Assembly: GCF_003330765.1 (NCBI RefSeq)
Contig: NZ_CP024903.1
Location: 3,100,001-3,164,000, forward strand
From: Burkholderia pyrrocinia
Lineage (GTDB): Bacteria > Pseudomonadota > Gammaproteobacteria > Burkholderiales > Burkholderiaceae
Direction: 5' to 3'
DNA: 64,000 bases
Part shown: one piece after another, positions 1-64,000 of the stretch
Layout: each line of letters begins with the position of its first letter
How positions within the stretch are numbered: the stretch's first letter is position 1
Made by a program: the position numbers and the translations under genes
The notes under the pieces: generated by a model
The model's database searches: none
Told to the model about the DNA's origin: nothing
Seen by the model: the letters and a program-made list of their open reading frames with translations, nothing else

Positions 1-42
1 AAAGCGGGAGAGAAGGCGGCGCGCCAAGCCCTGAATGGCCGC

Positions 43-1035
43 TCAGTTCTGCGTGAGCGGATTCAGCGTCGTGCAGAGGAAGCCCGTGCAGTTCGCCGGC
101 TTGAAGTAGAACGACGCCGTGCCGCCGAGCGCGAGGTCGCCGAGGTACGCGGTGCCCTGCGCGCCGAGATTGTTCGATTGCTGGACGAAGCCCGCGCTGG
201 TCGTCTGCACCGTGGCCGATTGATACGTGAAGGTCGGCGACTGGGTCTGGTCCTTCACATAGACCCATGCGGAATCGCTGCCGAACACCATCCCACCCTT
301 CGCGCGATAGCCCTTCGCCCCTTCGCTATTGGCCTGCGCGATGAAATCGCTGACGGTCGTGGTCGGCGTCAGCGCATCGTACGCGTAGGTCGCGTTCGAC
401 GCGCCGTTCTTCATGTACAGGTTCGCGGCGACCGACCCGACCATCATCGGGCCGACAAACCAGTAGCCCGACTGGCCCTGGCCGTTCGCCTGCGCGAGGA
501 ACGCGGCCTGGCTGCCCGGCGTCGCGGCGCTCGCATACGTGAACGTGGCTGACGAGCCGCCGTCTTTGCGATAAAGATTGCCGTACGTGAGCGGACCTTC
601 GTACCGGTAGCCTTGCGCACCAGCCGTGTTGGCCTGGCTGATGAAGCTGGCCGCATCGGCCGGCGCGGCGAGCAGCTCGTATGTGTAGGTCTGCGCGGCG
701 CCGTCGTTGACGAAGATCGAGCGGATCGCGCCGTCGACCGAGTAATAACCGTCGCTCAGGTAGCGGTAGCCTTTCGCGCCTTCGCCGTTGACGAGCGTCA
801 GGAAGCTGGCCGCATCCGCCGCCGGCGACAGCGCTTCGTAGCGCAGCGTCAGCATGCTGCCGCCCGATCCCGACGAGCCGCTGCCGGGGCCCGGCCCACC
901 GGTTCCGCCCGTGCCGCCGGTGCCGCCGGATCCCGATCCGTTCGACGGGGTCGAAGACGCGGATGTCGAACTATCGTCGCCGCCACACGCGGTCAATGCC
1001 AGACAGGTCAGTGCGATCAATGCTACGGCTTTCAT
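43..1035 (-). CDS. Repeat-containing lipoprotein, function unknown
   Basis: A 330-residue secreted lipoprotein. The start was set at the ATG at 1035 because it opens a lipoprotein signal peptide (MKAVALIALTCLALTAC) with lipobox LTAC and Cys17, and AGGTGA lies just upstream; reading further upstream adds a polar extension that would spoil the signal. After the Cys comes a low-complexity Ser/Gly/Thr linker (about residues 22-62). The rest is five tandem units of about 50 residues, each with a core like F-x-x-QAN-x-x-GA-x-GYRY and ending in an aromatic strand such as TYTY or TFTY. I do not recognise the family. The repeats suggest a small beta-rich binding module displayed on the outer membrane (inference). 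It lies 115 bp downstream of the CsgG-like gene on the same strand. Confidence 0.75.
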   Translation of the reverse strand: MKAVALIALTCLALTACGGDDSSTSASSTPSNGSGSGGTGGTGGTGGPGPGSGSSGSGGSMLTLRYEALSPAADAASFLTLVNGEGAKGYRYLSDGYYSVDGAIRSIFVNDGAAQTYTYELLAAPADAASFISQANTAGAQGYRYEGPLTYGNLYRKDGGSSATFTYASAATPGSQAAFLAQANGQGQSGYWFVGPMMVGSVAANLYMKNGASNATYAYDALTPTTTVSDFIAQANSEGAKGYRAKGGMVFGSDSAWVYVKDQTQSPTFTYQSATVQTTSAGFVQQSNNLGAQGTAYLGDLALGGTASFYFKPANCTGFLCTTLNPLTQN

Positions 1036-1150
1036 AGGAGTCACCTCGAAACGGAAAGGACGAACGTAGCCAGCGCGCGCGGACGACGCCGCGCGCACCA
1101 ACCCTCATGCATCAGGAATCGGCCAGCGGGCGCGCGCCGGCCAGCAGGCA

Positions 1151-1978
1151 TCAGTTGACCTGCAACTGGCCGCCGCGGCCGAGGCCACCCTTGACGTCCT
1201 GCGCCTTGTAGCTGCGCAGTGCGACAACCATCTTGTTGTACGCGTCGATGAACGCGACGACCGTCGCCTTGCCTTCCGGCGTCGTCGAGAAGCCGGCAAG
1301 CGCGCCGCCCACGCCACCGCCGAAGCCGCCCAGCGCCGCGCCGTAGTTGGTCGCTGTCGAGCTGCCTTCCGCCGCCGCGATCTGCACGGCCGAGCGCACG
1401 TCGAACAGCGTCAGCGTCACGACCGATGCCTTCGTCTGCAGGTGGCCGGCCACCGCCGCCACCGCGCTGTTGCCGATCAGCCCGCCGATCATGCTGCCGA
1501 TGCCGGCGATCGGCGAATCGTTGATGACGATCTGCGGTTCCATGTAGTAGTCGGCCGCGACACGCTGGCCCTTCTGCTGCTTCGAGCCTGCGCGGTATTC
1601 GCCCGAGCCGCGCTGCAGCTGCGTGATGCGCGACAGGCGCGCGTCGCTCTTCTGGTTGCCGATCGACGTGATCACGAAGCAGTTCGACTGCTGGACGGCC
1701 AGGCGCAGCAGCGGGTCGATGGTCGTCATCTTGGTCGCGCTGCCGAACGGGCCCCACCAGTCGGCGTTGCGGCCGTCGTCGACGGCGATCGTGCCGAGCG
1801 GCGACGCGCAGCGCTGCAGCCCCGAATCGGCGCCGGCGCTCGTGCCGCCTGCCGCGGCGCCCGTCACGCCGGCGTTCTGGCCGCCGGGCGTCACGATGCC
1901 GCCGCAGCCGGCCACGGAAGCGCAAAGCGCTGCGACCAGCGCACCTTGGGTAAGACGATGGGAAAGGATGGTCTTCAT
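1151..1978 (-). CDS. CsgG/HfaB-like outer-membrane lipoprotein
   Basis: A 275-residue lipoprotein with signal peptide and lipobox ending SVAGC (Cys25), followed by a Gly/Ala/Thr-rich linker. The body has CsgG-family features: an N-terminal segment on a protein that changes with QSNCFVITSIG, then ADYYMEPQIVIND, a Gly-rich loop (GIGSMIGGLIGN), a strand TLTLFDVRSAVQIA, and a long Gly-rich stretch before a C-terminal helix (AFIDAYNKMVVALRSY). CsgG forms an outer-membrane secretion pore for curli, and HfaB anchors holdfast. No csgA, csgB, csgE or csgF is visible nearby, so a secretion role is only inferred. It sits between two other lipoprotein genes on the same strand. Family assignment is moderate, by sequence pattern only. 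Confidence 0.65.
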   Translation of the reverse strand: MKTILSHRLTQGALVAALCASVAGCGGIVTPGGQNAGVTGAAAGGTSAGADSGLQRCASPLGTIAVDDGRNADWWGPFGSATKMTTIDPLLRLAVQQSNCFVITSIGNQKSDARLSRITQLQRGSGEYRAGSKQQKGQRVAADYYMEPQIVINDSPIAGIGSMIGGLIGNSAVAAVAGHLQTKASVVTLTLFDVRSAVQIAAAEGSSTATNYGAALGGFGGGVGGALAGFSTTPEGKATVVAFIDAYNKMVVALRSYKAQDVKGGLGRGGQLQVN

Positions 1979-2098
1979 GTCGTTATCGATCGATAGAGTC
2001 GTTGTTCGGCTTATGTGTTCGTGCGAACCTCGATAAGCCCCCCGGCGTGGCGCGCGATGATGGTCTCCCCGCTGCTGCCCCCGTTGCTTTCTGCCCGG

Positions 2099-2686
2099 TC
2101 AGTAGTACCAGTTCGTCTGATTCCAGACGCCGTAGTACGGATAGCCCGAGTACCAGTAGCCGTAATAGACGTCACGCCATTGCGTGCGCCATTTCCAGTC
2201 TTCTTCGTCTTCTTTCTTGGCCTTGCGGGCGAGCTCGAGCAGCTTCTTCGATTCCTTGTCGCCGCGGCCCGCCGCGATCGACAGCCACTTGTCCGCTTCG
2301 CGCGGATCGGAGCCCATTTCCTCGAGGCCGAACAGGTAGAAACTGCCGAGCGCCTTCTGCGCCTGCAGGTCGCCGCGCTCGGCGGCATCGCGCATCCACT
2401 TGAGGGCCTGGTAGCTGTCCTGACGCACGCCGTCGCCGCGGAAATAGCGCAGCCCGAGGTCGTAGGCGGCCTTCGGCTGGGTTTTCGCGGCTTGCTTCAG
2501 CGCGACAATGCGCGGAGCGTCCCGATCTTCGGCATCGTCCTTATTTTGATAGGACACCTGATCTTTAGGACGATCGGAACAACCCGTGTCGTCGCAGATC
2601 CGCACCGTGTTGCTGGTCACGGACGGATCCTGCGCGCACGCGGCCAATAGCAACAGCAGCCCCGGTGCGAGTAAACGGCGATGCAT
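2099..2686 (-). CDS. Sel1-repeat lipoprotein
   Basis: A 195-residue lipoprotein. The ATG at 2686 is preferred over an in-frame TTG five codons upstream because GAGGAAA sits 7 bases before it. The signal peptide ends LLLLLAAC. The mature part has two or three Sel1/TPR-like repeats (AAYDLGLRYFRGDGV, ALKWMRDAAERGDLQAQKAL, ADKWLSIAAGRGD) at about residues 70-150, then a charged Lys/Glu segment and a Tyr/Trp-rich tail (YYGYWYSGYPYYGVWNQ). Sel1 repeats mediate protein-protein contacts, often in periplasmic complexes. The aromatic tail is unusual and may bind the outer membrane or cell wall. It is the first of three lipoprotein genes read leftward, 120 bp before the CsgG-like gene. Confidence 0.75.
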   Translation of the reverse strand: MHRRLLAPGLLLLLAACAQDPSVTSNTVRICDDTGCSDRPKDQVSYQNKDDAEDRDAPRIVALKQAAKTQPKAAYDLGLRYFRGDGVRQDSYQALKWMRDAAERGDLQAQKALGSFYLFGLEEMGSDPREADKWLSIAAGRGDKESKKLLELARKAKKEDEEDWKWRTQWRDVYYGYWYSGYPYYGVWNQTNWYY

Positions 2687-3171
2687 TGGTACTTTCCTCA
2701 AGTTTTATTTGCGCCGACTGCTTCGCGCGATCCCTCCCCGCGAGCGCGCACCGGTTTGCGCGCGGCGCGGCGAATACCATCTGCCAACGCCGACACGCAG
2801 CCCAAGGCTCTCTCAGGTTCTCTTTTCGTCTTGCATTACCACTGCACCGTCGAAGCCGGCGAAGACAGCGAGAGGCACCGGGCACCGCCCCGGCATTCGT
2901 TCAATTCCGCCGCCGAGTCCGTTGCGGCGCCGTCGGGCGGTGAATCGATCGCTGACGTTCCCGTTTTTTTAAAGCACGCTTCATCGACCGTCATTTTCCA
3001 GTTTCAAATGATACATATCGGTCTATATCATAGTCAAGACAACTTGCAATCGCGCGTCATGGGTGGGCCCGCCAAGTTCGGGAGGCCGGTGGCGAGACCG
3101 GATGTGACCAAGCGGTACGATGCTAAAATAGTAAGTCTACGCAGTCGGAAGGATCAGGGAGGGAACCGTTC
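2687..3171. other. Intergenic region with a candidate TetR operator
   Basis: A 485 bp gap between the divergent Sel1 lipoprotein and TetR genes. No convincing gene is seen. The half nearer the TetR gene turns AT-rich around 2965-3050 and contains an inverted repeat (3008-3031). AAGGATCAGGGAGGG before the GTG at 3172 is the TetR ribosome binding site. Confidence 0.5.
3008..3031. promoter_or_regulatory. Inverted repeat, possible TetR operator
   Basis: ATGATA (3008-3013) and TATCAT (3026-3031) form a perfect dyad separated by 12 bases, inside an AT-rich patch 140 bp upstream of the TetR gene. TetR regulators usually bind dyads of this size in their own promoter region. The arms are short, so chance is not excluded. 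Confidence 0.3.
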
Positions 3172-3783
3172 GTGCGAGCCAGCAAACGCCAGTTGGTGGT
3201 AGACAAAGCTACCGAACTGTTCTCGAAGCACGGTTTTCATCCGGTCGGGGTCGACTGGATCATCGACGATTCTCGCGTCGCCCGAATGACGCTATATCGG
3301 CATTTTCCGAGCAAGGACGAACTCATCCGGGAAGTGTTGGCCCAGCGTTACGACCTGATCGTAGGCAGTATCGACGCGCAACTGCAGCACGTCGCCAATC
3401 CGGTCGAACGGGTCAAGACGATCTTCGACTGGTACGAAGCGTGGTTCAATACGCCGGCATTCGCCGGTTGCCTGTTCGAGCGCGCATTGGCCGAATTCGG
3501 AACGGCGTATGCGCCCATCTCGGATGTCGCGATCCGCTATCGCCGCAAGATGGTCGAATGGATCGCCGAACTGCTCGCCGATCTCGTTTCGCCCGAAGCG
3601 GCAAAACGGCTGGCGACCGTCTATATGATGCTGCTGGACGGTGCGACAGTAGAAGCGCGAGCGTTCAACAATCCCGCGTCTGCGGGGCGCGCGTGGCAAG
3701 CCGCGAAATCGCTCCTGGAACAGGAAATACGTGCCGACACCGAGCATGCGAAACACGCGGACGCCCATACGCAACACGCATGA
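3172..3783 (+). CDS. TetR/AcrR family transcriptional regulator
   Basis: A 203-residue one-component regulator. The N-terminus has the TetR helix-turn-helix (ATELFSKHGFHPVGVDWI, then ARMTLYRHFPSKDELI, residues about 12-52). The C-terminal ligand-binding half includes GCLFERALAEFG and a helical end with a His-rich tail (HAKHADAHTQHA). The GTG start at 3172 is supported by GGGAGGG 7 bases upstream. The GCLF.. segment resembles the TetR_C subgroup of YcdC/NemR-like regulators (inference). Its target is not obvious: the lipoprotein genes are divergent and downstream lies mobile debris, so it may control only itself or the divergent lipoprotein gene. Confidence 0.88.
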   Translation: MRASKRQLVVDKATELFSKHGFHPVGVDWIIDDSRVARMTLYRHFPSKDELIREVLAQRYDLIVGSIDAQLQHVANPVERVKTIFDWYEAWFNTPAFAGCLFERALAEFGTAYAPISDVAIRYRRKMVEWIAELLADLVSPEAAKRLATVYMMLLDGATVEARAFNNPASAGRAWQAAKSLLEQEIRADTEHAKHADAHTQHA

Positions 3784-3985
3784 CGGGTTTTCCCCCGTAG
3801 GTAAGCGCGCTCGACCCGACGACAAAGATATTGCGTCGGTGATCGGGCATTGCGCCGGAACCCGCTTACCTCGAAAACAGACTCACTATTTTTGCAGAAT
3901 GTCGCAGATCTGGCCCACGGCCCGTGTGATGTCGCTTTTTATTCAAAGACAACTTACTGAGACTGCTTAGTCTCTAGCTTCAAGT

Positions 3986-4014
3986 GCAACACCCCGAATA
4001 AGTTAGGGTGTTGC
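3986..4014. repeat. Inverted repeat beside the IS30 remnant
   Basis: GCAACACCC (3986-3994) and GGGTGTTGC (4006-4014) are perfect 9-base arms with an 11-base centre, ending one base before the transposase start codon. It may include the terminal inverted repeat of the IS30-type element, or a structure that limits transposase translation. Confidence 0.45.
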
Positions 4015-4015
4015 G

Positions 4016-4162
4016 ATGAAGAAGACGTACAGGCATCCGAGCCCGGAAGAGCGGGCGGCGATCATGATCGAGAGCAGCAAGAACACGAGTGTGCGTGCAA
4101 TAGCGAGATTACCCGTTCACCGCCCACCTCACGCCACAGCTCAGACCAGCGTTGTTCATTGA
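4016..4162 (+). pseudogene. IS30-family transposase, N-terminal remnant
   Basis: The reading frame begins MKKTYRHPSPEERAAIMIES and continues to VRAIAR, which matches the N-terminal helix-turn-helix start of IS30-family transposases (about 31 residues). The similarity then stops and the frame runs 17 unrelated codons to a TGA. The rest of the roughly 1 kb element, including the DDE domain, is gone. It marks an old insertion followed by a deletion, in the same mobile patch as the truncated Cap15-like gene and the IS3 element. Confidence 0.6.
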
Positions 4163-4259
4163 ACGCATACGCTACGTCATCCCTGCACTGTTATTCGAAG
4201 ACTCGAATCCAGTCGCGGATAACAGCCCACGAAAAGAACAATCCCAGGGGAATTTCAAT

Positions 4260-4586
4260 TTGGAACATGAATATTCTGTCCTTGGCGGCCTGAATCGAGC
4301 CGTCATCGGCCGTTATCTGAGCATGGTTTCCGCAATCGCGGCCTCGGGTATCGGTGTCTTCGTCTTGTGGGCAGTTGACCTGGCTAAGCGTCTTGGTGTT
4401 GCCGACCACGTTCCCGGTCTGGTGCTATGGCCGGTCACGGCAAGCCTTATCTACGCAGGTCTCTACTGGCTGTTCGACAAGCACGTATGGAAAATCGGCG
4501 TCATAGCCGACCTTCTGAAGGTACCCGACCTAGCGGCCAAATGGCATTGCGACGGACAGACCATCAACCCTGATAAGACCCTGTGA
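4260..4586 (+). pseudogene. Truncated Cap15-like 2TM/beta-barrel effector
   Basis: The TTG start at 4260 is preferred: AGGGGA lies 8 bases upstream and the product then opens MEHEYSVLGGLNR. Two transmembrane helices follow (about YLSMVSAIAASGIGVFVLWA and LVLWPVTASLIYAGLYWLF), then a DKHVWK turn and LLKVPDLAAKWHCDGQTINP. Two N-terminal helices followed by a VPDL-x-x-W strand is the pattern of Cap15 / S-2TMbeta effectors of CBASS antiphage systems, where a beta-barrel senses a cyclic nucleotide and the helices damage the inner membrane. Only about 108 residues remain. The barrel is cut by the IS3 element, whose first three bases (TGA) provide the stop. No CD-NTase gene is nearby. Family assignment is by pattern, without a search. 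Confidence 0.5.
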
Positions 4587-4599
4587 CCTGCCCCCGGTT

Positions 4600-5472
4600 T
4601 TAGTCCGAAGTGCAGTTAGAGTCCGAGGTTAAAAACTGCTGCTTCGCGTCGTGCGCCCGGGCGAACTGCGCAGGCGTCAGATAGCCGAGCGAACTATGAG
4701 GCAGCTCGGTGTTGTACTCGATACGCCATTCCTCAATCAGCCGCTTGGCGTGGCGTATTGAGACGAACCAGTGCTCGTTCAGGCATTCGTCGCGGAACCG
4801 CCCGTTGAAGCTCTCGATATAGGCATTCTCCACCGGCTTGCCAGGCCGAATGAACGACAGCGTGACACCTGCTTCGTAGGCCCATGCATCCAGCACCTTA
4901 CCAGCGAACTCCGGCCCGTTGTCGACCGTGATGGATGCGGGTAAGCCCCGCATCTCCTTGAGCCGCTCGAGCACTTGCTGCACTCGTAGGCCCGGCAGCG
5001 AAGTATCGACCTCGATGGTCAAGCACTCGCGCGTGTAGTCGTCGACCACGTGCAGGCATCGAAACCGCCGACCATAGGCCAACCCGTCAGAAACGAAGTC
5101 CATCGACCAGCTCTGATTCGGACCTGTTGGTAACGGCAGCGGCGTGCGCTCGACAGCCGCAATACGCTTGCGTCGCCGCTTGCGCACGCTCAGCCCCGCC
5201 TTGCTGTACAGGCGCCAGATGCGCTTGTGGTTGGCGAAGCAGCCATCCCGCTGCAACAGCACGTGAATCCGGCGATAGCCGTATCGGCGCTTCTGCGCGG
5301 CGATGGCCATCATCCGGCCAGTCAGCGCTTCGTCGTCAACTCGGCGGCGTGATTCGTAGTGGAACAGCGAGCGCGAAATCCCTACCAGCCCGCAGGCCCG
5401 GGTAACACCCATGGCACGTTCGGTCATCAATATCCGGACCGCTTCGCGCTTGGCCTGCGGGCTTGCTACTTT
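4600..5472 (-). CDS. IS3-family transposase OrfB (DDE integrase)
   Basis: The catalytic half of the transposase, normally made as an OrfAB fusion by -1 frameshifting near the end of orfA (CGAAAG at about 5469-5474). An HTH_21-type region (RRYGYRRIHVLLQRDG) precedes the rve core. The DDE residues are visible: Asp in SMDFVSDGL, Asp in ITVDNGPEF, and Glu in ESFNGRFRDECLN. The C-terminal signature HSSLGYLTPAQFA is intact. The frame is open upstream to 5649 but overlaps orfA there, so the boundary given is the frameshift zone. The element looks potentially active. Confidence 0.82.
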   Translation of the reverse strand, partial: KVASPQAKREAVRILMTERAMGVTRACGLVGISRSLFHYESRRRVDDEALTGRMMAIAAQKRRYGYRRIHVLLQRDGCFANHKRIWRLYSKAGLSVRKRRRKRIAAVERTPLPLPTGPNQSWSMDFVSDGLAYGRRFRCLHVVDDYTRECLTIEVDTSLPGLRVQQVLERLKEMRGLPASITVDNGPEFAGKVLDAWAYEAGVTLSFIRPGKPVENAYIESFNGRFRDECLNEHWFVSIRHAKRLIEEWRIEYNTELPHSSLGYLTPAQFARAHDAKQQFLTSDSNCTSD

Positions 5473-5726
5473 CGAGCCAGCAGGTCCTTCAACGCGGCGT
5501 TGTCGAGCATCGATTCGGCCAACAGGCGCTTGAGCTTGCTTTTCTCCTGCTCCAGTTCCTTCAGGCGCTGCGCTTCGGAGATCGTCATCCCGCCGAACTT
5601 CGCTTTCCAGTTGGAGTAGGTCGCTTCCGAGATGCCGTACTTGCGGCACAGCTCCGCCGGCTTCAGGCCAGCCTCGGCTTCCTTCAAGATGCCGATGATT
5701 TGTTCTTCGGTGAATCGCTTTTTCAT
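5466..5726 (-). CDS. IS3-family transposase OrfA (HTH protein)
   Basis: An 86-residue protein beginning MKKRFTEEQIIGILKEAEAG. It has the transposase-8 helix-turn-helix (LCRKYGISEATYSNWKAKFG) followed by a leucine-zipper-like coiled coil (RLKELEQEKSKLKRLLAE). It binds the element's ends. Its stop overlaps the open orfB frame, and -1 slippage at the final Arg-Lys codons would join it to VASPQAKREAV of OrfB. Confidence 0.88.
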   Translation of the reverse strand: MKKRFTEEQIIGILKEAEAGLKPAELCRKYGISEATYSNWKAKFGGMTISEAQRLKELEQEKSKLKRLLAESMLDNAALKDLLARK

Positions 5727-5882
5727 CGCCGTTCCTCTCTGGAACGGACTCTACACCGTCACCGTACTAAACGCGGGGAGCAGGTCAATGAACGGGATGA
5801 ACATTGCAAATACCTTTCAAAACGCCGCACGGGACACGCCATTCCGGGGTTTACCTGGGCTGACTTTGCCGAGGGAGCATGC

Positions 5883-5909
5883 TTAAATAAATCAACGTGA
5901 TTTATTTAA
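5883..5909. promoter_or_regulatory. Perfect 12+12 bp palindrome, likely ROK operator
   Basis: TTAAATAAATCA (5883-5894) and TGATTTATTTAA (5898-5909) are perfect complements around the centre ACG, 37 bp before the ROK start codon. ROK repressors of the NagC/Mlc type bind AT-rich dyads containing TTATTT/AAATAA. A weak promoter could overlap it (CTGACT at 5860-5865 and TAAATA at 5884-5889, 18 bp apart). No second copy was found, so this one site may control the whole sugar operon. Confidence 0.65.
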
Positions 5910-5945
5910 TGCGTCGACATCCGGCGCGACATGGAAGGAGACGCC

Positions 5946-7193
5946 ATGAGAAGCCCGCACATCGGCCAGGGAAGCAATTCGGCCAACGTGCGCCGTTACA
6001 ACGAGCGCTTGCTGTTGAAGGCGCTGCGCCGTGCAGGCAGCGCGTCCAAAGCCGACCTCGCCCGCCACGCGAACATGACGGGCACGGCGGTCGGCAGCAT
6101 CATCGCGTCCCTTGCCGACGCGAAGCTGATCGAATTCGCCGGCCGTACCGAAGGCCAGCGCGGCCAGCCGGCGTCGCTGATTCGCGTCGATCCCAATGGG
6201 GCATTCGGTATCGGCGTACGCATAGATCGCATGCGCATCGAAACTGCGCTGGTCAACTTCGCAGGCGACGTAATCGGCTGCCGCTCCCACGACACCCTGC
6301 TCCCTCCACCCGCGACCGTGCTCGAACTGGTTCGCCGCGACATCGAAGAGATGCAACGGCTTCTGCCCGCACAGGACCGCGATCGACTGGCGGGCGTCGG
6401 CGTGGCTCACCCCTTCAACCTGGGTAGTTGGCTACGCGAACTTGGCCTTCCGGCCGAAGCCTTCCGCGCGTGGGCGGAGATTGACCTGGCCAGCGAACTC
6501 GCCCGCGTCATTCCGCTGCCGGTGTTCAGCGAAAACGATGGCAATGCTGCCGCCATCGCCGAGCTCTTTTACGGCTGTGGCCGTCAACGCGACAATTTCG
6601 TCTATTTGTTCCTCGGACCGGTAATCGGTGGAGGGATCGCGATCGACGGCGACTGCCTGCACGGCCGCACCGGCAACGCCGGCGATTTCGCCGTGATGCC
6701 CGTACAACCGAGCCGCCTGCGCTCGGCGCCCGCGCCGCACGGCGCCTGGGACATCCTCCTTACGCGTGCGTCGCTGAGTGCGCTGATCCGGCATCTCCGC
6801 TATTGCGGCGAGACGGTCGACAGCCGCGCGGATCTCAATGACTGCATCGCACGCGGCCTGCCGGCCGTCGACGAATGGATCGACGATTGCGTCGATGCCC
6901 TCGCGTTCGCCCTGCGCGCGGTGCTGTCGGTACTCGATTTGCCGGTTGTCGTCCTCGATTCGGACATCGATGCCGGCCTGCTCGACACGCTCATGCAGCG
7001 TCTAAGCGTGGCGCTCGCCGACATCACGCCGGAAGCGCGCAGCGCTCCGGAACTCGTGCGTGGCTCATTCGGCGCCGACGCCGGTGCGATCGGTGCCGCC
7101 ACGCTACCGATGTTCTTCAATTTCTCACCGCGCTCCGGCATCCTGCGAGGTGCAGGCCTGGATACCCAAGAGGTCGCTTATGTCGCGTTCTGA
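5946..7193 (+). CDS. ROK family transcriptional regulator
   Basis: A 415-residue NagC/XylR-type regulator. The ATG at 5946 is chosen over that at 5931 because GGAAGGAG lies 5 bases before it. A winged helix-turn-helix ([19 protein letters not shown], about residues 35-60) is followed by the two-lobed ROK actin-like domain, with [12 protein letters not shown] as the phosphate-binding region. The zinc cysteines of the ROK motif are absent, as in some ROK regulators; the loop reads [13 protein letters not shown]. It precedes and overlaps the sugar ABC ATPase gene by 14 bp, so it is the first gene of the operon and probably represses it until the sugar or its phosphate binds. Confidence 0.88.
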
Positions 7194-8733
7194 GTCGCCC
7201 CGCCCGCTGCTCGAGATGCGCCGGATCAGCAAGACGTTTCCGGCCGTGCGTGCACTCGACAACGTCAGCCTGACCGTTTATCCGGGCGAGATCCATTCGC
7301 TGATGGGCGAGAACGGCGCGGGCAAATCGACGCTGATGAAGATCCTGTCGGGCGCGTACCGCGCCGACGCCGGCGGCGAGATCCTGATCGACGGCGAACG
7401 CATCGACATCGACGGCCCGCTCGCCGCGCGCGATGCGGGCGTCGCGGTGATCTACCAGGAGTTGTGCCTTTCGCCGAACCTGACCGTCGCGGAAAACATC
7501 TACGTCGGCCGCGAACTGCGGCGCGGCAACCGGCGCTGGGGCACGATCGACCGCGCGGCGATGGCCCGCGGCTGCCAGGACGTACTCGCGCGCCTGGGCG
7601 CATCGTTCGGGCCCGACACGCTGGTCGACACGCTGTCGATCGCCGAACAGCAGCTCGTCGAGATCGCGCGCGCCGTGCACACCCGCGCACGCATCCTCGT
7701 GATGGACGAGCCGACGACGCCGCTGTCGTCGCGCGAGACCGAGCACCTGTTCCGCCTGATCCGCCAGTTGCGCGAGGAAGGTCTCGCGATCATCTACATC
7801 AGCCACCGGATGGCGGAGATCTACGAACTGTCCGACCGCGTGTCGGTGCTGCGCGACGGCGCGTACGTCGGCACGCTCGAACGCGAATCGCTGTCGGCCG
7901 ATCGCCTCGTCGCGATGATGGTCGGCCGCGACATCTCCGGCTTCTACAAGAAGGAACACGCGCCGTACGACCCCGGCCACCTGCTGCTGTCGGTACGCGA
8001 CATCGCCGACGGCGCGCGCGTGCGCGGCTGCAGCCTCGACCTGCACGCCGGCGAGGTGCTCGGCATCGCGGGGCTCGTCGGCGCGGGCCGCACCGAACTC
8101 GCGCGGCTGATCTTCGGCGCCGAATCGCGCGTGCGCGGCGACGTGAAGCTGGGCGACCGCACGTTCGGCGCGCACTCGCCGCGCGCCGCGATCGACGCGG
8201 GCCTCGTCTACCTGACCGAGGACCGCAAGCGCCAGGGCCTGTTCCTCGACATGAGCGTGCGCGACAACATCAACATCTCGGTCTGCAACCGCGATGCACG
8301 ACTCGGCGCGCTCGACCTCGCACGCGGCGGCGAACGCGCGCGCGACGCGATTGCATCGCTGTCGATCCGCGTACCCCACGCGAACGTCAACGTCGGCGCG
8401 CTGTCGGGCGGCAACCAGCAGAAAGTGCTGCTGTCACGCCTGCTCGAGACGAAGCCGCGCGTGCTGATCCTCGACGAACCGACGCGCGGCGTCGACATCG
8501 GCGCGAAATCGGAAATCTACCGGATCATCAACGAACTGGCCCGTGCCGGCGTGGGCGTGATCGTGATCTCGAGCGAGCTGCCGGAGATCATCGGCGTCGC
8601 GGATCGCGTGCTCGTGATGCGCGAAGGCGAGATCGCGGGCGAACTCGGCGGCCATACGCACACGCCCATCACGCAGGAAGCCATCATCGCGCTCGCCACC
8701 GGCTCGCAGGCCGAACTCGCCGACGCGCACTGA
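7180..8733 (+). CDS. Sugar ABC transporter ATPase, two ABC domains
   Basis: A 517-residue RbsA/XylG/AraG-type ATPase that powers import at the inner-membrane face. Domain 1 has Walker [10 protein letters not shown], a signature [14 protein letters not shown] and Walker [12 protein letters not shown]. Domain 2 has a degenerate Walker [11 protein letters not shown], signature [13 protein letters not shown] and Walker [13 protein letters not shown], the usual asymmetry of this family. The ATG at 7180 overlaps the end of the ROK gene; upstream in-frame codons lie in the ROK coding region and are ignored. The first Walker B is followed by PTTPL rather than the common PTAAL. It pairs with the permease and binding-protein genes downstream. 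Confidence 0.93.
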
Positions 8734-8774
8734 GCCCCGCTCTTTCATTTCACTCTTACATTCAGGTTACCGAA

Positions 8775-9812
8775 ATGATCAACCCGACCAAGCAGCGGAA
8801 CCTCGCTTCCGCGACGGCCCATCCGGTGGGCGATCGTACTCCCCAGTTGCGCGCCGCCGCTCATCGCGCACGCATGCAGTCGCTGATACGCACCGCCGGC
8901 ATGCTGCCGGTGCTGCTGGTGCTGTGCATCGCGTTCGGCTTCCTGACCGACGGCTTCTTCACGCTGCAGAACCTGTCGATCGTCACGCAGCAGGCGTCGA
9001 TCAACATCGTGCTCGCCGCCGGCATGACCTTCGTGATCCTGACAGGCGGCATCGACCTGTCGGTCGGCTCGGTGCTCGCCGCTGCGGCCGTCGCGGCGCT
9101 GCTCGCGTCGACCATTCCGGGCTGGGGCTGGCTCGGCGTGCCCTTCGCGCTCGCTGTCGGCCTCGTGTTCGGCGCGATCAACGGCGGCCTGATCTCGTTC
9201 CTGCGCCTGCCCCCGTTCATCGTCACGCTCGGGGCGATGACGGCCGTGCGCGGCGTCGCGCGCCTGATCGGCAACGACACGACCCTATTCAATCCGCAAC
9301 TGCCGTTCGCGTTCATCGGCAACGGCACGATCCTCGGCGTGCCATGGCTCGTCGTCATCGCGTGCGCGGTGATCGCGATCTCGTGGTTCATCCTGCGCCG
9401 CACGGTGCTCGGGATGCGGATCTATTCGGTCGGCGGCAATCCGGAAGCAGCACGCCTGTCGGGCATCAACGTGCGGGCGATCCAGCTGTTCGTGTATGCG
9501 GCGTCGGGGCTGCTCGCGGGCCTCGGCGCAGTGATGTCGGCCGCGCGACTCTATGCAGCCAACGGCCTGCAGCTCGGCCAGTCCTACGAACTCGACGCGA
9601 TCGCCGCGGTGATCCTCGGCGGCACGAGCTTCGTCGGCGGCGTCGGCTCGATCGTCGGCACGCTGATCGGCGCGCTGATCATCGCAGTACTGACGAACGG
9701 TCTCGTGCTGCTCGGCGTGTCCGACATCTGGCAGTACATCATCAAGGGGCTCGTGATCATCGGCGCCGTCGCTCTCGATCGCTATCGCCAGCGCGATTCG
9801 GCACGCACCTGA
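8775..9812 (+). CDS. Sugar ABC transporter permease, RbsC family
   Basis: A 345-residue inner-membrane permease with about eight to ten hydrophobic segments, from GMLPVLLVLCIAFGFLTDGF to IIKGLVIIGAVALDRYR. Family hallmarks are present: ILTGGIDLSVGS near residue 90, the EAA-like loop SVGGNPEAARLSGIN, and AVILGGTSFVGGVGS. A roughly 35-residue polar N-terminal extension precedes the first helix. It lies 41 bp after the ATPase gene and 83 bp before the binding protein gene, so the three form one import complex. Confidence 0.93.
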   Translation: MINPTKQRNLASATAHPVGDRTPQLRAAAHRARMQSLIRTAGMLPVLLVLCIAFGFLTDGFFTLQNLSIVTQQASINIVLAAGMTFVILTGGIDLSVGSVLAAAAVAALLASTIPGWGWLGVPFALAVGLVFGAINGGLISFLRLPPFIVTLGAMTAVRGVARLIGNDTTLFNPQLPFAFIGNGTILGVPWLVVIACAVIAISWFILRRTVLGMRIYSVGGNPEAARLSGINVRAIQLFVYAASGLLAGLGAVMSAARLYAANGLQLGQSYELDAIAAVILGGTSFVGGVGSIVGTLIGALIIAVLTNGLVLLGVSDIWQYIIKGLVIIGAVALDRYRQRDSART

Positions 9813-9895
9813 CACCCTTCCCGTCCATTCAACCTTGCGGCGCAGGCAGGTCCTCCTGCGCCGCCCGCCCACCGACCTCACGGAGACACAACGAC

Positions 9896-10837
9896 ATGTT
9901 CAAGCACAAAGCCGCCCTGACCGCCGTCGCCTGCGCACTCGCATTCGGCGCTTCCGCCGCACACGCGGCCGACAAGCCGCTCAAATCGATCGGCGTCACG
10001 GTCGGGTCGCTCGGCAACCCGTACTTCGTCACGATCGTCAAGGGCGCCGAGGCGCGCGCCAGGCAGCTCAACCCGAATGCGAAGGTCACGGCCGTGTCGG
10101 CCGACTACGACCTGAACAAGCAGTTCACGCAGATCGACAACTTCATCTCCGCACACGTCGACATGATCCTGCTCAACGCCACCGACCCGAAGGCGATCGA
10201 GCCGGCGGTGAAGAAGGCGCAGGCGGCCGGCATCACGGTCGTGGCGATCGACGTCGCGGCGGCCGGCGCGAACGCGACAGTGCAGACCAACAACGTGAAG
10301 GCCGGCGAGCTGGCGTGCGACTACATCGCGAAGAAACTCAACGGCAAGGGCAACGTGATCATCGAGAACGGTCCGCAGGTGTCGGCCGTGATCGATCGCG
10401 TCAACGGCTGCAAGACCGTGCTCGCGAAAAACGCGGGCATCAAGCTGCTGTCGAGCGACCAGGACGGCAAGGGTTCGCGCGAAGGCGGAATGAACGCGAT
10501 GCAGGGCTACCTGACGCGCTTTCCGAAGCTCGATGCGGTGTTCACGATCAACGACCCGCAGGCGATCGGCAGCGATCTCGCCGCGAAACAGTTGAATCGT
10601 CCGGGCATCGTGATCACGTCGGTCGACGGCGCGCCCGACATCGAGGTGGCGCTCAAGTCCAACACGCTGGTGCAAGCGTCGTCGAGCCAGGACCCGTGGG
10701 CGATGGCGCAGCAGGCCGTCAACGTCGGCTACGGAATCATGAACGGCCAGAAGCCGGCCAATCCGATGATCCTGATCGAGCCGACGCTCATCACGCGCGA
10801 CAACGTGAAGGCTTACAAAGGCTGGAGCTCGCACTGA
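9896..10837 (+). CDS. Periplasmic sugar-binding protein (RbsB-like)
   Basis: A 313-residue secreted solute receptor with a Sec signal peptide cut after SAAHA (about residue 24). The mature protein has the peripla_BP_4 fold of ribose/fructose/xylose receptors: VGSLGNPYFVTIVKGAEA at the start of lobe 1, DMILLNATDPKAI, and INDPQAIGSDLAAKQ and ITSVDGAPD in lobe 2. It delivers the sugar to the RbsC-like permease. The ligand cannot be read from sequence alone. The downstream kinase, Pgi and Zwf point to a hexose entering as fructose 6-phosphate (inference). Confidence 0.93.
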   Translation: MFKHKAALTAVACALAFGASAAHAADKPLKSIGVTVGSLGNPYFVTIVKGAEARARQLNPNAKVTAVSADYDLNKQFTQIDNFISAHVDMILLNATDPKAIEPAVKKAQAAGITVVAIDVAAAGANATVQTNNVKAGELACDYIAKKLNGKGNVIIENGPQVSAVIDRVNGCKTVLAKNAGIKLLSSDQDGKGSREGGMNAMQGYLTRFPKLDAVFTINDPQAIGSDLAAKQLNRPGIVITSVDGAPDIEVALKSNTLVQASSSQDPWAMAQQAVNVGYGIMNGQKPANPMILIEPTLITRDNVKAYKGWSSH

Positions 10838-10870
10838 CCCATCCCAACGCATCCCAGGCCTGACACAACC

Positions 10871-12469
10871 ATGACATCCTTGACCCAAACGCGCGCGTGG
10901 CGCGCGCTCGCCAGCCACCGGGACGCCTTGTCTGACGTCTCGATCCGCGCGCGATTCGACAGCGACCCGGAGCGGGCATCGCGCTTCAGCCTCGAGGCGG
11001 CCGGGCTTTTCGTCGATTACTCGAAGAACCCTGTCGACGACGAAACAATCGCCCTGCTCGTCGCGCTCGCGCATGAGGCAGGTGTCGATGTGCATCGCAA
11101 CGCAATGTTCGCCGGCGAGAGAATCAACCGCACGGAGAATCGCGCAGTGCTGCACGTCGCGCTGCGTGACCGTTCGGGTAGGAAGCGTATTGTCGATGAT
11201 GTCGATGTGTCGCGGCTGGTAAGCGACGTGCTTGCCCGGATGCGGCGCTTCTCCCATGCGGTCCGCTCCGGTGAATGGCGTGGTCACACGGGCCGTCAGA
11301 TCACCGATATCGTCAACATCGGCATCGGCGGCTCGGACCTGGGTCCCAAGATGGTGTGCGAGGCGCTCAAGCCATACGCGCATGAACGGTTGCAGATGCA
11401 TTTCGTCTCGAATGTGGACGCAGCCGACATCGCCGAAGTGCTCAAGTGCGTGAACCCGGAGACGACGCTGTTCATCGTGTCGTCGAAAACGTTCACGACA
11501 CGTGAGACGCTCATGAACGCCCACACCGCCCGAGCTTGGCTGCTCGAAGGCGGTGCACCGGACTCGGCGATCGCGAAGCACTTCGTCGCCGTTTCGACGA
11601 ATGCCGCAGCCGTTGCGGAATTTGGCATTGATACCGGCAACATGTTCGAGTTCTGGGACTGGGTGGGCGGACGTTACTCGTTGTGGTCCGCCATCGGGCT
11701 GCCCATCGCGATCATGGCCGGCATGGACGCGTTCGAGCAGCTGCTCGACGGTGCGCACGCGATGGACCGTCACTTCGCGCAAGCACCGCTTGCTCGCAAC
11801 CTGCCCGTCCTGCTCGCCATGATCGGCATCTGGCATCAAAATTTCCTCGGCACGACGAGCCACCTGATCGCCCCATACGATAACTATCTGCACCGATTGC
11901 CCGCGTATCTGCAGCAGCTCGACATGGAAAGCAACGGCAAATCAGTGACGCTCGACGGCGAGCGCGTCGATTACGCCACCGGTCCGGTAATCTGGGGCGA
12001 GCCGGGTACGAACGGGCAACACGCGTTCTTCCAGCTCCTGCACCAGGGTACCGCGATCATCCCGACCGACTTCATCGTGTGCATGCGGCCGCATCACGCA
12101 TTCGACAATCACCAAGCCGTCCTCGTCGCAAACTGTTTCGCGCAGTCGGAGGCATTGATGAACGGATCGCGCTCGACAACCGAACCGCACCGCAATTTCG
12201 AAGGCAATCGGCCAACGAACACGATTTGCCTGGACACGCTCGATCCAGCGTCCCTCGGGGCGCTGATCGCACTGTACGAACACAAGGTATACGTGCAAGG
12301 CGTGGTATGGCGGATCAATTCGTTCGACCAGTGGGGCGTCGAACTCGGCAAAAAACTCGCGGTTGCGATCGAGGACGAGTTACTCACCCCAGGGCAGGTT
12401 CACTCGCACGACGGCTCGACAAACCAGCTGATCAACCGCTTCAAGACGCAGCGTCACGCCGCGGCCTGA
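10871..12469 (+). CDS. pgi: Glucose-6-phosphate isomerase
   Basis: A 532-residue cytoplasmic enzyme interconverting fructose 6-phosphate and glucose 6-phosphate. Signatures are present: [16 protein letters not shown] (about residues 268-283) and [18 protein letters not shown] near the C-terminus, with the sugar-phosphate loop [13 protein letters not shown] and [10 protein letters not shown]. Its length fits bacterial Pgi (about 530-550). It starts 33 bp after the binding-protein gene. Its place in a sugar operon suggests a dedicated copy feeding the Zwf enzyme encoded two genes later; most genomes of this group probably have another pgi elsewhere (inference). Confidence 0.95.
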
Positions 12470-12485
12470 CATCCCGGATCCCACG

Positions 12486-13418
12486 ATGAAGTTACCGCGA
12501 CTGGTCATCTTCGGCGAAGCCCTGACCGATTTCATTCGAGACGACACGAACCGCTGGCACAGCGTTGCTGGCGGCGCATGCTGGAATGTCGCCCGCGTCG
12601 GCGCGCGCCTGGGCGCGTCGACCGGCTTTGCCGGTGCCGTGAGCGCCGACATATTCGGAGACGAGCTCATGCAAAAGAGCGCCGAAGCCGGCCTTGACAT
12701 GCGTTTCACGCAGCAGGTCGACCGCCCGCCGCTTCTTGCCATGGTTGTTGCGACGCAGCCGCCCCAGTATTTCTTCATCGGCGAGAATAGCGCCGATCTC
12801 GCGTTCGATCCGACTGCACTGCCTCCGGATTGGCTCGAGACCGTCGAGATCGTTCATTTCGGCTGTCTCGGTCTGGTGCGCGAGCCCCTCGCTTCGCGTC
12901 TGATCGAAATTGCGCTTGCCGTGCGTGCTGCGGGCAAGCGGATTTCGTTCGACCCCAACTTTCGCGCGCCGATGGCCAATCCATCGTACCGCGACACCTT
13001 GCGCACGATGATGGGTCTCTCGGACTACATCAAGGTGTCCGACGAGGATCTCATCGGTCTGTTCCCCGAGTTCGACGAGGCAGCTGCACTCGCGCAAATC
13101 CGTGCATGGGCTCCGCAGGCTGCGGTGCTCGTCACGCGCGGAGCGGCTGGCATGGAACTCTTCGCCGGCAAGGAAACGCTGGTGCAGCCGGGATTCAAGG
13201 TCACGGTCGTCGACACGGTCGGCTGCGGCGACGCATGCGTCGGCAGTTGGATGACAAGCCTGCTGATGAGCCCGGAAGCCGCCGCGGCCGAACATCTTCG
13301 ATTCGCCGCCGCCTGTGCGGCGCTCGTTGCCTCGCGTGCCGGCGCATATGCGCCGACGGCGACCGAAGTACAAGCGCTGATCGAATCGGCAAACGCAACC
13401 GCGAGCGCAGCCCAATGA
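12486..13418 (+). CDS. PfkB-family sugar kinase, likely fructokinase
   Basis: A 310-residue ribokinase-like enzyme that phosphorylates a sugar with ATP. It begins LVIFGEALTDFI, has the GGACWNVARVGARLG substrate region, DPNFRAPM in the middle, and the C-terminal anion-hole/catalytic motif DTVGCGDACVGS; the family form is DTxGAGD, so Ala is replaced by Cys while the Gly-Asp base is kept. It follows pgi by 16 bp and overlaps zwf by ATGA. Because Pgi and Zwf are co-encoded, fructose to fructose 6-phosphate is the most economical reaction. A 2-keto-3-deoxygluconate or ribo-sugar specificity is not excluded. Confidence 0.85.
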   Translation: MKLPRLVIFGEALTDFIRDDTNRWHSVAGGACWNVARVGARLGASTGFAGAVSADIFGDELMQKSAEAGLDMRFTQQVDRPPLLAMVVATQPPQYFFIGENSADLAFDPTALPPDWLETVEIVHFGCLGLVREPLASRLIEIALAVRAAGKRISFDPNFRAPMANPSYRDTLRTMMGLSDYIKVSDEDLIGLFPEFDEAAALAQIRAWAPQAAVLVTRGAAGMELFAGKETLVQPGFKVTVVDTVGCGDACVGSWMTSLLMSPEAAAAEHLRFAAACAALVASRAGAYAPTATEVQALIESANATASAAQ

Positions 13419-14887
13419 GTGCGCACACCCCGTCTTCCGGTACCCCGGCTCCGTTCGAATTCGTGCTGTTCGGCGGCACCGGCGATCTCGCAATGCGCAA
13501 GATCCTGCCGGCGCTCTACTCCGCTCATCGCGATGGCCTGCTCGCACCCGAAGGACGCATCATCGCGGTTGCGCAGAACGATCTCGATACCGCCAGCTAC
13601 CTGAACTGGGTCGACGCGTCGGTGCGGCCGCACCTGACGCAGGCCCGGTTCGATGAAAGCGCATGGCGCGATTTCTGCGCACGGCTCTCGTACGTGGCAC
13701 TTGACGCAAGCCAGCCTGGCACCTTCTCGCGCTTGGCCAACGCGCTCTCGCCGACATCATCACGCCAGATTTTTTATCTGGCGACAGGACCATCACTTTT
13801 CGTGCCGATTTGCCGCGCGCTCGCGCAGGCAGGGCTCGCCCCGTCGACATCGCGAATCGTGCTCGAAAAACCGCTGGGCTACGATCTCGCCTCGTCGACG
13901 ACGATCAACGATGCGGTCGGTCAAATTTTTTCCGAAGAGCAGATCTACCGAATCGATCATTACCTCGGCAAGGAAGCCGTGCAAAACCTGTTCGCGCTGC
14001 GGTTCGGCAACGTGATGTTCGAGCCGTTGTGGCGTCGTGAATGGATCGACAACATTCAGATCACGGTTGCAGAGGAACTCGGCGTCGGCGGGCGCGGCGG
14101 GTTTTACGATCAGACAGGTGCGCTGCGCGACATGGTGCAGAACCATCTGCTTCAGTTGCTCGCGATCGTCGCGATGGAACCGCCTCAATCGATGGAAGCT
14201 GACGCGGTCCGCGACGAGAAGCTGCGCGTGCTGCGCGCGCTCAAACCGCTCACCGAAGAAGCGTTGCATCAGAGCGTCGTACGCGGACAGTATCGCGCGG
14301 GGGCGATCTGCGGGCAGTCGGTGCCGGGTTACCTCGACGAATCCGGGATCCGGACCGACAGTACGACCGAAACCTTCGTCGCGTTGGTGGCCGAGGTCGA
14401 AAACTGGCGCTGGGCCGGCGTACCGTTCTTTCTCCGCACGGGCAAGCGACTGGCACGACGCGCGGCTGAGATTGTCGTCACATTCAAGCGCCCACCGCAT
14501 TCGGCGCTCGGCCCAACGGCGCTGTGGGCGGGCTCGAACCGGTTGACGATTCGGCTACAACCGGATGAATCGATCCGCCTGAGCACACTCGCGAAGCGGC
14601 CGGGGCTCGGCATGACCCTGCAAGGCGTCTACCTTGATCTCGCGTTCGACCGATTCTTTCAGCAAGATCGGATGGAAGCGTATCAGCGCCTGTTGCTTGA
14701 TGTGATCGCCGGTCGACTCGCGTTGTTCGTGCGTCGCGACGAGCAGGAAGCCGCATGGCGCTGGGTCGCGCCAATTCTCGACTTGAAGACGGCGCCAAAA
14801 CCGTATTCGGCTGGAAACTGGGGGCCTGCGCAAGCCAGCGCGTTGCTGGCGAGATATGGCACATGCTGGAGCGAGGAAGAGAACTAA
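13415..14887 (+). CDS. zwf: Glucose-6-phosphate 1-dehydrogenase
   Basis: A 490-residue enzyme oxidising glucose 6-phosphate to 6-phosphogluconolactone with NAD(P)+. The Rossmann start reads LFGGTGDLAMRKILPALY, EKPLGYDL follows near residue 150, and the catalytic signature RIDHYLGKE is intact. The ATG overlaps the kinase stop codon (ATGA), showing translational coupling. Length is normal for bacterial G6PDH (about 480-500). Product would enter the Entner-Doudoroff or oxidative pentose phosphate route; no pgl or edd is in the window. Confidence 0.95.
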   Translation: MSAHTPSSGTPAPFEFVLFGGTGDLAMRKILPALYSAHRDGLLAPEGRIIAVAQNDLDTASYLNWVDASVRPHLTQARFDESAWRDFCARLSYVALDASQPGTFSRLANALSPTSSRQIFYLATGPSLFVPICRALAQAGLAPSTSRIVLEKPLGYDLASSTTINDAVGQIFSEEQIYRIDHYLGKEAVQNLFALRFGNVMFEPLWRREWIDNIQITVAEELGVGGRGGFYDQTGALRDMVQNHLLQLLAIVAMEPPQSMEADAVRDEKLRVLRALKPLTEEALHQSVVRGQYRAGAICGQSVPGYLDESGIRTDSTTETFVALVAEVENWRWAGVPFFLRTGKRLARRAAEIVVTFKRPPHSALGPTALWAGSNRLTIRLQPDESIRLSTLAKRPGLGMTLQGVYLDLAFDRFFQQDRMEAYQRLLLDVIAGRLALFVRRDEQEAAWRWVAPILDLKTAPKPYSAGNWGPAQASALLARYGTCWSEEEN

Positions 14888-14950
14888 TCCGCGCAAGCAT
14901 GCCTCTTCCCTATCGTAGAAACGTCCTTTCCAACTACACCCGACGAAGCA

Positions 14951-15982
14951 ATGGATACAGTCTGGCATCTCAAATGGGCACATGGTGCGTTCGATCTCCA
15001 TGCAGCAGGAGGCATGCTCGGCAGCGTTGCATTTCAGCAAGGCGGCCGAACGATCCGTCCGTTCTATGAAGCGCCATGGATCGGCCGAGCCGAACAACAA
15101 CCCTCCGGGCTACTGGGCGTCATGCGAAGCGAATTCCCGTGTGTACCGTTCGGTGTCCCATACTCACCCGATCGACTGCCCGCCAGCTGGCGGGAAACTG
15201 CTGCGACGCCGACGACCCCGCGTGACGCCGCACTCGATTCGAGCGACGATCTGCAGCATGGTTATGGCTGTACCGGCACATGGTCACTCGTCAGACGAAC
15301 CACGCATGAGATCGAAATCGGAATTGAATATCCCGAAACATCGTCAATCGCACGACTCACCCGCATCGTGCGCGCCGATCCGGCTTGCGCTGCCTTGGAC
15401 ATCATTCTCCGAATCGAAGCGCGCAGGTCGATTCGATACCCCATCGGGCTCCATCCGAATCTCGCGTTGCCAACGCTCACTGGCGCATTTCGAATCGATC
15501 CCGGCAGATACCGTTTCGGGATGGTGCACCCGGCAGGCCCGGAACCCGGCATATCGAGCGCGCTTGCTGGTGCGACATTCGAAACCCTCGAGCGCGTCCC
15601 CCTTGCGGCCGGTGGCCTCGGCGCGTTTGACCGCCTACCGCTCGCGCAGTCCACGGAAGAAATCCTCCAGCTCTGCGGAATCGACGGTTCGGTAACGATG
15701 ACTGACGACGATGCCGGCACACGCTACCGGCTGACATGGGATGCCGACGCGCTTCCGTCACTGCTGTTGTGGATCAGCAACCGCGGGCGTACCTATGCGC
15801 CGTGGAACGGCCGCAACCTCTGCGTGGGCATCGAGCCGATTGCGAGTGCATTCGAGCTTGGCCGCGCGGCCTCGCTCGCGCCTAATCCGATCAATTCGCG
15901 AGGCGTCCGAACGGCACTCACATTGAACCCGGACACCCGAACAGAAATCGCTTACCGATTCGAGATGCTCGCCGCACATTAG
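14951..15982 (+). CDS. Aldose 1-epimerase (mutarotase)-like protein
   Basis: A 343-residue protein of the galactose-mutarotase-like superfamily by pattern and context. Candidate substrate-contact positions are the YPIGLHPNLALP segment (His and Asn), FGMVHPAG, and a late Glu in NLCVGIEPIASAF, a common place for the catalytic Glu. It would interconvert sugar anomers before or after transport. It is the last gene of the sugar operon, 63 bp after zwf. Sequence similarity to classical GalM is weak, so the exact sugar is open. Confidence 0.7.
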   Translation: MDTVWHLKWAHGAFDLHAAGGMLGSVAFQQGGRTIRPFYEAPWIGRAEQQPSGLLGVMRSEFPCVPFGVPYSPDRLPASWRETAATPTTPRDAALDSSDDLQHGYGCTGTWSLVRRTTHEIEIGIEYPETSSIARLTRIVRADPACAALDIILRIEARRSIRYPIGLHPNLALPTLTGAFRIDPGRYRFGMVHPAGPEPGISSALAGATFETLERVPLAAGGLGAFDRLPLAQSTEEILQLCGIDGSVTMTDDDAGTRYRLTWDADALPSLLLWISNRGRTYAPWNGRNLCVGIEPIASAFELGRAASLAPNPINSRGVRTALTLNPDTRTEIAYRFEMLAAH

Positions 15983-16332
15983 GCTTGCATCCCGCAGCGG
16001 ACTGATTTTGCTCCAAATCTTCTAAAAATTGATCTGATCCAAGCGCTAGTTTCATGATTATTCGACCTTTCGGCATTTTTCATATGAATAGTTGTACTAC
16101 ATGATTTTTTGTATGTAGTTTCGCCTTGCCCACATGCCCACCACGGGGACTTCGTCCAGCTTACCCGGCTGGACACTTCGCAAGCGGAGATCATTTCGCT
16201 TTCCCGCTTGACACTTAATCTGTTTTTCACAACACATTATTTCGTTTTCCTTATTTTATTCGGTGACAGTACGTATCGGATCTGTTGTGCCGCAGTAACG
16301 CGTTTTCCTTTCTGACAGGTTTGGAGCCAATT
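15983..16332. promoter_or_regulatory. Leader region of the porin gene, with dyads
   Basis: A 350 bp AT-richer gap before the porin. It holds three inverted repeats: ACTACAT/ATGTAGT (16096-16119), GTCCAGC/GCTGGAC (16154-16174) and CAAGCGG/CCGCTTG (about 16182-16210). A consensus -35 box TTGACA occurs at 16208-16213, but no clear -10 at the usual spacing. The first dyad looks like a regulator site. The others may be mRNA structure in the porin leader. Confidence 0.4.
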
Positions 16333-17436
16333 ATGAAAAAAGCAATACTCACTGCCACGTTGATGTCCGCCGGTATCGTTGCCCACGCACAAAGCAGTGT
16401 CACGCTCTACGGCCGCCTCGACGCGGGCATCGAGTACTTGAGCGGCATTGCCAACGGCAATGGCGGCACAACAAGCCGCTGGCGTGCCGAAAGCGGCGAC
16501 TGGGGTACCAGCCTCTGGGGCTTGAAAGGTTCCGAGGATATTGGCGGTGGAAATAAGGCTGTCTTCCACCTCGAAGGCTCGTTCAATGCGATGAACGGTG
16601 GCCTCGGCGGCACCGGCTCTATCTGGGATCGCTGGGCAACGGTCGGTTTTTCCAATGACGCTTTCGGCACCCTGCTGCTCGGCCGCGAGCTCTCGATCTC
16701 GAACGGGTTGTGGGACTTCGATCCGCTCGGCCAAACTTCCTGGTCGTCCGGTTCACTCGTGCGTGGGCGCAACTGGAACAAGACCAGCAACAACATTTCG
16801 TACCAGTCGCCGGCCTTCTACGGTTTCGACGTGTACGGCCAGTATTCGCTGTCGAATGCAACGAGCTGGAATGGTAACGGCACAACCGCACAGGGTCGCT
16901 CCGACGGTCTGCAACTGACCTACACGAACCCGTACTTCCAGGTTCGCGGCATCTATGACGAAGCGCGCGACGTGAACGGCAAGTTTTCCGACGTGTTCAA
17001 CTATTCTCGGGAGTACTTCGCCGGCCTGAACGTATTCCTCGGCCAGTTCAAACTGCAAGCGGCCTATCAGACCTCGCACGCAAATGGCGCGCCGGCCGCC
17101 AACAACGGCATCACGTCGACGCAGCAAGTCTGGGGCGGCGTAACATGGCAGGCTACAGCGGCCGCAGCCTTGACCGGCGCCGTCTATCACGTCAATGCCA
17201 ATCATGGCGGCGGTAACGCCAACATCTACACGATTGGCGGCACATACAACATCTCGAAGCGCACGCTCTTCGACATGCAGATTGCTACGGTTCGCAATAG
17301 CAAGAACGCGAACTTCGGCCTGGAGTCGAACGCAGCAGGCGCCGGCGGCCCCATCGCCGGCGGTGGCTACAACGACAATCCGACACCCGGCCATAGCCAG
17401 ACGGGCGTCTACGCCGGCATCCAGCATCTGTTCTGA
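16333..17436 (+). CDS. Outer-membrane general porin
   Basis: A 367-residue trimeric beta-barrel porin of the beta-proteobacterial Porin_4 type. The signal peptide ends VAHA before QSSVTLYGRLDAGIEY, the family's usual first strand. Internal motifs include WGLKGSEDIGGGNKAVFHLEGSF and GTLLLGRELS, and the chain ends IQHLF with the terminal Phe needed for Bam recognition. The ATG at 16333 has GGAG 8 bases upstream. It lies downstream of the sugar operon and may serve sugar uptake across the outer membrane, with its own leader region. Confidence 0.92.
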   Translation: MKKAILTATLMSAGIVAHAQSSVTLYGRLDAGIEYLSGIANGNGGTTSRWRAESGDWGTSLWGLKGSEDIGGGNKAVFHLEGSFNAMNGGLGGTGSIWDRWATVGFSNDAFGTLLLGRELSISNGLWDFDPLGQTSWSSGSLVRGRNWNKTSNNISYQSPAFYGFDVYGQYSLSNATSWNGNGTTAQGRSDGLQLTYTNPYFQVRGIYDEARDVNGKFSDVFNYSREYFAGLNVFLGQFKLQAAYQTSHANGAPAANNGITSTQQVWGGVTWQATAAAALTGAVYHVNANHGGGNANIYTIGGTYNISKRTLFDMQIATVRNSKNANFGLESNAAGAGGPIAGGGYNDNPTPGHSQTGVYAGIQHLF

Positions 17437-17471
17437 TTCGATCTCGCATAAGGGATAGAAACGTTTTTCCA

Positions 17472-17494
17472 CGGCGCTTCGAGCGCCGCGTTTT
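17472..17494 (+). terminator. Possible terminator of the porin gene
   Basis: Stem CGGCGCT (17472-17478) and AGCGCCG (17482-17488) with a TCG loop, followed by CGTTTT. The U-run is short, so termination efficiency is uncertain. Confidence 0.5.
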
Positions 17495-17523
17495 GGTGCG
17501 ATGCCCCGCGAGGGCATCGCACC
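17495..17523. repeat. Strong 12-bp stem-loop after the porin
   Basis: GGTGCGATGCCC (17495-17506) and GGGCATCGCACC (17512-17523) are perfect arms with loop CGCGA, directly after the first stem-loop. There is no U-tract. It may back up termination or protect the porin mRNA 3' end. Confidence 0.6.
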
Positions 17524-17558
17524 TCGCTCCTCGACAAAATGCCAGCCCTAAAAACCCA

Positions 17559-17727
17559 TTGAAGGCAGAAGAACTAGCAGAAAACAAGAAACAGAGAGAA
17601 GCGGCGGAAACCGCGACCGACGACGGTATGCCCGTCGCGCCGGACATGAGGGCGAATGAAGGACAGTGAAGTGACCCAGGACGGCACGCCGAAGCGATGG
17701 TTGAAGCACGCAAGGACGTGGTTCTAA
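17559..17727 (+). pseudogene. Decayed paralogue of the small gene at 18429-18632
   Basis: A TTG-initiated frame gives MKAEELAENKKQREAAE, then TATDDGMPVAP, and stops at 17667. A second frame then reads TPKRWLKHARTW to a TAA at 17727. Together these match the 67-residue protein at 18429-18632, which has EELEEMKRQRQAVQ, EATDDGMPVAP and RPKQWVKYARKW. One or more indels between 17640 and 17660 break the gene. It lies on the opposite strand to its relative, so the pair is an inverted duplication in which one copy has died. Confidence 0.55.
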
Positions 17728-18014
17728 GATGGTCCCATGCAATCTGGAAGGCCGGTGATCGTGAGAAGGAAGCCCGATCTGTCTTGACGTGGTGAATTCG
17801 CGGGAGGCCGGCGCCGCACCGGTTCATCTCGACGCCTGACACTTAGGATTCTAAAATTATCAAAAAATCCGTGATCGGTCGTCGCATCTCAGGTGCAGCC
17901 GGAAACCGTGCGAAGAGGAGCGTAGTAAACAGGGCCCGGCGAACGAGAATGACCGTGGTCATTTCTCTGGTTACCTAAAATATAAGCATGGGTCCAACCT
18001 CAAAGGAGGCTGCC

Positions 18015-18173
18015 ATGAGCCAGTCAATGATCAGTCTTGTAGTTGGGATCGTGGTGCTGCTATGCGTCGCGATACTTGCAGCGGCACGCTACAGGCGGGA
18101 ACACGAGGACAAGCCGGTTACCCGATGGCTAGACACGCATCCAATTCGCGACTGGCTGCGCCATAAGCACTGA
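18015..18173 (+). CDS. Small single-pass membrane protein
   Basis: A 52-residue protein with a near-perfect ribosome binding site (AAAGGAGG, 4 bases before ATG). It opens MSQSMISLVVGIVVLLCVAI, an N-terminal transmembrane helix, followed by a basic tail (ARYRREHEDKPVTRWLDTHP and RHKH). An A/T-rich stretch, AAAATATAAG, just upstream may be its -10 region. No function is recognised; such small membrane proteins often modulate larger inner-membrane complexes. Confidence 0.6.
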   Translation: MSQSMISLVVGIVVLLCVAILAAARYRREHEDKPVTRWLDTHPIRDWLRHKH

Positions 18174-18351
18174 GTGATTCAACATACTTATTGGGGGCGC
18201 TGGGGCACGCGAGTGCTATTTCTCTATCGCGTAGTCTGTCGTCTGACGTAATTCGAGAACAGATTGAAAAGGCTGACATGACGGACGCAATGCGGGGCGT
18301 GCGCGTTCCCTTAGCTAGCCTTGCGCATGCCGGCTCAATCCCCCCAGGTGT

Positions 18352-18376
18352 AAAAAAGCCGGCGTTTCGCCGGCTT
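18352..18376 (-). terminator. Rho-independent terminator for the hicB-like operon
   Basis: On the minus strand, AAGCCGGCG pairs with CGCCGGCTT around a three-base loop and is followed by a run of six T. It lies 53 bp after the stop of the 67-residue gene at 18429. Confidence 0.85.
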
Positions 18377-18428
18377 CCTGTGCTCGTCGCGAGTCGACGA
18401 ATCGGCGCCCGTTTGGGACGCCAGTTTC

Positions 18429-18632
18429 TTAAGACACGGTGTGACCGCGTGCACCGATCCACTTCCTTGCATATTTCACCCACTGCTTCGGCCTTCTATA
18501 GCGCATTTCCGCATGCGCTTTGGCGTCCTCGCCAGGGGCGACCGGCATGCCATCGTCGGTTGCTTCCTGCACGGCCTGCCGTTGCCGCTTCATTTCTTCA
18601 AGCTCTTCGAGATTGACCTGATCGTCGATCAT
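18429..18632 (-). CDS. Small charged protein, downstream of hicB-like gene
   Basis: A 67-residue protein starting MIDDQVNLEELEEMKRQRQ, with GGGAGT 7 bases before the ATG. It is Glu/Lys/Arg-rich and has a central DDGMPVAPGEDA and a Trp-containing basic end (RPKQWVKYARKW). It follows the HicB-like gene by 17 bp and shares its terminator, so the two are co-transcribed. It is not a HicA toxin, having no HicA G-SHH motif. Function is unknown. A broken copy lies at 17559-17727. Confidence 0.7.
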   Translation of the reverse strand: MIDDQVNLEELEEMKRQRQAVQEATDDGMPVAPGEDAKAHAEMRYRRPKQWVKYARKWIGARGHTVS

Positions 18633-18649
18633 GATTTACTCCCAATATG

Positions 18650-19093
18650 TCAGGTGGAACGCTTGCCTGCGATAAGGGCGACTGAGGGGACCTGCGGCGT
18701 CCGCTCGCGCTGTAGCTCGCGAGCCGCCGCCAGCGAGAAAAATTCCGCACGCGTCATCTGGCGGGCCCGCGCAACTGCATCGACGCGACGAAGCAGACTA
18801 TCGGGAACGCTGAACTGCAACTCGACAGCCGTCGATGTCACGCGTGCAAGATCGATGTCGACGTACACCCAGAGCCCATCTTCACCCACCGTTTCGAGCG
18901 CGCGCAATTCAGTGTCGCGCGTCGGCGCGGCAATCAGCTGCTCACTGCCGTCATAGGCCTGCTCGACAACTTGCGGTGCATTGCGCTCGATCTCTGCAAT
19001 CGACTGACCGATCAGATCGACACCGGGAAAATCGGGAAAATGCGCGTGCAGCGCAGTGCTGCGGGCACGGTTCACATAGAGCGGGTACTGCAT
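18650..19093 (-). CDS. HicB-like antitoxin, apparently without HicA
   Basis: A 147-residue protein with the two-part HicB_lk form. The N-terminal half (MQYPLYVNRARSTALHAHFP and DFPGVDLIGQSIAEI) resembles the partial RNase-H fold of HicB. The C-terminal half (VELQFSVPDSLLRRVDAVAR, TRAEFFSLAAARELQ) is a ribbon-helix-helix DNA-binding domain. The ATG at 19093 has AGGGAG 8 bases upstream; an open frame continues far upstream but its composition is non-coding. HicB normally neutralises the HicA mRNA interferase. No HicA-like frame was found on either side, so it may act as a plain repressor or as an orphan antitoxin. Confidence 0.75.
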   Translation of the reverse strand: MQYPLYVNRARSTALHAHFPDFPGVDLIGQSIAEIERNAPQVVEQAYDGSEQLIAAPTRDTELRALETVGEDGLWVYVDIDLARVTSTAVELQFSVPDSLLRRVDAVARARQMTRAEFFSLAAARELQRERTPQVPSVALIAGKRST

Positions 19094-19736
19094 GGCACGA
19101 CTCCCTGGTGTCCGAAGGGCGGACGGGTATGGGTACTGCTCATAGCCTGGTCGCCTGAACCTTGCCGTCGATAATGTACGCGCAGCATCGAAAGCAGATG
19201 CTCCGGTTGCGGGCAAGAAATGCGATGCATCCCCAAGATCCAGATCGAGGACATGCCGGGGCGAATCGCTATCCGCTGGGAACACGTCTCCCCGAACCTC
19301 CCTTTGGCGGCAGCGTCGTTGATATCGTCGTGCGCGGTTCGCGTTGCCGAAAAACCGGATGAAGTAAGCCCTTGAGATCTGCGAGGGCTTCGAGGGGTAG
19401 GCCTGAAGGTGCAGGCGTGGCGTGTCGAGCGGGAATCGGTGGATTGTTCGACGACGCCTTGTTCGGACCTGCGGGGCACGCGGCACACGCTCGCCATACC
19501 GCATCCGGTCCTGATGAACCCACTGTATACCCTCTCGAGCAGGAAAGGCAGCAATTCCGTTACCCACGACAGCAACGCCGCCAACTGCCGCTGGGCATCG
19601 GCGGCCTTTCCTGAATCGCCCGTCCAGAAGGTCTGCATGCATGCCGCCGAAAATAGATCGCGACAGCATCATCAAATGCGCCCAAACTGCCTGACACGGC
19701 GGTCGCGTCTGCGGCCGGTGAAATTGGGGAAACACT
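19094..19736. other. 643 bp without a supported gene
   Basis: Open frames exist on both strands but have erratic composition and no ribosome binding sites. It must contain the promoter of the hicB-like operon near 19100-19200. I saw no HicA, IS or RNA gene. Confidence 0.45.
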
Positions 19737-19877
19737 ATGGCAAAGGGCCAAGCGCGCAGTAACCGAGAGGCGAAAAAGCCTAAGCAACCGAAGAAATTGC
19801 CGTCTCCCGTAGCAGGTACGTCATGGACGGCCGTTCCGAAGACCACCTCATCCGGCGAACCAGCAAAGAAGAAATAG
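19737..19877 (+). CDS. Small basic Lys/Pro-rich protein
   Basis: A 46-residue protein starting MAKGQARSNREAKKPKQPKK, with a Ser/Thr-rich middle and a terminal KKK. GGGGAA lies 6-8 bases before the ATG. Short basic proteins with this MAKGQ-RSNREAKKPK opening are, as far as I recall, common in Burkholderia, with no known role. Nucleic-acid or ribosome contact is possible given the charge. Confidence 0.6.
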   Translation: MAKGQARSNREAKKPKQPKKLPSPVAGTSWTAVPKTTSSGEPAKKK

Positions 19878-20477
19878 CAGGCAACCGATCACGCAGACCA
19901 AGGTCTGCGTCTCTCTTACCTCCTCCACCCATGCCTGTCGCAGCGCCATACGGATCGGCGACGGCAACACCCCACGCGCTCACCCGCTCCGGAATGAATT
20001 CCGCAGGTCGCGGATGACCTGCATGCGTTTGCTGTTATCTCGGCATTAGCGGCCTCCGCCCGTCGCGAAGTCCTCGCGCGGTTTCCTCGTCCGCGGTTTG
20101 CGCCGCCGCACCGGAATATCCGTCACACCGGCGGCCCATGGTGATGGCCGCGGGCACTCGACCGGGGCTCGTGTCGCTACGGCTGCCATCGGTGGTCTCA
20201 GCGGCCGCATGCGCATTTATCAGCGGCAGCCACAACCGCTTCTTCGTTCCGTCCGTTTGCTCTGTTTGCGCGTGTTCAACCGCACAGAACGAGCGCCACC
20301 TCGGTCTGCACACGCCGCGCCTCGTCTGGCTGTCCCGAAGGAACAACCGATCATGTCTCAACTCGACAAACCGTGCATCGCTGCGACGATAGCGCGCGGT
20401 ACGCCCTTCAGAAATATCGCGCGTGCGAAGCATTTGCCTCGTCTATCGACACCATCGACACTGCAGGACGGACGCTC
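19878..20477. other. 600 bp before the glucan synthase, no gene seen
   Basis: No frame here has a plausible start site plus family resemblance. It should contain the promoter for the glucan synthase gene. No clear palindrome or terminator was found. Confidence 0.4.
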
Positions 20478-23400
20478 ATGAAAACACTCCTCCTCTTCGC
20501 CGCGCGATTGCGTCCGCGCTCGCCGCCATGGACCGACACCGCGCCGGTGCGGGACGAACTGTTTGGGATTGAACGCCTCGAGCAGCACGCGCAAAGCCTT
20601 GCCGCCGCGCAGCCGGTGACGGATCAACCGCCTGTCGTGCTGTCGCTGCACACGCGGCTCGACGACAACGCCGCCGTCCTGCTCGCCGCCTACCGCGCAA
20701 GCGCCAGAGAACTGGAGCGCGGCCATAGCGTGGTGCCCGCTGCCGAATGGCTGCTCGACAACTATCACCTGGTCGAAGAACAGATCCGCGAGATCCGCGA
20801 TGATCTGCCTCCCGGTTATTACCGGCTGCTGCCGAAACTCTCGAGCGGTCCGTTCGCCGGCTACCCGCGCGTGTTTGGTCTTGCATGGGCGTTCGTCGCG
20901 CATACCGACAGCCACTTCAACCCGCAGATCCTGCGGCGTTTCATCGACGCATATCAGCGGGTTCAACCGCTGACAATCGGTGAGCTATGGGCGGTCGCGA
21001 TCACGCTGCGCATCGTGCTGATCGAGAACCTGAGACGCCTCGCCGACCAGATCACTGCCGGCCGGATCGCACGCGCCGATGCCGATGCGCTGACCGAACG
21101 TCTGCTCGAATCGGGTAGCGCACGCTCCGCGCTCGAAGCGGATATTTCGACGCGCTCGTCGGGCATGCTGTCGGAACTGTTCGCGGCGCAACTCGCGAAG
21201 CGGTTGCGCGACCAGGACCCCCGCACGACGCCAGCGCTCGGCTGGCTGGAGGAGCGGCTCAGGCAGCAGGGCTCGTCGGTAGAGGAAGTGGTGCTCCATG
21301 CGCAGCAGAGACAAGGCGCGTCCAATGTCACCGTGCGCAACGTAATCACCAGCATGCGGATGATCTCCGACATCAGCTGGACCGAACTGTTCGAAAGCGT
21401 GAGCCTCGTCGACGAACGGTTGCGCGCGGGCAGCGCCTTCTCGGCGATGGATTTTCCGACCCGTAATCTGTATCGCAGCGCAATCGAGCAACTGGCACGC
21501 GGCTCGGCCTTTACCGAACTAGAAATCACCGACCTCGCGCTGCATCTGGCGCATACGACGGCCGGACCCGCCACCGACTCTGCCTATGAAGAACGCACCG
21601 CGGACCCCGGCTACCACCTGATTGCCGAAGGACGGCGCGCGCTGGAAGACGCGATCGACTTTCGTCCACCGACAGGCTTGCGGCTCACGCGCTTCAACGT
21701 CCGCCTCGGCATCATCGGTTACGTCGGCGAGGTTATGGCGGTTGCTGCCATGCTTCTTGCGCTGGCATTGTGGGCGGTGTCGGCGCTAGCGCCGCAATGG
21801 CACGATCCCTGGGTGTTCGTGCTGTTCGCCGTATGTGGATTCCTGCCCGCCACGGAAATCGCCGTCGCGCTCGTCAACCGGACGGTGACCTGGAGTTTCG
21901 GTGCGAACCCGTTGCCGGCACTCGAACTGACAGCCGGCGTGCCGTCGTCGCTACGTACGCTGATCGCGGTACCCATGCTGCTGACCAGCGAAGCCGATAC
22001 GCGCGAACTCGTCGAACGTCTCGAGGTTCATCACCTGGCGGGCGCGGGCGGCGATCTGTCGTTTGCGTTGCTCGCTGACGGGCTCGACGCCGATCAGGAG
22101 ACCCTCGATGGCGACGCGCCGCTGGTCGCCGTCGCCGCGGCTGCCATCGAAGCGTTGAACCACCGCTACGGGCCGGGCCCGGGCGGCGACCGTTTCCTGT
22201 TGCTGGTCCGCCGACGCGTATTCAATGCAGGCGAAAACTGCTGGATGGGCTGGGAGCGCAAGCGTGGCAAGCTGCACGAACTCAACCGTTTGCTGCGCGG
22301 CGCGACCGACACCACGTTCGTGCCGATCGCCGGATGCATGCCGCATGTGCCACCTGATGTGCGCTACGTCATCACGCTCGATGCGGACACCCGGCTGCCG
22401 CGCGACGCCGCATTGCGCCTGATCGGCAAAATGGCGCATCCGCTGAACCGGCCGAGATTCAGCAGCGTCGAGCAACGCGTCGTGGGCGGCTACGCGATTC
22501 TTCAGCCGCGCGTGACGCCTTCGCTGCCGGTAGGCCAGGAAGGGTCGCTGCATCAGCGCGTGTTCTCCGGCCCCAGCGGAATGGACCCCTATGCTGCTGC
22601 TGTCTCCGACGTTTATCAGGATCTGTTCGGCGAAGGCTCGTTTACCGGCAAGGGCATCTACGACATCGATGCATTCGAAGCTGCGTTGCAGGGCCGCGTG
22701 CCGGAGAACGCGTTGCTCAGTCACGACCTGTTTGAGGGTGTCTTTGCGCGAGCTGGGCTGGCGTCGGATGTCGAGGTGGTCGAAGAAGCACCGGCTCGCT
22801 ACGACGTCGTGGCGAAGCGCCAACATCGCTGGACGCGCGGCGACTGGCAGTTGCTGCCGTGGATCGTCGGGCATCGGCACCGGGACCGTCAGGCGACGCC
22901 ATTGATCGGCCGTCTCAAGATGCTCGACAATCTGCGCCGCTCGCTGATTGCTCCGCTGGTGGTCACCGGGCTTGCGCTGTGCTGGCTCATGCCGCTGCCT
23001 GCAGGGATTGCCGGCGTGGCGTGGATGCTATGCGTGCTCGCGATTCCTGCCTTCCTGCCGACCGTGTTTGCGATCCTGCAGCGGCGCACGGGTGTTCGTC
23101 TGCGCAGCCGCCTTCGTACGCTAGGCGGCGACGCGCGGCTCGCCGCGCTGCAAACGCTGCTGTCCGCCGCGTTTCTCGTCGACCACGCGTGGCGCATGGG
23201 AGATGCGATCGTGCGGACTCTGATGCGGCTGTTCGTGACGCACCGGCACCTGCTCGAATGGACCACCGCCGCGCAGTCGAAAGGCGACCCGCGACTTAAC
23301 CTGAGCGGCTTCTATCGGCAGATGGCGGGTTCGATCGCGCTCACGCTCGCGCTGTCGGCGGGGGCGATCGCCTTTGCGCCGTCGCACTGGCCGCTCGTGC

Positions 23401-26400
23401 TGCCCGTCGCATTGCTGTGGCTCGCCGCACCCGCGTTCGCCCTGTGGTCGAGTCGGTCGCCCGCCACCGCGCGGCGTCTCGCCGCCTCCGAGCAGGACGC
23501 ACGTTATCTGCGTCTGATCGCACGGCGCACGTGGCGCTTCTTCGAGACGTTCGTGACCCCGGAGGAACACATGCTTCCGCCGGACAATTCTCAGGAAGAC
23601 CCGAAGCCTGTCGTCGCGCACCGCACGTCGCCGACCAACCTCGGGCTGTATCTGCTTTCAGCCGTCGCCGCGCGCGATTTCGGCTGGGCAGGCACGATGC
23701 AGACCGTCGAACGGCTCGAAGCCGCATTCGCTTCGATGCAGAAAATGATGCGTTTCAAGGGGCATTTCTATAACTGGTACGGCACGCAGGACTTGCAGGC
23801 GCTGGCGCCTGCGTATGTGTCGTCGGTCGATAGCGGCAATCTGGCCGGTCATCTGATCGCACTCGCCAATGCATGCGAAGAATGGCTGCCTGCGCCGCTC
23901 GCACCGGTGGCCCGCTCCGGCATGCTCGATAACCTGCATCTGGCGCGAGCGGCACTCGATGCCCTGCGTGTATCCAACGGCGAGCGCGGCAAGAAACTGC
24001 TCGGCATTCTCGAAGAAGTGGACACCCAGCTGCGCGGCCCGCAGACGCTCGAAGCGCTGTCACCCGTGTTCGCACGTCTCACGAAGAAAGCACTGGACGC
24101 TACGCGCGACATCATGCCCGCCGCCGACGACGACAGTTACTCCGATCTGATGTTCTGGATCGAAGCGCTGACGAAGAGCGTGGCCGAACACGCTCGCGAT
24201 CAGATGGAATACGCGGCCGAACCGCAATCGCTGCAGACGCGCCTGATCTCGCTCGCCGAAGCTTCGCGCGCGATGGCGCTCGGCATGGACTTCTCGTTCC
24301 TGCTCGATCCCGAACGCAAGTTGTTGTCGATCGGCTACTCGCATGTCGACAACAGCCTCGACCCGAGCTGCTACGACCTGCTGGCTTCCGAGGCGCGACT
24401 CGCAAGCCTGTTCGCGATCGCGAAGGGCGACGTAGCGACGACTCACTGGTTTCGTCTCGGCCGCGCCGCAACGCCGGTCGGCACCGGCTCCGCGCTGATC
24501 TCGTGGTCGGGATCGATGTTCGAGTATCTGATGCCATCGCTGGTGATGCGCGCGCCGGTCGGCAGTCTGCTCGAACAGACTAGCACCCTGATCGTGGAAC
24601 GACAACGCTCGTATGGCCGCGAGCTCGGCATTCCGTGGGGCATCTCGGAGTCCGCCTACAACGCGCGCGACATGGAATTCACCTACCAGTATTCGAACTT
24701 CGGCGTGCCGGGCCTCGGCCTCAAACGCGGTCTCTCCGAAAACCGGGTGATCGCGCCTTATGCTACGGGCCTCGCCGCCATGGTTGCGCCGGAGGCCGCC
24801 TGCGAAAACTACGCGCAGCTCGCTGCGCTGGGTGCGCTGGGACGCTACGGCTTTTACGAAGCGCTCGACTTCACCCGTGCCCGTTTGCCTGACGGCGAGC
24901 CCTTCGCCATTGTGCGCAACTTCATGGCGCATCACCAGGGCATGACGATCGTGGCTATCGCCAATACCCTGCTCGACGCGCAGATGCGGGCGCGCTTCCA
25001 TCGCGAGCCGATGATCCAGGCAAGCGAGCTGCTGCTGCAGGAACGCATGCCACGCGACGTGGCCGTCGCGCACCCGCGTGCCGAAGAAGTGAACAAATCG
25101 GCGACCGACGCCGGCACCGCGCCGCTCACCGTGCGCCGTGTCGTCGAGCAGACATCCGCCGCACGGGCACCGATCACGCATCTGCTGTCCAACGGACGGT
25201 ACGCGGTGATGCTGACCGCGACCGGCGCAGGCTACAGCCGATGGCGCGATCTGGCGATCACGCGCTGGCGTGAAGACACGACCCGCGACAACTGGGGCTC
25301 GTTTATCTTCCTGCGCGACACGCTGCGCGGGCATGTCTGGTCCGCGGGAGCGCAGCCGCTCACCGGCGAAGTCGAGGCTGGCAGTGTCGTGTTTGGCGAG
25401 GATCACGCGGAATTTACCCGGCGCGACGGATCGCTCACGACCACGATGGACGTGCTCGTGTCCGGCGAGGACGACGGCGAAGTCCGTCGCGTATCGCTTG
25501 CGAACAGCGGACGCGGCGCGCGCGAAATCGAGCTGACCTCATATGCCGAGCTCTCGCTGGCCACCCCGGCCGCCGACAACGCGCATCCGGCTTTTTCCCG
25601 TATGTTCGTGCAGACCGAGCACCTCGCGGAATTCGGCGCACTGGTGGCGACGCGACGCCTGCGCTCGCCCGACGACCCGCAGATCTGGGCCGCGCATTTT
25701 GCGGTCGTCGACGGCGAAATCGTTGCCGAGCCGCAATACGAAACCGACCGCCTGCGTTTTCTCGGTCGCGGACACAGTGTGGGCAACGCTGCATCGATCG
25801 TCGACGGCGAACCGCTTGGCAATACCACCGGCACCGTGCTCGATCCGGTCTTTGCGCTGCGCTATCGCGTGCTGGTACCGCCGGGCAAGGTGGTACGCGT
25901 GACCTTCTGGACCGTGGTGGCCGATTCGCGCGCACGGTTGCTCGACCTGATCGACAAGCACCACGATCGCAACGCGTTCGACCGCGCGAAGACACTCGCG
26001 TGGACCCAGGCTCAGGTGCAGTTGCGCTACCTTGACATCGAAGCCGAAGAGGCCGCGGACTTCCAGCGGCTCGCCGCGCCTATTTTGTACGCCGATCCGC
26101 GCTTCAGGGCACCGTCCGAGGCGATCGTGCGCGGAGCCGGCGCGCAATCGGGGCTGTGGCCGCAGGCGATCTCGGGCGACCTGCCGATCGTGTTGCTGCG
26201 TATCAGCGACGTCGAAGACATCGCCCAGGTCCGGCAGTTATTGAAGGCCCACGAATACTGGCGAATGAAGCGGCTCGCCGTCGATCTCGTCATCGTCAAC
26301 GAACGGGCTTCGTCGTATATCCAGGAGTTGCAGACAGCAATCGAGACAGCTGTGCGCAGCAGCCAGACGCGCCCCCGCTTCGGCGAAGAGCTGGCGCAAG

Positions 26401-29060
26401 GAGCGGTCTATACGCTGCGTGCCGATCTGATAAGCGTGGACACGCGTGCGCTGCTGCAATCGATCGCGCGGGTCGCGCTGATCGCCCGGCGCGGGTCTAT
26501 CGCGACTCAGTTCGCTCGCATGCCGCAGGCCCAGGACGAAGCGCCGGAGCTGCGTCGGCAAAGCCGGCCGATGTTGTCGCTGTGGCCCACCCCGCTCGAT
26601 GCGCCCGCCGCACCTCTCCCGATGACTGCCGGACTCGAATTCTTCAACGGCCTTGGCGGCTTCGACAAGAACGGCCGCGAATATGTGACCGTGCTGACTG
26701 CGGGCGCTGCGACACCGGCACCGTGGATCAACGTGATCGCCAATTCGGGTTTCGGCTTTCAGGTCGCGGCGGAGGGTACCGGCTATACGTGGGCGGAGAA
26801 CAGCCGCGAGAACCAGCTCACGCCGTGGTCGAACGATCCGGTCGGGAATCCCGCCGGCGAAGCGCTCTACGTCCGCGATGAAATGACCGGCGACATCTGG
26901 GGCGCCACTGCACTGCCGGTCCGCGACAGCGGGACCTACATTGCGCGTCACGGTCACGGCTACAGCCACTTCGAACACGAGGCGTACGGTGTCGCGCTCG
27001 GGTTGCTGCAATACGTGCCGCTCGCCGATCCGCTGAAAATTTCCCGGCTCACGCTGCGCAATACGTCCGGTATCGCCCGGCGCTTATCCGTGACGGCGTG
27101 GATGGAATGGGTGCTCGGCACATCGCGCGGTGCGTCGGGGCCGTTCGTCGTAACGGAAATCGATCCGGTCACCGGCGCGATGTTCGCGCACAATCCGTGG
27201 AACATGGCATTCGGCACGCGCGTCGCGTTCGCCGACCTCGGTGGCCGGCAAACGGCGTGGACCGCGGATCGTACCGAATTCCTCGGCCGTCACGGCGCCG
27301 CCGCCGCGCCGCTCGGGCTGACGGGCGACGCACCGCTGTCCGGCGCGACCGGCGCGGGACTCGACCCGTGTGCGGCATTGCAGGGCTGTATCGAGCTAGG
27401 TGTGGACGAGATCGTCGAGGTCGTCGCGTTCGTCGGTCAATGTGCGTCCGTTGACGAGGCGCGAGCGTTGATCCAGCGTTATCGCCGCGCGAATCTCGAC
27501 GCCGTGCTCGCGGACGTCACGCACCACTGGCAGAACGTGCTCGGTGCCATTCAGGTGAAAACGCCCGACCGCGCGATGGACCTGATGCTGAACGGCTGGC
27601 TGCTGTATCAGACGCTCGCGTGTCGTATCGAGGCGCGCTCGGCGTTCTATCAGGCAAGCGGCGCATACGGGTTCCGCGATCAGTTGCAGGACGGCATGGC
27701 GCTCACGCACGTGCAGCCCGATGAAACGCGGCGGCATCTGCTGCGCGCGGCGTCGCGGCAGTTCGTCGAAGGCGATTTTCAGCACTGGTGGTTGCCGCAC
27801 TCCGGGCAAGGGGTGCGCACACGGATTTCCGACGACCATGTCTGGCTCGCCTTCGCGGCCGCGACGTACATCGGTTGCAGCGGCGACGCTGCGGTGCTGG
27901 ACGAAATCGTACCGTTCCTCGATGGGCCACTGCTGCGGCCCGGCGAGCACGATGCGTTCTTCCAGCCGATGATCGCGGACGAATCCGCGTCGCTGTTCGA
28001 GCATTGCGCGCGCGGCCTCGATCAATGCATCGAATTGACCGGCGCGCACGGTTTGCCGCTGATCGGCACCGGCGACTGGAACGACGGGATGAATCGGGTC
28101 GGTGCGCAAGGCAGCGGAGAAAGCGTCTGGCTTGGCTGGCTGCTGCTGCGCACCGTCGAGCTGTTCGCTCCGCTCGCCGAACCGCGCGACGCACAGCGTG
28201 TCGCACGCTGGCGCGCGCACGCGGCGTCGGTGCGCATCGCGCTGGAGCGCGACGCATGGGACGGTGAGTGGTATCGCCGCGCGACCTTCGACGACGGCAC
28301 GTGGCTCGGCTCGCACGCGAACGACGAATGCCGGATCGATTCGATCGCCCAGTCATGGGCGGTGCTGTCCGGTGCGGCGGACCCGGCGCGTGCCGCGCTG
28401 GCGATGGTTTCCCTGGAAAAGCATCTGATCCGCCGCGACGACGGAATAGCGCTGCTGTTCACGCCGCCGTTCGATAGCACGTCGCACGATCCGGGCTATA
28501 TCAAGGGTTATCCGCCGGGGTTGCGTGAAAACGGCGGCCAGTACAGCCATGCCGCGATGTGGGCGATTCTGGCATACGTGAAACTCGGCGACGGCAACCG
28601 CGCAGCTGAACTGTTTGCGCTGCTCAATCCAGTCAATCACGCGCGTACGCCGGTCGAGGTCGATCGCTACAAGGTCGAGCCCTATGTCATTGCAGCCGAC
28701 GTCTATTCGGTGGCGCCTCATGTCGGGCATGGCGGTTGGACCTGGTACACGGGGTCGGCGGGATGGATGTACCGCGCCGGTGTGGAGGGCATTCTGGGAA
28801 TCCGGCGGGAAGGCGATTGCCTGGTGGTGAACCCTTGTATTCCGGATGCGTGGCCCGGCTTCACGGCAACAGTTGATATGCATTCGACGCGGTATGAGAT
28901 CCGCGTCGAATCAATCGCGCGCGGCGATGCGATGCGTGCAGTACTCGACGGCGAGCCTGTTGACTGCAACGGGGAAGGCGTCCGCGTACCTCTGGATGCA
29001 GGATCACATACGCTGTCGTTGGACTTATCTGTGTTAGCCACGGCCTTATCTGAAAGTTAG
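20478..29060 (+). CDS. ndvB: Cyclic beta-1,2-glucan synthase (GT84-GH94)
   Basis: A 2860-residue inner-membrane enzyme that polymerises UDP-glucose into beta-1,2-glucan and cyclises it. The length equals that of rhizobial and Brucella enzymes (about 2830-2870). The glycosyltransferase part has a DAD at about residue 635, SHDLFEG, and the Q-x-x-RW motif RQHRWTRGDWQ at about 781-791. Hydrophobic segments flank it (about 410-470, 820-870 and 950-990). The C-terminal third is a GH94 phosphorylase-like module with GTGDWNDGMNRVG at about 2530, thought to control ring size. The ATG at 20478 gives MKTLLLFAARLRPRSPPW; only a weak AGGA precedes it. Periplasmic glucans help with osmotic stress and host contact. 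No ndvA-like exporter is adjacent. Confidence 0.93.
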   Translation: MKTLLLFAARLRPRSPPWTDTAPVRDELFGIERLEQHAQSLAAAQPVTDQPPVVLSLHTRLDDNAAVLLAAYRASARELERGHSVVPAAEWLLDNYHLVEEQIREIRDDLPPGYYRLLPKLSSGPFAGYPRVFGLAWAFVAHTDSHFNPQILRRFIDAYQRVQPLTIGELWAVAITLRIVLIENLRRLADQITAGRIARADADALTERLLESGSARSALEADISTRSSGMLSELFAAQLAKRLRDQDPRTTPALGWLEERLRQQGSSVEEVVLHAQQRQGASNVTVRNVITSMRMISDISWTELFESVSLVDERLRAGSAFSAMDFPTRNLYRSAIEQLARGSAFTELEITDLALHLAHTTAGPATDSAYEERTADPGYHLIAEGRRALEDAIDFRPPTGLRLTRFNVRLGIIGYVGEVMAVAAMLLALALWAVSALAPQWHDPWVFVLFAVCGFLPATEIAVALVNRTVTWSFGANPLPALELTAGVPSSLRTLIAVPMLLTSEADTRELVERLEVHHLAGAGGDLSFALLADGLDADQETLDGDAPLVAVAAAAIEALNHRYGPGPGGDRFLLLVRRRVFNAGENCWMGWERKRGKLHELNRLLRGATDTTFVPIAGCMPHVPPDVRYVITLDADTRLPRDAALRLIGKMAHPLNRPRFSSVEQRVVGGYAILQPRVTPSLPVGQEGSLHQRVFSGPSGMDPYAAAVSDVYQDLFGEGSFTGKGIYDIDAFEAALQGRVPENALLSHDLFEGVFARAGLASDVEVVEEAPARYDVVAKRQHRWTRGDWQLLPWIVGHRHRDRQATPLIGRLKMLDNLRRSLIAPLVVTGLALCWLMPLPAGIAGVAWMLCVLAIPAFLPTVFAILQRRTGVRLRSRLRTLGGDARLAALQTLLSAAFLVDHAWRMGDAIVRTLMRLFVTHRHLLEWTTAAQSKGDPRLNLSGFYRQMAGSIALTLALSAGAIAFAPSHWPLVLPVALLWLAAPAFALWSSRSPATARRLAASEQDARYLRLIARRTWRFFETFVTPEEHMLPPDNSQEDPKPVVAHRTSPTNLGLYLLSAVAARDFGWAGTMQTVERLEAAFASMQKMMRFKGHFYNWYGTQDLQALAPAYVSSVDSGNLAGHLIALANACEEWLPAPLAPVARSGMLDNLHLARAALDALRVSNGERGKKLLGILEEVDTQLRGPQTLEALSPVFARLTKKALDATRDIMPAADDDSYSDLMFWIEALTKSVAEHARDQMEYAAEPQSLQTRLISLAEASRAMALGMDFSFLLDPERKLLSIGYSHVDNSLDPSCYDLLASEARLASLFAIAKGDVATTHWFRLGRAATPVGTGSALISWSGSMFEYLMPSLVMRAPVGSLLEQTSTLIVERQRSYGRELGIPWGISESAYNARDMEFTYQYSNFGVPGLGLKRGLSENRVIAPYATGLAAMVAPEAACENYAQLAALGALGRYGFYEALDFTRARLPDGEPFAIVRNFMAHHQGMTIVAIANTLLDAQMRARFHREPMIQASELLLQERMPRDVAVAHPRAEEVNKSATDAGTAPLTVRRVVEQTSAARAPITHLLSNGRYAVMLTATGAGYSRWRDLAITRWREDTTRDNWGSFIFLRDTLRGHVWSAGAQPLTGEVEAGSVVFGEDHAEFTRRDGSLTTTMDVLVSGEDDGEVRRVSLANSGRGAREIELTSYAELSLATPAADNAHPAFSRMFVQTEHLAEFGALVATRRLRSPDDPQIWAAHFAVVDGEIVAEPQYETDRLRFLGRGHSVGNAASIVDGEPLGNTTGTVLDPVFALRYRVLVPPGKVVRVTFWTVVADSRARLLDLIDKHHDRNAFDRAKTLAWTQAQVQLRYLDIEAEEAADFQRLAAPILYADPRFRAPSEAIVRGAGAQSGLWPQAISGDLPIVLLRISDVEDIAQVRQLLKAHEYWRMKRLAVDLVIVNERASSYIQELQTAIETAVRSSQTRPRFGEELAQGAVYTLRADLISVDTRALLQSIARVALIARRGSIATQFARMPQAQDEAPELRRQSRPMLSLWPTPLDAPAAPLPMTAGLEFFNGLGGFDKNGREYVTVLTAGAATPAPWINVIANSGFGFQVAAEGTGYTWAENSRENQLTPWSNDPVGNPAGEALYVRDEMTGDIWGATALPVRDSGTYIARHGHGYSHFEHEAYGVALGLLQYVPLADPLKISRLTLRNTSGIARRLSVTAWMEWVLGTSRGASGPFVVTEIDPVTGAMFAHNPWNMAFGTRVAFADLGGRQTAWTADRTEFLGRHGAAAAPLGLTGDAPLSGATGAGLDPCAALQGCIELGVDEIVEVVAFVGQCASVDEARALIQRYRRANLDAVLADVTHHWQNVLGAIQVKTPDRAMDLMLNGWLLYQTLACRIEARSAFYQASGAYGFRDQLQDGMALTHVQPDETRRHLLRAASRQFVEGDFQHWWLPHSGQGVRTRISDDHVWLAFAAATYIGCSGDAAVLDEIVPFLDGPLLRPGEHDAFFQPMIADESASLFEHCARGLDQCIELTGAHGLPLIGTGDWNDGMNRVGAQGSGESVWLGWLLLRTVELFAPLAEPRDAQRVARWRAHAASVRIALERDAWDGEWYRRATFDDGTWLGSHANDECRIDSIAQSWAVLSGAADPARAALAMVSLEKHLIRRDDGIALLFTPPFDSTSHDPGYIKGYPPGLRENGGQYSHAAMWAILAYVKLGDGNRAAELFALLNPVNHARTPVEVDRYKVEPYVIAADVYSVAPHVGHGGWTWYTGSAGWMYRAGVEGILGIRREGDCLVVNPCIPDAWPGFTATVDMHSTRYEIRVESIARGDAMRAVLDGEPVDCNGEGVRVPLDAGSHTLSLDLSVLATALSES

Positions 29061-29193
29061 CCGGAGGCACACATTCAAAGAGGGGCGAGCCAAGCCCATG
29101 GACGTTCTGCCAAGAAAGAACACTGGTATTGCCTAAAGGGTATACAGTGGTCTGACCGGTCGCCTTGCGTGACCTACTGCTGCGAGGGCGATC

Positions 29194-29385
29194 ATGCCAT
29201 CCCCCATCAAACCTGCTTCCAGATCGACTGGTACCCAGAGCGAATACGCCATCGAGTGCAAGACCCGTGCTCTACGACTCGAGGCAGCGGACGCCCTACG
29301 CGCTGATGCGAGGCGCATCAGCTACGCCTCCATCAATTCAAACGCGAGCAAGTGGCGCTATTCGGCCATCAGCGTGAAAACCTGA
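29194..29385 (+). CDS. Small hypothetical protein upstream of DUF1488 gene
   Basis: A 63-residue frame starting MPSPIKPASRSTGTQSEYAI, with GAGGG 6 bases before the ATG and ending 2 bp before the DUF1488 start. The tight spacing supports translational coupling. No domain recognised; codon content is less convincing than that of neighbouring genes. Confidence 0.4.
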   Translation: MPSPIKPASRSTGTQSEYAIECKTRALRLEAADALRADARRISYASINSNASKWRYSAISVKT

Positions 29386-29387
29386 TC

Positions 29388-29639
29388 ATGGCGCTCCAAT
29401 TTCCCAATCCCAGCCGTAGCCACGATGCTGCCCGTCAATGCGTGAGCTTCTGGGGATACGACAATTCGCGCGAAATCACCTTCGTGGTCGACGATGCGAT
29501 GCTGAAAAATCTGCAGCCTGGCGTGGGCAATGACGAACGCGCGATACTCGGTGCCTTCGACGAGTTTCGCGAGAAGCTGCTCGAAATCGCGAGGAAACTG
29601 TACGTGGATGGTCCGCAGATCCGTTACTCAATTTCGTGA
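29388..29639 (+). CDS. DUF1488 family protein
   Basis: An 83-residue protein matching the DUF1488 pattern: MALQFPNPSRSHDAARQCVS, FWGYDNSREITFVVDDAML, then a helix with FDEFREKLLEIARKLYVDG. The ATG at 29388 was chosen because the family begins with the short strand before FPNPSRS. These proteins are small, cytosolic and of unknown role, often found near nucleic-acid or stress genes. Confidence 0.75.
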   Translation: MALQFPNPSRSHDAARQCVSFWGYDNSREITFVVDDAMLKNLQPGVGNDERAILGAFDEFREKLLEIARKLYVDGPQIRYSIS

Positions 29640-30226
29640 TCTGCGGGGCTTTCCCGTCGCTGGGCCTACCTCGTTGCGGAAATCGCTGGCCAGGCTGCCA
29701 TCGATCTCATCCTGGGCCCTGCGGACTAGGCACGAATCCTGATCATCCCGCTAGCTGGAGCCACGGCAAGTTCTCGCTGACACATGGCACCCGGCGCACC
29801 ACCGGGCGTTGCGCGTTCAATCCGAACGGGCGATGTCGCCGACCGTTGTTCTTCCATCTTCCACCGTGTCACGGTCTCACCTGTTGGGCTAGCCGCCAAG
29901 TTTCCTGGCTAGACAGGAATTTGGATGAGAGGTGGCGTCGCACTATTTTTCAGACACACTCCATAGTGAGCAGTCACTTACGGAATTTTAAAGATGCAAT
30001 TCGAGCACCTTCCGTAAGGAAAATTTCGCATAAGTCATAGCGAGTAAACGCGACCTAATCTTTGAATTACGATCGGCGAATATGGTCTCGACACGACAAC
30101 ATAGCTATCAACTGCATAAGTCCCTGCAAAGGACGCCGTCGTGCGTAAGTCAAGACCAGATCTCTCGATCAGAGAATCCTGTTGATCGTCGTGGCTTTGC
30201 GGTCGGGCAGGAACAGCCGTGGCGAG
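29640..30226. other. 587 bp gap with a 9-bp inverted repeat
   Basis: No supported gene between the DUF1488 gene and the convergent flavin reductase gene. CTTACGGAA (29977-29985) and TTCCGTAAG (30010-30018) form a perfect inverted repeat 24 bases apart in an AT-richer patch. This might be a site remnant or a boundary of the accessory region that follows. Confidence 0.4.
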
Positions 30227-30733
30227 TCACGCATGCTGCTGCGGCAGCCGATGATAAGTGCGCCCGTGATACACGAGGCCCGAACACGCCGAACCAAGAT
30301 GTAACGCCTGCACGGCGCAGAAAAAGACGGTATGTGTGCCGATGTCGATGCTTCGGTCCACCGTGCAGTCGAGACTCGCAGCCGCAGTCGCCAGCACCGG
30401 CGCACCCGTGACGAGACGGGTCCACTCGCCGTACGTGAAGCGCTCGGTCATCTGCACATCTCCCTTGCCCGCGAAGATCGGTGCAAGCATTTCATGCTCA
30501 TGGGAAAGAACGTTGACACAGATGATGCCCGCCGTGCTGAAGTAGCCATATTGACGGCTGGACCGGCCTATGCAAACGAGCACCGTGGCGGGGTCATCGG
30601 TGACGGAGCACACCGCGGACACCGTCATGCCGACATCGCCAGAAGGTGTCGTGGTGGTGATGATATTCACCGCGGCACCGATACGGGCCATGGCTTCGCG
30701 GAAGGTCGTGCGGTCAGGGGAAAGTGCTATCAC
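30227..30733 (-). CDS. Flavin reductase, HpaC/RutF type
   Basis: A 168-residue NAD(P)H:flavin oxidoreductase that supplies reduced FMN or FAD to a partner monooxygenase. It begins MIALSPDRTTFREAMARIGA and shows the family's split-barrel motifs: NIITTTTPSGDVGMTVSAVC (flavin site), CIGRSSRQYGYF and CVNVLSHEHEMLA. A GTG start at 30733 is supported by AGAGAGGT 6 bases upstream. The obvious partner is the luciferase-like monooxygenase three genes upstream in the transcript. The 164 bp before it contain two interleaved inverted repeats. Confidence 0.88.
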   Translation of the reverse strand: MIALSPDRTTFREAMARIGAAVNIITTTTPSGDVGMTVSAVCSVTDDPATVLVCIGRSSRQYGYFSTAGIICVNVLSHEHEMLAPIFAGKGDVQMTERFTYGEWTRLVTGAPVLATAAASLDCTVDRSIDIGTHTVFFCAVQALHLGSACSGLVYHGRTYHRLPQQHA

Positions 30734-30766
30734 GGCGGTACCTCTCTCGGTTGACGGAACGGTGGT

Positions 30767-30822
30767 GCGGCTTCATGGCGGAGTGCCACAGGTACTTCCA
30801 TGAAGCCGCGTGGTGAAGTACC
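30767..30822 (-). promoter_or_regulatory. Interleaved inverted repeats in flavin reductase leader
   Basis: GCGGCTTCATGG (30767-30778) pairs perfectly with CCATGAAGCCGC (30798-30809). GGTACTTC (30791-30798) pairs with GAAGTACC (30815-30822). Read along the minus strand the order is A-B-A'-B', so the two helices interlock as a pseudoknot or exclude each other. It ends 34 bases before the flavin reductase start. It does not match the FMN riboswitch consensus. Overlapping operator half-sites are the alternative reading. Confidence 0.55.
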
Positions 30823-30897
30823 CGTGGCGTTGCACCGTTCATCGCCCGCGCTCCACCGTCGACGGGTTCTCGTGGGCAGTTGCGCTGCCGGCGATTC

Positions 30898-32805
30898 CTA
30901 TTGCTGGTGAACGGAAGCTGCTGACCCTGAACCGGCAAGCTGCTCCTTGATCAACTGTTCTTCGGCATCGTCGTAAAGGTCGGCAATAATGTGCACGTAG
31001 CGTGCCATCAATGCCTTGCGGCGCTTCTTGCGCGTGGCGGTCATCACTCCGTTTTCCGGTGTGAGTTCCTCGGGGAATATCCTGAACGCCTTGATCTGCT
31101 CTGCCCGCGCCAACTTCGCATTCGCCTTTTCCACTTCTTCACGGATCAGGTCGATAACGATCCGCGAGGTGGCCAGATCGGCGTACTGCGTGACCGAAGG
31201 GTCGCGTGTCCTTGCCCAGTCCATGGTGAGCGTGCCGTCGACTTCGATCAACGCCGTCAGATACTTGCGCCCTTCGCCAATCACCAGTGCCTCGGTAATG
31301 TACGGGCTCTGGCGAAGTTCGTTTTCGATCTGCACCGGGCTGATCGATTTGCCGGCGGCCGTATTGATAAGCTCTTTCTTTCGATCGATCAGCTTGTACG
31401 AACCGTCCGCGCCGACGTCGACGATGTCGCCGGTATACAGCCAGCCGTCCCGCAATGCGGCCTTGGTTTCGGCTTCCTTGTTCCAGTAGCCGATGAATAG
31501 CCCCGGCCCCCGAACGATCATCTCACCGTCCGGCAACACACGGGTTTCCCAGGCGGGGTCGTCAAGCGGCACGCCGGAGTTGCCAGGCCTCGACCAGTCG
31601 GTCACCTGCGCGAGGTTTCCGCCGACCATCTCCGTTTGCCCGTAATTCTCTTTCAGGTTGATGCCCCACAACTGGAACAGTGTGACGACCTCGGGCGGCA
31701 CTGGAGCGGAGGCCGTATACGGATAGCGCAAATCGTCGAAGCCGATTCTGGCCAGCAACGGCTTGAAAACGCGCTCACGACAGGTGGCGTAGAGCTGTTC
31801 CTTGAATGGGTCGCCCGTGCCTGCGTCCAGTCGATCGGCCAGCACTTCCCGCGCGATGCCAAGTGCGAGCTTGTAGTTTCTCTGCTCGGCTGCGCTGCTG
31901 CCATTTACGTGGTTGATGAGCTGGGTCGCGAACTTCTGATAGAAGCGCGGCGGCGCCATGTAGGACGTCGGTCTGACTTCCTGAATGCACTTCGCGAAAT
32001 CAGCCGACACGTCGACGAAGTAAGGTACCGTCTTCGCCATCAACGGCAGCGTCGTCGCCTGAATGCGCGCGACCGTGTGCGACAGCGGCAGATGGACCAC
32101 CATGCGCTGCGGTTCGGACAATATCGCCGGACAAAAGGTTGGCCACGTGAACGCGCCCGCCAGCATCGATACATGCGTCAGCATCGCACCTTTGGGCGCC
32201 CCCGTGGTTCCGGAGGTGTAACCCAGGCTCACCAGATCTGCCGGCCTCGCAAGCGAGGACTGCTCACGCAGATAAGCGACTTCGTCGCCGGCAAAATGCG
32301 ACGCGAACTCGGCGAGTGAAACGACATTCATGCCGGTTTCGCCAGGCGAGCGCTTCCAGTCCGGATCGAGCACCACGATTTTGAGGAGCCTGCGGGACGT
32401 ATCGGCCGCTTCCACGATCCGAAGCTGTTCAGCGCTTCCGGCAAAAGCGAGTCTCGCCCCTGAATCCTCCAGGTAGTAGCGGACCTCTTCGACCGACGCG
32501 GTGAAATAGACGCCTACTGTAACCGCTCCCGAGCAGATCGTCGCCATGTCGGCAATGAGCCACTCTCGGGATACGTCGCCCATGATGGCAATCCGATCGC
32601 CTCGTGCTACACCGGCCGCTCTAAGGGCTGCGGATACGGAACAGACTGCATTCGCATAGCCTTTCCAGGTGGTGGGTACCCACTCCCCGGCACGCTTCTG
32701 AAAGAACGCGTTTGTGTCGGCGTCGTTCTTCACGCGCTCGATCAGCAAGGCCGGAATAGTGACGGTCGCGAATTGACTGCCGGAAGTCCACGGTGCCGCG
32801 CTCAT
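30898..32805 (-). CDS. Long-chain-type acyl-CoA ligase (AMP-forming)
   Basis: A 635-residue adenylate-forming ligase making an acyl-CoA from acid, ATP and CoA. The P-loop is YTSGTTGAPKGAML, the A5 motif NYGQTEMVGGNLAQ, A7 LYTGDIVDVGADG and A8 LIDRKKELINTAAGKSISP; the Lys-rich end carries TATRKKRRKALM. Length and the IPALLIERVKNDADTNAF opening fit the COG1022 long-chain/aromatic group. The ATG overlaps the stop of the hydratase gene (ATGA), so the two are coupled. With the hydratase and the flavin monooxygenase it forms one operon. Confidence 0.92.
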   Translation of the reverse strand: MSAAPWTSGSQFATVTIPALLIERVKNDADTNAFFQKRAGEWVPTTWKGYANAVCSVSAALRAAGVARGDRIAIMGDVSREWLIADMATICSGAVTVGVYFTASVEEVRYYLEDSGARLAFAGSAEQLRIVEAADTSRRLLKIVVLDPDWKRSPGETGMNVVSLAEFASHFAGDEVAYLREQSSLARPADLVSLGYTSGTTGAPKGAMLTHVSMLAGAFTWPTFCPAILSEPQRMVVHLPLSHTVARIQATTLPLMAKTVPYFVDVSADFAKCIQEVRPTSYMAPPRFYQKFATQLINHVNGSSAAEQRNYKLALGIAREVLADRLDAGTGDPFKEQLYATCRERVFKPLLARIGFDDLRYPYTASAPVPPEVVTLFQLWGINLKENYGQTEMVGGNLAQVTDWSRPGNSGVPLDDPAWETRVLPDGEMIVRGPGLFIGYWNKEAETKAALRDGWLYTGDIVDVGADGSYKLIDRKKELINTAAGKSISPVQIENELRQSPYITEALVIGEGRKYLTALIEVDGTLTMDWARTRDPSVTQYADLATSRIVIDLIREEVEKANAKLARAEQIKAFRIFPEELTPENGVMTATRKKRRKALMARYVHIIADLYDDAEEQLIKEQLAGSGSAASVHQQ

Positions 32806-33602
32806 CTCCAGTTGTCTCCAAAGCGCTTGCGCCTTTCGGTGAACGAAGCCGCCGCTTCGCGGCGCTCGGGGGAATTGAACGTGATCGTCTCCAGAGCGAT
32901 CGACGTATCGAGTAGCAGATGAGCATTCTGCTTGACGAGCTTGTTGACACAGTATTTCGTCCAGACGATCGCGTCGCGCGGACCGCTCGCGAGCAGTTCC
33001 GCGTAATCGATCGCCGCCTCCAGCAGCTTGTCGCTTTCGACGATCTTGTTGATCATCCCCATCGTCAGCGCTTCCTCGGCGCTGACGAAGTCGCCCGTCA
33101 TCAGATAGTGCCGAGCGCGGACCGGCCCGAGAAGAAGCGGCCAGATCACCGCACCACCGTCGCCGGCCACGACACCGGCATTGACGTGCGTATCGGCGAA
33201 CCGTGCGGTCGGGCTCGCATAAATCATGTCGCAGAACAGCGCCAGCGTCGCGCCCAGACCCACGGCCACGCCATTGACCGCCGCCACGATCGGCACCTCG
33301 ACCTCGAGCATGTTTCTCACGAGGTGACGGCCGCCGCGCGTCGCCGACGGGATATCGCCATTGTCGATCGACTTCTGATCGCCGCCGGAGCAGAAACCGC
33401 GGCCGGCGCCGGTCAATACGATCGCCTTGACCGATTTGTCGTGATCCAGATCGACGAACACCCGTTCCAGCTCGCTGTGCATGTCCCAATTGATGGCGTT
33501 CAGGATTTCCGGGCGATTCATCGTGACAATCGCGACACCGGAGGACCGTTGTTCGACATTCAGATACTGATAGCGCGAAGACGTATTCATACCTAGATTC
33601 AT
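32802..33602 (-). CDS. Enoyl-CoA hydratase/isomerase family protein
   Basis: A 266-residue crotonase-fold enzyme. The oxyanion-hole segments are AGRGFCSGGDQKSI and VNGVAVGLGATLALFCDMIY. The usual Glu at the second catalytic position appears replaced by the AGVVAGDGGAVIWPLLLG loop, where Asp-Gly-Gly resembles hydratases and hydrolases of CoA-thioester catabolism. The ATG at 33602 overlaps the stop of the monooxygenase gene (ATGA); another ATG at 33590 is possible. It likely acts on the CoA ester made by the adjacent ligase. Confidence 0.88.
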   Translation of the reverse strand: MNLGMNTSSRYQYLNVEQRSSGVAIVTMNRPEILNAINWDMHSELERVFVDLDHDKSVKAIVLTGAGRGFCSGGDQKSIDNGDIPSATRGGRHLVRNMLEVEVPIVAAVNGVAVGLGATLALFCDMIYASPTARFADTHVNAGVVAGDGGAVIWPLLLGPVRARHYLMTGDFVSAEEALTMGMINKIVESDKLLEAAIDYAELLASGPRDAIVWTKYCVNKLVKQNAHLLLDTSIALETITFNSPERREAAASFTERRKRFGDNWR

Positions 33603-34753
33603 CCTTGAGTTTGCTGCGGGTTGGCAGCCTGCGGGCGCATGGCGCGAATCTTCTCGAGCAACTCCTCGGTCGGGCGGACGATATTGTTTCGATCGTTGAA
33701 ATGAGGAATCACGTAGCGCCCCACCATTTCGATCGTCGACATGATCTGCTCGTGCGGTACCGAGTCGATATGCAGCAGCACCTCGTCGATTCCGAGCTTC
33801 TCGTATTGCTCCAACTGACGGATGACGGTATCGGGGCTTCCGCACACCGTGGTGGCGGATTCGTTCAGGAGGTAGTCCCAATCTTCGGCGGCGCGTTGCA
33901 TCGCAGGCACGCTTTCGGCCATGTACGCGTAGTTGTCCGCGAGTTTGGCGAGCCGCGGATAGGCATCGGTCGAGATGCGCGCATAGTTCATGATCGCGCG
34001 GGCGTAAATGTCCTTCGCTTCCTGGTCGGTCTTGCCGATACCGATGAAGATCGGCATGCCGGCACGCGGCTTGTGCAACGGTCCGGTCTCATCGCGCTTC
34101 CAGCTCTTCCAGTAGGTGTCCAGCAGACCCTTCTGTTTTTCCCATCCCTGATAAATCGCATGACTCATCACCGCGAGGCCTTCCGATCCAGCCCAAGCAT
34201 GGCTGTTCGCGCTGGTGGCGGCAACGCCGAGCACGGGATACGGTTTTTGCAACGGCTTCGGCACGAGTGACCGGGGCGGCACCTGGTAATACTTCCCTTC
34301 GAAGGTGAAAACGTCCTCACGCATCGCTTTGCGCAACAGCGCCATACCCTCTTCCATTTGCGGAAGGGTTTCCTCGGGCGATACGTTGAACGCGCGCATG
34401 GCGATCGTCGTGTTGGCGCGACCGCAATACATCTCCATCCGGCCGTCGGAGAGGATGTCGGTGGCCGCCAGCCGTTCCGCGGTACGCAGTGCGTGATTGA
34501 TGGCCTTCGGCATCAACGCCACGGCAGGACGAAGCTTGATTCGCGAAGTGACGGCCGCGAGATAACCAAAGACCACTTCAGGCGCCGAACTCGACACTCC
34601 GCCAAGCGCAAAGTGCTGCTCCGACAAAGCAACAAAGTCGAAACCCATTTGCTCGGCGAACAGTGCTTCGCGAACCAGCTCGCGAAGCCTGTTCGAGTAG
34701 CTATGCCCGACCTGCGTCTCCTGCTCGGACCAAAAACCAAATTTCAATGGCAT
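33599..34753 (-). CDS. Luciferase-like flavin-dependent monooxygenase
   Basis: A 384-residue LLM-class TIM-barrel enzyme that uses reduced FMN and O2. It starts MPLKFGFWSEQETQVGHSYS; the ATG at 34753 has AAGGAAA 5 bases upstream. Family features include AEQMGFDFVALSEQHFALGG, TSRIKLRPAVALMP, ILSDGRMEMYCGRANT (flavin phosphate region) and VCGSPDTVIRQLEQYEKLGI near the C-terminus. The flavin reductase at 30227 is the probable electron donor. It heads the operon monooxygenase, hydratase, ligase. The substrate is unknown; relatives oxidise alkanes, sulfonates, heterocycles or chelates. Confidence 0.88.
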   Translation of the reverse strand: MPLKFGFWSEQETQVGHSYSNRLRELVREALFAEQMGFDFVALSEQHFALGGVSSSAPEVVFGYLAAVTSRIKLRPAVALMPKAINHALRTAERLAATDILSDGRMEMYCGRANTTIAMRAFNVSPEETLPQMEEGMALLRKAMREDVFTFEGKYYQVPPRSLVPKPLQKPYPVLGVAATSANSHAWAGSEGLAVMSHAIYQGWEKQKGLLDTYWKSWKRDETGPLHKPRAGMPIFIGIGKTDQEAKDIYARAIMNYARISTDAYPRLAKLADNYAYMAESVPAMQRAAEDWDYLLNESATTVCGSPDTVIRQLEQYEKLGIDEVLLHIDSVPHEQIMSTIEMVGRYVIPHFNDRNNIVRPTEELLEKIRAMRPQAANPQQTQG

Positions 34754-34885
34754 TTTCTTTTCCTTGACAGTCGTAATTTGAAAATTCACCGCGTGGGCGA
34801 ACTGTTTCCGAGGTTCGGGTCACTGTCATGCCGTTGAACCATGAACATTGCCCTTGCGCTTGATTTCGGAACGTCTCGTCGATAG

Positions 34886-34905
34886 TCGATAGGACTACCT
34901 ATCGA
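34886..34905. promoter_or_regulatory. Perfect 8-bp palindrome upstream of the monooxygenase
   Basis: TCGATAGG (34886-34893) and CCTATCGA (34898-34905) around ACTA, about 130 bp before the monooxygenase start and within the 290 bp gap that separates it from the amidohydrolase gene. It has no U-tract on either strand, which makes an operator more likely than a terminator. Confidence 0.45.
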
Positions 34906-35043
34906 TCCGCCTGCCGCTTCGGCCTTGATCTCTCATTTGTTTCGGTGAATAAATATTGCCGCATATCCCGCAGCATTTTTTATTCTTTTCATGCCGCGAC
35001 CTTGCCGATACCGGCAGATCATGCCGCTGGCGTTCCGCCATTT

Positions 35044-35823
35044 TTACGCCGATGATTCGGCCGCAAATGCCGACGCGAGAAGTCTGGCCGTCGCACGCAG
35101 ACAGGCCTCGCCAATCTCGCGTGATGATCCTCGTGCATCGCCGAGCACGCCGTTTCGGGAGATGGACGCCACGCCTTCCTTCCACATCCGGTTCAATTGC
35201 TCGGTCGTCATGACGCCCACATGGCCTGCCGTGAGTTGAGCGAGTCGAACACTGTCGGGATGAAGGTGGATCATGAGGGAGGTTTCGGCGATGTCGGCGT
35301 GCCCGCCCACGGATTCCGGATCGCCGCCGGCTTCCTCGACCGCCAGCCGCCATTCACGCAGCCACGCCTGATGATTCGTATAGGCAAGCACCTGCACGTC
35401 CGGCCCGACAGCCTGTCGCAATCCCGGCAACATCGCATGAAGGGTATTGAAGTTGCCGACATGCGCCGAGAACAGGTAGATGCGCTTGAATCCGTGTGTT
35501 GCGAGGCTCACGCAGTAATCGTGGCAGAGTGCGGCATACGTGTGCTCCTGCAACGAGATCGTGCCCGGGAAGGCCATGTGGTGCTTCGAGCATCCTGCTT
35601 GTATCGTCGGTGCGATCAGGGTTCGCCCCAGCAACGTGGCGACTTCCACCGCTAGCGCGTCAGCATGATCGGCATCCATGCTCAGCGGCAGATGGGGGCC
35701 GTGCTGCTCGATTGCGCCGCAAGGAATGATGACACGATCGAACTGCGTGTCCAATGCGGCCGTCACGTCCTCATACGTCATGCGCGCGAGATGCAGCGTT
35801 TCCGGTAGTTGGCGATTGCCCAC
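35044..35823 (-). CDS. Creatininase-family amidohydrolase
   Basis: A 259-residue metal-dependent hydrolase of the creatininase superfamily, which opens cyclic amides or splits C-N bonds. Metal ligands appear in PCGAIEQHGPHLPLSMDADH (Glu, His, Asp) and GGHADIAETSLMI (His, Glu). The usual NGHGGN loop is SAHVGNFNTL here, keeping the His and Asn. GTG start at 35823 with AAGAAGGA upstream. It sits 2 bp after a hydratase gene, so they form one operon. In this setting it may hydrolyse a ring-opened or N-formyl intermediate; creatinine itself is unlikely. Confidence 0.85.
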   Translation of the reverse strand: MGNRQLPETLHLARMTYEDVTAALDTQFDRVIIPCGAIEQHGPHLPLSMDADHADALAVEVATLLGRTLIAPTIQAGCSKHHMAFPGTISLQEHTYAALCHDYCVSLATHGFKRIYLFSAHVGNFNTLHAMLPGLRQAVGPDVQVLAYTNHQAWLREWRLAVEEAGGDPESVGGHADIAETSLMIHLHPDSVRLAQLTAGHVGVMTTEQLNRMWKEGVASISRNGVLGDARGSSREIGEACLRATARLLASAFAAESSA

Positions 35824-35825
35824 GA

Positions 35826-36590
35826 TCAGTCCTTCTTGTTGCGGTTCAGAAACCTGGATCTTGCGTCCGCGGTCTTCGCGTTACCGAGATATCCACGCAG
35901 GTCATCGAGCGTCATCTGCAGCAGAGCTGCGTCGTTCATCCGTGGACTCTCGCGCAGCGTTCTCTTGATGGCGGCGAAGAGTTGGCGATCTTTGGCGCAA
36001 AGCTCGCGGCATTTGGCCAGCGCGTCTCGCAGCGTCTCATCGCGCGCGGATATCGTGTCCACCGCGCCTATCTCGAGCGCTTCTCCGGCAGTGATCAGTT
36101 CGCCGGAAAAAAGCAGCGAACGCGCGGCACGTTGACCCAGCAGGGCCGATGCGTGGCGCATGCCTTTCGCCGCGGGCAGCAAGCCGTGATTGATCTCGGG
36201 AAATCCCAGCCGGGATTCAGCGGACGCGACGACGTAATCCGCATGCAGCACCATTTCGAATCCGGCGCCCACTGCATAGCCGTTGACCGCGCACACGAGC
36301 GGGCTCGGATACTGCTCGAGTTGCGCCAGGAACGCGTGGAACGCTTCCATGCGCGACAGCGCGAGATCATGGTCCGCCACTTCATTGATATCGCCGCCGG
36401 CACAAAAGAACTTCTCTCCCGCCCCGGTGAGCACGATGCCGGGTGGCACGTCTTGTTGAGCGAGGTCGCGGAAAATGGAAATCAATGCGGTGATGAGCGG
36501 TTCGCTCAGCGCGTTCGCCGGTGGCCGGTTGATCGTCAGCCGCACAATGTCCGCGTCGACGTATGTGCAAATCAATTCGTCGGTTTTCAT
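35826..36590 (-). CDS. Enoyl-CoA hydratase/isomerase, second copy
   Basis: A 254-residue crotonase-fold protein: INRPPANALSEPLI, AGEKFFCAGGDINEVADHD (oxyanion hole 1), VNGYAVGAGFEMVLHADYVV (oxyanion hole 2) and SRLGFPEINHGLLPAAKGMR with Glu-Ile-Asn at the acid/base position. It differs substantially from the copy at 32802, so the two probably act on different intermediates. It is first in its operon and divergent from the AraC gene at 36782 with 191 bp between them. Confidence 0.9.
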   Translation of the reverse strand: MKTDELICTYVDADIVRLTINRPPANALSEPLITALISIFRDLAQQDVPPGIVLTGAGEKFFCAGGDINEVADHDLALSRMEAFHAFLAQLEQYPSPLVCAVNGYAVGAGFEMVLHADYVVASAESRLGFPEINHGLLPAAKGMRHASALLGQRAARSLLFSGELITAGEALEIGAVDTISARDETLRDALAKCRELCAKDRQLFAAIKRTLRESPRMNDAALLQMTLDDLRGYLGNAKTADARSRFLNRNKKD

Positions 36591-36781
36591 ACCTGATGTC
36601 TCGTCATTTTTGATCGGGTCAGTGTAGGTCCAGCCGGGCCAAATTTAATTTTGATTTGTCGACGCCATCGTTGATTCGGCGGATTAAAATCGCGTCAGTC
36701 GGATGGCCCACCGTATGTTGCGCCGAGCGCGACGACACATGAATTCACCGAGGCCGGGCAAGCGCAGAAAGCGAGTGAACC

Positions 36782-37630
36782 GTGGAACCTGAAACTCCGG
36801 AAATCCGTATGTCCGCTTCGCGAGGCATGACAGACCAGGTGAAGATCAACTATCAACCGTTCGATCCGGACTTAGTCGATTTGCCGGTCATTTCCGTTCT
36901 TCTGGAGACGATTGGAAAAGAGGATGAGCTGCCGATGCACGTTCATCGCAAGGGGCAAATGGTCGTCGCATTGAGCGGGTCGGTCATGTGCCGATCACCG
37001 AGCGGATGGTGGATCGTCCCGCCCAACGGGGCGGTGTGGATTCCGGGTGGCATTCCTCACAGCAATCATGCTTCCGATTTCGCCAAGCTGTACGTCATCT
37101 TCATTCCACCGGACGAAGCCGGTCTGCCCACCGACTGCCGCAGCTTTACGATCACGCCACTCATCCGCGAGCTGATCCGTTCGCTGGCCCGATTCCCACC
37201 CGACTATCCGAAGGACGGCCCGGTAGGTCGGCTCGCCAGAGTATTGCTGGATCAGCTTGCGCTGCTGGCGCCCGACGACGTCTTTCTCCCAATCTCCGAC
37301 AATCCCCGGCTTCAACAGATCGCCTCGGCGTTGCTCGACAACCCCGCCGACCGCAGCACGATCGCGGAATGGGGGCGCCGATATGCGATGAGCGAACGTA
37401 CGCTCGCGCGGCTGGTACGCAGCGAAACCGGCATGACCTTCGGGCGCTGGCGCGAGCGTCTGCATATCATCATTGCGCTTCAACGATTGTCGGCAGGCGC
37501 GTCGGTTCACGCCGTAGCGCTCGAGCTCGGTTATGAAGGTCCGAATTCGTTCATCACCATGTTCAAGAAGACCATGGGACGAAGTCCCGGCAGATTTCGA
37601 GTGGACAAGAAGGAGGCTTCGTCGCGTTGA
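36782..37630 (+). CDS. AraC-family regulator (cupin plus HTH), copy 1
   Basis: A 282-residue regulator with an N-terminal cupin (MHVHRKGQMVVALSGSVMCR, WWIVPPNGAVWIPGGIPHSN) and a C-terminal double helix-turn-helix (WGRRYAMSERTLARLVRSET and VALELGYEGPNSFITMFKKT). GTG at 36782 gives the longest form; ATGs at 36809 and 36827 are alternatives and none has a strong ribosome binding site. It is divergent from the hydratase-amidohydrolase operon and is the obvious candidate to activate it. It is closely similar in layout to the AraC gene at 47798. Confidence 0.88.
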   Translation: MEPETPEIRMSASRGMTDQVKINYQPFDPDLVDLPVISVLLETIGKEDELPMHVHRKGQMVVALSGSVMCRSPSGWWIVPPNGAVWIPGGIPHSNHASDFAKLYVIFIPPDEAGLPTDCRSFTITPLIRELIRSLARFPPDYPKDGPVGRLARVLLDQLALLAPDDVFLPISDNPRLQQIASALLDNPADRSTIAEWGRRYAMSERTLARLVRSETGMTFGRWRERLHIIIALQRLSAGASVHAVALELGYEGPNSFITMFKKTMGRSPGRFRVDKKEASSR

Positions 37631-37667
37631 TCGAAACACGGCGGCTGGCGCTACGCCGCCGCCTCTT

Positions 37668-39305
37668 TCACAGCTGGCGCGCTCGCTCCCGCAAGTTGAA
37701 CTTCTGGATCTTGCCGGTCGCAGTCTTCGGCAGTGGCGAGAACACAATGGTCTTGGGCACCTTGAAATGTGCCAGCCGCTCGCGGCAAAACGCGATGATG
37801 TCCGCTTCGGTCACGACCGAATCGTCTTTGAGCGTGATGAAAGCGCAAGGTGTCTCGCCCCACTTGTCGTCGGGACGCGCGACGATTGCCGCCTCCAGAA
37901 CAGCGGGATGGGAATACAGTATGTCCTCGATCTCGATCGACGAAATGTTTTCGCCTCCCGAGATGATGATGTCCTTCGAGCGATCCTTGATTTCCAGGTA
38001 GCCATCGGGATGCCATACCCCGAGATCGCCCGTATGAAACCACCCGCCGGAAAATGTCTCCACTGTGGCGCTCGGATTCTTCAGGTAGCCCTTCATGACG
38101 TTGTTGCCGCGCAGGAATACCTCGCCGAGCGTTTGCCCGTCTTTTGGAACGGGCTCCAGCGTATCCGGGTTTGCCACCATCACTGCCTCGAGAACAGGGC
38201 CGCGTACACCCTGGCGGGCCTTGAGTCGCGCTTTCGCATCGAGATCGAGCGCATTCCACGACTCGCGCCATACGCATTGCACGACCGGCCCATAAGACTC
38301 GGTCAACCCATAGGCATGTGTCACCTCCCAGCCCATGCGCTCCATGCCGGCGATCACCGAAGCCGGCGGTGGCGCACCGCCGGTCATGACCTTGACTCCG
38401 TGACGAATGCCCGCCTTCAGCTCCGGCGCGGCGTTATTGATCATGTTCAACACCACGGACGCGGCACAAAAATGCGTGACCGCCTCGGTGCGGATGGCGG
38501 TGAGAATCTTCTCGGCCCGCGTATGGCGTAGGAAGACACTGGTGCCGGCCACCAACGCCATGGTCCAGGGAAAGCACCAACCATTGCAATGAAACATCGG
38601 TAAGGTCCACAAATAGGTCGTGTCCTCGTCCAGATGCCACGATAGTGCATTCGACACGGCGTTCAGATATGCGCCGCGATGGTGATACACCACGCCTTTT
38701 GGATTGCCCGTCGTGCCCGATGTGTAGTTTAGCGAAATGGCCTGCCATTCGTCTTCCGGCATCGCGAGAGAGAATTCAGTGTGCATGGCCTCATGCAGCA
38801 ACGCTTCGTAGTCTTTTTCGCCGAGCAGATCACCTTCTCCACACTGAGGATCGTCGATGTCGATGACCTGAATGACGCGACCAAGACGTGCCAGAGCTTT
38901 CTTCACCGTCGGGGAGAATTCGCGGTCGGTGATTAGCAGCTTCGCGTCGCCGTGGTCGAGAATGAAAGCGATCGTGTCGGCATCGAGCCGTGTGTTGATG
39001 GTATTCAGTACGGCGCCGCAAAGCGGTACACCGAAATGCGCCTCGAACAGTTCCGGCGTATTGGCCGCGATCATCGCCACCGTATCGCCGTTGCCAATGC
39101 CGCGCCCGCGCAGCGCACCGGCGAGCAGCCGGCAACGTCGATAGGTTTCGGCCCAGTCGCGGCGAATCGTGCCATGCACGATGGCCGTGCGCACCGGCCA
39201 GACAGACGCGGCGCGTTCGAGAAACGTCAGCGGCGACAAGGCAACGAAGTTCGCCCGGTCTCGCTCGAGTCCGATCGTATAAGGATTGTCCGCCGGTGTT
39301 TTCAT
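37668..39305 (-). CDS. Acyl-CoA ligase (AMP-forming), second type
   Basis: A 545-residue ligase of the medium-chain/DmdB-like type. P-loop LNYTSGTTGNPKGVVYHHRG, a WTLPMFHCNGWCFPWTM segment typical of this subgroup, THAYGLTESYGPVVQCVW, WFHTGDLGVWHPDGYLEIKD, RSKDIIISGGENISS, and the catalytic Lys in PLPKTATGKIQKFNLRE. It is convergent with the AraC gene (37 bp apart) and preceded by a 200 bp gap, so it may have its own promoter. A different acid from that of the first ligase is likely. Confidence 0.92.
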   Translation of the reverse strand: MKTPADNPYTIGLERDRANFVALSPLTFLERAASVWPVRTAIVHGTIRRDWAETYRRCRLLAGALRGRGIGNGDTVAMIAANTPELFEAHFGVPLCGAVLNTINTRLDADTIAFILDHGDAKLLITDREFSPTVKKALARLGRVIQVIDIDDPQCGEGDLLGEKDYEALLHEAMHTEFSLAMPEDEWQAISLNYTSGTTGNPKGVVYHHRGAYLNAVSNALSWHLDEDTTYLWTLPMFHCNGWCFPWTMALVAGTSVFLRHTRAEKILTAIRTEAVTHFCAASVVLNMINNAAPELKAGIRHGVKVMTGGAPPPASVIAGMERMGWEVTHAYGLTESYGPVVQCVWRESWNALDLDAKARLKARQGVRGPVLEAVMVANPDTLEPVPKDGQTLGEVFLRGNNVMKGYLKNPSATVETFSGGWFHTGDLGVWHPDGYLEIKDRSKDIIISGGENISSIEIEDILYSHPAVLEAAIVARPDDKWGETPCAFITLKDDSVVTEADIIAFCRERLAHFKVPKTIVFSPLPKTATGKIQKFNLRERARQL

Positions 39306-39508
39306 GCGGGCCGCCTCGCGGCTATGGCACTCGCGCGCGCGCCGAAGATGCCGAGGTTCTCCACGTGTCTCATCTCTCCTCCACCAGTTGCTCTTATGGT
39401 CACGAAACGCTCTGCAATGAGCGACACGACTTCATCCGGAAAAAACCACCATGACTCGAACGGGAGAACCCGATTTTTTCATCAGCACGGTGGCACGACT
39501 GGATGGCG

Positions 39509-40657
39509 TCAAACTTCCTGATAGTCGTGGATACGCTCTATTTTTCTTTGCTCCACCACGTTCAAGCCGTAGCCCTCTAGGCCCACGATCGTTCTTTCAT
39601 GATTGGAGAGCAGGATCATGTTCTTCACGCCGAGTTCGGTGAGGATTTGCGCGCCTATTCCGTAATCACGCAGTTCCGGCTCGGCAGGCTTGGGGTGCAT
39701 CATGGAACGCACACGTTCGGACACGGCCGTGAGGCGCGACTCGCGGATCACCACGATGACGCCGCGGCTCTCACCCGCCAGCAAACGCGCGGCGCCGCGT
39801 AGAGACGCGAGGTGGTGACCGCCGATGACGTCGTTCATGGTATCCATCGCGTGCATGCGCACGAGAACAGGGTCGGCTCCCCGTAGATCGCCCATGACGA
39901 AGGCGATATGCTCGACCTGATCGACCTGGTTCCGGTAGACCACGATCCGCCAATGCCTGCCATTCGGCTCGGTAAAGCTCCCGTGTTCAACGGCCTCCAC
40001 GAGCCTTTCCGTTCGTCGGCGGTACGCGATGAGATCGGCGATCGTGCCCAGCTTCAGTTGATGCCGCCGTGAAAAGGCGATGAGATCCGGCAGCCTCGCC
40101 ATGGTGCCGTCGTCGTTCATGATTTCGCAGATTGCACCGGCTGGCGCGAGCCCGGCCAGACGGGCGATATCTACCGCCGCCTCGGTATGACCCGCGCGCA
40201 CGAGCGTGCCGCCGTCGCGCGCCATGAGCGGAAAGACATGCCCGGGAGAAACGAGCTCGTCGGGGCCCGTTTCCGGATTGACCGCAATCGAAATCGTGCG
40301 GGAACGGTCGGCCGCCGAGATGCCCGTACTCACACCGTCACGCGCCTCGATCGACACCGTGAAGGCCGTCTCGTGCCGCGAGCCGTTGATTCGACTCATT
40401 AGATGCAAGCCCAGCGATTCGCAGCGCGAGCGTGTCATCGCGAGGCAGATCAAGCCACGCGCATGCGTCGCCATGAAGTTGACGGCGTCAGGCGTGGCGA
40501 ATTGCGCGGGAATGATAAGGTCGCCTTCGTTTTCGCGATCCTCGTCGTCGACCAGAATGAACATGCGCCCGGCGCGCGCTTCTTCGATAATCTCCGACGC
40601 CGTTGCGATGTCGGCGCGCGAATCCACCGGCAGCCGGGCGGACGTTGCGTTACTCAT
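39509..40657 (-). CDS. DHBP synthase (RibB) with degenerate GCH II half
   Basis: A 382-residue RibBA-shaped protein. The N-terminal 3,4-dihydroxy-2-butanone-4-phosphate synthase domain is intact: DDEDRENEGDLIIPA, ATHARGLICLAM, RAGHTEAAVDIARLAG and CEIMNDDGTMAR. In the C-terminal GTP cyclohydrolase II domain the zinc site is lost: where CLTGD and RCDCG are expected it reads HAMDTMNDVIGGHH, with none of the three Cys. RDYGIGAQILTELGV and GLEGYGLNVVE remain as scaffold. It should therefore make only the butanone precursor of riboflavin. A spare RibB inside a flavin-monooxygenase cluster suggests extra flavin supply. GAGGTG lies 6 bases before the ATG. Confidence 0.9.
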   Translation of the reverse strand: MSNATSARLPVDSRADIATASEIIEEARAGRMFILVDDEDRENEGDLIIPAQFATPDAVNFMATHARGLICLAMTRSRCESLGLHLMSRINGSRHETAFTVSIEARDGVSTGISAADRSRTISIAVNPETGPDELVSPGHVFPLMARDGGTLVRAGHTEAAVDIARLAGLAPAGAICEIMNDDGTMARLPDLIAFSRRHQLKLGTIADLIAYRRRTERLVEAVEHGSFTEPNGRHWRIVVYRNQVDQVEHIAFVMGDLRGADPVLVRMHAMDTMNDVIGGHHLASLRGAARLLAGESRGVIVVIRESRLTAVSERVRSMMHPKPAEPELRDYGIGAQILTELGVKNMILLSNHERTIVGLEGYGLNVVEQRKIERIHDYQEV

Positions 40658-40679
40658 GAGAACACCTCACGCGATGTGA

Positions 40680-41189
40680 TCACGACGCCTGCGCCAGGCC
40701 GTGAATCTGGATAGGCCGTGTCTTGTCGATAGGAAGCGTCGTCTTGTTGGCAAGCCGTTTCAGGACGACGTTCGAGCGAACGCTGGCCACACCGGGAAGC
40801 AACGTCAGTTTATGTGTGATGATGTGTTCGAGTTCGACGAGATCCCTGGCCACCACCCGCAGCAGATAGTCGGTTTGCCCGGTCATCATGAAGCAGTCCA
40901 TGACTTCGGTGATGCCTCTCACCGTGTCGGCGAAACTCTCTCGCGCCTGCATGCCCTGCCGCTCCAGACCGATTTCGACGATGGCCATGACGCCCAGGCC
41001 GAGCAGGGACGCATTGAGCACGGCGACGCGCCGGCTGATTACACCGAGACGCTCCAGATTTCTGACTCTCACGAGACAGGGAGAGGGCGATAGGTTGACT
41101 CGAGCCGCCAGTTCGAGGTTCGTCAAACTTGAGTCCTCCTGAAGTTCACTCAGGATGCTAAGGTCTATCCTGTCCAGCGCAACGTTCAT
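40680..41189 (-). CDS. Lrp/AsnC family transcriptional regulator
   Basis: A 169-residue regulator: HTH DRIDLSILSELQEDSSLTNL and ARVNLSPSPCLVRVRNLERL, then an RAM ligand domain (MAIVEIGLERQGMQARESFA, CFMMTGQTDYLLRVVARDLV, LLPGVASVRSNVVLKRL). The family senses amino acids or related acids. It lies between the RibB paralogue (22 bp downstream in the same direction) and the E3 gene, so it and ribB probably share a transcript. Confidence 0.9.
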   Translation of the reverse strand: MNVALDRIDLSILSELQEDSSLTNLELAARVNLSPSPCLVRVRNLERLGVISRRVAVLNASLLGLGVMAIVEIGLERQGMQARESFADTVRGITEVMDCFMMTGQTDYLLRVVARDLVELEHIITHKLTLLPGVASVRSNVVLKRLANKTTLPIDKTRPIQIHGLAQAS

Positions 41190-41436
41190 GGCCTGGGTCT
41201 CCTCTTTGCATAAGGCTCCGGTGCCCTGAGGTTCGAACGCTCGCTTTCGAGCAGAACATCGATTTCCGCTCCAGCACGCAATCGAACAACATCACCTGAT
41301 GAACGAGTTTATGCCAGCCGGCTCCGTGGAAAATTCCGATAAAAAGTCGAGTTATCACCAAAAACGGACATTCTCGGTACACCCTCGGGAAAACCCGCTA
41401 TTCGTCATACTTTCGACACGTAAGTCGAGATGACGA

Positions 41437-43176
41437 TCAGGCCTTTCTCAGCGGCGGCAAGTCGGTACAGACACCTTCGTACAACTCGGCGGCCATGCCA
41501 ACCGATTCGCCGAGCGTCGGGTGCGGATGGATCGTCTTGCCGATGTCTTCCGCGTCCGCGCCCATCTCGACGGCGAGGCATACTTCGCTGATCAGGTCGC
41601 CCGCGTTCAGGCCGACGATCGCGCCGCCGATCACGCGATGGGTTTCCTCGTCGAAGATCAGCTTCGTGAAGCCTTCGTCGCGGCCGTTCGCGATTGCGCG
41701 GCCCGAAGCGGCCCACGGGAACACGGCCTTGCCGTACTTGATGCCTTCGGCCTTGCACTGGTCTTCCGTCTTGCCGGCCCACGCCACTTCCGGATCGGTG
41801 TACGCCACCGACGGAATCTGCAGTGCATCGAAGTACGCCTTCTCGCCGTGCGCGGCTTCCGCTGCGACGTGGCCTTCATGCACGGCCTTGTGCGCGAGCA
41901 TCGGCTGGCCGACGATATCGCCGATCGCGAAGATGTGCGGGACATTCGTACGCATCTGCTTGTCGACGTCGATGAAACCGCGATCCGTGACCGCGACGCC
42001 AGCCTTGTCGGCACCTATCTTCTTGCCGTTCGGGCTGCGGCCCACCGCGACGAGCACGAGGTCGTAGCGCTGCGCTTCCGCCGGCGCCTTCTCGCCCTCG
42101 AACTTCACGTAGATGCCGTCTTCCTTCGCTTCCGCGCCGACCGTCTTGGTCTTCAGCATCACGTTGCCGAAGCGCTTCGCGTTGTACTTTTCCCAGACCT
42201 TCACGAGATCGCGGTCCGCGCCCATCATCAGGCCGTCCATCATTTCGACGACGTCGATCTCGGCGCCGAGCGTCGCGTACACCGTCGCCATTTCGAGGCC
42301 GATGATGCCGCCGCCGATCACGAGCATGCGCTTCGGCAGTTGGCGCAGTTCGAGCGCGCCCGTCGAATCGACGACACGCGGGTCTTCCGGCATGAACGGC
42401 AGCTTCACGGCCTGCGAGCCCGCGGCGATGATCGCCTGCTTGAACTTGACGACCTTCTTGCCGTTTTCGCCCTGCACTTCCATGTGGAACGGGTCGACGA
42501 ACGCGCCGACGCCGGTGACCACCTCGACCTTGCGCGCCTTCGCCATGCCGGCGAGGCCCGTCGTCAGCTTCTTGACGACGCCGCCCTTGAAGTCGCGCAG
42601 CTTGTCGAGATCGACTTCCGGCTTGCCGAACGAGATGCCGTGCGACGCGAGCGCCGCGGCTTCGTCGATGACGAGCGCCGTGTGCAGCAGCGCCTTCGAC
42701 GGGATGCAGCCCACGTTCAGGCACACGCCGCCGAGCGTCGAGTAGCGTTCGACCAGCACCGTCTTCATGCCGAGATCGGCTGCGCGGAACGCGGCCGAGT
42801 AGCCGCCGGGGCCGGCGCCGAGCACGAGCATGTCGCACTCGATATCTGCGTTACCGGAGAAGCTGCCGGCTTGCCGCGTGGCTGACGCGTTCTCCGGTAC
42901 CTGGACCGAAGCGACCACCAATGAACTCACGGCAGCCGATTCGCGAACGTCTTCAAGAAGCGCGATCAACGTGCCTTCAGACACGAGATCGCCAACCCGG
43001 ACGCTCAATTCCTTGACGATGCCAGAGACCGGGCTTGGTACATCCATGGTCGCCTTGTCGGATTCGAGCGTAATCAGGGATTGTTCTTTCTCGACACGAT
43101 CACCGACCTTCACGGCGATTTCGATGACGGGGACTTCCTTGTAATCGCCGATATCCGGCACCTCGATCGCTGTCAT
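41437..43176 (-). CDS. lpdA: Dihydrolipoyl dehydrogenase with lipoyl domain (E3)
   Basis: A 579-residue E3 of the pyruvate dehydrogenase complex. An N-terminal lipoyl domain (VPDIGDYKEVPVIEIAVKVG, lipoyl Lys in ESDKATMDVPSP) is joined by a linker to the flavoprotein. That part has LGAGPGGYSAAFRAADLG for FAD, the redox disulfide in GGVCLNVGCIPSKALL, the NAD site VIGGGIIGLEMATVYATLG, and the catalytic HPHPTLGES at the C-terminus. A lipoyl-bearing E3 is common in beta-proteobacterial PDH. It is last in the E1-E2-E3 set, 94 bp after aceF. Confidence 0.94.
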   Translation of the reverse strand: MTAIEVPDIGDYKEVPVIEIAVKVGDRVEKEQSLITLESDKATMDVPSPVSGIVKELSVRVGDLVSEGTLIALLEDVRESAAVSSLVVASVQVPENASATRQAGSFSGNADIECDMLVLGAGPGGYSAAFRAADLGMKTVLVERYSTLGGVCLNVGCIPSKALLHTALVIDEAAALASHGISFGKPEVDLDKLRDFKGGVVKKLTTGLAGMAKARKVEVVTGVGAFVDPFHMEVQGENGKKVVKFKQAIIAAGSQAVKLPFMPEDPRVVDSTGALELRQLPKRMLVIGGGIIGLEMATVYATLGAEIDVVEMMDGLMMGADRDLVKVWEKYNAKRFGNVMLKTKTVGAEAKEDGIYVKFEGEKAPAEAQRYDLVLVAVGRSPNGKKIGADKAGVAVTDRGFIDVDKQMRTNVPHIFAIGDIVGQPMLAHKAVHEGHVAAEAAHGEKAYFDALQIPSVAYTDPEVAWAGKTEDQCKAEGIKYGKAVFPWAASGRAIANGRDEGFTKLIFDEETHRVIGGAIVGLNAGDLISEVCLAVEMGADAEDIGKTIHPHPTLGESVGMAAELYEGVCTDLPPLRKA

Positions 43177-43270
43177 GCTTATGAAAACCCTTGTTGTGTT
43201 GCCCACACATGTCTGTTCACGCAGAAAGAAGCTTGATCGCCGCTTCGTGCAGAAGCGTCCGCCGGCTTCA

Positions 43271-44602
43271 TCAGAGCAGTATCCGGCGATAATCGGCCAA
43301 TAGCGAAACCAGATACGCGTTGAAGCGGCCCGCTTCCGCGCCATCCACGGCGCGGTGATCGAACGACAGGGAGAGGGGCAGGATCAAGCGCGGCACGAAC
43401 TGCTTGCCGTCCCACACCGGCTTCATCGCGCTGCGCGACAAGCCGAGAATCGCCACTTCCGGCGCATTGATGAGCGGGGTGAAATGCGTGCCGCCGATAC
43501 CGCCAAGCGACGAGATCGAAAAGCACCCGCCCTGCATCTGATCGGGTTTGAGCTTGCTCTCCCGAGCAAGCTTCGACAGTTCGCCCATTTCCGTCGCAAT
43601 CTGGACAAGCCCTTTTCCATCCACATCGCGGATGACGGGCACGACGAGACCATTCGGCGTATCGGCGGCGAAACCGATGTGGTAGTACTGCTTGAACACG
43701 AGGGTGTCGGCCTCGAGGCTTGCATTGAGCGCCGGGAATTTCTTCAGTGCGGCAACGACCGCCTTGATCACGAAGGCCAGCATCGTGAACTTCACACCCG
43801 CCTTCTCGTATTCCTTGTTCAACTTCGCACGCAGGGCCTCCAGTTCGGTGATGTCCGCCTCGTCGTTGTTCGTGACGTGCGGGATCATCACCCAGTTACG
43901 ATGCAGGTTCGCACCCGAGATCTTCTTGATGCGCGACAGCGGCTGCGAATCGACGGGACCAAATTTCGCGAAATCCACCTTCGGCCACGGCAATAGACCG
44001 AGCTCCGTTCCGTTCGCCGAGACAGGCGTCGAGACTGGAGACGTGCCGGACGATGTCGTCATCGCGTTCCTGACGAACGCGGCAATGTCTTCCGATGTAA
44101 CGCGCTGCTTCGGACCGGTGCCCTGCACACGCGATATCTCGACGCCCAGTTCTCGCGCGAGCTTGCGCACCGACGGCGACGCATGGCTGTCGCGATGCGG
44201 CTCGCCTTCGCGCGCCGGGGCGCGATGCAATGGCGCGGGCTCGATCTTCAGTTCGGGCGCCGGCGCGGACACCGGCACTGTCGTGACATTCGCCGACGAA
44301 CACGCGAGATCGTGCGCCGCGGACGCGGCAGCAGGCACGGGCACCGCGTCGTCCTGCCGCTCACCGTCGCTTTCGAGCAGCGCGATCAGCGTGCCTTGCG
44401 ACACCATTTCGCCAACCGCGACCTTCAGCTCCTTGATCACGCCAGCGGTGGGACTGGGCACATCCATCGTCGCCTTGTCCGACTCGAGCATGACGAGCGA
44501 CTGCTCCTGTTCGACGCGTTGTCCAACTCTCACCAGAATTTCGATCACGGGGATGTTCTTGTAATCGCCGATATCCGGTACTTCTATTCGTGTCACCCGC
44601 AC
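43271..44602 (-). CDS. aceF: Dihydrolipoamide acetyltransferase (E2)
   Basis: A 443-residue E2 with one lipoyl domain (VPDIGDYKNIPVIEILVRVG, Lys in LESDKATMDVPSP), an E3-binding domain (SPSVRKLARELGVEISRVQG) and the catalytic domain ending with SFDHRAVDGAEAGRF, where His and Asp act in acetyl transfer. The GTG at 44602 was chosen since GGAGG lies 5 bases upstream; an in-frame TTG at 44629 is possible. A single lipoyl domain is fewer than in many housekeeping AceF proteins (two or three), hinting at a second, specialised complex. Confidence 0.92.
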   Translation of the reverse strand: MRVTRIEVPDIGDYKNIPVIEILVRVGQRVEQEQSLVMLESDKATMDVPSPTAGVIKELKVAVGEMVSQGTLIALLESDGERQDDAVPVPAAASAAHDLACSSANVTTVPVSAPAPELKIEPAPLHRAPAREGEPHRDSHASPSVRKLARELGVEISRVQGTGPKQRVTSEDIAAFVRNAMTTSSGTSPVSTPVSANGTELGLLPWPKVDFAKFGPVDSQPLSRIKKISGANLHRNWVMIPHVTNNDEADITELEALRAKLNKEYEKAGVKFTMLAFVIKAVVAALKKFPALNASLEADTLVFKQYYHIGFAADTPNGLVVPVIRDVDGKGLVQIATEMGELSKLARESKLKPDQMQGGCFSISSLGGIGGTHFTPLINAPEVAILGLSRSAMKPVWDGKQFVPRLILPLSLSFDHRAVDGAEAGRFNAYLVSLLADYRRILL

Positions 44603-44763
44603 ATTCGCCTCCAACAGCAAGCGTTTCAACAGTCGGCGCTCCTCTTCATCTGGCCGGACGCACTTGATTCGATCGGATTGCCCAGGATGGACCGATGAAC
44701 GCGCGAAGCCTTCGAGCAGCCGATTCGCGCACCGCTCTCATGGCGCGCACCGGTCAACGGGTC

Positions 44764-47478
44764 CTAGACAAGCCAGGGCTCGATCAGCCCGCTTCCGATT
44801 CGCCCATATCGGTCGATCGCCTGACGCACGATGCCCGGGTCCTGCTGGCCGTCGTCGACGAGTGCTTTCAGCGCGGCGATCACGATCGACGCACGGTCCA
44901 CTTCGAAGAACGCCCGCAACGCCGCACGTGTATCGCTGCGCCCGAAGCCGTCGGTGCCGAGCACGACATAGCGGGACGGCACGTACGCGCGGATCAGTTC
45001 GGGCACGGCGCGCACATAGTCGGTCGCGGCGATCACCGGTCCACGCGCGGCGCCCAGGGCTGCCGTCACGTAGGGCACCGCAGGCTCGCCACGCTCCAGC
45101 AGCCGCTGCGCGCGCTCCGCGGACACGCCGTCGCGATGCAATTCGGTAAAGCTCGTCACGCTCCAGACGGCCGCGTCGATATTCCAGTCGTCTTTCAACA
45201 TCCGTGCCGCGGCCTGGACTTCACCGAGAATCGCGCCCGAGCCCAGCAACTGCACCTGTGCGATCTCGACCTGCGCAGGCTCCAGCACGTACATCCCCTT
45301 GAGCACGCCGCGCCGGACGCGATCGACATCCGCTTCAGTCAACGGACGCTGTGCGTAGTTTTCGTTGGTGACCGTGATGTAGTAAAACACGTCGCGCTGA
45401 CGCGCGATCATCTCCTGCATGCCTTCGTCGACGATCATCGCCACTTCGTACGCGAAGGCCGGATCGTACGCACGGCAGTTCGGTATCGTCGAGGCTGCAA
45501 GGTGGCTCGTGCCGTCCTGATGCTGCAGACCTTCACCACCGAGCGTCGTCTTGCCAGCCGTCGCGCCGATCAGGAAACCGCGCGCGCGCTGGTCGGCAGC
45601 CGCCCAGATCAGGTCGCCGATACGCTGGAAACCGAACATCGAGTAGTAGATATAAAACGGCAGCATCGTCAGATCGTGCACGCTGTAAGACGTCGCCGCG
45701 GCAATCCACGACGACACCGCGCCCGCCTCGGAAATGCCTTCTTCCAGAATCTGGCCGCTCGTATCCTCACGGTAATAGAGCATCGAACCCATGTCTTCCG
45801 GCTCGTACAGTTGACCGAGCGGAGAATAGATGCCAACTTGCCGGAACAGATTGGCCATGCCGAAGGTGCGTGCCTCGTCGGCGACGACGGGCACCACACG
45901 CGGCCCCAGCTCGGTGTCCTTCAACAGGTTGCCGAGCATGCGCACGAACGCCATCGTGGTGGACATTTCCTTGTCGTTGGTGTCGAGCGCGAATCGTCCC
46001 CACGACGACATCGCAGGCACGGCCGGCGCGTGCGATGCCGCCGTGCGCCTTCGGGGAAGGTAGCCGCCCAGCGCCGCACGGCGCTCGTGCAGATACTGCA
46101 TGACGGCACTGCTTTCGTCCGGTTTGTAGAACTTGAGTTGTTCGACATCATCGTCGGAAAGTGGCAGACGAAAGCGCTCGCGAAACGCCTTCAACTGGTC
46201 GATGTCGAGCTTCTTTTGCTGATGCGTTGTCATGCGCCCCTGGCCGATCGAGCCCATGCCGAAGCCCTTCATGGTCTTCGCGAGAATGACCGTGGGTTGC
46301 CCGTTGTGTTTCGACGCCTTTTCGTATGCAGCGTGCAATTTGCGCACATCGTGGCCGCCGCGCCGCAGGCGGTCGATATCGTCGTTGCTCAGATGCGCGG
46401 CGAGCGCGGCCAGCTCGGCGTTCTGACCAAAAAAGCGTTCGCGATTGTAGGCGCCGTCGTTGGCGGAAAAAGTCTGGAACTGGCCGTCCACGGTGTGCGC
46501 GAACGCGCGCAACAGCGCCCCCGTGCGATCACGTGCGAACAGGGCGTCCCAGTCCGAACCCCACAACACCTTGATGACGTTCCAGCCCGCTCCCGTGAAC
46601 TGCGCTTCGAGTTCGTCGATGATGCGGCCATTGCTGCGCACGGGTCCGTCGAGCCGCTGCAAATTGCAGTTGATCACGAACACGAGATTGTCGAGTCCCT
46701 CGCGCGCGGCCAGCGAAAGCGCGCCGATTGCCTCGGGTTCGTCCATTTCGCCATCGCCGAAATAGCCCCACACCTTTCGGCCTTCCGTGCGTTGCAGTCC
46801 GCGGTTCTGCAGATAACGCATGAAACGCGCCTGGTAGATCGAATTGATCGGCCCGATACCCATCGAGCCGGTCGGGAACTGCCAGAAGTCCGGCATCAGC
46901 CACGGATGAGGATAGGAACACAGGCCCGCACCGGTGATTTCCTGTCGGTAATGCTCGAGATGCGTCTCGTCGAGAAAGCCCTCGAGGTAAGCCCGCGCGT
47001 ACACACCTGGCGCGGAATGAGGTTGAAAATAGACGAGATCGCCACCGTGAGCATCATTCGGTCCACGAAAGAAATGATTGAAGCCGACTTCGAACAGGTC
47101 AGCCGCCGACGCATAGCTGGCAATATGCCCGCCGAGTTCACCGTAGGCACGATTGGCCCGCACCACCATGGCCAGCGCATTCCAGCGCAGCGCGGCGGCG
47201 AGCTTTTCTTCGATATCGAAGTCGCCCGGATACGGCGGCTGCTGATCGACGGTAATCGTATTCGCGTAGGGCGTGATATTGAGGCGCGCCGTTGCGATAC
47301 CGTTGGACGAAGCGTGGGCCGCGAGCCGATCGAACAGGTACTGCGCCCGTTCGGCACCTGCATGCCGGACCACGCCATCGAGCGCGTCGAGCCATTCGGC
47401 TGTTTCCAGTGGGTCGTCGTCAACTTTCGTCTGACCCAGGGAAAGAATCGAGGGTGTCCCCGTCGATAAGTCGGTCAT
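44764..47478 (-). CDS. aceE: Pyruvate dehydrogenase E1, homodimeric type
   Basis: A 904-residue thiamine-diphosphate enzyme decarboxylating pyruvate. The ThDP/Mg motif is GYFGDGEMDEPEAIGALSLA ending in NLVFVINCNLQ. Further hallmarks are LMPDFWQFPTGSMGIGPINS, ILAKTMKGFGMG, and AGKTTLGGEGLQHQDGTSHL in the C-terminal half. The ATG at 47478 has GGAG 8 bases upstream. Order E1-E2-E3 with gaps of 161 and 94 bp suggests one transcript. Since the genome almost surely has a housekeeping set, this copy is likely induced to process pyruvate or a related 2-oxo acid from the catabolic route around it (inference). Confidence 0.94.
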   Translation of the reverse strand: MTDLSTGTPSILSLGQTKVDDDPLETAEWLDALDGVVRHAGAERAQYLFDRLAAHASSNGIATARLNITPYANTITVDQQPPYPGDFDIEEKLAAALRWNALAMVVRANRAYGELGGHIASYASAADLFEVGFNHFFRGPNDAHGGDLVYFQPHSAPGVYARAYLEGFLDETHLEHYRQEITGAGLCSYPHPWLMPDFWQFPTGSMGIGPINSIYQARFMRYLQNRGLQRTEGRKVWGYFGDGEMDEPEAIGALSLAAREGLDNLVFVINCNLQRLDGPVRSNGRIIDELEAQFTGAGWNVIKVLWGSDWDALFARDRTGALLRAFAHTVDGQFQTFSANDGAYNRERFFGQNAELAALAAHLSNDDIDRLRRGGHDVRKLHAAYEKASKHNGQPTVILAKTMKGFGMGSIGQGRMTTHQQKKLDIDQLKAFRERFRLPLSDDDVEQLKFYKPDESSAVMQYLHERRAALGGYLPRRRTAASHAPAVPAMSSWGRFALDTNDKEMSTTMAFVRMLGNLLKDTELGPRVVPVVADEARTFGMANLFRQVGIYSPLGQLYEPEDMGSMLYYREDTSGQILEEGISEAGAVSSWIAAATSYSVHDLTMLPFYIYYSMFGFQRIGDLIWAAADQRARGFLIGATAGKTTLGGEGLQHQDGTSHLAASTIPNCRAYDPAFAYEVAMIVDEGMQEMIARQRDVFYYITVTNENYAQRPLTEADVDRVRRGVLKGMYVLEPAQVEIAQVQLLGSGAILGEVQAAARMLKDDWNIDAAVWSVTSFTELHRDGVSAERAQRLLERGEPAVPYVTAALGAARGPVIAATDYVRAVPELIRAYVPSRYVVLGTDGFGRSDTRAALRAFFEVDRASIVIAALKALVDDGQQDPGIVRQAIDRYGRIGSGLIEPWLV

Positions 47479-47797
47479 CTTGCAACTCCGTAAAAGCAAT
47501 GCGAATTCAGTGGCGAGTGCGCAAAGATTACGGGGGATGCCGCAGAATGTGTGGTCGTATTACGGGCCGCCCATGCGGTGTCAGTTGCAGTCTCTTCTGC
47601 GAAATGCGTGATCTACAGCATTTCTATTTGATGCGGGCGGCCGCGCGTGGAGGGCCCGGAGTCACGGGCTGGAAGATGGACGAAAGGCGCGTCGAAACTC
47701 GAAGCGCGTTCCATCACAACGGGCACCGGGAAGGAACGGGCCGCAGGATTGCGGCCGCTCACGCCACACGTTCATCGATGCGCCGAGGCGCGCGACT
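47479..47797. other. 319 bp gap upstream of aceE
   Basis: Lies between aceE and the upstream AraC gene, both on the minus strand. It should contain the aceE promoter. I could not pick out a confident -35/-10 pair, dyad or terminator. Confidence 0.4.
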
Positions 47798-48673
47798 TCA
47801 CACATCGGCCACCACGCCCGCTGGACCATCCGCTCGGTCGTCCATCCCGGTCGAAGCCGTCGACGCGAGGACCGCCCCCGACTGCGTGCGCGCCAGCGCG
47901 GCGAAGTAGCGGCCTGGCGAATGCCCGAGCGCTTTCTTGAACATGATGATGAAGGCAGTTACCGACTCGTAGCCGAGTTCGTCCGACACGCGTTGCACGG
48001 AAGCGCCGCCGGCAAGCTCGCGCACCGCAACGAGCAGTTGCAACTGCTGCCGCCAGCGGCCAAAGGTCAGTCCCGTTTCACTGACGACGAGTCTTGCCAG
48101 CGAACGCTCGCTCATGGCGACACGCTTGGCCCATTGCGCGACGGTGCTGCGATCGCCGGGATTGGCGTTCAACGCGTCCGCCATCTGCCGGATTCGCGGA
48201 TGATCCGTAACCGGCAGATAGAGGCGCTCGACCGGCATCAACGTCAGCTCATGCAACAGCACGCGCGCAAGCCTGTCGGTATGGCCGCCCTGCTCATAGT
48301 CCAGCGGCGCGTCGGCCAGATGCAGGATCATTTCCCGCAGCATCGGCGAAATGGACAGCGTGCAGCAATCCGTTGGCAAGTCGACGATACCGGGCTCTGC
48401 GAACAGATAGCAAAGCCGGGCATTGGGCGTGGCGTGGTTGCTGTGCGGCATCTCGCCAGGAATCCAGACGCCGCATTGCGGCGGGACGATCCAGAACGCG
48501 CCCGCGACCCGACAGGTTACGGCGCCGTGCAACGCCAGCACCAGTTGCCCCTTCAGATGTTTGTGAACAGGGATTTCGGAAGCATGCTCGTCGACGTGCA
48601 TGCGCATCGCTACCGCCGGCCGATCGATCGCGTCGGGATCCACAAAATCAGGAAGACTAACGTAGCGGTTCAT
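47798..48673 (-). CDS. AraC-family regulator (cupin plus HTH), copy 2
   Basis: A 291-residue paralogue of the AraC gene at 36782. Shared motifs include VHKHLKGQLVLALHGAVTCR, FWIVPPQCGVWIPGEMPHSN, MSERSLARLVVSETGLTFGR and SDELGYESVTAFIIMFKKAL before GHSPGRYF. Its tail is longer and Ala/Gly-rich. The likely targets are the PDH genes downstream and the transporter-porin pair that diverges from it. The start at 48673 is an ATG without a strong ribosome binding site. Confidence 0.88.
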   Translation of the reverse strand: MNRYVSLPDFVDPDAIDRPAVAMRMHVDEHASEIPVHKHLKGQLVLALHGAVTCRVAGAFWIVPPQCGVWIPGEMPHSNHATPNARLCYLFAEPGIVDLPTDCCTLSISPMLREMILHLADAPLDYEQGGHTDRLARVLLHELTLMPVERLYLPVTDHPRIRQMADALNANPGDRSTVAQWAKRVAMSERSLARLVVSETGLTFGRWRQQLQLLVAVRELAGGASVQRVSDELGYESVTAFIIMFKKALGHSPGRYFAALARTQSGAVLASTASTGMDDRADGPAGVVADV

Positions 48674-49472
48674 ATCCGGAATTTTAGCGACAAGTTGAAA
48701 TTGTAGCCAAATCGATGCGAAGCATGAGCCGGCATAGTCGTGTCATACCAAGCTGGAACGCCGTCACGACTTTCATTGCGCCAAACCTCGCCTTCGCGGA
48801 CGGCTGGAATCCGGGCTCGCGGGTGTGCGTTTCGACAGTGTCGACGCCTGTGCTGTCCGGTTCGGACCCGATTGTGCTTCGTGCGTAATCTGTGGCACAT
48901 CACGTCCGCGGTTCACAAGTCGGATGAATGCCACGAAGGCGTCTCGCGGATCGACGTGGACGGCACCTCGAAGTTCAGCGAGCCACCGACCGCGAATTGC
49001 GCTTCGATTGACTGTTCTCACCGCACAATCTGCCGAATGGAGCGCCACTGCGGTAACACAAGAATAAGAAATGCTGCCCGAACTGCGGCAATATTTCCCC
49101 GTGCAATCAAAATGATTCACGATCCAGGCGCCCCGGATTTCGTCACGCGCAATGAAATCCGGAGCGACGAAATAATAAATCAAGCGAGACAGTTTTTTTT
49201 CACACTAATACCGGACGGACGACAGCGTCGCGCCATTGCGTATGGCGCTCGCCCCGTACGGCACGGTCGTCGTCGGTTGAATCCGCAGCGCGCTCCATTC
49301 ACATAACCAATCAGCCTCAGAAATTAATCAAGTATTCGTAATATTAATAATCGGTTCCGGAAATCCGCTTTACGGGCAATGAATGCTCGACCATCTGCGC
49401 CACCACCTTTAAACCAGAAAACAAAATGTAATACCCGAAGTAAACCCTTCCTTTTAACGAGAGGAGAACAAT
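48674..49472. other. 799 bp gap between AraC and MFS genes
   Basis: The largest gap in the catabolic region. A frame at 48773-49183 on the minus strand (136 codons) contains VDPRDAFVAFIRLVNRG, which looks slightly protein-like, but it has no clear ribosome binding site and no recognised family. The right third (49300-49470) is AT-rich, as expected for the MFS promoter, and holds a repeated ATTAAT at about 49324 and 49344. Confidence 0.4.
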
Positions 49473-50822
49473 ATGGAAATACGGCAAATCAACGTCTACG
49501 ATGTCATCGACAGTCGCAGAATCGGCAGGAGGCAGTATTTCATCGTCGCCTTCTGTGCGCTGCTCATGCTGTTCGATGGCTTCGACACCCAGGTCATCAG
49601 CTTCATCGTGCCCGTTCTCGCGAAAGAATGGCAACTGCCCAAGGCAGTATTCGGCGCGATTTTTTCGGCTGTTTTCTTCGGGCTACTAATCGGCAACTTC
49701 GGCATTCCGTTCGCGACTCGGCGCTTCGGCACGAAGAAGATTGCTTTCGTGGCAACCGCTGCTTTCGGTCTGTTCACCGTCCTGACCGTTTTTGCCACCA
49801 GCGTGCCGCAACTGATCGCCTTGAGATTCCTTGCGGGCATCGGCCTCGGAGCGGCCACGCCTTGCGCGGTGGGCCTCGTTTCGGAATTCAGCCCGAAGAG
49901 AACCCGCGCGACTTTCGTCATTCTCGTCTACCTGGGATATGCGCTGGGATTCATCTTCGCGGGCGTCTGCAGTAGCGCCTTGATCCCGCGGTTTGGCTGG
50001 GAAGGACCACTGTGGCTGGGCGGGCTCGCGGCACTGGGCTTGACGGTGTTGCTTATCCCGCTGCTGCCGGAATCCGTGGCCTACCTGTCGGCAAATGCGG
50101 AGCCGGCCGAATTGCTTCGTGCAACCAAGCGCCTCTTTCCCGATTTCACGCTGCAATCGGACAGCGAACTGGTCACTCACGAAGAGAAGCCGGCGGACGC
50201 AAGTGTGCTCGGATTGTTCTCCGCACAATTCCGCGTGGGGACATTCCTGCTTTGGGCCGTATTCGCCATCAACCTGGCCGCTTTCTATTTTCTGCAAAGC
50301 TGGCTGCCGACCGTTCTCGCGTCCATCTCGTTCCCACCCGCGCTCGTGGTCTGGGCGACCATCACCGTGATCATCGGCGGCATGGTGGCCAGTCTGCTGA
50401 TGGGACCCATCATGGATCGCACGAGCCCTTACAGAATCCTGTCCGCGGTCTACGTCGGCGGCGCCGTGTCAATGTACGCGATCTCCATGGCAATCGGCTC
50501 ATCGCATCTCGCTTTACTCACGACGATCTTCTTTTGCGGCTTTTGCATCAGCGGCGGACAAACCTGCGCGATCGCGTTGTGCACGCTCTTCTATAGCCCG
50601 GAATTGCGCGCCCCGGGCGTCGCATGGGCCTATGGATTCGGTCGGCTCGGCGCCGCGGGCGGCACTTACCTCGCGGGCGTCCTGTACGCGAACAACTGGA
50701 CCGTCGACGCGATGTTTCGTGTTGCAGCAGCGCCAATACTCGTTGCAGCGGCTTGCGTGGCCCTGATGGGCGCTTCCTATGGCCTGACGAAAAACGGCCT
50801 GAAGAAATCCTTCTCAGCCTGA
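49473..50822 (+). CDS. MFS transporter, aromatic acid:H+ symporter type
   Basis: A 449-residue twelve-helix transporter of the AAHS group. The first helix carries ALLMLFDGFDTQVISFIVPV with the DGFDT motif typical of PcaK/BenK/MhpT, and the loop GLLIGNFGIPFATRRFGTKK matches the signature after helix 2. RFLAGIGLGAATPCAVGLVS and FSPKRTRATFVILVYLGYAL are the helix 4-5 motifs. AGAGGAGAAC stands just before the ATG. It probably imports the acid that the nearby CoA ligases activate. Confidence 0.9.
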   Translation: MEIRQINVYDVIDSRRIGRRQYFIVAFCALLMLFDGFDTQVISFIVPVLAKEWQLPKAVFGAIFSAVFFGLLIGNFGIPFATRRFGTKKIAFVATAAFGLFTVLTVFATSVPQLIALRFLAGIGLGAATPCAVGLVSEFSPKRTRATFVILVYLGYALGFIFAGVCSSALIPRFGWEGPLWLGGLAALGLTVLLIPLLPESVAYLSANAEPAELLRATKRLFPDFTLQSDSELVTHEEKPADASVLGLFSAQFRVGTFLLWAVFAINLAAFYFLQSWLPTVLASISFPPALVVWATITVIIGGMVASLLMGPIMDRTSPYRILSAVYVGGAVSMYAISMAIGSSHLALLTTIFFCGFCISGGQTCAIALCTLFYSPELRAPGVAWAYGFGRLGAAGGTYLAGVLYANNWTVDAMFRVAAAPILVAAACVALMGASYGLTKNGLKKSFSA

Positions 50823-50896
50823 CCTGCACCACGTGCTGAATCGATGAACGTCAGATGAACGGTTCCTGTGTATTGCCTTTGAAATGCGGAGATCTC

Positions 50897-52069
50897 ATGA
50901 AAACGAAAAAAATCGAAATGATTGTCGGCTCGCTCATGGGGCTGGCCAGTTCCGTCGCGCATAGCCAAAGCAGCGTAACGCTCTATGGCGAGATCGACAA
51001 CGGTATTCATTACCAGACCAACGTAGGCGGCGGCAAAGCTGTCTACATGGACTCGCTGGACGGCATCGACGGCAGTCGCTGGGGGCTGACCGGCAAGGAA
51101 GATCTGGGAGGCGGTCTCAAGGCGGTTTTTACGCTCGAGTCCGGCATCGACGTGAATAACGGACGACTTGCCCAGGGCGGCACGGCGTTTGGCCGGCAAG
51201 TTTTCGTCGGACTGAGCAGTGACACTTACGGTTCTCTCACCGTCGGCCGTCAATACGACATGGTGTGGTATTTCCCCGAGTTTCTTGCCGGTGCCGCAGC
51301 GGTTGGCGACCTGGCGAGCGCGCATCCGGGAGATTTCGACAACACCAGTAACAGCGTGCGATTCAACAACTCGGTGCGCTACATGAGCCCGGACTTCCAC
51401 GGCTTCTCCTTTGGCGCCGCATATAGCCTTGGCGGCGTGCCCGGCGACTTCACTTCGACGTCGGGCTATTCGCTTGGAGTCGGTTACACACACGGTCCGC
51501 TTCAGATCGGCGCGGCGTTCGATTACTTCAAACACCCGACATCGACACCAGGTAACGGATGGTTCACCAACTATGCAAGCGGCTTCAATCTGCTAGCCTC
51601 TTCCCTGAACTCGGCTTATCAGGTCGCGCAAGCCTATCAGGACGCCGTCATCGCGGCGGCCTACACGATCGGAAACGCGACGATCAGCGCGTCGTACTCG
51701 AATGTTCAATACGCCAATCTCGGTGCGTCGTTCCAGAACGGTACGGCCATCTTCAACAATTTTGACATTGGTTTGAACTACCGTGTCACGCCGGCTTTTT
51801 TCGTCGGCGTTGCGTATGACTACATGAAAGCGCGGAGCGTCACGACGGCACAAGGCAATTCCATCGGCAATCAGCACTACAATCAGGTGGCGTTCACGCT
51901 GGACTATCTGCTGTCGAAGCGTACCGACGTATACTTTTCGGGCGGCTGGCAACGCGCTTCCGGCACATCGTCGACGGGCGCGCTGGCGGTCGCCAACATT
52001 GGCGGATCCGGAGATTCATCGAATAACCACCAGATGGTTTATCGGCTCGCTATACGACATAAATTCTGA
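50897..52069 (+). CDS. Outer-membrane porin, second copy
   Basis: A 390-residue Porin_4 beta-barrel. Signal peptide ends SVAHS before QSSVTLYGEIDNGIHYQTNV. Internal strands include SRWGLTGKEDLGGGLKAVFT and GSLTVGRQYDMVWYF, and it ends LAIRHKF with the terminal Phe. The ATG at 50897 has GGAG 7 bases upstream. It follows the MFS gene by 74 bp on the same strand, forming an outer/inner membrane uptake pair for the catabolic substrate. Confidence 0.92.
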   Translation: MKTKKIEMIVGSLMGLASSVAHSQSSVTLYGEIDNGIHYQTNVGGGKAVYMDSLDGIDGSRWGLTGKEDLGGGLKAVFTLESGIDVNNGRLAQGGTAFGRQVFVGLSSDTYGSLTVGRQYDMVWYFPEFLAGAAAVGDLASAHPGDFDNTSNSVRFNNSVRYMSPDFHGFSFGAAYSLGGVPGDFTSTSGYSLGVGYTHGPLQIGAAFDYFKHPTSTPGNGWFTNYASGFNLLASSLNSAYQVAQAYQDAVIAAAYTIGNATISASYSNVQYANLGASFQNGTAIFNNFDIGLNYRVTPAFFVGVAYDYMKARSVTTAQGNSIGNQHYNQVAFTLDYLLSKRTDVYFSGGWQRASGTSSTGALAVANIGGSGDSSNNHQMVYRLAIRHKF

Positions 52070-52147
52070 CGAGCCTTGCTCGCCCTGGATTCGACATGAC
52101 GATGCGGCGATATTTCAGCGCCGGCATGCCGACGCCACGGTCGTTGC

Positions 52148-52438
52148 TCAAGGTTGCTGGTTCGACGCCTGATAGGATGGCGTCGCCCCGGCGCCTGCAT
52201 CACGGACATCCCGATTCCGGCGCGCCTGCGCCATGTCGGGCGGATACGTCCGCTGCCTGCGCGAGTGAATCGGAATCCAGCCGTCGCGTTCTGCCTGAAT
52301 GAGTTCGGCCCGTACCTCAGCGCGCGCCTTTCCATTCGTGACCACCGCCGCGGCGCAGCTCGCATCGACTACACCGGCGCTTGCGGCCAATGGAAAGCAC
52401 GTAACGAAGCAGAGTACCGCTGCAATTGTCGTGTGCAT
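52148..52438 (-). CDS. DUF4148 periplasmic protein
   Basis: A 96-residue secreted protein. The signal peptide MHTTIAAVLCFVTCFPLAAS is followed by the DUF4148 core GKARAEVRAELIQAERDGWI and a YPPDMAQARRN segment. AAGGAG lies 7 bases before the ATG. DUF4148 proteins are numerous in Burkholderia and of unknown function. It is convergent with the porin gene. Confidence 0.8.
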   Translation of the reverse strand: MHTTIAAVLCFVTCFPLAASAGVVDASCAAAVVTNGKARAEVRAELIQAERDGWIPIHSRRQRTYPPDMAQARRNRDVRDAGAGATPSYQASNQQP

Positions 52439-52474
52439 GAGAATCTCCTTCCTTGTAAAGCCGTGGCTCCGCGC

Positions 52475-52612
52475 TCAGACGAAGCCATACATGGTGAACA
52501 ACATGACGTACGGGATCTCCTGTCCCGCAGAATTGCAGACCATGATGTCCATCTTCTGAATGGCGCACGTGGACACGATTACCCTTGCGATTTTCGAAAA
52601 GACAAGCTTCAT
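52475..52612 (-). CDS. Small hypothetical protein upstream of DUF4148
   Basis: A 45-residue frame, MKLVFSKIARVIVSTCAIQK then MDIMVCNSAGQEIPYVMLF, with GGGGAGT about 8 bases before the ATG. Same direction as the DUF4148 gene, 36 bp before it. It has two Cys and hydrophobic stretches. Nothing recognised. Confidence 0.4.
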   Translation of the reverse strand: MKLVFSKIARVIVSTCAIQKMDIMVCNSAGQEIPYVMLFTMYGFV

Positions 52613-52921
52613 GATGATTGACTCCCCATTCTGACGTGACCTAACGGTCGATCTTCTCGGCGATCCGTCAATGGCGCTGACCTGCGCTCGACGGCTGCAT
52701 CATTGGTTCATGGCACGTCGCAGCCATCTACACCGATCAACGCTTGTTCACTACCGGCTCGAAGCACGAAAGCCTGACAGTCCGATGCTTTAAAGCGTCT
52801 CCGTGACGAGTACTTTATCCACATTCAGCCAGCCTGAATTTGTGGAAGATGACAATGCATCTGCAAAAACTGCCAGAGTTTTTCTGACGCACGGTGTGCC
52901 GTCTGCTGTCCAATCAGCGTC
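52613..52921. other. 309 bp with no gene seen
   Basis: Upstream of the small secreted proteins; probably includes their promoter. No clear motif. Confidence 0.35.
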
Positions 52922-53029
52922 GTTACCCAAGCCTGCAGGCTGGTAAAGATTTCGCGCTCGCTGTTCCACTACGAATCACGTCGCCCGAGTTGACGATGAA
53001 GCGCTGACTGGCCGGATGATGGCCACCGT
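52922..53029 (+). mobile_element. IS3-family orfB fragment (fossil)
   Basis: About 108 bp nearly identical to the orfB part at about 5299-5407 of the intact IS3 element read on its coding strand: CTGGTA.., then TTTCGCGCTCGCTGTTCCAC and GCGCTGACTGGCCGGATGAT. It encodes ISRSLFHYES then shifts frame because of one extra base (TCGCCCGAG against CCGCCGAG). All other parts of the element are lost. It abuts a truncated gene end to its right. Confidence 0.7.
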
Positions 53030-53166
53030 CGATCAAACATCGCGTCATAGGTAATGAACCGTTGCCAACCTTCGACTACAAGACGGCTGAACAGCTAGTG
53101 TCGGAAGGACGCGTGGACGACGTACTTCGCTACGTCGTTTCTCTCGAGGCAGGCGCGGCCGGATAG
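53030..53166 (+). pseudogene. C-terminal fragment of an unidentified gene
   Basis: A frame in good coding style, NEPLPTFDYKTAEQLVSEGR followed by VDDVLRYVVSLEAGAAG and a TAG at 53164-53166, with no start codon. It begins right after the IS3 fossil, which probably removed the 5' part, and it is followed by a strong terminator at 53254. The ending resembles C-terminal tails of some helix-turn-helix or antitoxin-like proteins, but I cannot name the family. Confidence 0.4.
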
Positions 53167-53253
53167 TTGATCTAGGTTCAGCATCAGCAAACAGGGAGCG
53201 GGGGCATACTGGACTGGACGTCGTTCCGCGGCAGGTTGCCTGCCCCACCTCTT

Positions 53254-53283
53254 CAAATGCCCGCTCGATGAGTGGGCATTTTC
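53254..53283 (+). terminator. Rho-independent terminator
   Basis: AAATGCCC (53254-53261) pairs with GGGCATTT (53273-53280); an inner CTC/GAG extends the stem, and TTTTCTTT follows. It would end transcription of the truncated gene upstream. Confidence 0.75.
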
Positions 53284-53477
53284 TTTGCGCGCCCAGCAGG
53301 ACAACATATTGATAGCGCGGACATCTTTTCTGAGAGACAACAATCAAATAGAAGCATTCGCCCCCCAGCAACTCCCTCCCGTACCGGCAATCGTCAATCC
53401 AACTGTACCGGTACTGTACAGAAAACCGTCGCTAAACTGATCTCCGTCCCAGCCTCGAACCGAATGGAGAATCCGCG

Positions 53478-54095
53478 ATGGAATTCCTCACCCTGAGCGC
53501 GTTGCCCGCCGGCATGCTGTTCGCGCTCGTCACGTCGATCACGCCCGGCCCCAACAACACGATGCTGCTCGCGTCCGGCGTCAATTTCGGTTTCCGCCGC
53601 ACGATGCCGCACCTGTTCGGCATCAGCATCGGCGTCGCGATCCTGATGCTCTGCGTCGGCTTCGGCCTCGGCGAGGCCTTCAAGCGCATGCCGCTGCTGT
53701 ACACGATCCTCGAAGCCGCGAGCGTCGCGTACCTGCTATACCTCGCCTGGCGCATCGGCACGTCGGGAGAAGTGAAGGCACACGGCGCCAAGCCGCGGCC
53801 GATGACGCTCATCGAAGCCGCCGCGTTCCAGTGGATCAACCCGAAGGCATGGATGATGGTGCTGACCGCCGCGACGACGGTCCGCCTGTCCGCCGACTAC
53901 GGAATGAACGCCGCGTGGATGGCCGTCGTGTTCATCCTGATCGGCTTTCCGTGCATCTGCCTGTGGGCCGCATTCGGCCTCGGCCTGCGACGCTTCCTGT
54001 CGAACCGCCGCGCACTGCGCATCTTCAACGTGACGATGGCCGTGCTGCTGATCCTGTCGCTGTATCCGCTCGTCGCGCACCTGCTGCCGCAGTGA
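53478..54095 (+). CDS. LysE/RhtB family amino-acid exporter
   Basis: A 205-residue inner-membrane protein with five or six helices. The LysE signature is ALVTSITPGPNNTMLLASGV, followed by NFGFRRTMPHLFGISIGVAI, and FQWINPKAWMMVLTAATTV in the middle. It exports amino acids or small analogues by proton antiport. The ATG at 53478 has GGAGAA 7-8 bases upstream. It is alone on its transcript. Confidence 0.9.
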   Translation: MEFLTLSALPAGMLFALVTSITPGPNNTMLLASGVNFGFRRTMPHLFGISIGVAILMLCVGFGLGEAFKRMPLLYTILEAASVAYLLYLAWRIGTSGEVKAHGAKPRPMTLIEAAAFQWINPKAWMMVLTAATTVRLSADYGMNAAWMAVVFILIGFPCICLWAAFGLGLRRFLSNRRALRIFNVTMAVLLILSLYPLVAHLLPQ

Positions 54096-54202
54096 GCGCT
54101 CACAGCGCACCCGTTGAGATTCACGCGACGCAGGCGTACCCTTTTGGTACGGGCGCGCGCAACCGTTTTGCCGGTTGTGCCGTTGCTTCCGGGAGAAAGC
54201 CG

Positions 54203-54451
54203 ATGAAGCCACTGCTGAGGACGGGCGAACACATCGAGGGGATGCACTGGGTCGCCGAGTATCACCCGCTCACGCACGACATCCGCGTGCTGCGCGACAA
54301 CATCGAAGTCGGCACTTACAGCGCGCCGCCAACCCTGTTCGGCGACGAGGAAGAGATGGGCGCCGCGAACCACGACGATCATCGCGGCCGGGAGGCTGCG
54401 CTGCGCGCGTATCTGCGCAACTTCGTCAAGGAACACGACGCGGAAGAATAG
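54203..54451 (+). CDS. Small hypothetical protein
   Basis: An 82-residue soluble protein beginning MKPLLRTGEHIEGMHWVAEY, with GGGAGAAAG before the ATG. The first half looks like a small beta-sheet (HDIRVLRDNIEVGTYS); the second is acidic and helical (REAALRAYLRNFVKEHDAEE). No family recognised. It lies 107 bp after the LysE gene. Confidence 0.65.
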   Translation: MKPLLRTGEHIEGMHWVAEYHPLTHDIRVLRDNIEVGTYSAPPTLFGDEEEMGAANHDDHRGREAALRAYLRNFVKEHDAEE

Positions 54452-54508
54452 CGGCGTGCAGGGTGCCGCTCACAGAGGGCCGGCGCATCGCACCGGCCCA
54501 AACGCCGC

Positions 54509-55867
54509 TCAATGCCCGAGCGACTCGATCTTGCCTGCCGGCTGCGCGACGCCATGCGGCCGCGCCATCTGCTTGATCAGCAACGCGATGCACGCGAGCA
54601 CGCCCGCGACGGCGATCGTCGCGAACACGCCCGCGAACGAGAAGTGCCGGCGCGTCAGTTCGGCGACGAGGAACGAACCCGCGATCCCGCCGAAGCGGCC
54701 GACGCCGAGCATCCACGCGACCCCCGTGCCGCGCCCCTCGGTCGGATAGAACGCGGCGGCGAGCGCCGGCATCGACGATTGCGCGGTGTTCATCAGCACG
54801 CCGGCCACGAACACGACCAGCACGAGCAGCCCGACGTTGCCGGCCGCCTGCCCGATCGCAACTACGCTGATCGCCGTCAGCGCGTAGCACACGGCGATCA
54901 CGCGGTTCGCGTTGAAGCGGTCCATCAGCACGCCGCACAGCACGGCGCCCACGCCGCCGAGCGGGAACAGCGCCGAAATCAGCGTCGCCTTTTGCGGCGT
55001 CAGGCCCGCATCCTTCAGCAGGATCGGCATCCAGTTGATCGACGCGTAGAAAATCACGAGGCCCATGAAGTACGCGATCCACAGCATCACGGAGCCGACG
55101 ATGTACGAGCGCGACAGCACGACGCCAAGCCCCTTGCTGCCCGTCTGCGGCGCGGTTTCGGTCATCGCGAACGAACCGGCGTTCAGCGCATCGCGCGAGA
55201 TGCGCGCGAGCGTTGCGCGGATCCGGTCGACGGCGTGACCATTCGCGACCATGAAGCGCACCGATTCCGGCATCTTCAACAGCAGCAGCACGCCGAGCAG
55301 CAGCGGCGTCACGCCACCGAGCATCAGCACGCTGCGCCAGCCGAAATGCGGAATCATCCATGCGGCCAGGAAACCGCCGAACGCGGCGCCGAGCGGGAAG
55401 CCGCAAAACATCAGGTTGATCACGGTCGCGCGGCGCTTGTCCGGGCAGAACTCGCCCATCATCGTGACCGCGTTCGGCATCGCCGCGCCAAGCCCGACGC
55501 CGGTGACGAAACGCAGGATCGTCAGGTGTCCGATGGTGGTCGAGAACGCGGACACGAAACACGCGACGCCGAACAGGAACACCGAGCCGAGCAACAGCGA
55601 GCGGCGCCCGAGCCGGTCGGACAGCGGGCCCGACACGAGCGCGCCGCACGCGAGGCCGAACAGCGCGGCGCTCAGCACGGGCGCGAGATCGGGCTTGGTC
55701 AGGTTCCATTCGCCCAGCAGCGACGGTGCGATGAAGCCGATCGCGGCCGTATCGAAGCCGTCGAGCAGCACGATCACGAAACACATGACGAACACGAGCC
55801 ATTGAAAGCCGCCGAACGGCTGCTCGTTGATGAAGGTCTGGACATCGACCACGGTTGCGCGATTCAT
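54509..55867 (-). CDS. pcaK: 4-hydroxybenzoate/protocatechuate transporter
   Basis: A 452-residue MFS symporter of the AAHS group. The ATG at 55867 follows AAGGAGA by 7 bases. Motifs include VIVLLDGFDTAAIGFIAPSL (DGFDT in helix 1), GPLSDRLGRRSLLLGSVFLF, RFVTGVGLGAAMPNAVTMMG and FCPDKRRATVINLMFCGFPL. It lies in the same direction as pcaIJBDC and 162 bp after pcaC, so import of 4-hydroxybenzoate or protocatechuate is the expected role. The gap holds a perfect hairpin. Confidence 0.88.
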   Translation of the reverse strand: MNRATVVDVQTFINEQPFGGFQWLVFVMCFVIVLLDGFDTAAIGFIAPSLLGEWNLTKPDLAPVLSAALFGLACGALVSGPLSDRLGRRSLLLGSVFLFGVACFVSAFSTTIGHLTILRFVTGVGLGAAMPNAVTMMGEFCPDKRRATVINLMFCGFPLGAAFGGFLAAWMIPHFGWRSVLMLGGVTPLLLGVLLLLKMPESVRFMVANGHAVDRIRATLARISRDALNAGSFAMTETAPQTGSKGLGVVLSRSYIVGSVMLWIAYFMGLVIFYASINWMPILLKDAGLTPQKATLISALFPLGGVGAVLCGVLMDRFNANRVIAVCYALTAISVVAIGQAAGNVGLLVLVVFVAGVLMNTAQSSMPALAAAFYPTEGRGTGVAWMLGVGRFGGIAGSFLVAELTRRHFSFAGVFATIAVAGVLACIALLIKQMARPHGVAQPAGKIESLGH

Positions 55868-55923
55868 CGCGAGTCTCCTTGATATAAGCAACGCGGCCTC
55901 GAAGCCGCGCCGTCCTTGTTTTC

Positions 55924-55941
55924 GCACCGGAAATCCGGTGC
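55924..55941. repeat. Perfect 8-bp hairpin between pcaC and pcaK
   Basis: GCACCGGA and TCCGGTGC around AA. No U-run follows on the minus strand, so it more likely tunes mRNA decay or partial termination between pcaC and pcaK than full termination. Confidence 0.45.
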
Positions 55942-56029
55942 GCCGCGCGCCGATTCACTGCCGGCGCGTTCGTTTATCGTCGACGGCCCGCCAACGACGG
56001 CAGGCCGCGCGATCGGGCCGCTTCCGGCG

Positions 56030-56416
56030 TCAGCCGGCGCTGTCCTGTTCCTTGAAAATCTTGTCCGCGAGATGGAACGCGGAATTCGCGGCCGGCACGC
56101 CGCAGTAGATCGCGGTCTGCAGCAGCACTTCCTTGATCTCGTCGCGCGTCACGCCGTTGTTGCGCGCGGCGCGCAAATGCAGCGCCAGTTCCTCGCCGCG
56201 ATTGAGCGCCACCATCATCGCGATGGTCAGCAGGCTGCGCGTATGGCGCGGCAGGCCGTCGCGCGTCCAGATCTCGCCCCATGCATAGCGCGTGATCAGG
56301 TTCTGGAATTCGTCGGTCACCTCGGTGCGGTTCTCGAGCGAACGGTCGACGTGCGCGTCGCCGAGCACCGCGCGACGCACCTTCATCCCCGCTTCATAAC
56401 GTTCCTGGTCGTCCAT
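56030..56416 (-). CDS. pcaC: 4-carboxymuconolactone decarboxylase
   Basis: A 128-residue AhpD-like enzyme converting 4-carboxymuconolactone to 3-oxoadipate enol-lactone. It starts MDDQERYEAGMKVRRAVLGD, contains FQNLITRYAWGEIWTRDGLP and the catalytic-region helix NNGVTRDEIKEVLLQTAIYC, GVPAANSAFHLAD. The ATG at 56416 was chosen over an upstream TTG; it lies 9 bp after the pcaD stop. Confidence 0.93.
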   Translation of the reverse strand: MDDQERYEAGMKVRRAVLGDAHVDRSLENRTEVTDEFQNLITRYAWGEIWTRDGLPRHTRSLLTIAMMVALNRGEELALHLRAARNNGVTRDEIKEVLLQTAIYCGVPAANSAFHLADKIFKEQDSAG

Positions 56417-56425
56417 CGCCAAGCC

Positions 56426-57211
56426 TCACGCGGTCAGGAAATCGAGCAGCGCGCGGTTGAAGCCGCCGGTGCACTCGATGTTCGAAATGTGCGCCGCGTC
56501 GAATTCGACGTGAAGCGCGCCGGGAATCGCGGCCGCAAGCGCGCGACCCTGGTCGGGCGGCGTCGACATGTCCTTGGCGCCGGTCACGACCAGCACCGGC
56601 AGCGCGATGCCCTTCACTTCGTCGCGCAGGTCGGCTGCGTTCAGCGCGTCGCAGTTCGCCGCATAGCCATCCTTGTCGGTATGCACGAAGGTGTCGCGGA
56701 TCGCGTCGAACAGGCGCGGCTCGCGTTCGACGAACGCGTCGGTGAACCAGCGCGGCAACACGGCGTCGGCAAGCGCGGCCATCCCTTCGGTACGCGCCTT
56801 CTGCGCACGCGGCGCCCACACTTCCGGCGAGCCGATCTTCGCGGCGGTGTTCGACAGCACGGCGCGAACGATGCGCGACGGGAAGCGCGCGGCCAGCGCG
56901 GCGCCCGTCAGCCCGCCCATCGAGATCCCGCAGAAATGCGCGCGCGCGATGCCGACGTGGTCGAGCAGGCCGATCACGTCGCCCGCGAGCTGCTCGATCG
57001 TGTACGAACCGGCCGGCGCATCGGAATGGCCGTGGCCGCGCGTGTCGTAGCGCAGGATGTTGAAGTGCTGCGTGAGCGGACGGATCTGCGGCGCCCACAT
57101 CTGCAAGTCGGCGCCAAGCGAGTTCGAGAAGACGAGCCACGGCGCGTCGTCGCGCGCGGCACGGTCGATCCGGTAATGCAGTTTCACGCCGTTGACAGTG
57201 GCGAAAGGCAT
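56426..57211 (-). CDS. pcaD: 3-oxoadipate enol-lactonase
   Basis: A 261-residue alpha/beta hydrolase that opens 3-oxoadipate enol-lactone. Nucleophile elbow HFCGISMGGLTGAALA with Ser, oxyanion region WLVFSNSLGADLQMW, acid VTGAKDMSTPPDQG, and the catalytic His in DAAHISNIE. The ATG overlaps the pcaB stop by one base (TGATG), and AGGAGA precedes it. Confidence 0.94.
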   Translation of the reverse strand: MPFATVNGVKLHYRIDRAARDDAPWLVFSNSLGADLQMWAPQIRPLTQHFNILRYDTRGHGHSDAPAGSYTIEQLAGDVIGLLDHVGIARAHFCGISMGGLTGAALAARFPSRIVRAVLSNTAAKIGSPEVWAPRAQKARTEGMAALADAVLPRWFTDAFVEREPRLFDAIRDTFVHTDKDGYAANCDALNAADLRDEVKGIALPVLVVTGAKDMSTPPDQGRALAAAIPGALHVEFDAAHISNIECTGGFNRALLDFLTA

Positions 57212-58584
57212 CAATGTTCTCCTGGTTGTGTCGTGCCCGCATGCAGCGCGAGCACGGCGTCGACATAGGCCTGCGCCTCGCCGACGTAATGTGCGGGATC
57301 GAGCAGCCGCGCAAGCGCGTCGCGCGACAGGTGGGCCGAGACGGTCGCATCGGCGGCGAGCACGTCGAACAGCGTCGCGCCCATGCGCACGGCTTCCTTC
57401 GACGCGTGCTCGACGACATGATGCGCATCGAGCCGGCCGATCCGGTCGCCGAGCGCGAGCATCACGGCTTCGCCGAGGATCAGCCCGTGCGTCAGGTCGA
57501 GGTTCGCAGCAAGGCGTTCGGTATTGACGTCGAGGCCCGCGACGATCTGCGCGATCTGCGCGAGCGCGCCGCCGGTCAGGCGCGCGAGGTCGGGCAGCGC
57601 ATCCCATTCGGCCTGCCAGCCGCCGAGCGCCCGCTCGTGCTCCTGGACCATCCCTGCGAATACGGTCGCGACAAGGCCCGGTGCGCGCACGGCAGCCGTC
57701 AGCACGGCCGCGCAGCCGACCGGGTTGCGCTTGTGCGGCATCGTCGACGAGCCGCCCTTGCCGGCGGCGGCCGGTTCGCCGAGCTCGCCGACTTCGGTCT
57801 GCATCTGCAGCGATACGTCGCGTGCGATCTTTCCGAGCGTACCCGTCAGCATCCCGAAGCATGACGCGGCTTCCGCGATGCGGTCGCGCTGCGTATGCCA
57901 CGGCACGGCCGGCGCCGCAAGCCGCAGGTCGGCCGCAAGCGCGGCCGTCACGCCGCCCGCGTGCTCGCGCAGGCTCGCGAGCGTGCCGGCCGCACCGCCG
58001 AACTGCAGCACCAGCACGCGCGCGCGCAATTCGGCGAAGCGCGCACGATGACGCAACAGCGCATCGAGCCATTGGGCGAATTTCAGGCCGAGCGTGATCG
58101 GCAGCGCCTGCTGCAGCCACGTGCGGCCGATCATCGGCGTCGCGCGATGCGTGCGCGCAAGCGCCGCGAGCGATGCGCACGCTTCGTCGAGCATCGGCTC
58201 GAGCACATCGAGCGTATCGCGCAGTTGAAGGACGGTAGCGGTATCGATGATGTCCTGGCTCGTCGCGCCCCAGTGCACGAACTTCGCGGCCTCGGGGTCG
58301 TCGGCCTTTACTTGCGCGGTGAGCTGCTTGACGAGCGGAATCGCGAGATTGCCGCCGAGCGCCGCGCCGTGCGCGAGCGCGTCGGCGTCGAGCCGGCCGG
58401 CGTCGCAGGCGCGTTCGATCGGCGCAACCGCGGCAGCGGGAATCACCTGCTGCGCGGCGAGCGCGCGCGCGAGCGCGGCCTCGACGTCGAGCATCCGCTG
58501 GATCGTCGCACGCGGCGACCAGATCCGGTTGAGCGGCTCGGTGCCGCAGATGAGGGAGGTCAGGCGGGCGCTGTCTTCGAGCAT
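57211..58584 (-). CDS. pcaB: 3-carboxy-cis,cis-muconate cycloisomerase
   Basis: A 457-residue fumarase/aspartase-superfamily enzyme lactonising 3-carboxymuconate. Signatures are FVHWGATSQDIIDTATVLQL and the flexible loop GKGGSSTMPHKRNPVGCAAV carrying the catalytic Ser. The ATG at 58584 gives MLEDSARLTSLICG, matching family starts; a GTG 13 codons upstream is less likely. It is coupled to pcaD. Confidence 0.92.
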   Translation of the reverse strand: MLEDSARLTSLICGTEPLNRIWSPRATIQRMLDVEAALARALAAQQVIPAAAVAPIERACDAGRLDADALAHGAALGGNLAIPLVKQLTAQVKADDPEAAKFVHWGATSQDIIDTATVLQLRDTLDVLEPMLDEACASLAALARTHRATPMIGRTWLQQALPITLGLKFAQWLDALLRHRARFAELRARVLVLQFGGAAGTLASLREHAGGVTAALAADLRLAAPAVPWHTQRDRIAEAASCFGMLTGTLGKIARDVSLQMQTEVGELGEPAAAGKGGSSTMPHKRNPVGCAAVLTAAVRAPGLVATVFAGMVQEHERALGGWQAEWDALPDLARLTGGALAQIAQIVAGLDVNTERLAANLDLTHGLILGEAVMLALGDRIGRLDAHHVVEHASKEAVRMGATLFDVLAADATVSAHLSRDALARLLDPAHYVGEAQAYVDAVLALHAGTTQPGEH

Positions 58585-58672
58585 GGCATCAGATTGGGGA
58601 AACGGCGTGCGCCTATTGTCCACCCAAGCGCACCGGCATGCGCACGACCGCGCGCGCCGGCACGCTCCCGGT

Positions 58673-59329
58673 TCAGGCGGCGGCCTGTTGCGTCGCGTCG
58701 ATCAGCGGCACGCCGGTCAGCGTCTGCAGCTCGTCGAACGACAGGTCGGTGAAGATCTCGCTCACCGCAAGGCCGTCGGCCGTCACGTCGAGCACGGCGA
58801 GATCCGTATAGATGCGGCTCACGCATTGCACGCCGGTGACCGGATACGAGCACTGCGCGACGATCTTGCTTTCGCCCTGCTTCGTCAGGTGCTCCATCAT
58901 CACGAACACCTGCTTCGCGCCGATCGCGAGATCCATCGCGCCGCCGACGGCCGGAATCGCATCGGGCGCGCCCGTATGCCAGTTCGCGAGGTCGCCGTGC
59001 GCGGATACCTGGAACGCGCCGAGCACGCAGTAGTCGAGGTGGCCGCCGCGCATCATCGCGAACGAATCCGAATGGTGGAAATACGCGCCGCCGGTCAGCA
59101 GCGTCACGTGCTGCTTGCCGGCGTTGATCAGTTCGTCGTCTTCCTCGCCGGGCGCGGGCGCCGGGCCCATGCCGAGCAGCCCGTTCTCGCTGTGCAGGAA
59201 GATTTCCTTGCTCGGATCGAGGTGGTTCGCCACCAGCGTCGGCACGCCGATGCCGAGGTTCACATATGCGCCTTCGGGGATGTCCTGGGCGACGCGCTTG
59301 GCCATTTCATCGCGGGTCAGTCGTTTCAT
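58673..59329 (-). CDS. pcaJ: 3-oxoadipate CoA-transferase, subunit B
   Basis: A 218-residue beta subunit transferring CoA from succinyl-CoA to 3-oxoadipate. The catalytic Glu is in EIFLHSENGLLGMGPAPAPG; NLGIGVPTLVANHLD and GGAMDLAIGAKQVFVMMEHL are family motifs. AAGGAGATC stands 6 bases before the ATG. It follows pcaI by 11 bp. Confidence 0.94.
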   Translation of the reverse strand: MKRLTRDEMAKRVAQDIPEGAYVNLGIGVPTLVANHLDPSKEIFLHSENGLLGMGPAPAPGEEDDELINAGKQHVTLLTGGAYFHHSDSFAMMRGGHLDYCVLGAFQVSAHGDLANWHTGAPDAIPAVGGAMDLAIGAKQVFVMMEHLTKQGESKIVAQCSYPVTGVQCVSRIYTDLAVLDVTADGLAVSEIFTDLSFDELQTLTGVPLIDATQQAAA

Positions 59330-59340
59330 TCTGGATCTCC

Positions 59341-60069
59341 TTAGGCGGCTTGCGATGCGGCTTGCGATGCGGCGTGTTCTGCGGCGAGCTCGGCCGCATG
59401 CGCGGCCTGCGGCACCTCGACGACGCGCTGAACGAAAATGCCCGGCGTCACGATGTGTTCCGGGTTCAGCCCGCCGAGCGGCACGACTTCCGACACCTGC
59501 ACGATCGCGACCTTCGCGGCACTGGCCATGATCGGCCCGAAGTTGCGCGCGGTCTTGCGATACACGAGATTGCCCCAGCGATCGCCCTTGTACGCTTTCA
59601 CGAGCGCGAAATCGGCGTGGATCGGCGTTTCGAACACATACGGCTTGCCGTCGATCACGCGCGTTTCCTTGCCTTCCGCGAGCTTGGTACCGTAACCCGT
59701 CGGCGTGAAGAAGCCGCCGATGCCGGCGCCCGCCGCGCGGATGCGCTCCGCGAGGTTGCCCTGCGGCACGAGCTCCAGCTCGATCTCGCCTGCGCGGTAC
59801 AGCGCGTCGAACACCTGCGAGTCGCTCTGGCGCGGGAACGAGCAGATGATCTTGCGCACCTGCTTCGCCTTGAGCAGCGCCGCCAGGCCCGTCTCGCCGT
59901 TGCCCGCGTTGTTGTTGACGATCGTCAGGTCGCGCGCGCCCTGTTCGATCAGCGCGTCGATCAGCTCGGACGGCATGCCTGCCGTGCCGAAGCCGCCGAT
60001 CATGATTGTCGCGCCATCGTGGACGTCGGCAACCGCCGACTGAAGCGATTCGAAAATCTTGTTGACCAT
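59341..60069 (-). CDS. pcaI: 3-oxoadipate CoA-transferase, subunit A
   Basis: A 242-residue alpha subunit. Motifs: ATIMIGGFGTAGMPSELIDA, LTIVNNNAGNGETGLAALL, ELVPQGNLAERIRAAGAGIG and FFTPTGYGT. The C-terminal tail is Ala-rich (AAEHAASQAASQAA) and is encoded partly by a 12-bp tandem duplication. It is first in the pcaIJBDC operon; a PcaR-like double operator lies about 100 bp upstream. Confidence 0.94.
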   Translation of the reverse strand: MVNKIFESLQSAVADVHDGATIMIGGFGTAGMPSELIDALIEQGARDLTIVNNNAGNGETGLAALLKAKQVRKIICSFPRQSDSQVFDALYRAGEIELELVPQGNLAERIRAAGAGIGGFFTPTGYGTKLAEGKETRVIDGKPYVFETPIHADFALVKAYKGDRWGNLVYRKTARNFGPIMASAAKVAIVQVSEVVPLGGLNPEHIVTPGIFVQRVVEVPQAAHAAELAAEHAASQAASQAA

Positions 60070-60168
60070 GTCTCTTCCTGATACGAACCCGCGGCACGAT
60101 GCGCGGCCTGTCGAGGGGACACGCGCGTGCCGCGTGCCGCGCCGGGGCCGATTTCGATCCCGGTATTT

Positions 60169-60202
60169 GTTCGCTATTCGAACCTAGATTCGATTAGCGA
60201 AC
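60169..60202. promoter_or_regulatory. Tandem PcaR-like operator upstream of pcaI
   Basis: Two 15-bp sites, GTTCGCTATTCGAAC (60169-60183) and ATTCGATTAGCGAAC (60188-60202), are separated by CTAG. Each resembles the IclR-family PcaR site GTTCGATAATCGCAC of Pseudomonas, and together they form a larger dyad with GTTCGCTA/TAGCGAAC outer arms. They lie 100-133 bp before the pcaI start and just after the pobA stop region. The pcaR gene itself is not in the window. Confidence 0.65.
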
Positions 60203-60212
60203 GATGGGCCGA

Positions 60213-61445
60213 TCATAGAGTCGTGCACAGCGCGTTGTCAAGGCGGGTTGCCTCGGGGGGCGTCGCGTCGTCGAACGGCAAGCCAACGTAGTTTTCGGCG
60301 AGCGACTGCGCGGCGGCCCGCGAGCGCGTCACGTATTTCAGCTCGGCAAACTTCAGGCGATTGACGAACGGCGAGTCCTCCGGGGACGAATGCAGCATGT
60401 TCGTCATGAAGTACGAGAAGTGTTCGGCGCGCCACACGCGTTCGAGGCAGGTCGCCGAATACGTGTCGAGCAGCGTCGCGTCGCCGTTCCGGTAGCGCGC
60501 GCCGAGCGCGCGGGACAGCGCGCGGACGTCGGCCACCGCGAGGTTCATCCCCTTCGCGCCGGTCGGCGGCACGATGTGCGCGGCATCGCCGGCGAGGAAC
60601 AGCCTGCCGTGCTGCATCGTCTCCGACACGAAGCTGCGCATCGGCGTCACGCTTTTCTGCGTGATCCGGCCCTCGGTCGGCGTCCAGCCCGTGTCGTTCG
60701 AGAAGCGCGTGTGCAATTCGTCCCAGACCCGCGCATCGGACCATTCGGCGAGGTTCTCGTCGGGCTTGCACTGCAGGTACAGGCGCGTGACCGTCGGCGA
60801 GCGCATCGAGAACAGCGCGAAGCCGTTGTCGTGATGCGCGTAGACGAGTTCGTCGAGCGACGGCGCCGCGTCGGCGAGGATGCCGAGCCACGCGAACGGG
60901 TAGACGCGCTCGAACGTGTTCAGCCGCTCGGCCGGGATCGTCTGGCGCGCGATGCCGTGGAAGCCGTCGCAGCCGGCGACGTAGTCGCAGTCGATGCGAT
61001 CCGCGCGGCCGTCCGCGTGCTTGAACGTAACGAACGGGTGTTCGCCTTCGACGTCGTGCAGCGCGACGTCGCTGACTTCGAAGTGCATTTGATGGCCATG
61101 CTCGACGCCGGCCGCGATCAGGTCGCGCACGACTTCATGCTGGCTGTAGACGGTGATCGCGCGCCCGCCGGTAAGCGCGGACAGGTCGATGCGATGGCGC
61201 TGGCCCGAGAACAGCAGCTCGATGCCGTGATGTTCGAGCCCTTCGCGACGCATCCGGTCGCCGAGGCCGGCTTCGTTCAGCGTGTCGACGGTGCCCTGCT
61301 CGAGCACGCCGGCGCGGATGCGGTTCTCGCAGTATTCACGCGAACGCGCTTCGACAAGGACGGAATCGACGCCTTGCAGGCGCAGCAGATGGGACAGCAG
61401 AAGGCCGGACGGACCGGCGCCGATGATTACAACTTGAGTGCGCAT
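60213..61445 (-). CDS. pobA: 4-hydroxybenzoate 3-monooxygenase
   Basis: A 410-residue FAD enzyme making protocatechuate from 4-hydroxybenzoate with NADPH and O2. It begins MRTQVVIIGAGPSGLLLSHL (FAD site), has DCDYVAGCDGFHGIARQTIP (DG motif) and LFLAGDAAHIVPPTGAKGMN. The ATG at 61445 has AGGAG 8 bases upstream. It is about 16 residues longer at the C-terminus than the Pseudomonas enzyme (394). It is divergent from the LysR gene, as pobA usually is from its regulator. Confidence 0.95.
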   Translation of the reverse strand: MRTQVVIIGAGPSGLLLSHLLRLQGVDSVLVEARSREYCENRIRAGVLEQGTVDTLNEAGLGDRMRREGLEHHGIELLFSGQRHRIDLSALTGGRAITVYSQHEVVRDLIAAGVEHGHQMHFEVSDVALHDVEGEHPFVTFKHADGRADRIDCDYVAGCDGFHGIARQTIPAERLNTFERVYPFAWLGILADAAPSLDELVYAHHDNGFALFSMRSPTVTRLYLQCKPDENLAEWSDARVWDELHTRFSNDTGWTPTEGRITQKSVTPMRSFVSETMQHGRLFLAGDAAHIVPPTGAKGMNLAVADVRALSRALGARYRNGDATLLDTYSATCLERVWRAEHFSYFMTNMLHSSPEDSPFVNRLKFAELKYVTRSRAAAQSLAENYVGLPFDDATPPEATRLDNALCTTL

Positions 61446-61460
61446 TGTTTGTCTCCTGTC

Positions 61461-61494
61461 GACCGGAGTTAGCGCTTCAGCGCTTACTCCGGTC
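61461..61494. promoter_or_regulatory. Long near-perfect dyad between pobA and LysR gene
   Basis: GACCGGAGTTAGCGCT (61461-61476) and AGCGCTTACTCCGGTC (61479-61494) pair over 16 bases with one mismatch, only TC between them. It lies 15-50 bp upstream of the pobA start, so in its mRNA leader or promoter. Nearby GAAC-attg-GTTC-gagtaatg-GAAC (61507-61530) could be the LysR site. Confidence 0.55.
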
Positions 61495-61610
61495 CCATGC
61501 TTCGCGGAACATTGGTTCGAGTAATGGAACACATTTGAGCGCTTTCCCGACTATGCGGCAACGCGATTCAGGAGATATGTTGTATACGTTTCGAAGATAT
61601 TGGTCCCCTC

Positions 61611-62537
61611 ATGGATTCGCTCGATCTGAACCTCATTCCCTACCTCGTCGCACTCGACGACACCCGCAACGTGAGCCGCGCCGGCGACCTGCTCGGCGTG
61701 AGCCAGCCGCGCGTGAGCACGGCGCTCGGCCGGCTGCGCGAGTATTTCGGCGATCCGCTCTTCGTGCGCACGTCGCGCGGGATGGAACCGACGCCGCGCG
61801 CACTCGCGCTGCTGCCGGCCGCGCGCGACGCGCTCGCGCAGATCGAGCGCGGCCTCGTCGCGCCGCACGACTTCGACCCGGCCGCGAGCACGCATACGTT
61901 CTCGATCGCGCTGTCGGACGTCGGCGAGATCGTGTTCCTGCCGAAGCTGCTGCAGGCGTTCGCGACGCGCGCGCCGCACGCGAACCTGCGTTCGGTCTCG
62001 CCCGCGCACGACGAAGTCGGACGCGGCCTCGAAGCCGGGTCGATCGATCTCGCGGTCGGCTACTTCCCCGACCTCGACGGCAACAACTTCTTCCAGCAGC
62101 GGTTGTTCACGCACCGGTTCGTGTGCCTGATGCGGCGCGGCCATCCGTTCGAACAGGCGCCGCCGTTCACGGTCGAGCAGTTCCTCGCATGCGGGCACGC
62201 GGTGGTGCGCGCCGAAGGCCGCAGCCAGGAGGTGCTCGAGAAATATCTCGCGAAGCAGCGCATGCAGCGCCGCGCGGTGCTCGAGACGCCGCACTTCATG
62301 AGCCTGCCGTTCATCCTGAGCCGCACCGACCTGATCGCGACGGTGCCGCATGCGATCGGCTATGCGTATGCGGCCGAGCACGCGTTCATCGTGCCCGTCG
62401 AGCCGCCGCTCGCGCTGCCGCGCTTCGACCTGAAGCAGCACTGGCACCGCAAGTACCACAACGATCCGCGCACCGCGTGGCTGCGCGGCGTCGTCGCATC
62501 GCTGTTCAACGACGAGCAGGACGAATGGCCGAAGTGA
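61611..62537 (+). CDS. LysR-family regulator, probable pobA activator
   Basis: A 308-residue LTTR. The winged HTH is at residues about 5-65 (LIPYLVALDDTRNVSRAGDL, LGVSQPRVSTALGRLREYFG, then DPLFVRTSRGMEPTPRA). The effector domain follows (FSIALSDVGEIVFLPKLLQA; DLAVGYFPDLDGNNFFQQRL). Divergent from pobA with 165 bp between, so activation of pobA by 4-hydroxybenzoate is the likely role. Other bacteria use AraC or IclR type PobR, so I give no symbol. Confidence 0.88.
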   Translation: MDSLDLNLIPYLVALDDTRNVSRAGDLLGVSQPRVSTALGRLREYFGDPLFVRTSRGMEPTPRALALLPAARDALAQIERGLVAPHDFDPAASTHTFSIALSDVGEIVFLPKLLQAFATRAPHANLRSVSPAHDEVGRGLEAGSIDLAVGYFPDLDGNNFFQQRLFTHRFVCLMRRGHPFEQAPPFTVEQFLACGHAVVRAEGRSQEVLEKYLAKQRMQRRAVLETPHFMSLPFILSRTDLIATVPHAIGYAYAAEHAFIVPVEPPLALPRFDLKQHWHRKYHNDPRTAWLRGVVASLFNDEQDEWPK

Positions 62538-62626
62538 GCGCCGGGCCGCACGCACGACCCGCGAAAGCATGAAACAATCACCGGATACCGGCCGCCGCAG
62601 GCGGCCGCCTTCGATGGAGCCACTAC

Positions 62627-63256
62627 ATGGGTAAGAAAACCGCGCGGCCCGAGCCGGCCACATCCCGGCCGAGCCGTAAAGAAGCAGAAGACGCGGTCCG
62701 CGTGCTGTTGCGCTGGGCCGGCGACGACCCCGCGCGCGAAGGCCTGCTCGACACGCCCGCACGCGTCGTGCGCGCGTACGAGCAGTTCTTCGCCGGCTAT
62801 GCGCTTGAGCCGCGCGACATCCTCGCGCGCACGTTCAGCGAGGTCGACGGCTACGACGAGATGATCGTGCTGAAGGACATCCGCTTCGAGAGCTACTGCG
62901 AGCACCACATGGTGCCGATCATCGGCCGCGCACACGTCGCGTATCTGCCGAACCATCGCGTGGTCGGCATCTCGAAGCTCGCGCGCCTCGTCGACGCGTT
63001 CGCGAAGCGCCTGCAGATCCAGGAAAAGATGACCGTGCAGATCGCCGATACGCTGTTCGACGTGCTGCAGCCGAAAGGTGTCGGCGTGATCCTCGAAGCC
63101 GCGCACCAGTGCATCTCGACGCGCGGCGTGCACAAGCCGGGGGTCGAGATGGTCACGTCGCGCATGCTCGGCACGTTCCGCACCGATCCGTCGACGCGGC
63201 GCGAATTCCTCTCGATCGTCGCCAACCCTTCTTCAGTCAACCTGACGAATACGTAA
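62627..63256 (+). CDS. folE: GTP cyclohydrolase I
   Basis: A 209-residue enzyme converting GTP to 7,8-dihydroneopterin triphosphate, the first step of folate and pterin synthesis. Zinc ligands are in [20 protein letters not shown] (Cys, His) and [16 protein letters not shown] (Cys). [20 protein letters not shown] and [15 protein letters not shown] are family motifs. It ends TAA directly followed by the ATG of the next gene. Confidence 0.95.
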
Positions 63257-64000
63257 ATGGAGCCGACGAAGCAAACGGCGCACGCGCCCGTCGTGCTCGT
63301 GACCGGCGCCGCGCGCCGGGCCGGGCGCGCGTTCGCCGAATATTTCGCCGCGCGCGGCTATCGCACCGCGGTGCATTACGACCGCTCGGCCGAAGCCGCG
63401 CAGGCCGCGGCCCGCGCGATCGCCGAACGCGGGCACGATTCGATTGCGCTGCAGGCCGACCTGTCGGATGCCGCGCAGATCACCGCGCTGATCGACCAGG
63501 TGTATGCACGCTTCGGGCGCCTCGACGTGCTCGTCAACAACGCGTCGGTATTCTGGCAGGACCATTTCCCGAGCTTCGACCTCGCGGCGTTCGACCAGGC
63601 GTGGGCCGTCAACTGCCGCGCGCCGATCCTGCTCACGCGCGCGTTCTACGAACGGGCCCGCGCGGCCGGCACGCAGGGCGTCGTCGTGAATGTGGTCGAC
63701 CAGAAGATCAAGGAAAACTTTCACCGCGACCATTTCAGCTACACGGTCGCGAAGGCCGCGCTCGGCAACCTCACGCAGATGCTCGCGCTGTCGTCCGCGC
63801 CCGTGCTGCGCGTGAACGCGGTATTCCCGGGGCTGATGCTGCCGAGCGACGACCAGACGCAGGCCGACTTCGAACACGCGAGCCGCGCATCGACACCGCT
63901 CGCGCGCATCGCGGGCCCCGAGGATGTCGCGAGCGCGATCCTGCTGCTGACGGGCAACGCGTACAACGGCGTGGATTTCGTCGTCGATGCGGGGCAGAAC
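63257..64000 (+). CDS. SDR oxidoreductase, FolM-like, cut by window end
   Basis: The first 248 codons of a short-chain dehydrogenase, still open at 64000. It begins MEPTKQTAHAPVVLVTGAAR with TGAARRAGRAFAEYF as the dinucleotide loop, VLVNNASVFWQ, and the catalytic Tyr/Lys in FSYTVAKAALGN. It follows folE with no gap (TAAATG), so a pterin substrate is likely: dihydromonapterin or dihydrofolate reductase (FolM), or pteridine reductase. The RR after TGA fits NADPH preference. Only a few residues appear to be missing (after VDAGQN). Confidence 0.85.
   Translation, partial: MEPTKQTAHAPVVLVTGAARRAGRAFAEYFAARGYRTAVHYDRSAEAAQAAARAIAERGHDSIALQADLSDAAQITALIDQVYARFGRLDVLVNNASVFWQDHFPSFDLAAFDQAWAVNCRAPILLTRAFYERARAAGTQGVVVNVVDQKIKENFHRDHFSYTVAKAALGNLTQMLALSSAPVLRVNAVFPGLMLPSDDQTQADFEHASRASTPLARIAGPEDVASAILLLTGNAYNGVDFVVDAGQN

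Follow-up and report, generated by a model that had tools for sequence, protein, structure and literature searches.

A Burkholderia pyrrocinia gene cluster that probably degrades fusaric acid or a related picolinate by way of CoA esters

We describe a gene cluster of Burkholderia pyrrocinia that is probably a horizontally spread catabolic unit for fusaric acid (5-butylpyridine-2-carboxylate) or a close 5-substituted picolinate; fusaric acid is the most likely match, on the basis of one isolate and of gene content. The cluster lies in a window of 64,000 nt (GCF_003330765.1, NZ_CP024903.1 positions 3,100,001–3,164,000, forward strand), to which all coordinates below refer. An initial annotation had drawn an island at 30227–52069 and listed the enzymes, transporter and porin that it holds; the genes named are all present together, with reading frames open and in place, and these limits nearly coincide with the stretch common to other carriers. 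At the DNA level, a Burkholderia cepacia plasmid matches from 30185 to at least 52623 (90–93%, with two short gaps), and a P. caledonica plasmid matches, with gaps, between 30227 and 52671.

The minus strand carries a flavin reductase of RutF/HpaC type (30227–30733; PF01613, 127 bits, with the RutF model at 182 bits, under its cut-off of 255), an AMP-binding CoA ligase (ligase A, 30898–32805), which family models place as FadD11-like with a C-terminal AMP-binding_C_3 domain, and the crotonase-family protein ECH2 (32802–33590), whose stop codon overlaps the start codon of ligase A. These are followed on the same strand by a luciferase-like flavin-dependent monooxygenase, hereafter LLM (33599–34753; PF00296, 160 bits for the ORF 33599–34789), a creatininase-family hydrolase (35044–35823; PF02633, 213 bits) and a further crotonase-family protein, ECH1 (35826–36590). 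The LLM and the flavin reductase, its proposed partner, together have the make-up of an LLM-class two-component monooxygenase, as first annotated. Past an AraC-type regulator on the plus strand (36782–37630; family models), the minus strand resumes with the second of two different CoA ligases, an acyl-CoA synthetase (ligase B, PRK08162, 37668–39305; 882 bits against a cut-off of 677), and with an extra RibB (39509–40657; TIGR00506, 240 bits, cut-off 177) whose RibA domain is degenerate (TIGR00505, 46 bits against a cut-off of 206). An Lrp/AsnC regulator (40680–41189; family models) precedes a lipoyl-domain dihydrolipoyl dehydrogenase, E3 (41437–43176; TIGR01350, 480 bits, cut-off 409), a 2-oxoacid dehydrogenase E2 (43271–44629; TIGR01348, 580 bits, cut-off 552), a homodimeric E1 of MdeB/TIGR03186 type (44764–47478) and a second AraC-type regulator (47798–48673; family models), which resembles the first in DNA (cross-matches of 67–71%). 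An AAHS-type aromatic acid/H+ symporter (49473–50822; TIGR00895, 322 bits, under the cut-off of 419) and an outer-membrane porin (50855–52069; PF13609, 161 bits) complete the set on the plus strand. Searches for RNA families and tRNAs found none in the 64,000-nt window, promoter and terminator scans gave no more than shuffles, and comparison of seven intergenic stretches provided no support for a shared upstream motif; one weak 14-mer pair (in the LLM/creatininase gap and the MFS/AraC2 gap) had an equal in 2 of 10 simple shuffles.

Conservation was assessed in 61 proteobacterial loci picked by an LLM query and drawn mostly from one genome per species, so that they are related loci rather than copies of one record. 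LLM, ligase A, ECH2 and the creatininase-family hydrolase occur together in all 61 and ECH1 in 59; the synteny check that had been suggested for this core therefore argues against a chance neighbourhood. The first AraC-type regulator is likewise present in every locus and the flavin reductase gene in 58. Carriers of the core include Bradyrhizobium, Rhodopseudomonas, Azospirillum, sphingomonads, Pararhodobacter, Tistrella and Streptomyces, in the last case on a plasmid that also has the flavin reductase gene. Beside 15 of the 38 clusters of the rhizobial group lie genes for propionyl-CoA carboxylase or methylmalonyl-CoA mutase (11 in the initial flanks and four more among seven loci with extended flanks), and FUSC-type efflux genes adjoin five of eight Azospirillum loci, such matches being rare in the other proteobacterial loci (2/53).

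This breadth bears on the reading that the same ring-opening chemistry serves picolinate or another pyridine-2-carboxylate in general, with fusaric acid at most one substrate and the Burkholderia version distinguished by an added ligase B. We consider that rather unlikely. It is favoured by the spread of the core from Bradyrhizobium to Streptomyces, where the neighbouring transporters differ (branched-chain-type ABC, DctP-type, or MFS with a TonB receptor), and by the distribution of ligase B, which at 72% identity or more occurs in only 7 of the 61 loci, all Burkholderia-type clusters; another ligase stands in its place in three of eight Azospirillum loci. However, all 61 loci have the FadD-like ligase A, and such ligases would suit a lipophilic acid, while the sole phenotype link is to fusaric acid.

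That link is a single isolate, Burkholderia sp. IMCC1007, whose copy of the cluster extends from the flavin reductase as far as a contig end inside the E3 gene, at 92% DNA identity. The paper on this strain describes its recovery from enrichments in which fusaric acid was the only carbon source, and credits nic genes for the degradation (PMC10293998). Conceivably, then, IMCC1007 uses nic genes for fusaric acid and carries the cluster by coincidence, the cluster itself serving to degrade some other acid that is N-heterocyclic or bears an amide. A single strain makes a small sample, and two further observations fit such a coincidence: molybdenum hydroxylases lie beside 8 of 38 rhizobial-group loci, where the scheme proposed below has no use for them, and, of 24 carrier genomes searched in full, 12 lack a TIGR03186-type E1 (matches of only 26–31%), so that the E1 step is not general. 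We nevertheless judge it unlikely, since LLM orthologs are uncommon in the genus (4 of 65 Burkholderia genomes, our own included, or 3 of 64 others) and yet IMCC1007 is a carrier, and since an alkyl-picolinate would agree with both the propionyl-CoA genes and the E1 of MdeB type. No nic gene models appear among the family matches listed for the cluster proteins.

Fusaric acid degradation has also been studied in the same genus, in Burkholderia ambifaria T16, where the phenotype equals that proposed for the window cluster and was reportedly dissected genetically by Vinacour et al. in 2023. That study (doi 10.1128/aem.00630-23) may describe or assign this very cluster. The earlier statement that no named pathway has this gene set is thus doubtful, because a fusaric acid isolate carries the cluster and the T16 dissection has been published; a literature search on the gene set and on fusaric acid genetics, covering titles and abstract openings, found no paper assigning the cluster.

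The grouping of the LLM may point towards ring-opening enzymes of N-heterocycles. In a tree of 28 rows, the window LLM belongs to a group of 25 (support 100/99) apart from RutA and SsuD; the internal order of this group is open, long branches are flagged and paralogs also fall inside it. The group takes in the LLM of Arthrobacter sp. 68b plasmid p2MP (30% identical to ours), whose cluster, presumably of pyridine function, likewise unites LLM, flavin reductase, amidohydrolase, RidA and riboflavin kinase; unlike in the window, the 17 features listed for p2MP include neither a CoA ligase nor a crotonase, and a succinate-semialdehyde dehydrogenase is present. Also in the group is the LLM of the Rhodococcus opacus pR1CP1 locus (34% identical), which lies by the tetramethylpyrazine oxygenase subunit TpdB, an amidase and a flavin reductase; a thiamine-type dehydrogenase E1 gene is nearby, as in the window cluster, whereas the 13 features listed include no CoA ligase or crotonase. 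Some actinobacterial relatives carry an amidase and RidA. The Escherichia coli Rut uracil pathway also combines an LLM, the flavin reductase RutF, an amidohydrolase and the RutC deaminase, but its RutA lies outside the group, on a long branch, and the operon is without CoA ligase or crotonase. A predicted structure of the window LLM (mean pLDDT 52.5) was set aside.

The cluster had been credited with two different hydratases, of which one stands. ECH1 retains both catalytic glutamates of an enoyl-CoA hydratase (E112 and E132, aligned with those of 4fzw_A and conserved in 61 of 61 rows), whereas ECH2 has T115 and H135 at these positions in all 62 ortholog rows. ECH2 instead aligns with the His...GDG...WP stretch of the beta-diketone hydrolase Alr4455 (2j5g), and H135 and D144 occur in every one of 62 ortholog rows, a count that leaves out two distant actinobacterial rows. 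We take this His/Asp pair to be catalytic in crotonase-fold beta-diketone hydrolases. Among solved structures ECH2 matches EchA15-type proteins best; it is closer to them overall and they have the same His and Asp, so diketone hydrolases are not alone in having the motif. At the level of sequence, ECH2 is a probable C–C hydrolase of beta-diketone type. 6-Oxocamphor hydrolase (1szo) was also among the comparators. In the creatininase-family hydrolase, the polar site residues characteristic of the family (E39, H41, D50 and H121), presumably with a metal role, are conserved in 62 of 62 aligned rows.

E1 had been read as part of a dedicated pyruvate dehydrogenase feeding a pyruvate/acetyl-CoA endpoint. 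It scores 1819 bits against TIGR03186 (cut-off 1408) and 1400 bits against aceE (cut-off 860), the opposite of the genome's aceE-type E1, our control (1306 bits, under the TIGR03186 cut-off, versus 1538), and thus classes as MdeB type. TIGR03186 bears the NCBIfam label alpha-ketoglutarate dehydrogenase; we take MdeB, an E1 of this type, to be a 2-oxobutyrate-specific dehydrogenase, and a literature search on MdeB found no paper. Conversion of 2-oxobutyrate to propionyl-CoA is the likelier reaction of E1–E2–E3, given the class of E1 and the propionyl-CoA genes of the rhizobial-group clusters. That an acid reaches acetyl-CoA by way of a dedicated pyruvate dehydrogenase is highly improbable: E1 also passes the aceE cut-off and the model matched by E2 is an acetyltransferase, but the family scores with their control, and those same propionyl-CoA genes, disfavour it. 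A TIGR03186-type E1 is present in 20 of the 61 loci (two as truncated copies), and in two more once flanks were extended. The B. pyrrocinia genome holds a second MdeB-type E1, beside which no methionine gamma-lyase was found in seven ORFs scanned (E 1e-10), and carries prpF of the methylcitrate cycle.

What follows is our inference on the substrate, on each of the reactions and on the sequence in which they run. After uptake through the porin and the AAHS symporter, ligase A would form a picolinoyl-type CoA ester, whose ring the LLM and flavin reductase would open between C5 and C6 to give an N-formyl enamide with a ketone on C5; the additional RibB may supply flavin. The creatininase-family enzyme could then hydrolyse the formamide or amide (deformylation), and ECH2 would cleave C4–C5 hydrolytically in a retro-Claisen reaction, with electrons drawn into the CoA thioester, yielding valerate and a 2-aminocrotonyl-type CoA ester, a precursor of 2-oxobutyrate. 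ECH1 may hydrate or deaminate this ester towards 2-oxobutyrate, for E1–E2–E3 to convert to propionyl-CoA, while ligase B would activate valerate for beta-oxidation to propionyl-CoA and acetyl-CoA. Much of the initial outline (activation of a C–N ring acid to its CoA ester, oxygenation by a flavin enzyme of two components, then hydrolytic cleavage) plausibly survives in this scheme; its endpoint is not supported.

With the fusaric acid scheme, a formerly anonymous island would become a pathway open to testing, and one for a fungal plant toxin that matters to crops; LLM and ECH2 would be marker genes to predict which soil bacteria may degrade it. The cluster also exposes an annotation trap, as proteins labelled 'pyruvate' or 'alpha-ketoglutarate' dehydrogenase, and one labelled 'enoyl-CoA hydratase', are probably neither. 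It further suggests that pyridine rings may be opened as CoA esters, and we tentatively entertain a general aerobic CoA-dependent route for pyridine-2-carboxylates in Alpha- and Betaproteobacteria and Streptomyces, in which the LLM would open the CoA-ester ring and a crotonase-fold hydrolase would split the chain to 2-oxobutyrate by a vinylogous retro-Claisen reaction. If true, this would be the N-heterocycle counterpart of the phenylacetyl-CoA and benzoyl-CoA (box) routes.

The genes named in the initial annotation do lie together at 30227–52069, where each was read in place. Block 1 (36590–30227, minus strand) encodes, in order of transcription, a crotonase (ECH1), a creatininase-family hydrolase, a luciferase-like flavin monooxygenase (LLM), a second crotonase (ECH2), an AMP-binding CoA ligase (ligase A) and a flavin reductase, with the gene for an AraC-type regulator (AraC1, 36782–37630) divergent from it. 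Block 2 (48673–37668, minus strand) holds a second AraC-type regulator (AraC2), the E1, E2 and lipoyl-E3 components of a 2-oxoacid dehydrogenase, Lrp, RibB with a degenerate RibA domain and acyl-CoA synthetase B (ligase B). Genes for an AAHS-type transporter and a porin are on the plus strand, ending at 52069. At the right end of the unit lies a 96-aa small ORF (52148–52438, minus strand), at which place the record of a 204-kb Burkholderia cepacia plasmid has a DUF4148 gene.

The core of this cluster is a conserved unit. Genome contigs were scanned with an LLM alignment, which gave 57 loci, and four plasmid loci brought the proteobacterial loci scored to 61: eight from Burkholderia/Paraburkholderia, 38 from a rhizobial group (mainly Bradyrhizobium and Rhodopseudomonas, also one Mesorhizobium and MAGs), eight from Azospirillum, four from sphingomonads and three others. 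This synteny search, which the initial annotation had called for, found LLM (by construction), ligase A, ECH2 and the creatininase-family gene together in all 61 loci, as was AraC1; ECH1 occurred in 59 (the two misses sit at contig or locus ends) and flavin reductase in 58. Among the outer genes, Lrp was present in at least 48, RibB in at least 34 and E1 in at least 20, counts that are lower bounds because many loci were scored with only 10 kb of flank; ligase B of the Burkholderia type (identity ≥72%) was found in at least seven of the 61. All six core genes are on one Streptomyces plasmid (32–46% identity). On three further plasmids, two from Pseudonocardia and one from Arthrobacter, LLM is accompanied by an ECH1-like crotonase, a ligase, amidase, aldehyde dehydrogenase and a RidA-type protein, with neither creatininase nor ECH2 beside them.

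The cluster moves between genomes. An LLM ortholog occurs in 4/65 genus genomes, and the B. cepacia plasmid, on which the cluster adjoins TniA/TniB/TniQ-type genes, is similar (90–93%, two short gaps) from 30185 to at least 52623, the edge of the plasmid stretch compared. From 53300 (53378 in one) onward the window is common to four relatives at 92–93%, and 54400–56400 has a match in all 65 genus genomes. G+C is 0.57–0.64 within 30–54 kb, 0.66–0.69 to the right of 54 kb and mixed (0.56–0.68) on the left. In 8/8 relatives, six of them assemblies of 3–7 contigs, the contig with the best match to 8000–10800 was not the one that best matched the right flank, which gives the window the look of a mosaic; in one relative (G054), weaker matches (70–76%) to the left stretch also lie some 18 kb away from the right flank. 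Left of the unit, 20373–29060 encodes a 2895-aa protein with GH94/glycoamylase domains, and the 3′ part of its gene has a match in 11 of the 65 genus genomes including its own (71–73% in the others).

In a tree, the window LLM grouped with the TpdB-adjacent LLM and that of plasmid p2MP, E. coli RutA and SsuD falling outside, with support (100/99) that applies to the whole group and not to its inner branching; the group also takes in function-unassigned paralogs, and long branches were flagged. The first relative adjoins TpdB and an amidase, the second a flavin reductase and an amidohydrolase; we take them to act in tetramethylpyrazine and pyridine ring opening, presumably cleaving at the C–C site next to nitrogen. 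A related cassette of LLM, flavin reductase, aldehyde dehydrogenase, an EthD-type protein and Lrp was seen at loci L101 and L114, this type having RibBA on pYKAM101 and an amidohydrolase in Arthrobacter crystallopoietes. On the two Pseudonocardia plasmids (L086, L121), genes of the IS3 transposase type enclose an LLM–crotonase–ligase–amidase–aldehyde dehydrogenase–RidA–flavin reductase cassette. A plasmid of Aminobacter sp. MSH1 (L102) combines LLM, flavin reductase, aldehyde dehydrogenase and gamma-glutamyltransferase with two genes of the deformylase type. A molybdenum hydroxylase large subunit lies beside the core in 8/38 rhizobial-group loci (L078, L080, L046, L048, L053, L055, L040, L079); a different one lies upstream at L035, and on an Azospirillum oryzae plasmid one is encoded downstream together with cytochrome c.

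In all 61 aligned rows, ECH1 retains the two glutamates of a hydratase. At these positions ECH2 has T115 and H135 in all 62 ortholog rows, a count that sets aside L086 and L087 (34–35% identical). Over His...GDG...WP, ECH2 can be aligned with 2j5g, a beta-diketone hydrolase, and its best solved-structure matches are EchA15-type proteins, with which it has the His/Asp pair in common; in diketone hydrolases this His and Asp serve in catalysis. The creatininase-family protein, whose family includes a formamide-cleaving enzyme, has E39, H41, D50 and H121 in 62/62 rows.

One of the 57 LLM-scan loci (L027) belongs to Burkholderia sp. IMCC1007, isolated with fusaric acid (5-butylpyridine-2-carboxylate) as its only source of carbon, of which it cleared 50 mg/L in 14 h; the accessible text of that paper credits nic genes, the present cluster going unmentioned there (PMC10293998). 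B. ambifaria T16 is reported to use fusaric acid as carbon, nitrogen and energy source (PMC10728271), and such use requires that the ring nitrogen be released. In the route we propose, 5-butylpicolinoyl-CoA would be opened between C5 and C6, C6 would be removed as formate, and C4–C5 cleavage would yield two pieces, a 2-oxobutyrate skeleton from C1–C4 and valerate from C5 with the butyl chain. The scheme, whose arithmetic is our own, would account jointly for ligase A, LLM, creatininase, ECH2, E1-E2-E3 and ligase B. We lean towards fusaric acid or close 5-substituted picolinates as the substrate; the wider class of a pyridine-2-carboxylate opened as its CoA ester, fusaric acid included, is likely.

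The reading in the initial annotation is partly supported: a CoA-activated, oxygenated N-ring acid is a supported proposal, and the pyruvate/acetyl-CoA endpoint through a dedicated pyruvate dehydrogenase is not supported. The cluster E1 scored 1819 bits against TIGR03186 (cut-off 1408) versus 1400 for aceE; another E1 of the genome, which adjoins E2 and E3 and was taken as the housekeeping one, scored 1306 versus 1538. Ortholog records label the gene of the cluster E1 mdeB and its product alpha-ketoglutarate dehydrogenase; in Pseudomonas putida, MdeB acts on 2-oxobutyrate, and a literature search on MdeB found no paper. Genes for propionyl-CoA carboxylase or methylmalonyl-CoA mutase are close to 15/38 rhizobial-group clusters (11 in the flanks first scored and four upon extending seven loci, the other three having none in the stretches added), and RidA, which acts on 2-iminobutyrate, is present in part of the actinobacterial versions. 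The mdeB-type E1, the propionyl-CoA genes and RidA point to conversion of 2-oxobutyrate to propionyl-CoA as the endpoint. The methylcitrate cycle is a propionyl-CoA sink, and its marker prpF is in the window's own genome (768 bits, cut-off 441).

Extension of stretches added E1 in two loci (L095, L096) beyond the 20/61, and E1 is truncated in 2/20: Paraburkholderia caledonica and Paraburkholderia sp. BL9I2N2. In the truncated copies, at L030/L098 and L088, 350 and 235 residues were matched; one of the two genomes (G102) also holds longer copies of E1 at other places. E1 of the cluster type was absent in 12 of 24 carrier genomes searched whole, including four Azospirillum, Tistrella and three sphingomonads, so that there another enzyme finishes the route or the endpoint differs; this weakens the propionyl-CoA endpoint for the wider family, not for the Burkholderia version, and leaves our estimate unchanged. 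The window's own genome has a second MdeB-type E1 (L108, 2886752–2889472 of contig C2, on which the window also lies; 77% identical, TIGR03186 1702 bits), flanked on both sides by Lrp-like matches, with a RES/Xre antitoxin model match nearby.

If true, the proposed route predicts two propionyl-CoA per fusaric acid molecule. Vinacour et al., on fusaric acid degradation in T16, are said to stress propionyl-CoA metabolism. If their genes are these, the substrate would already be known, and what is left as new would be how widely the core extends across phyla, along with the scheme of individual steps.
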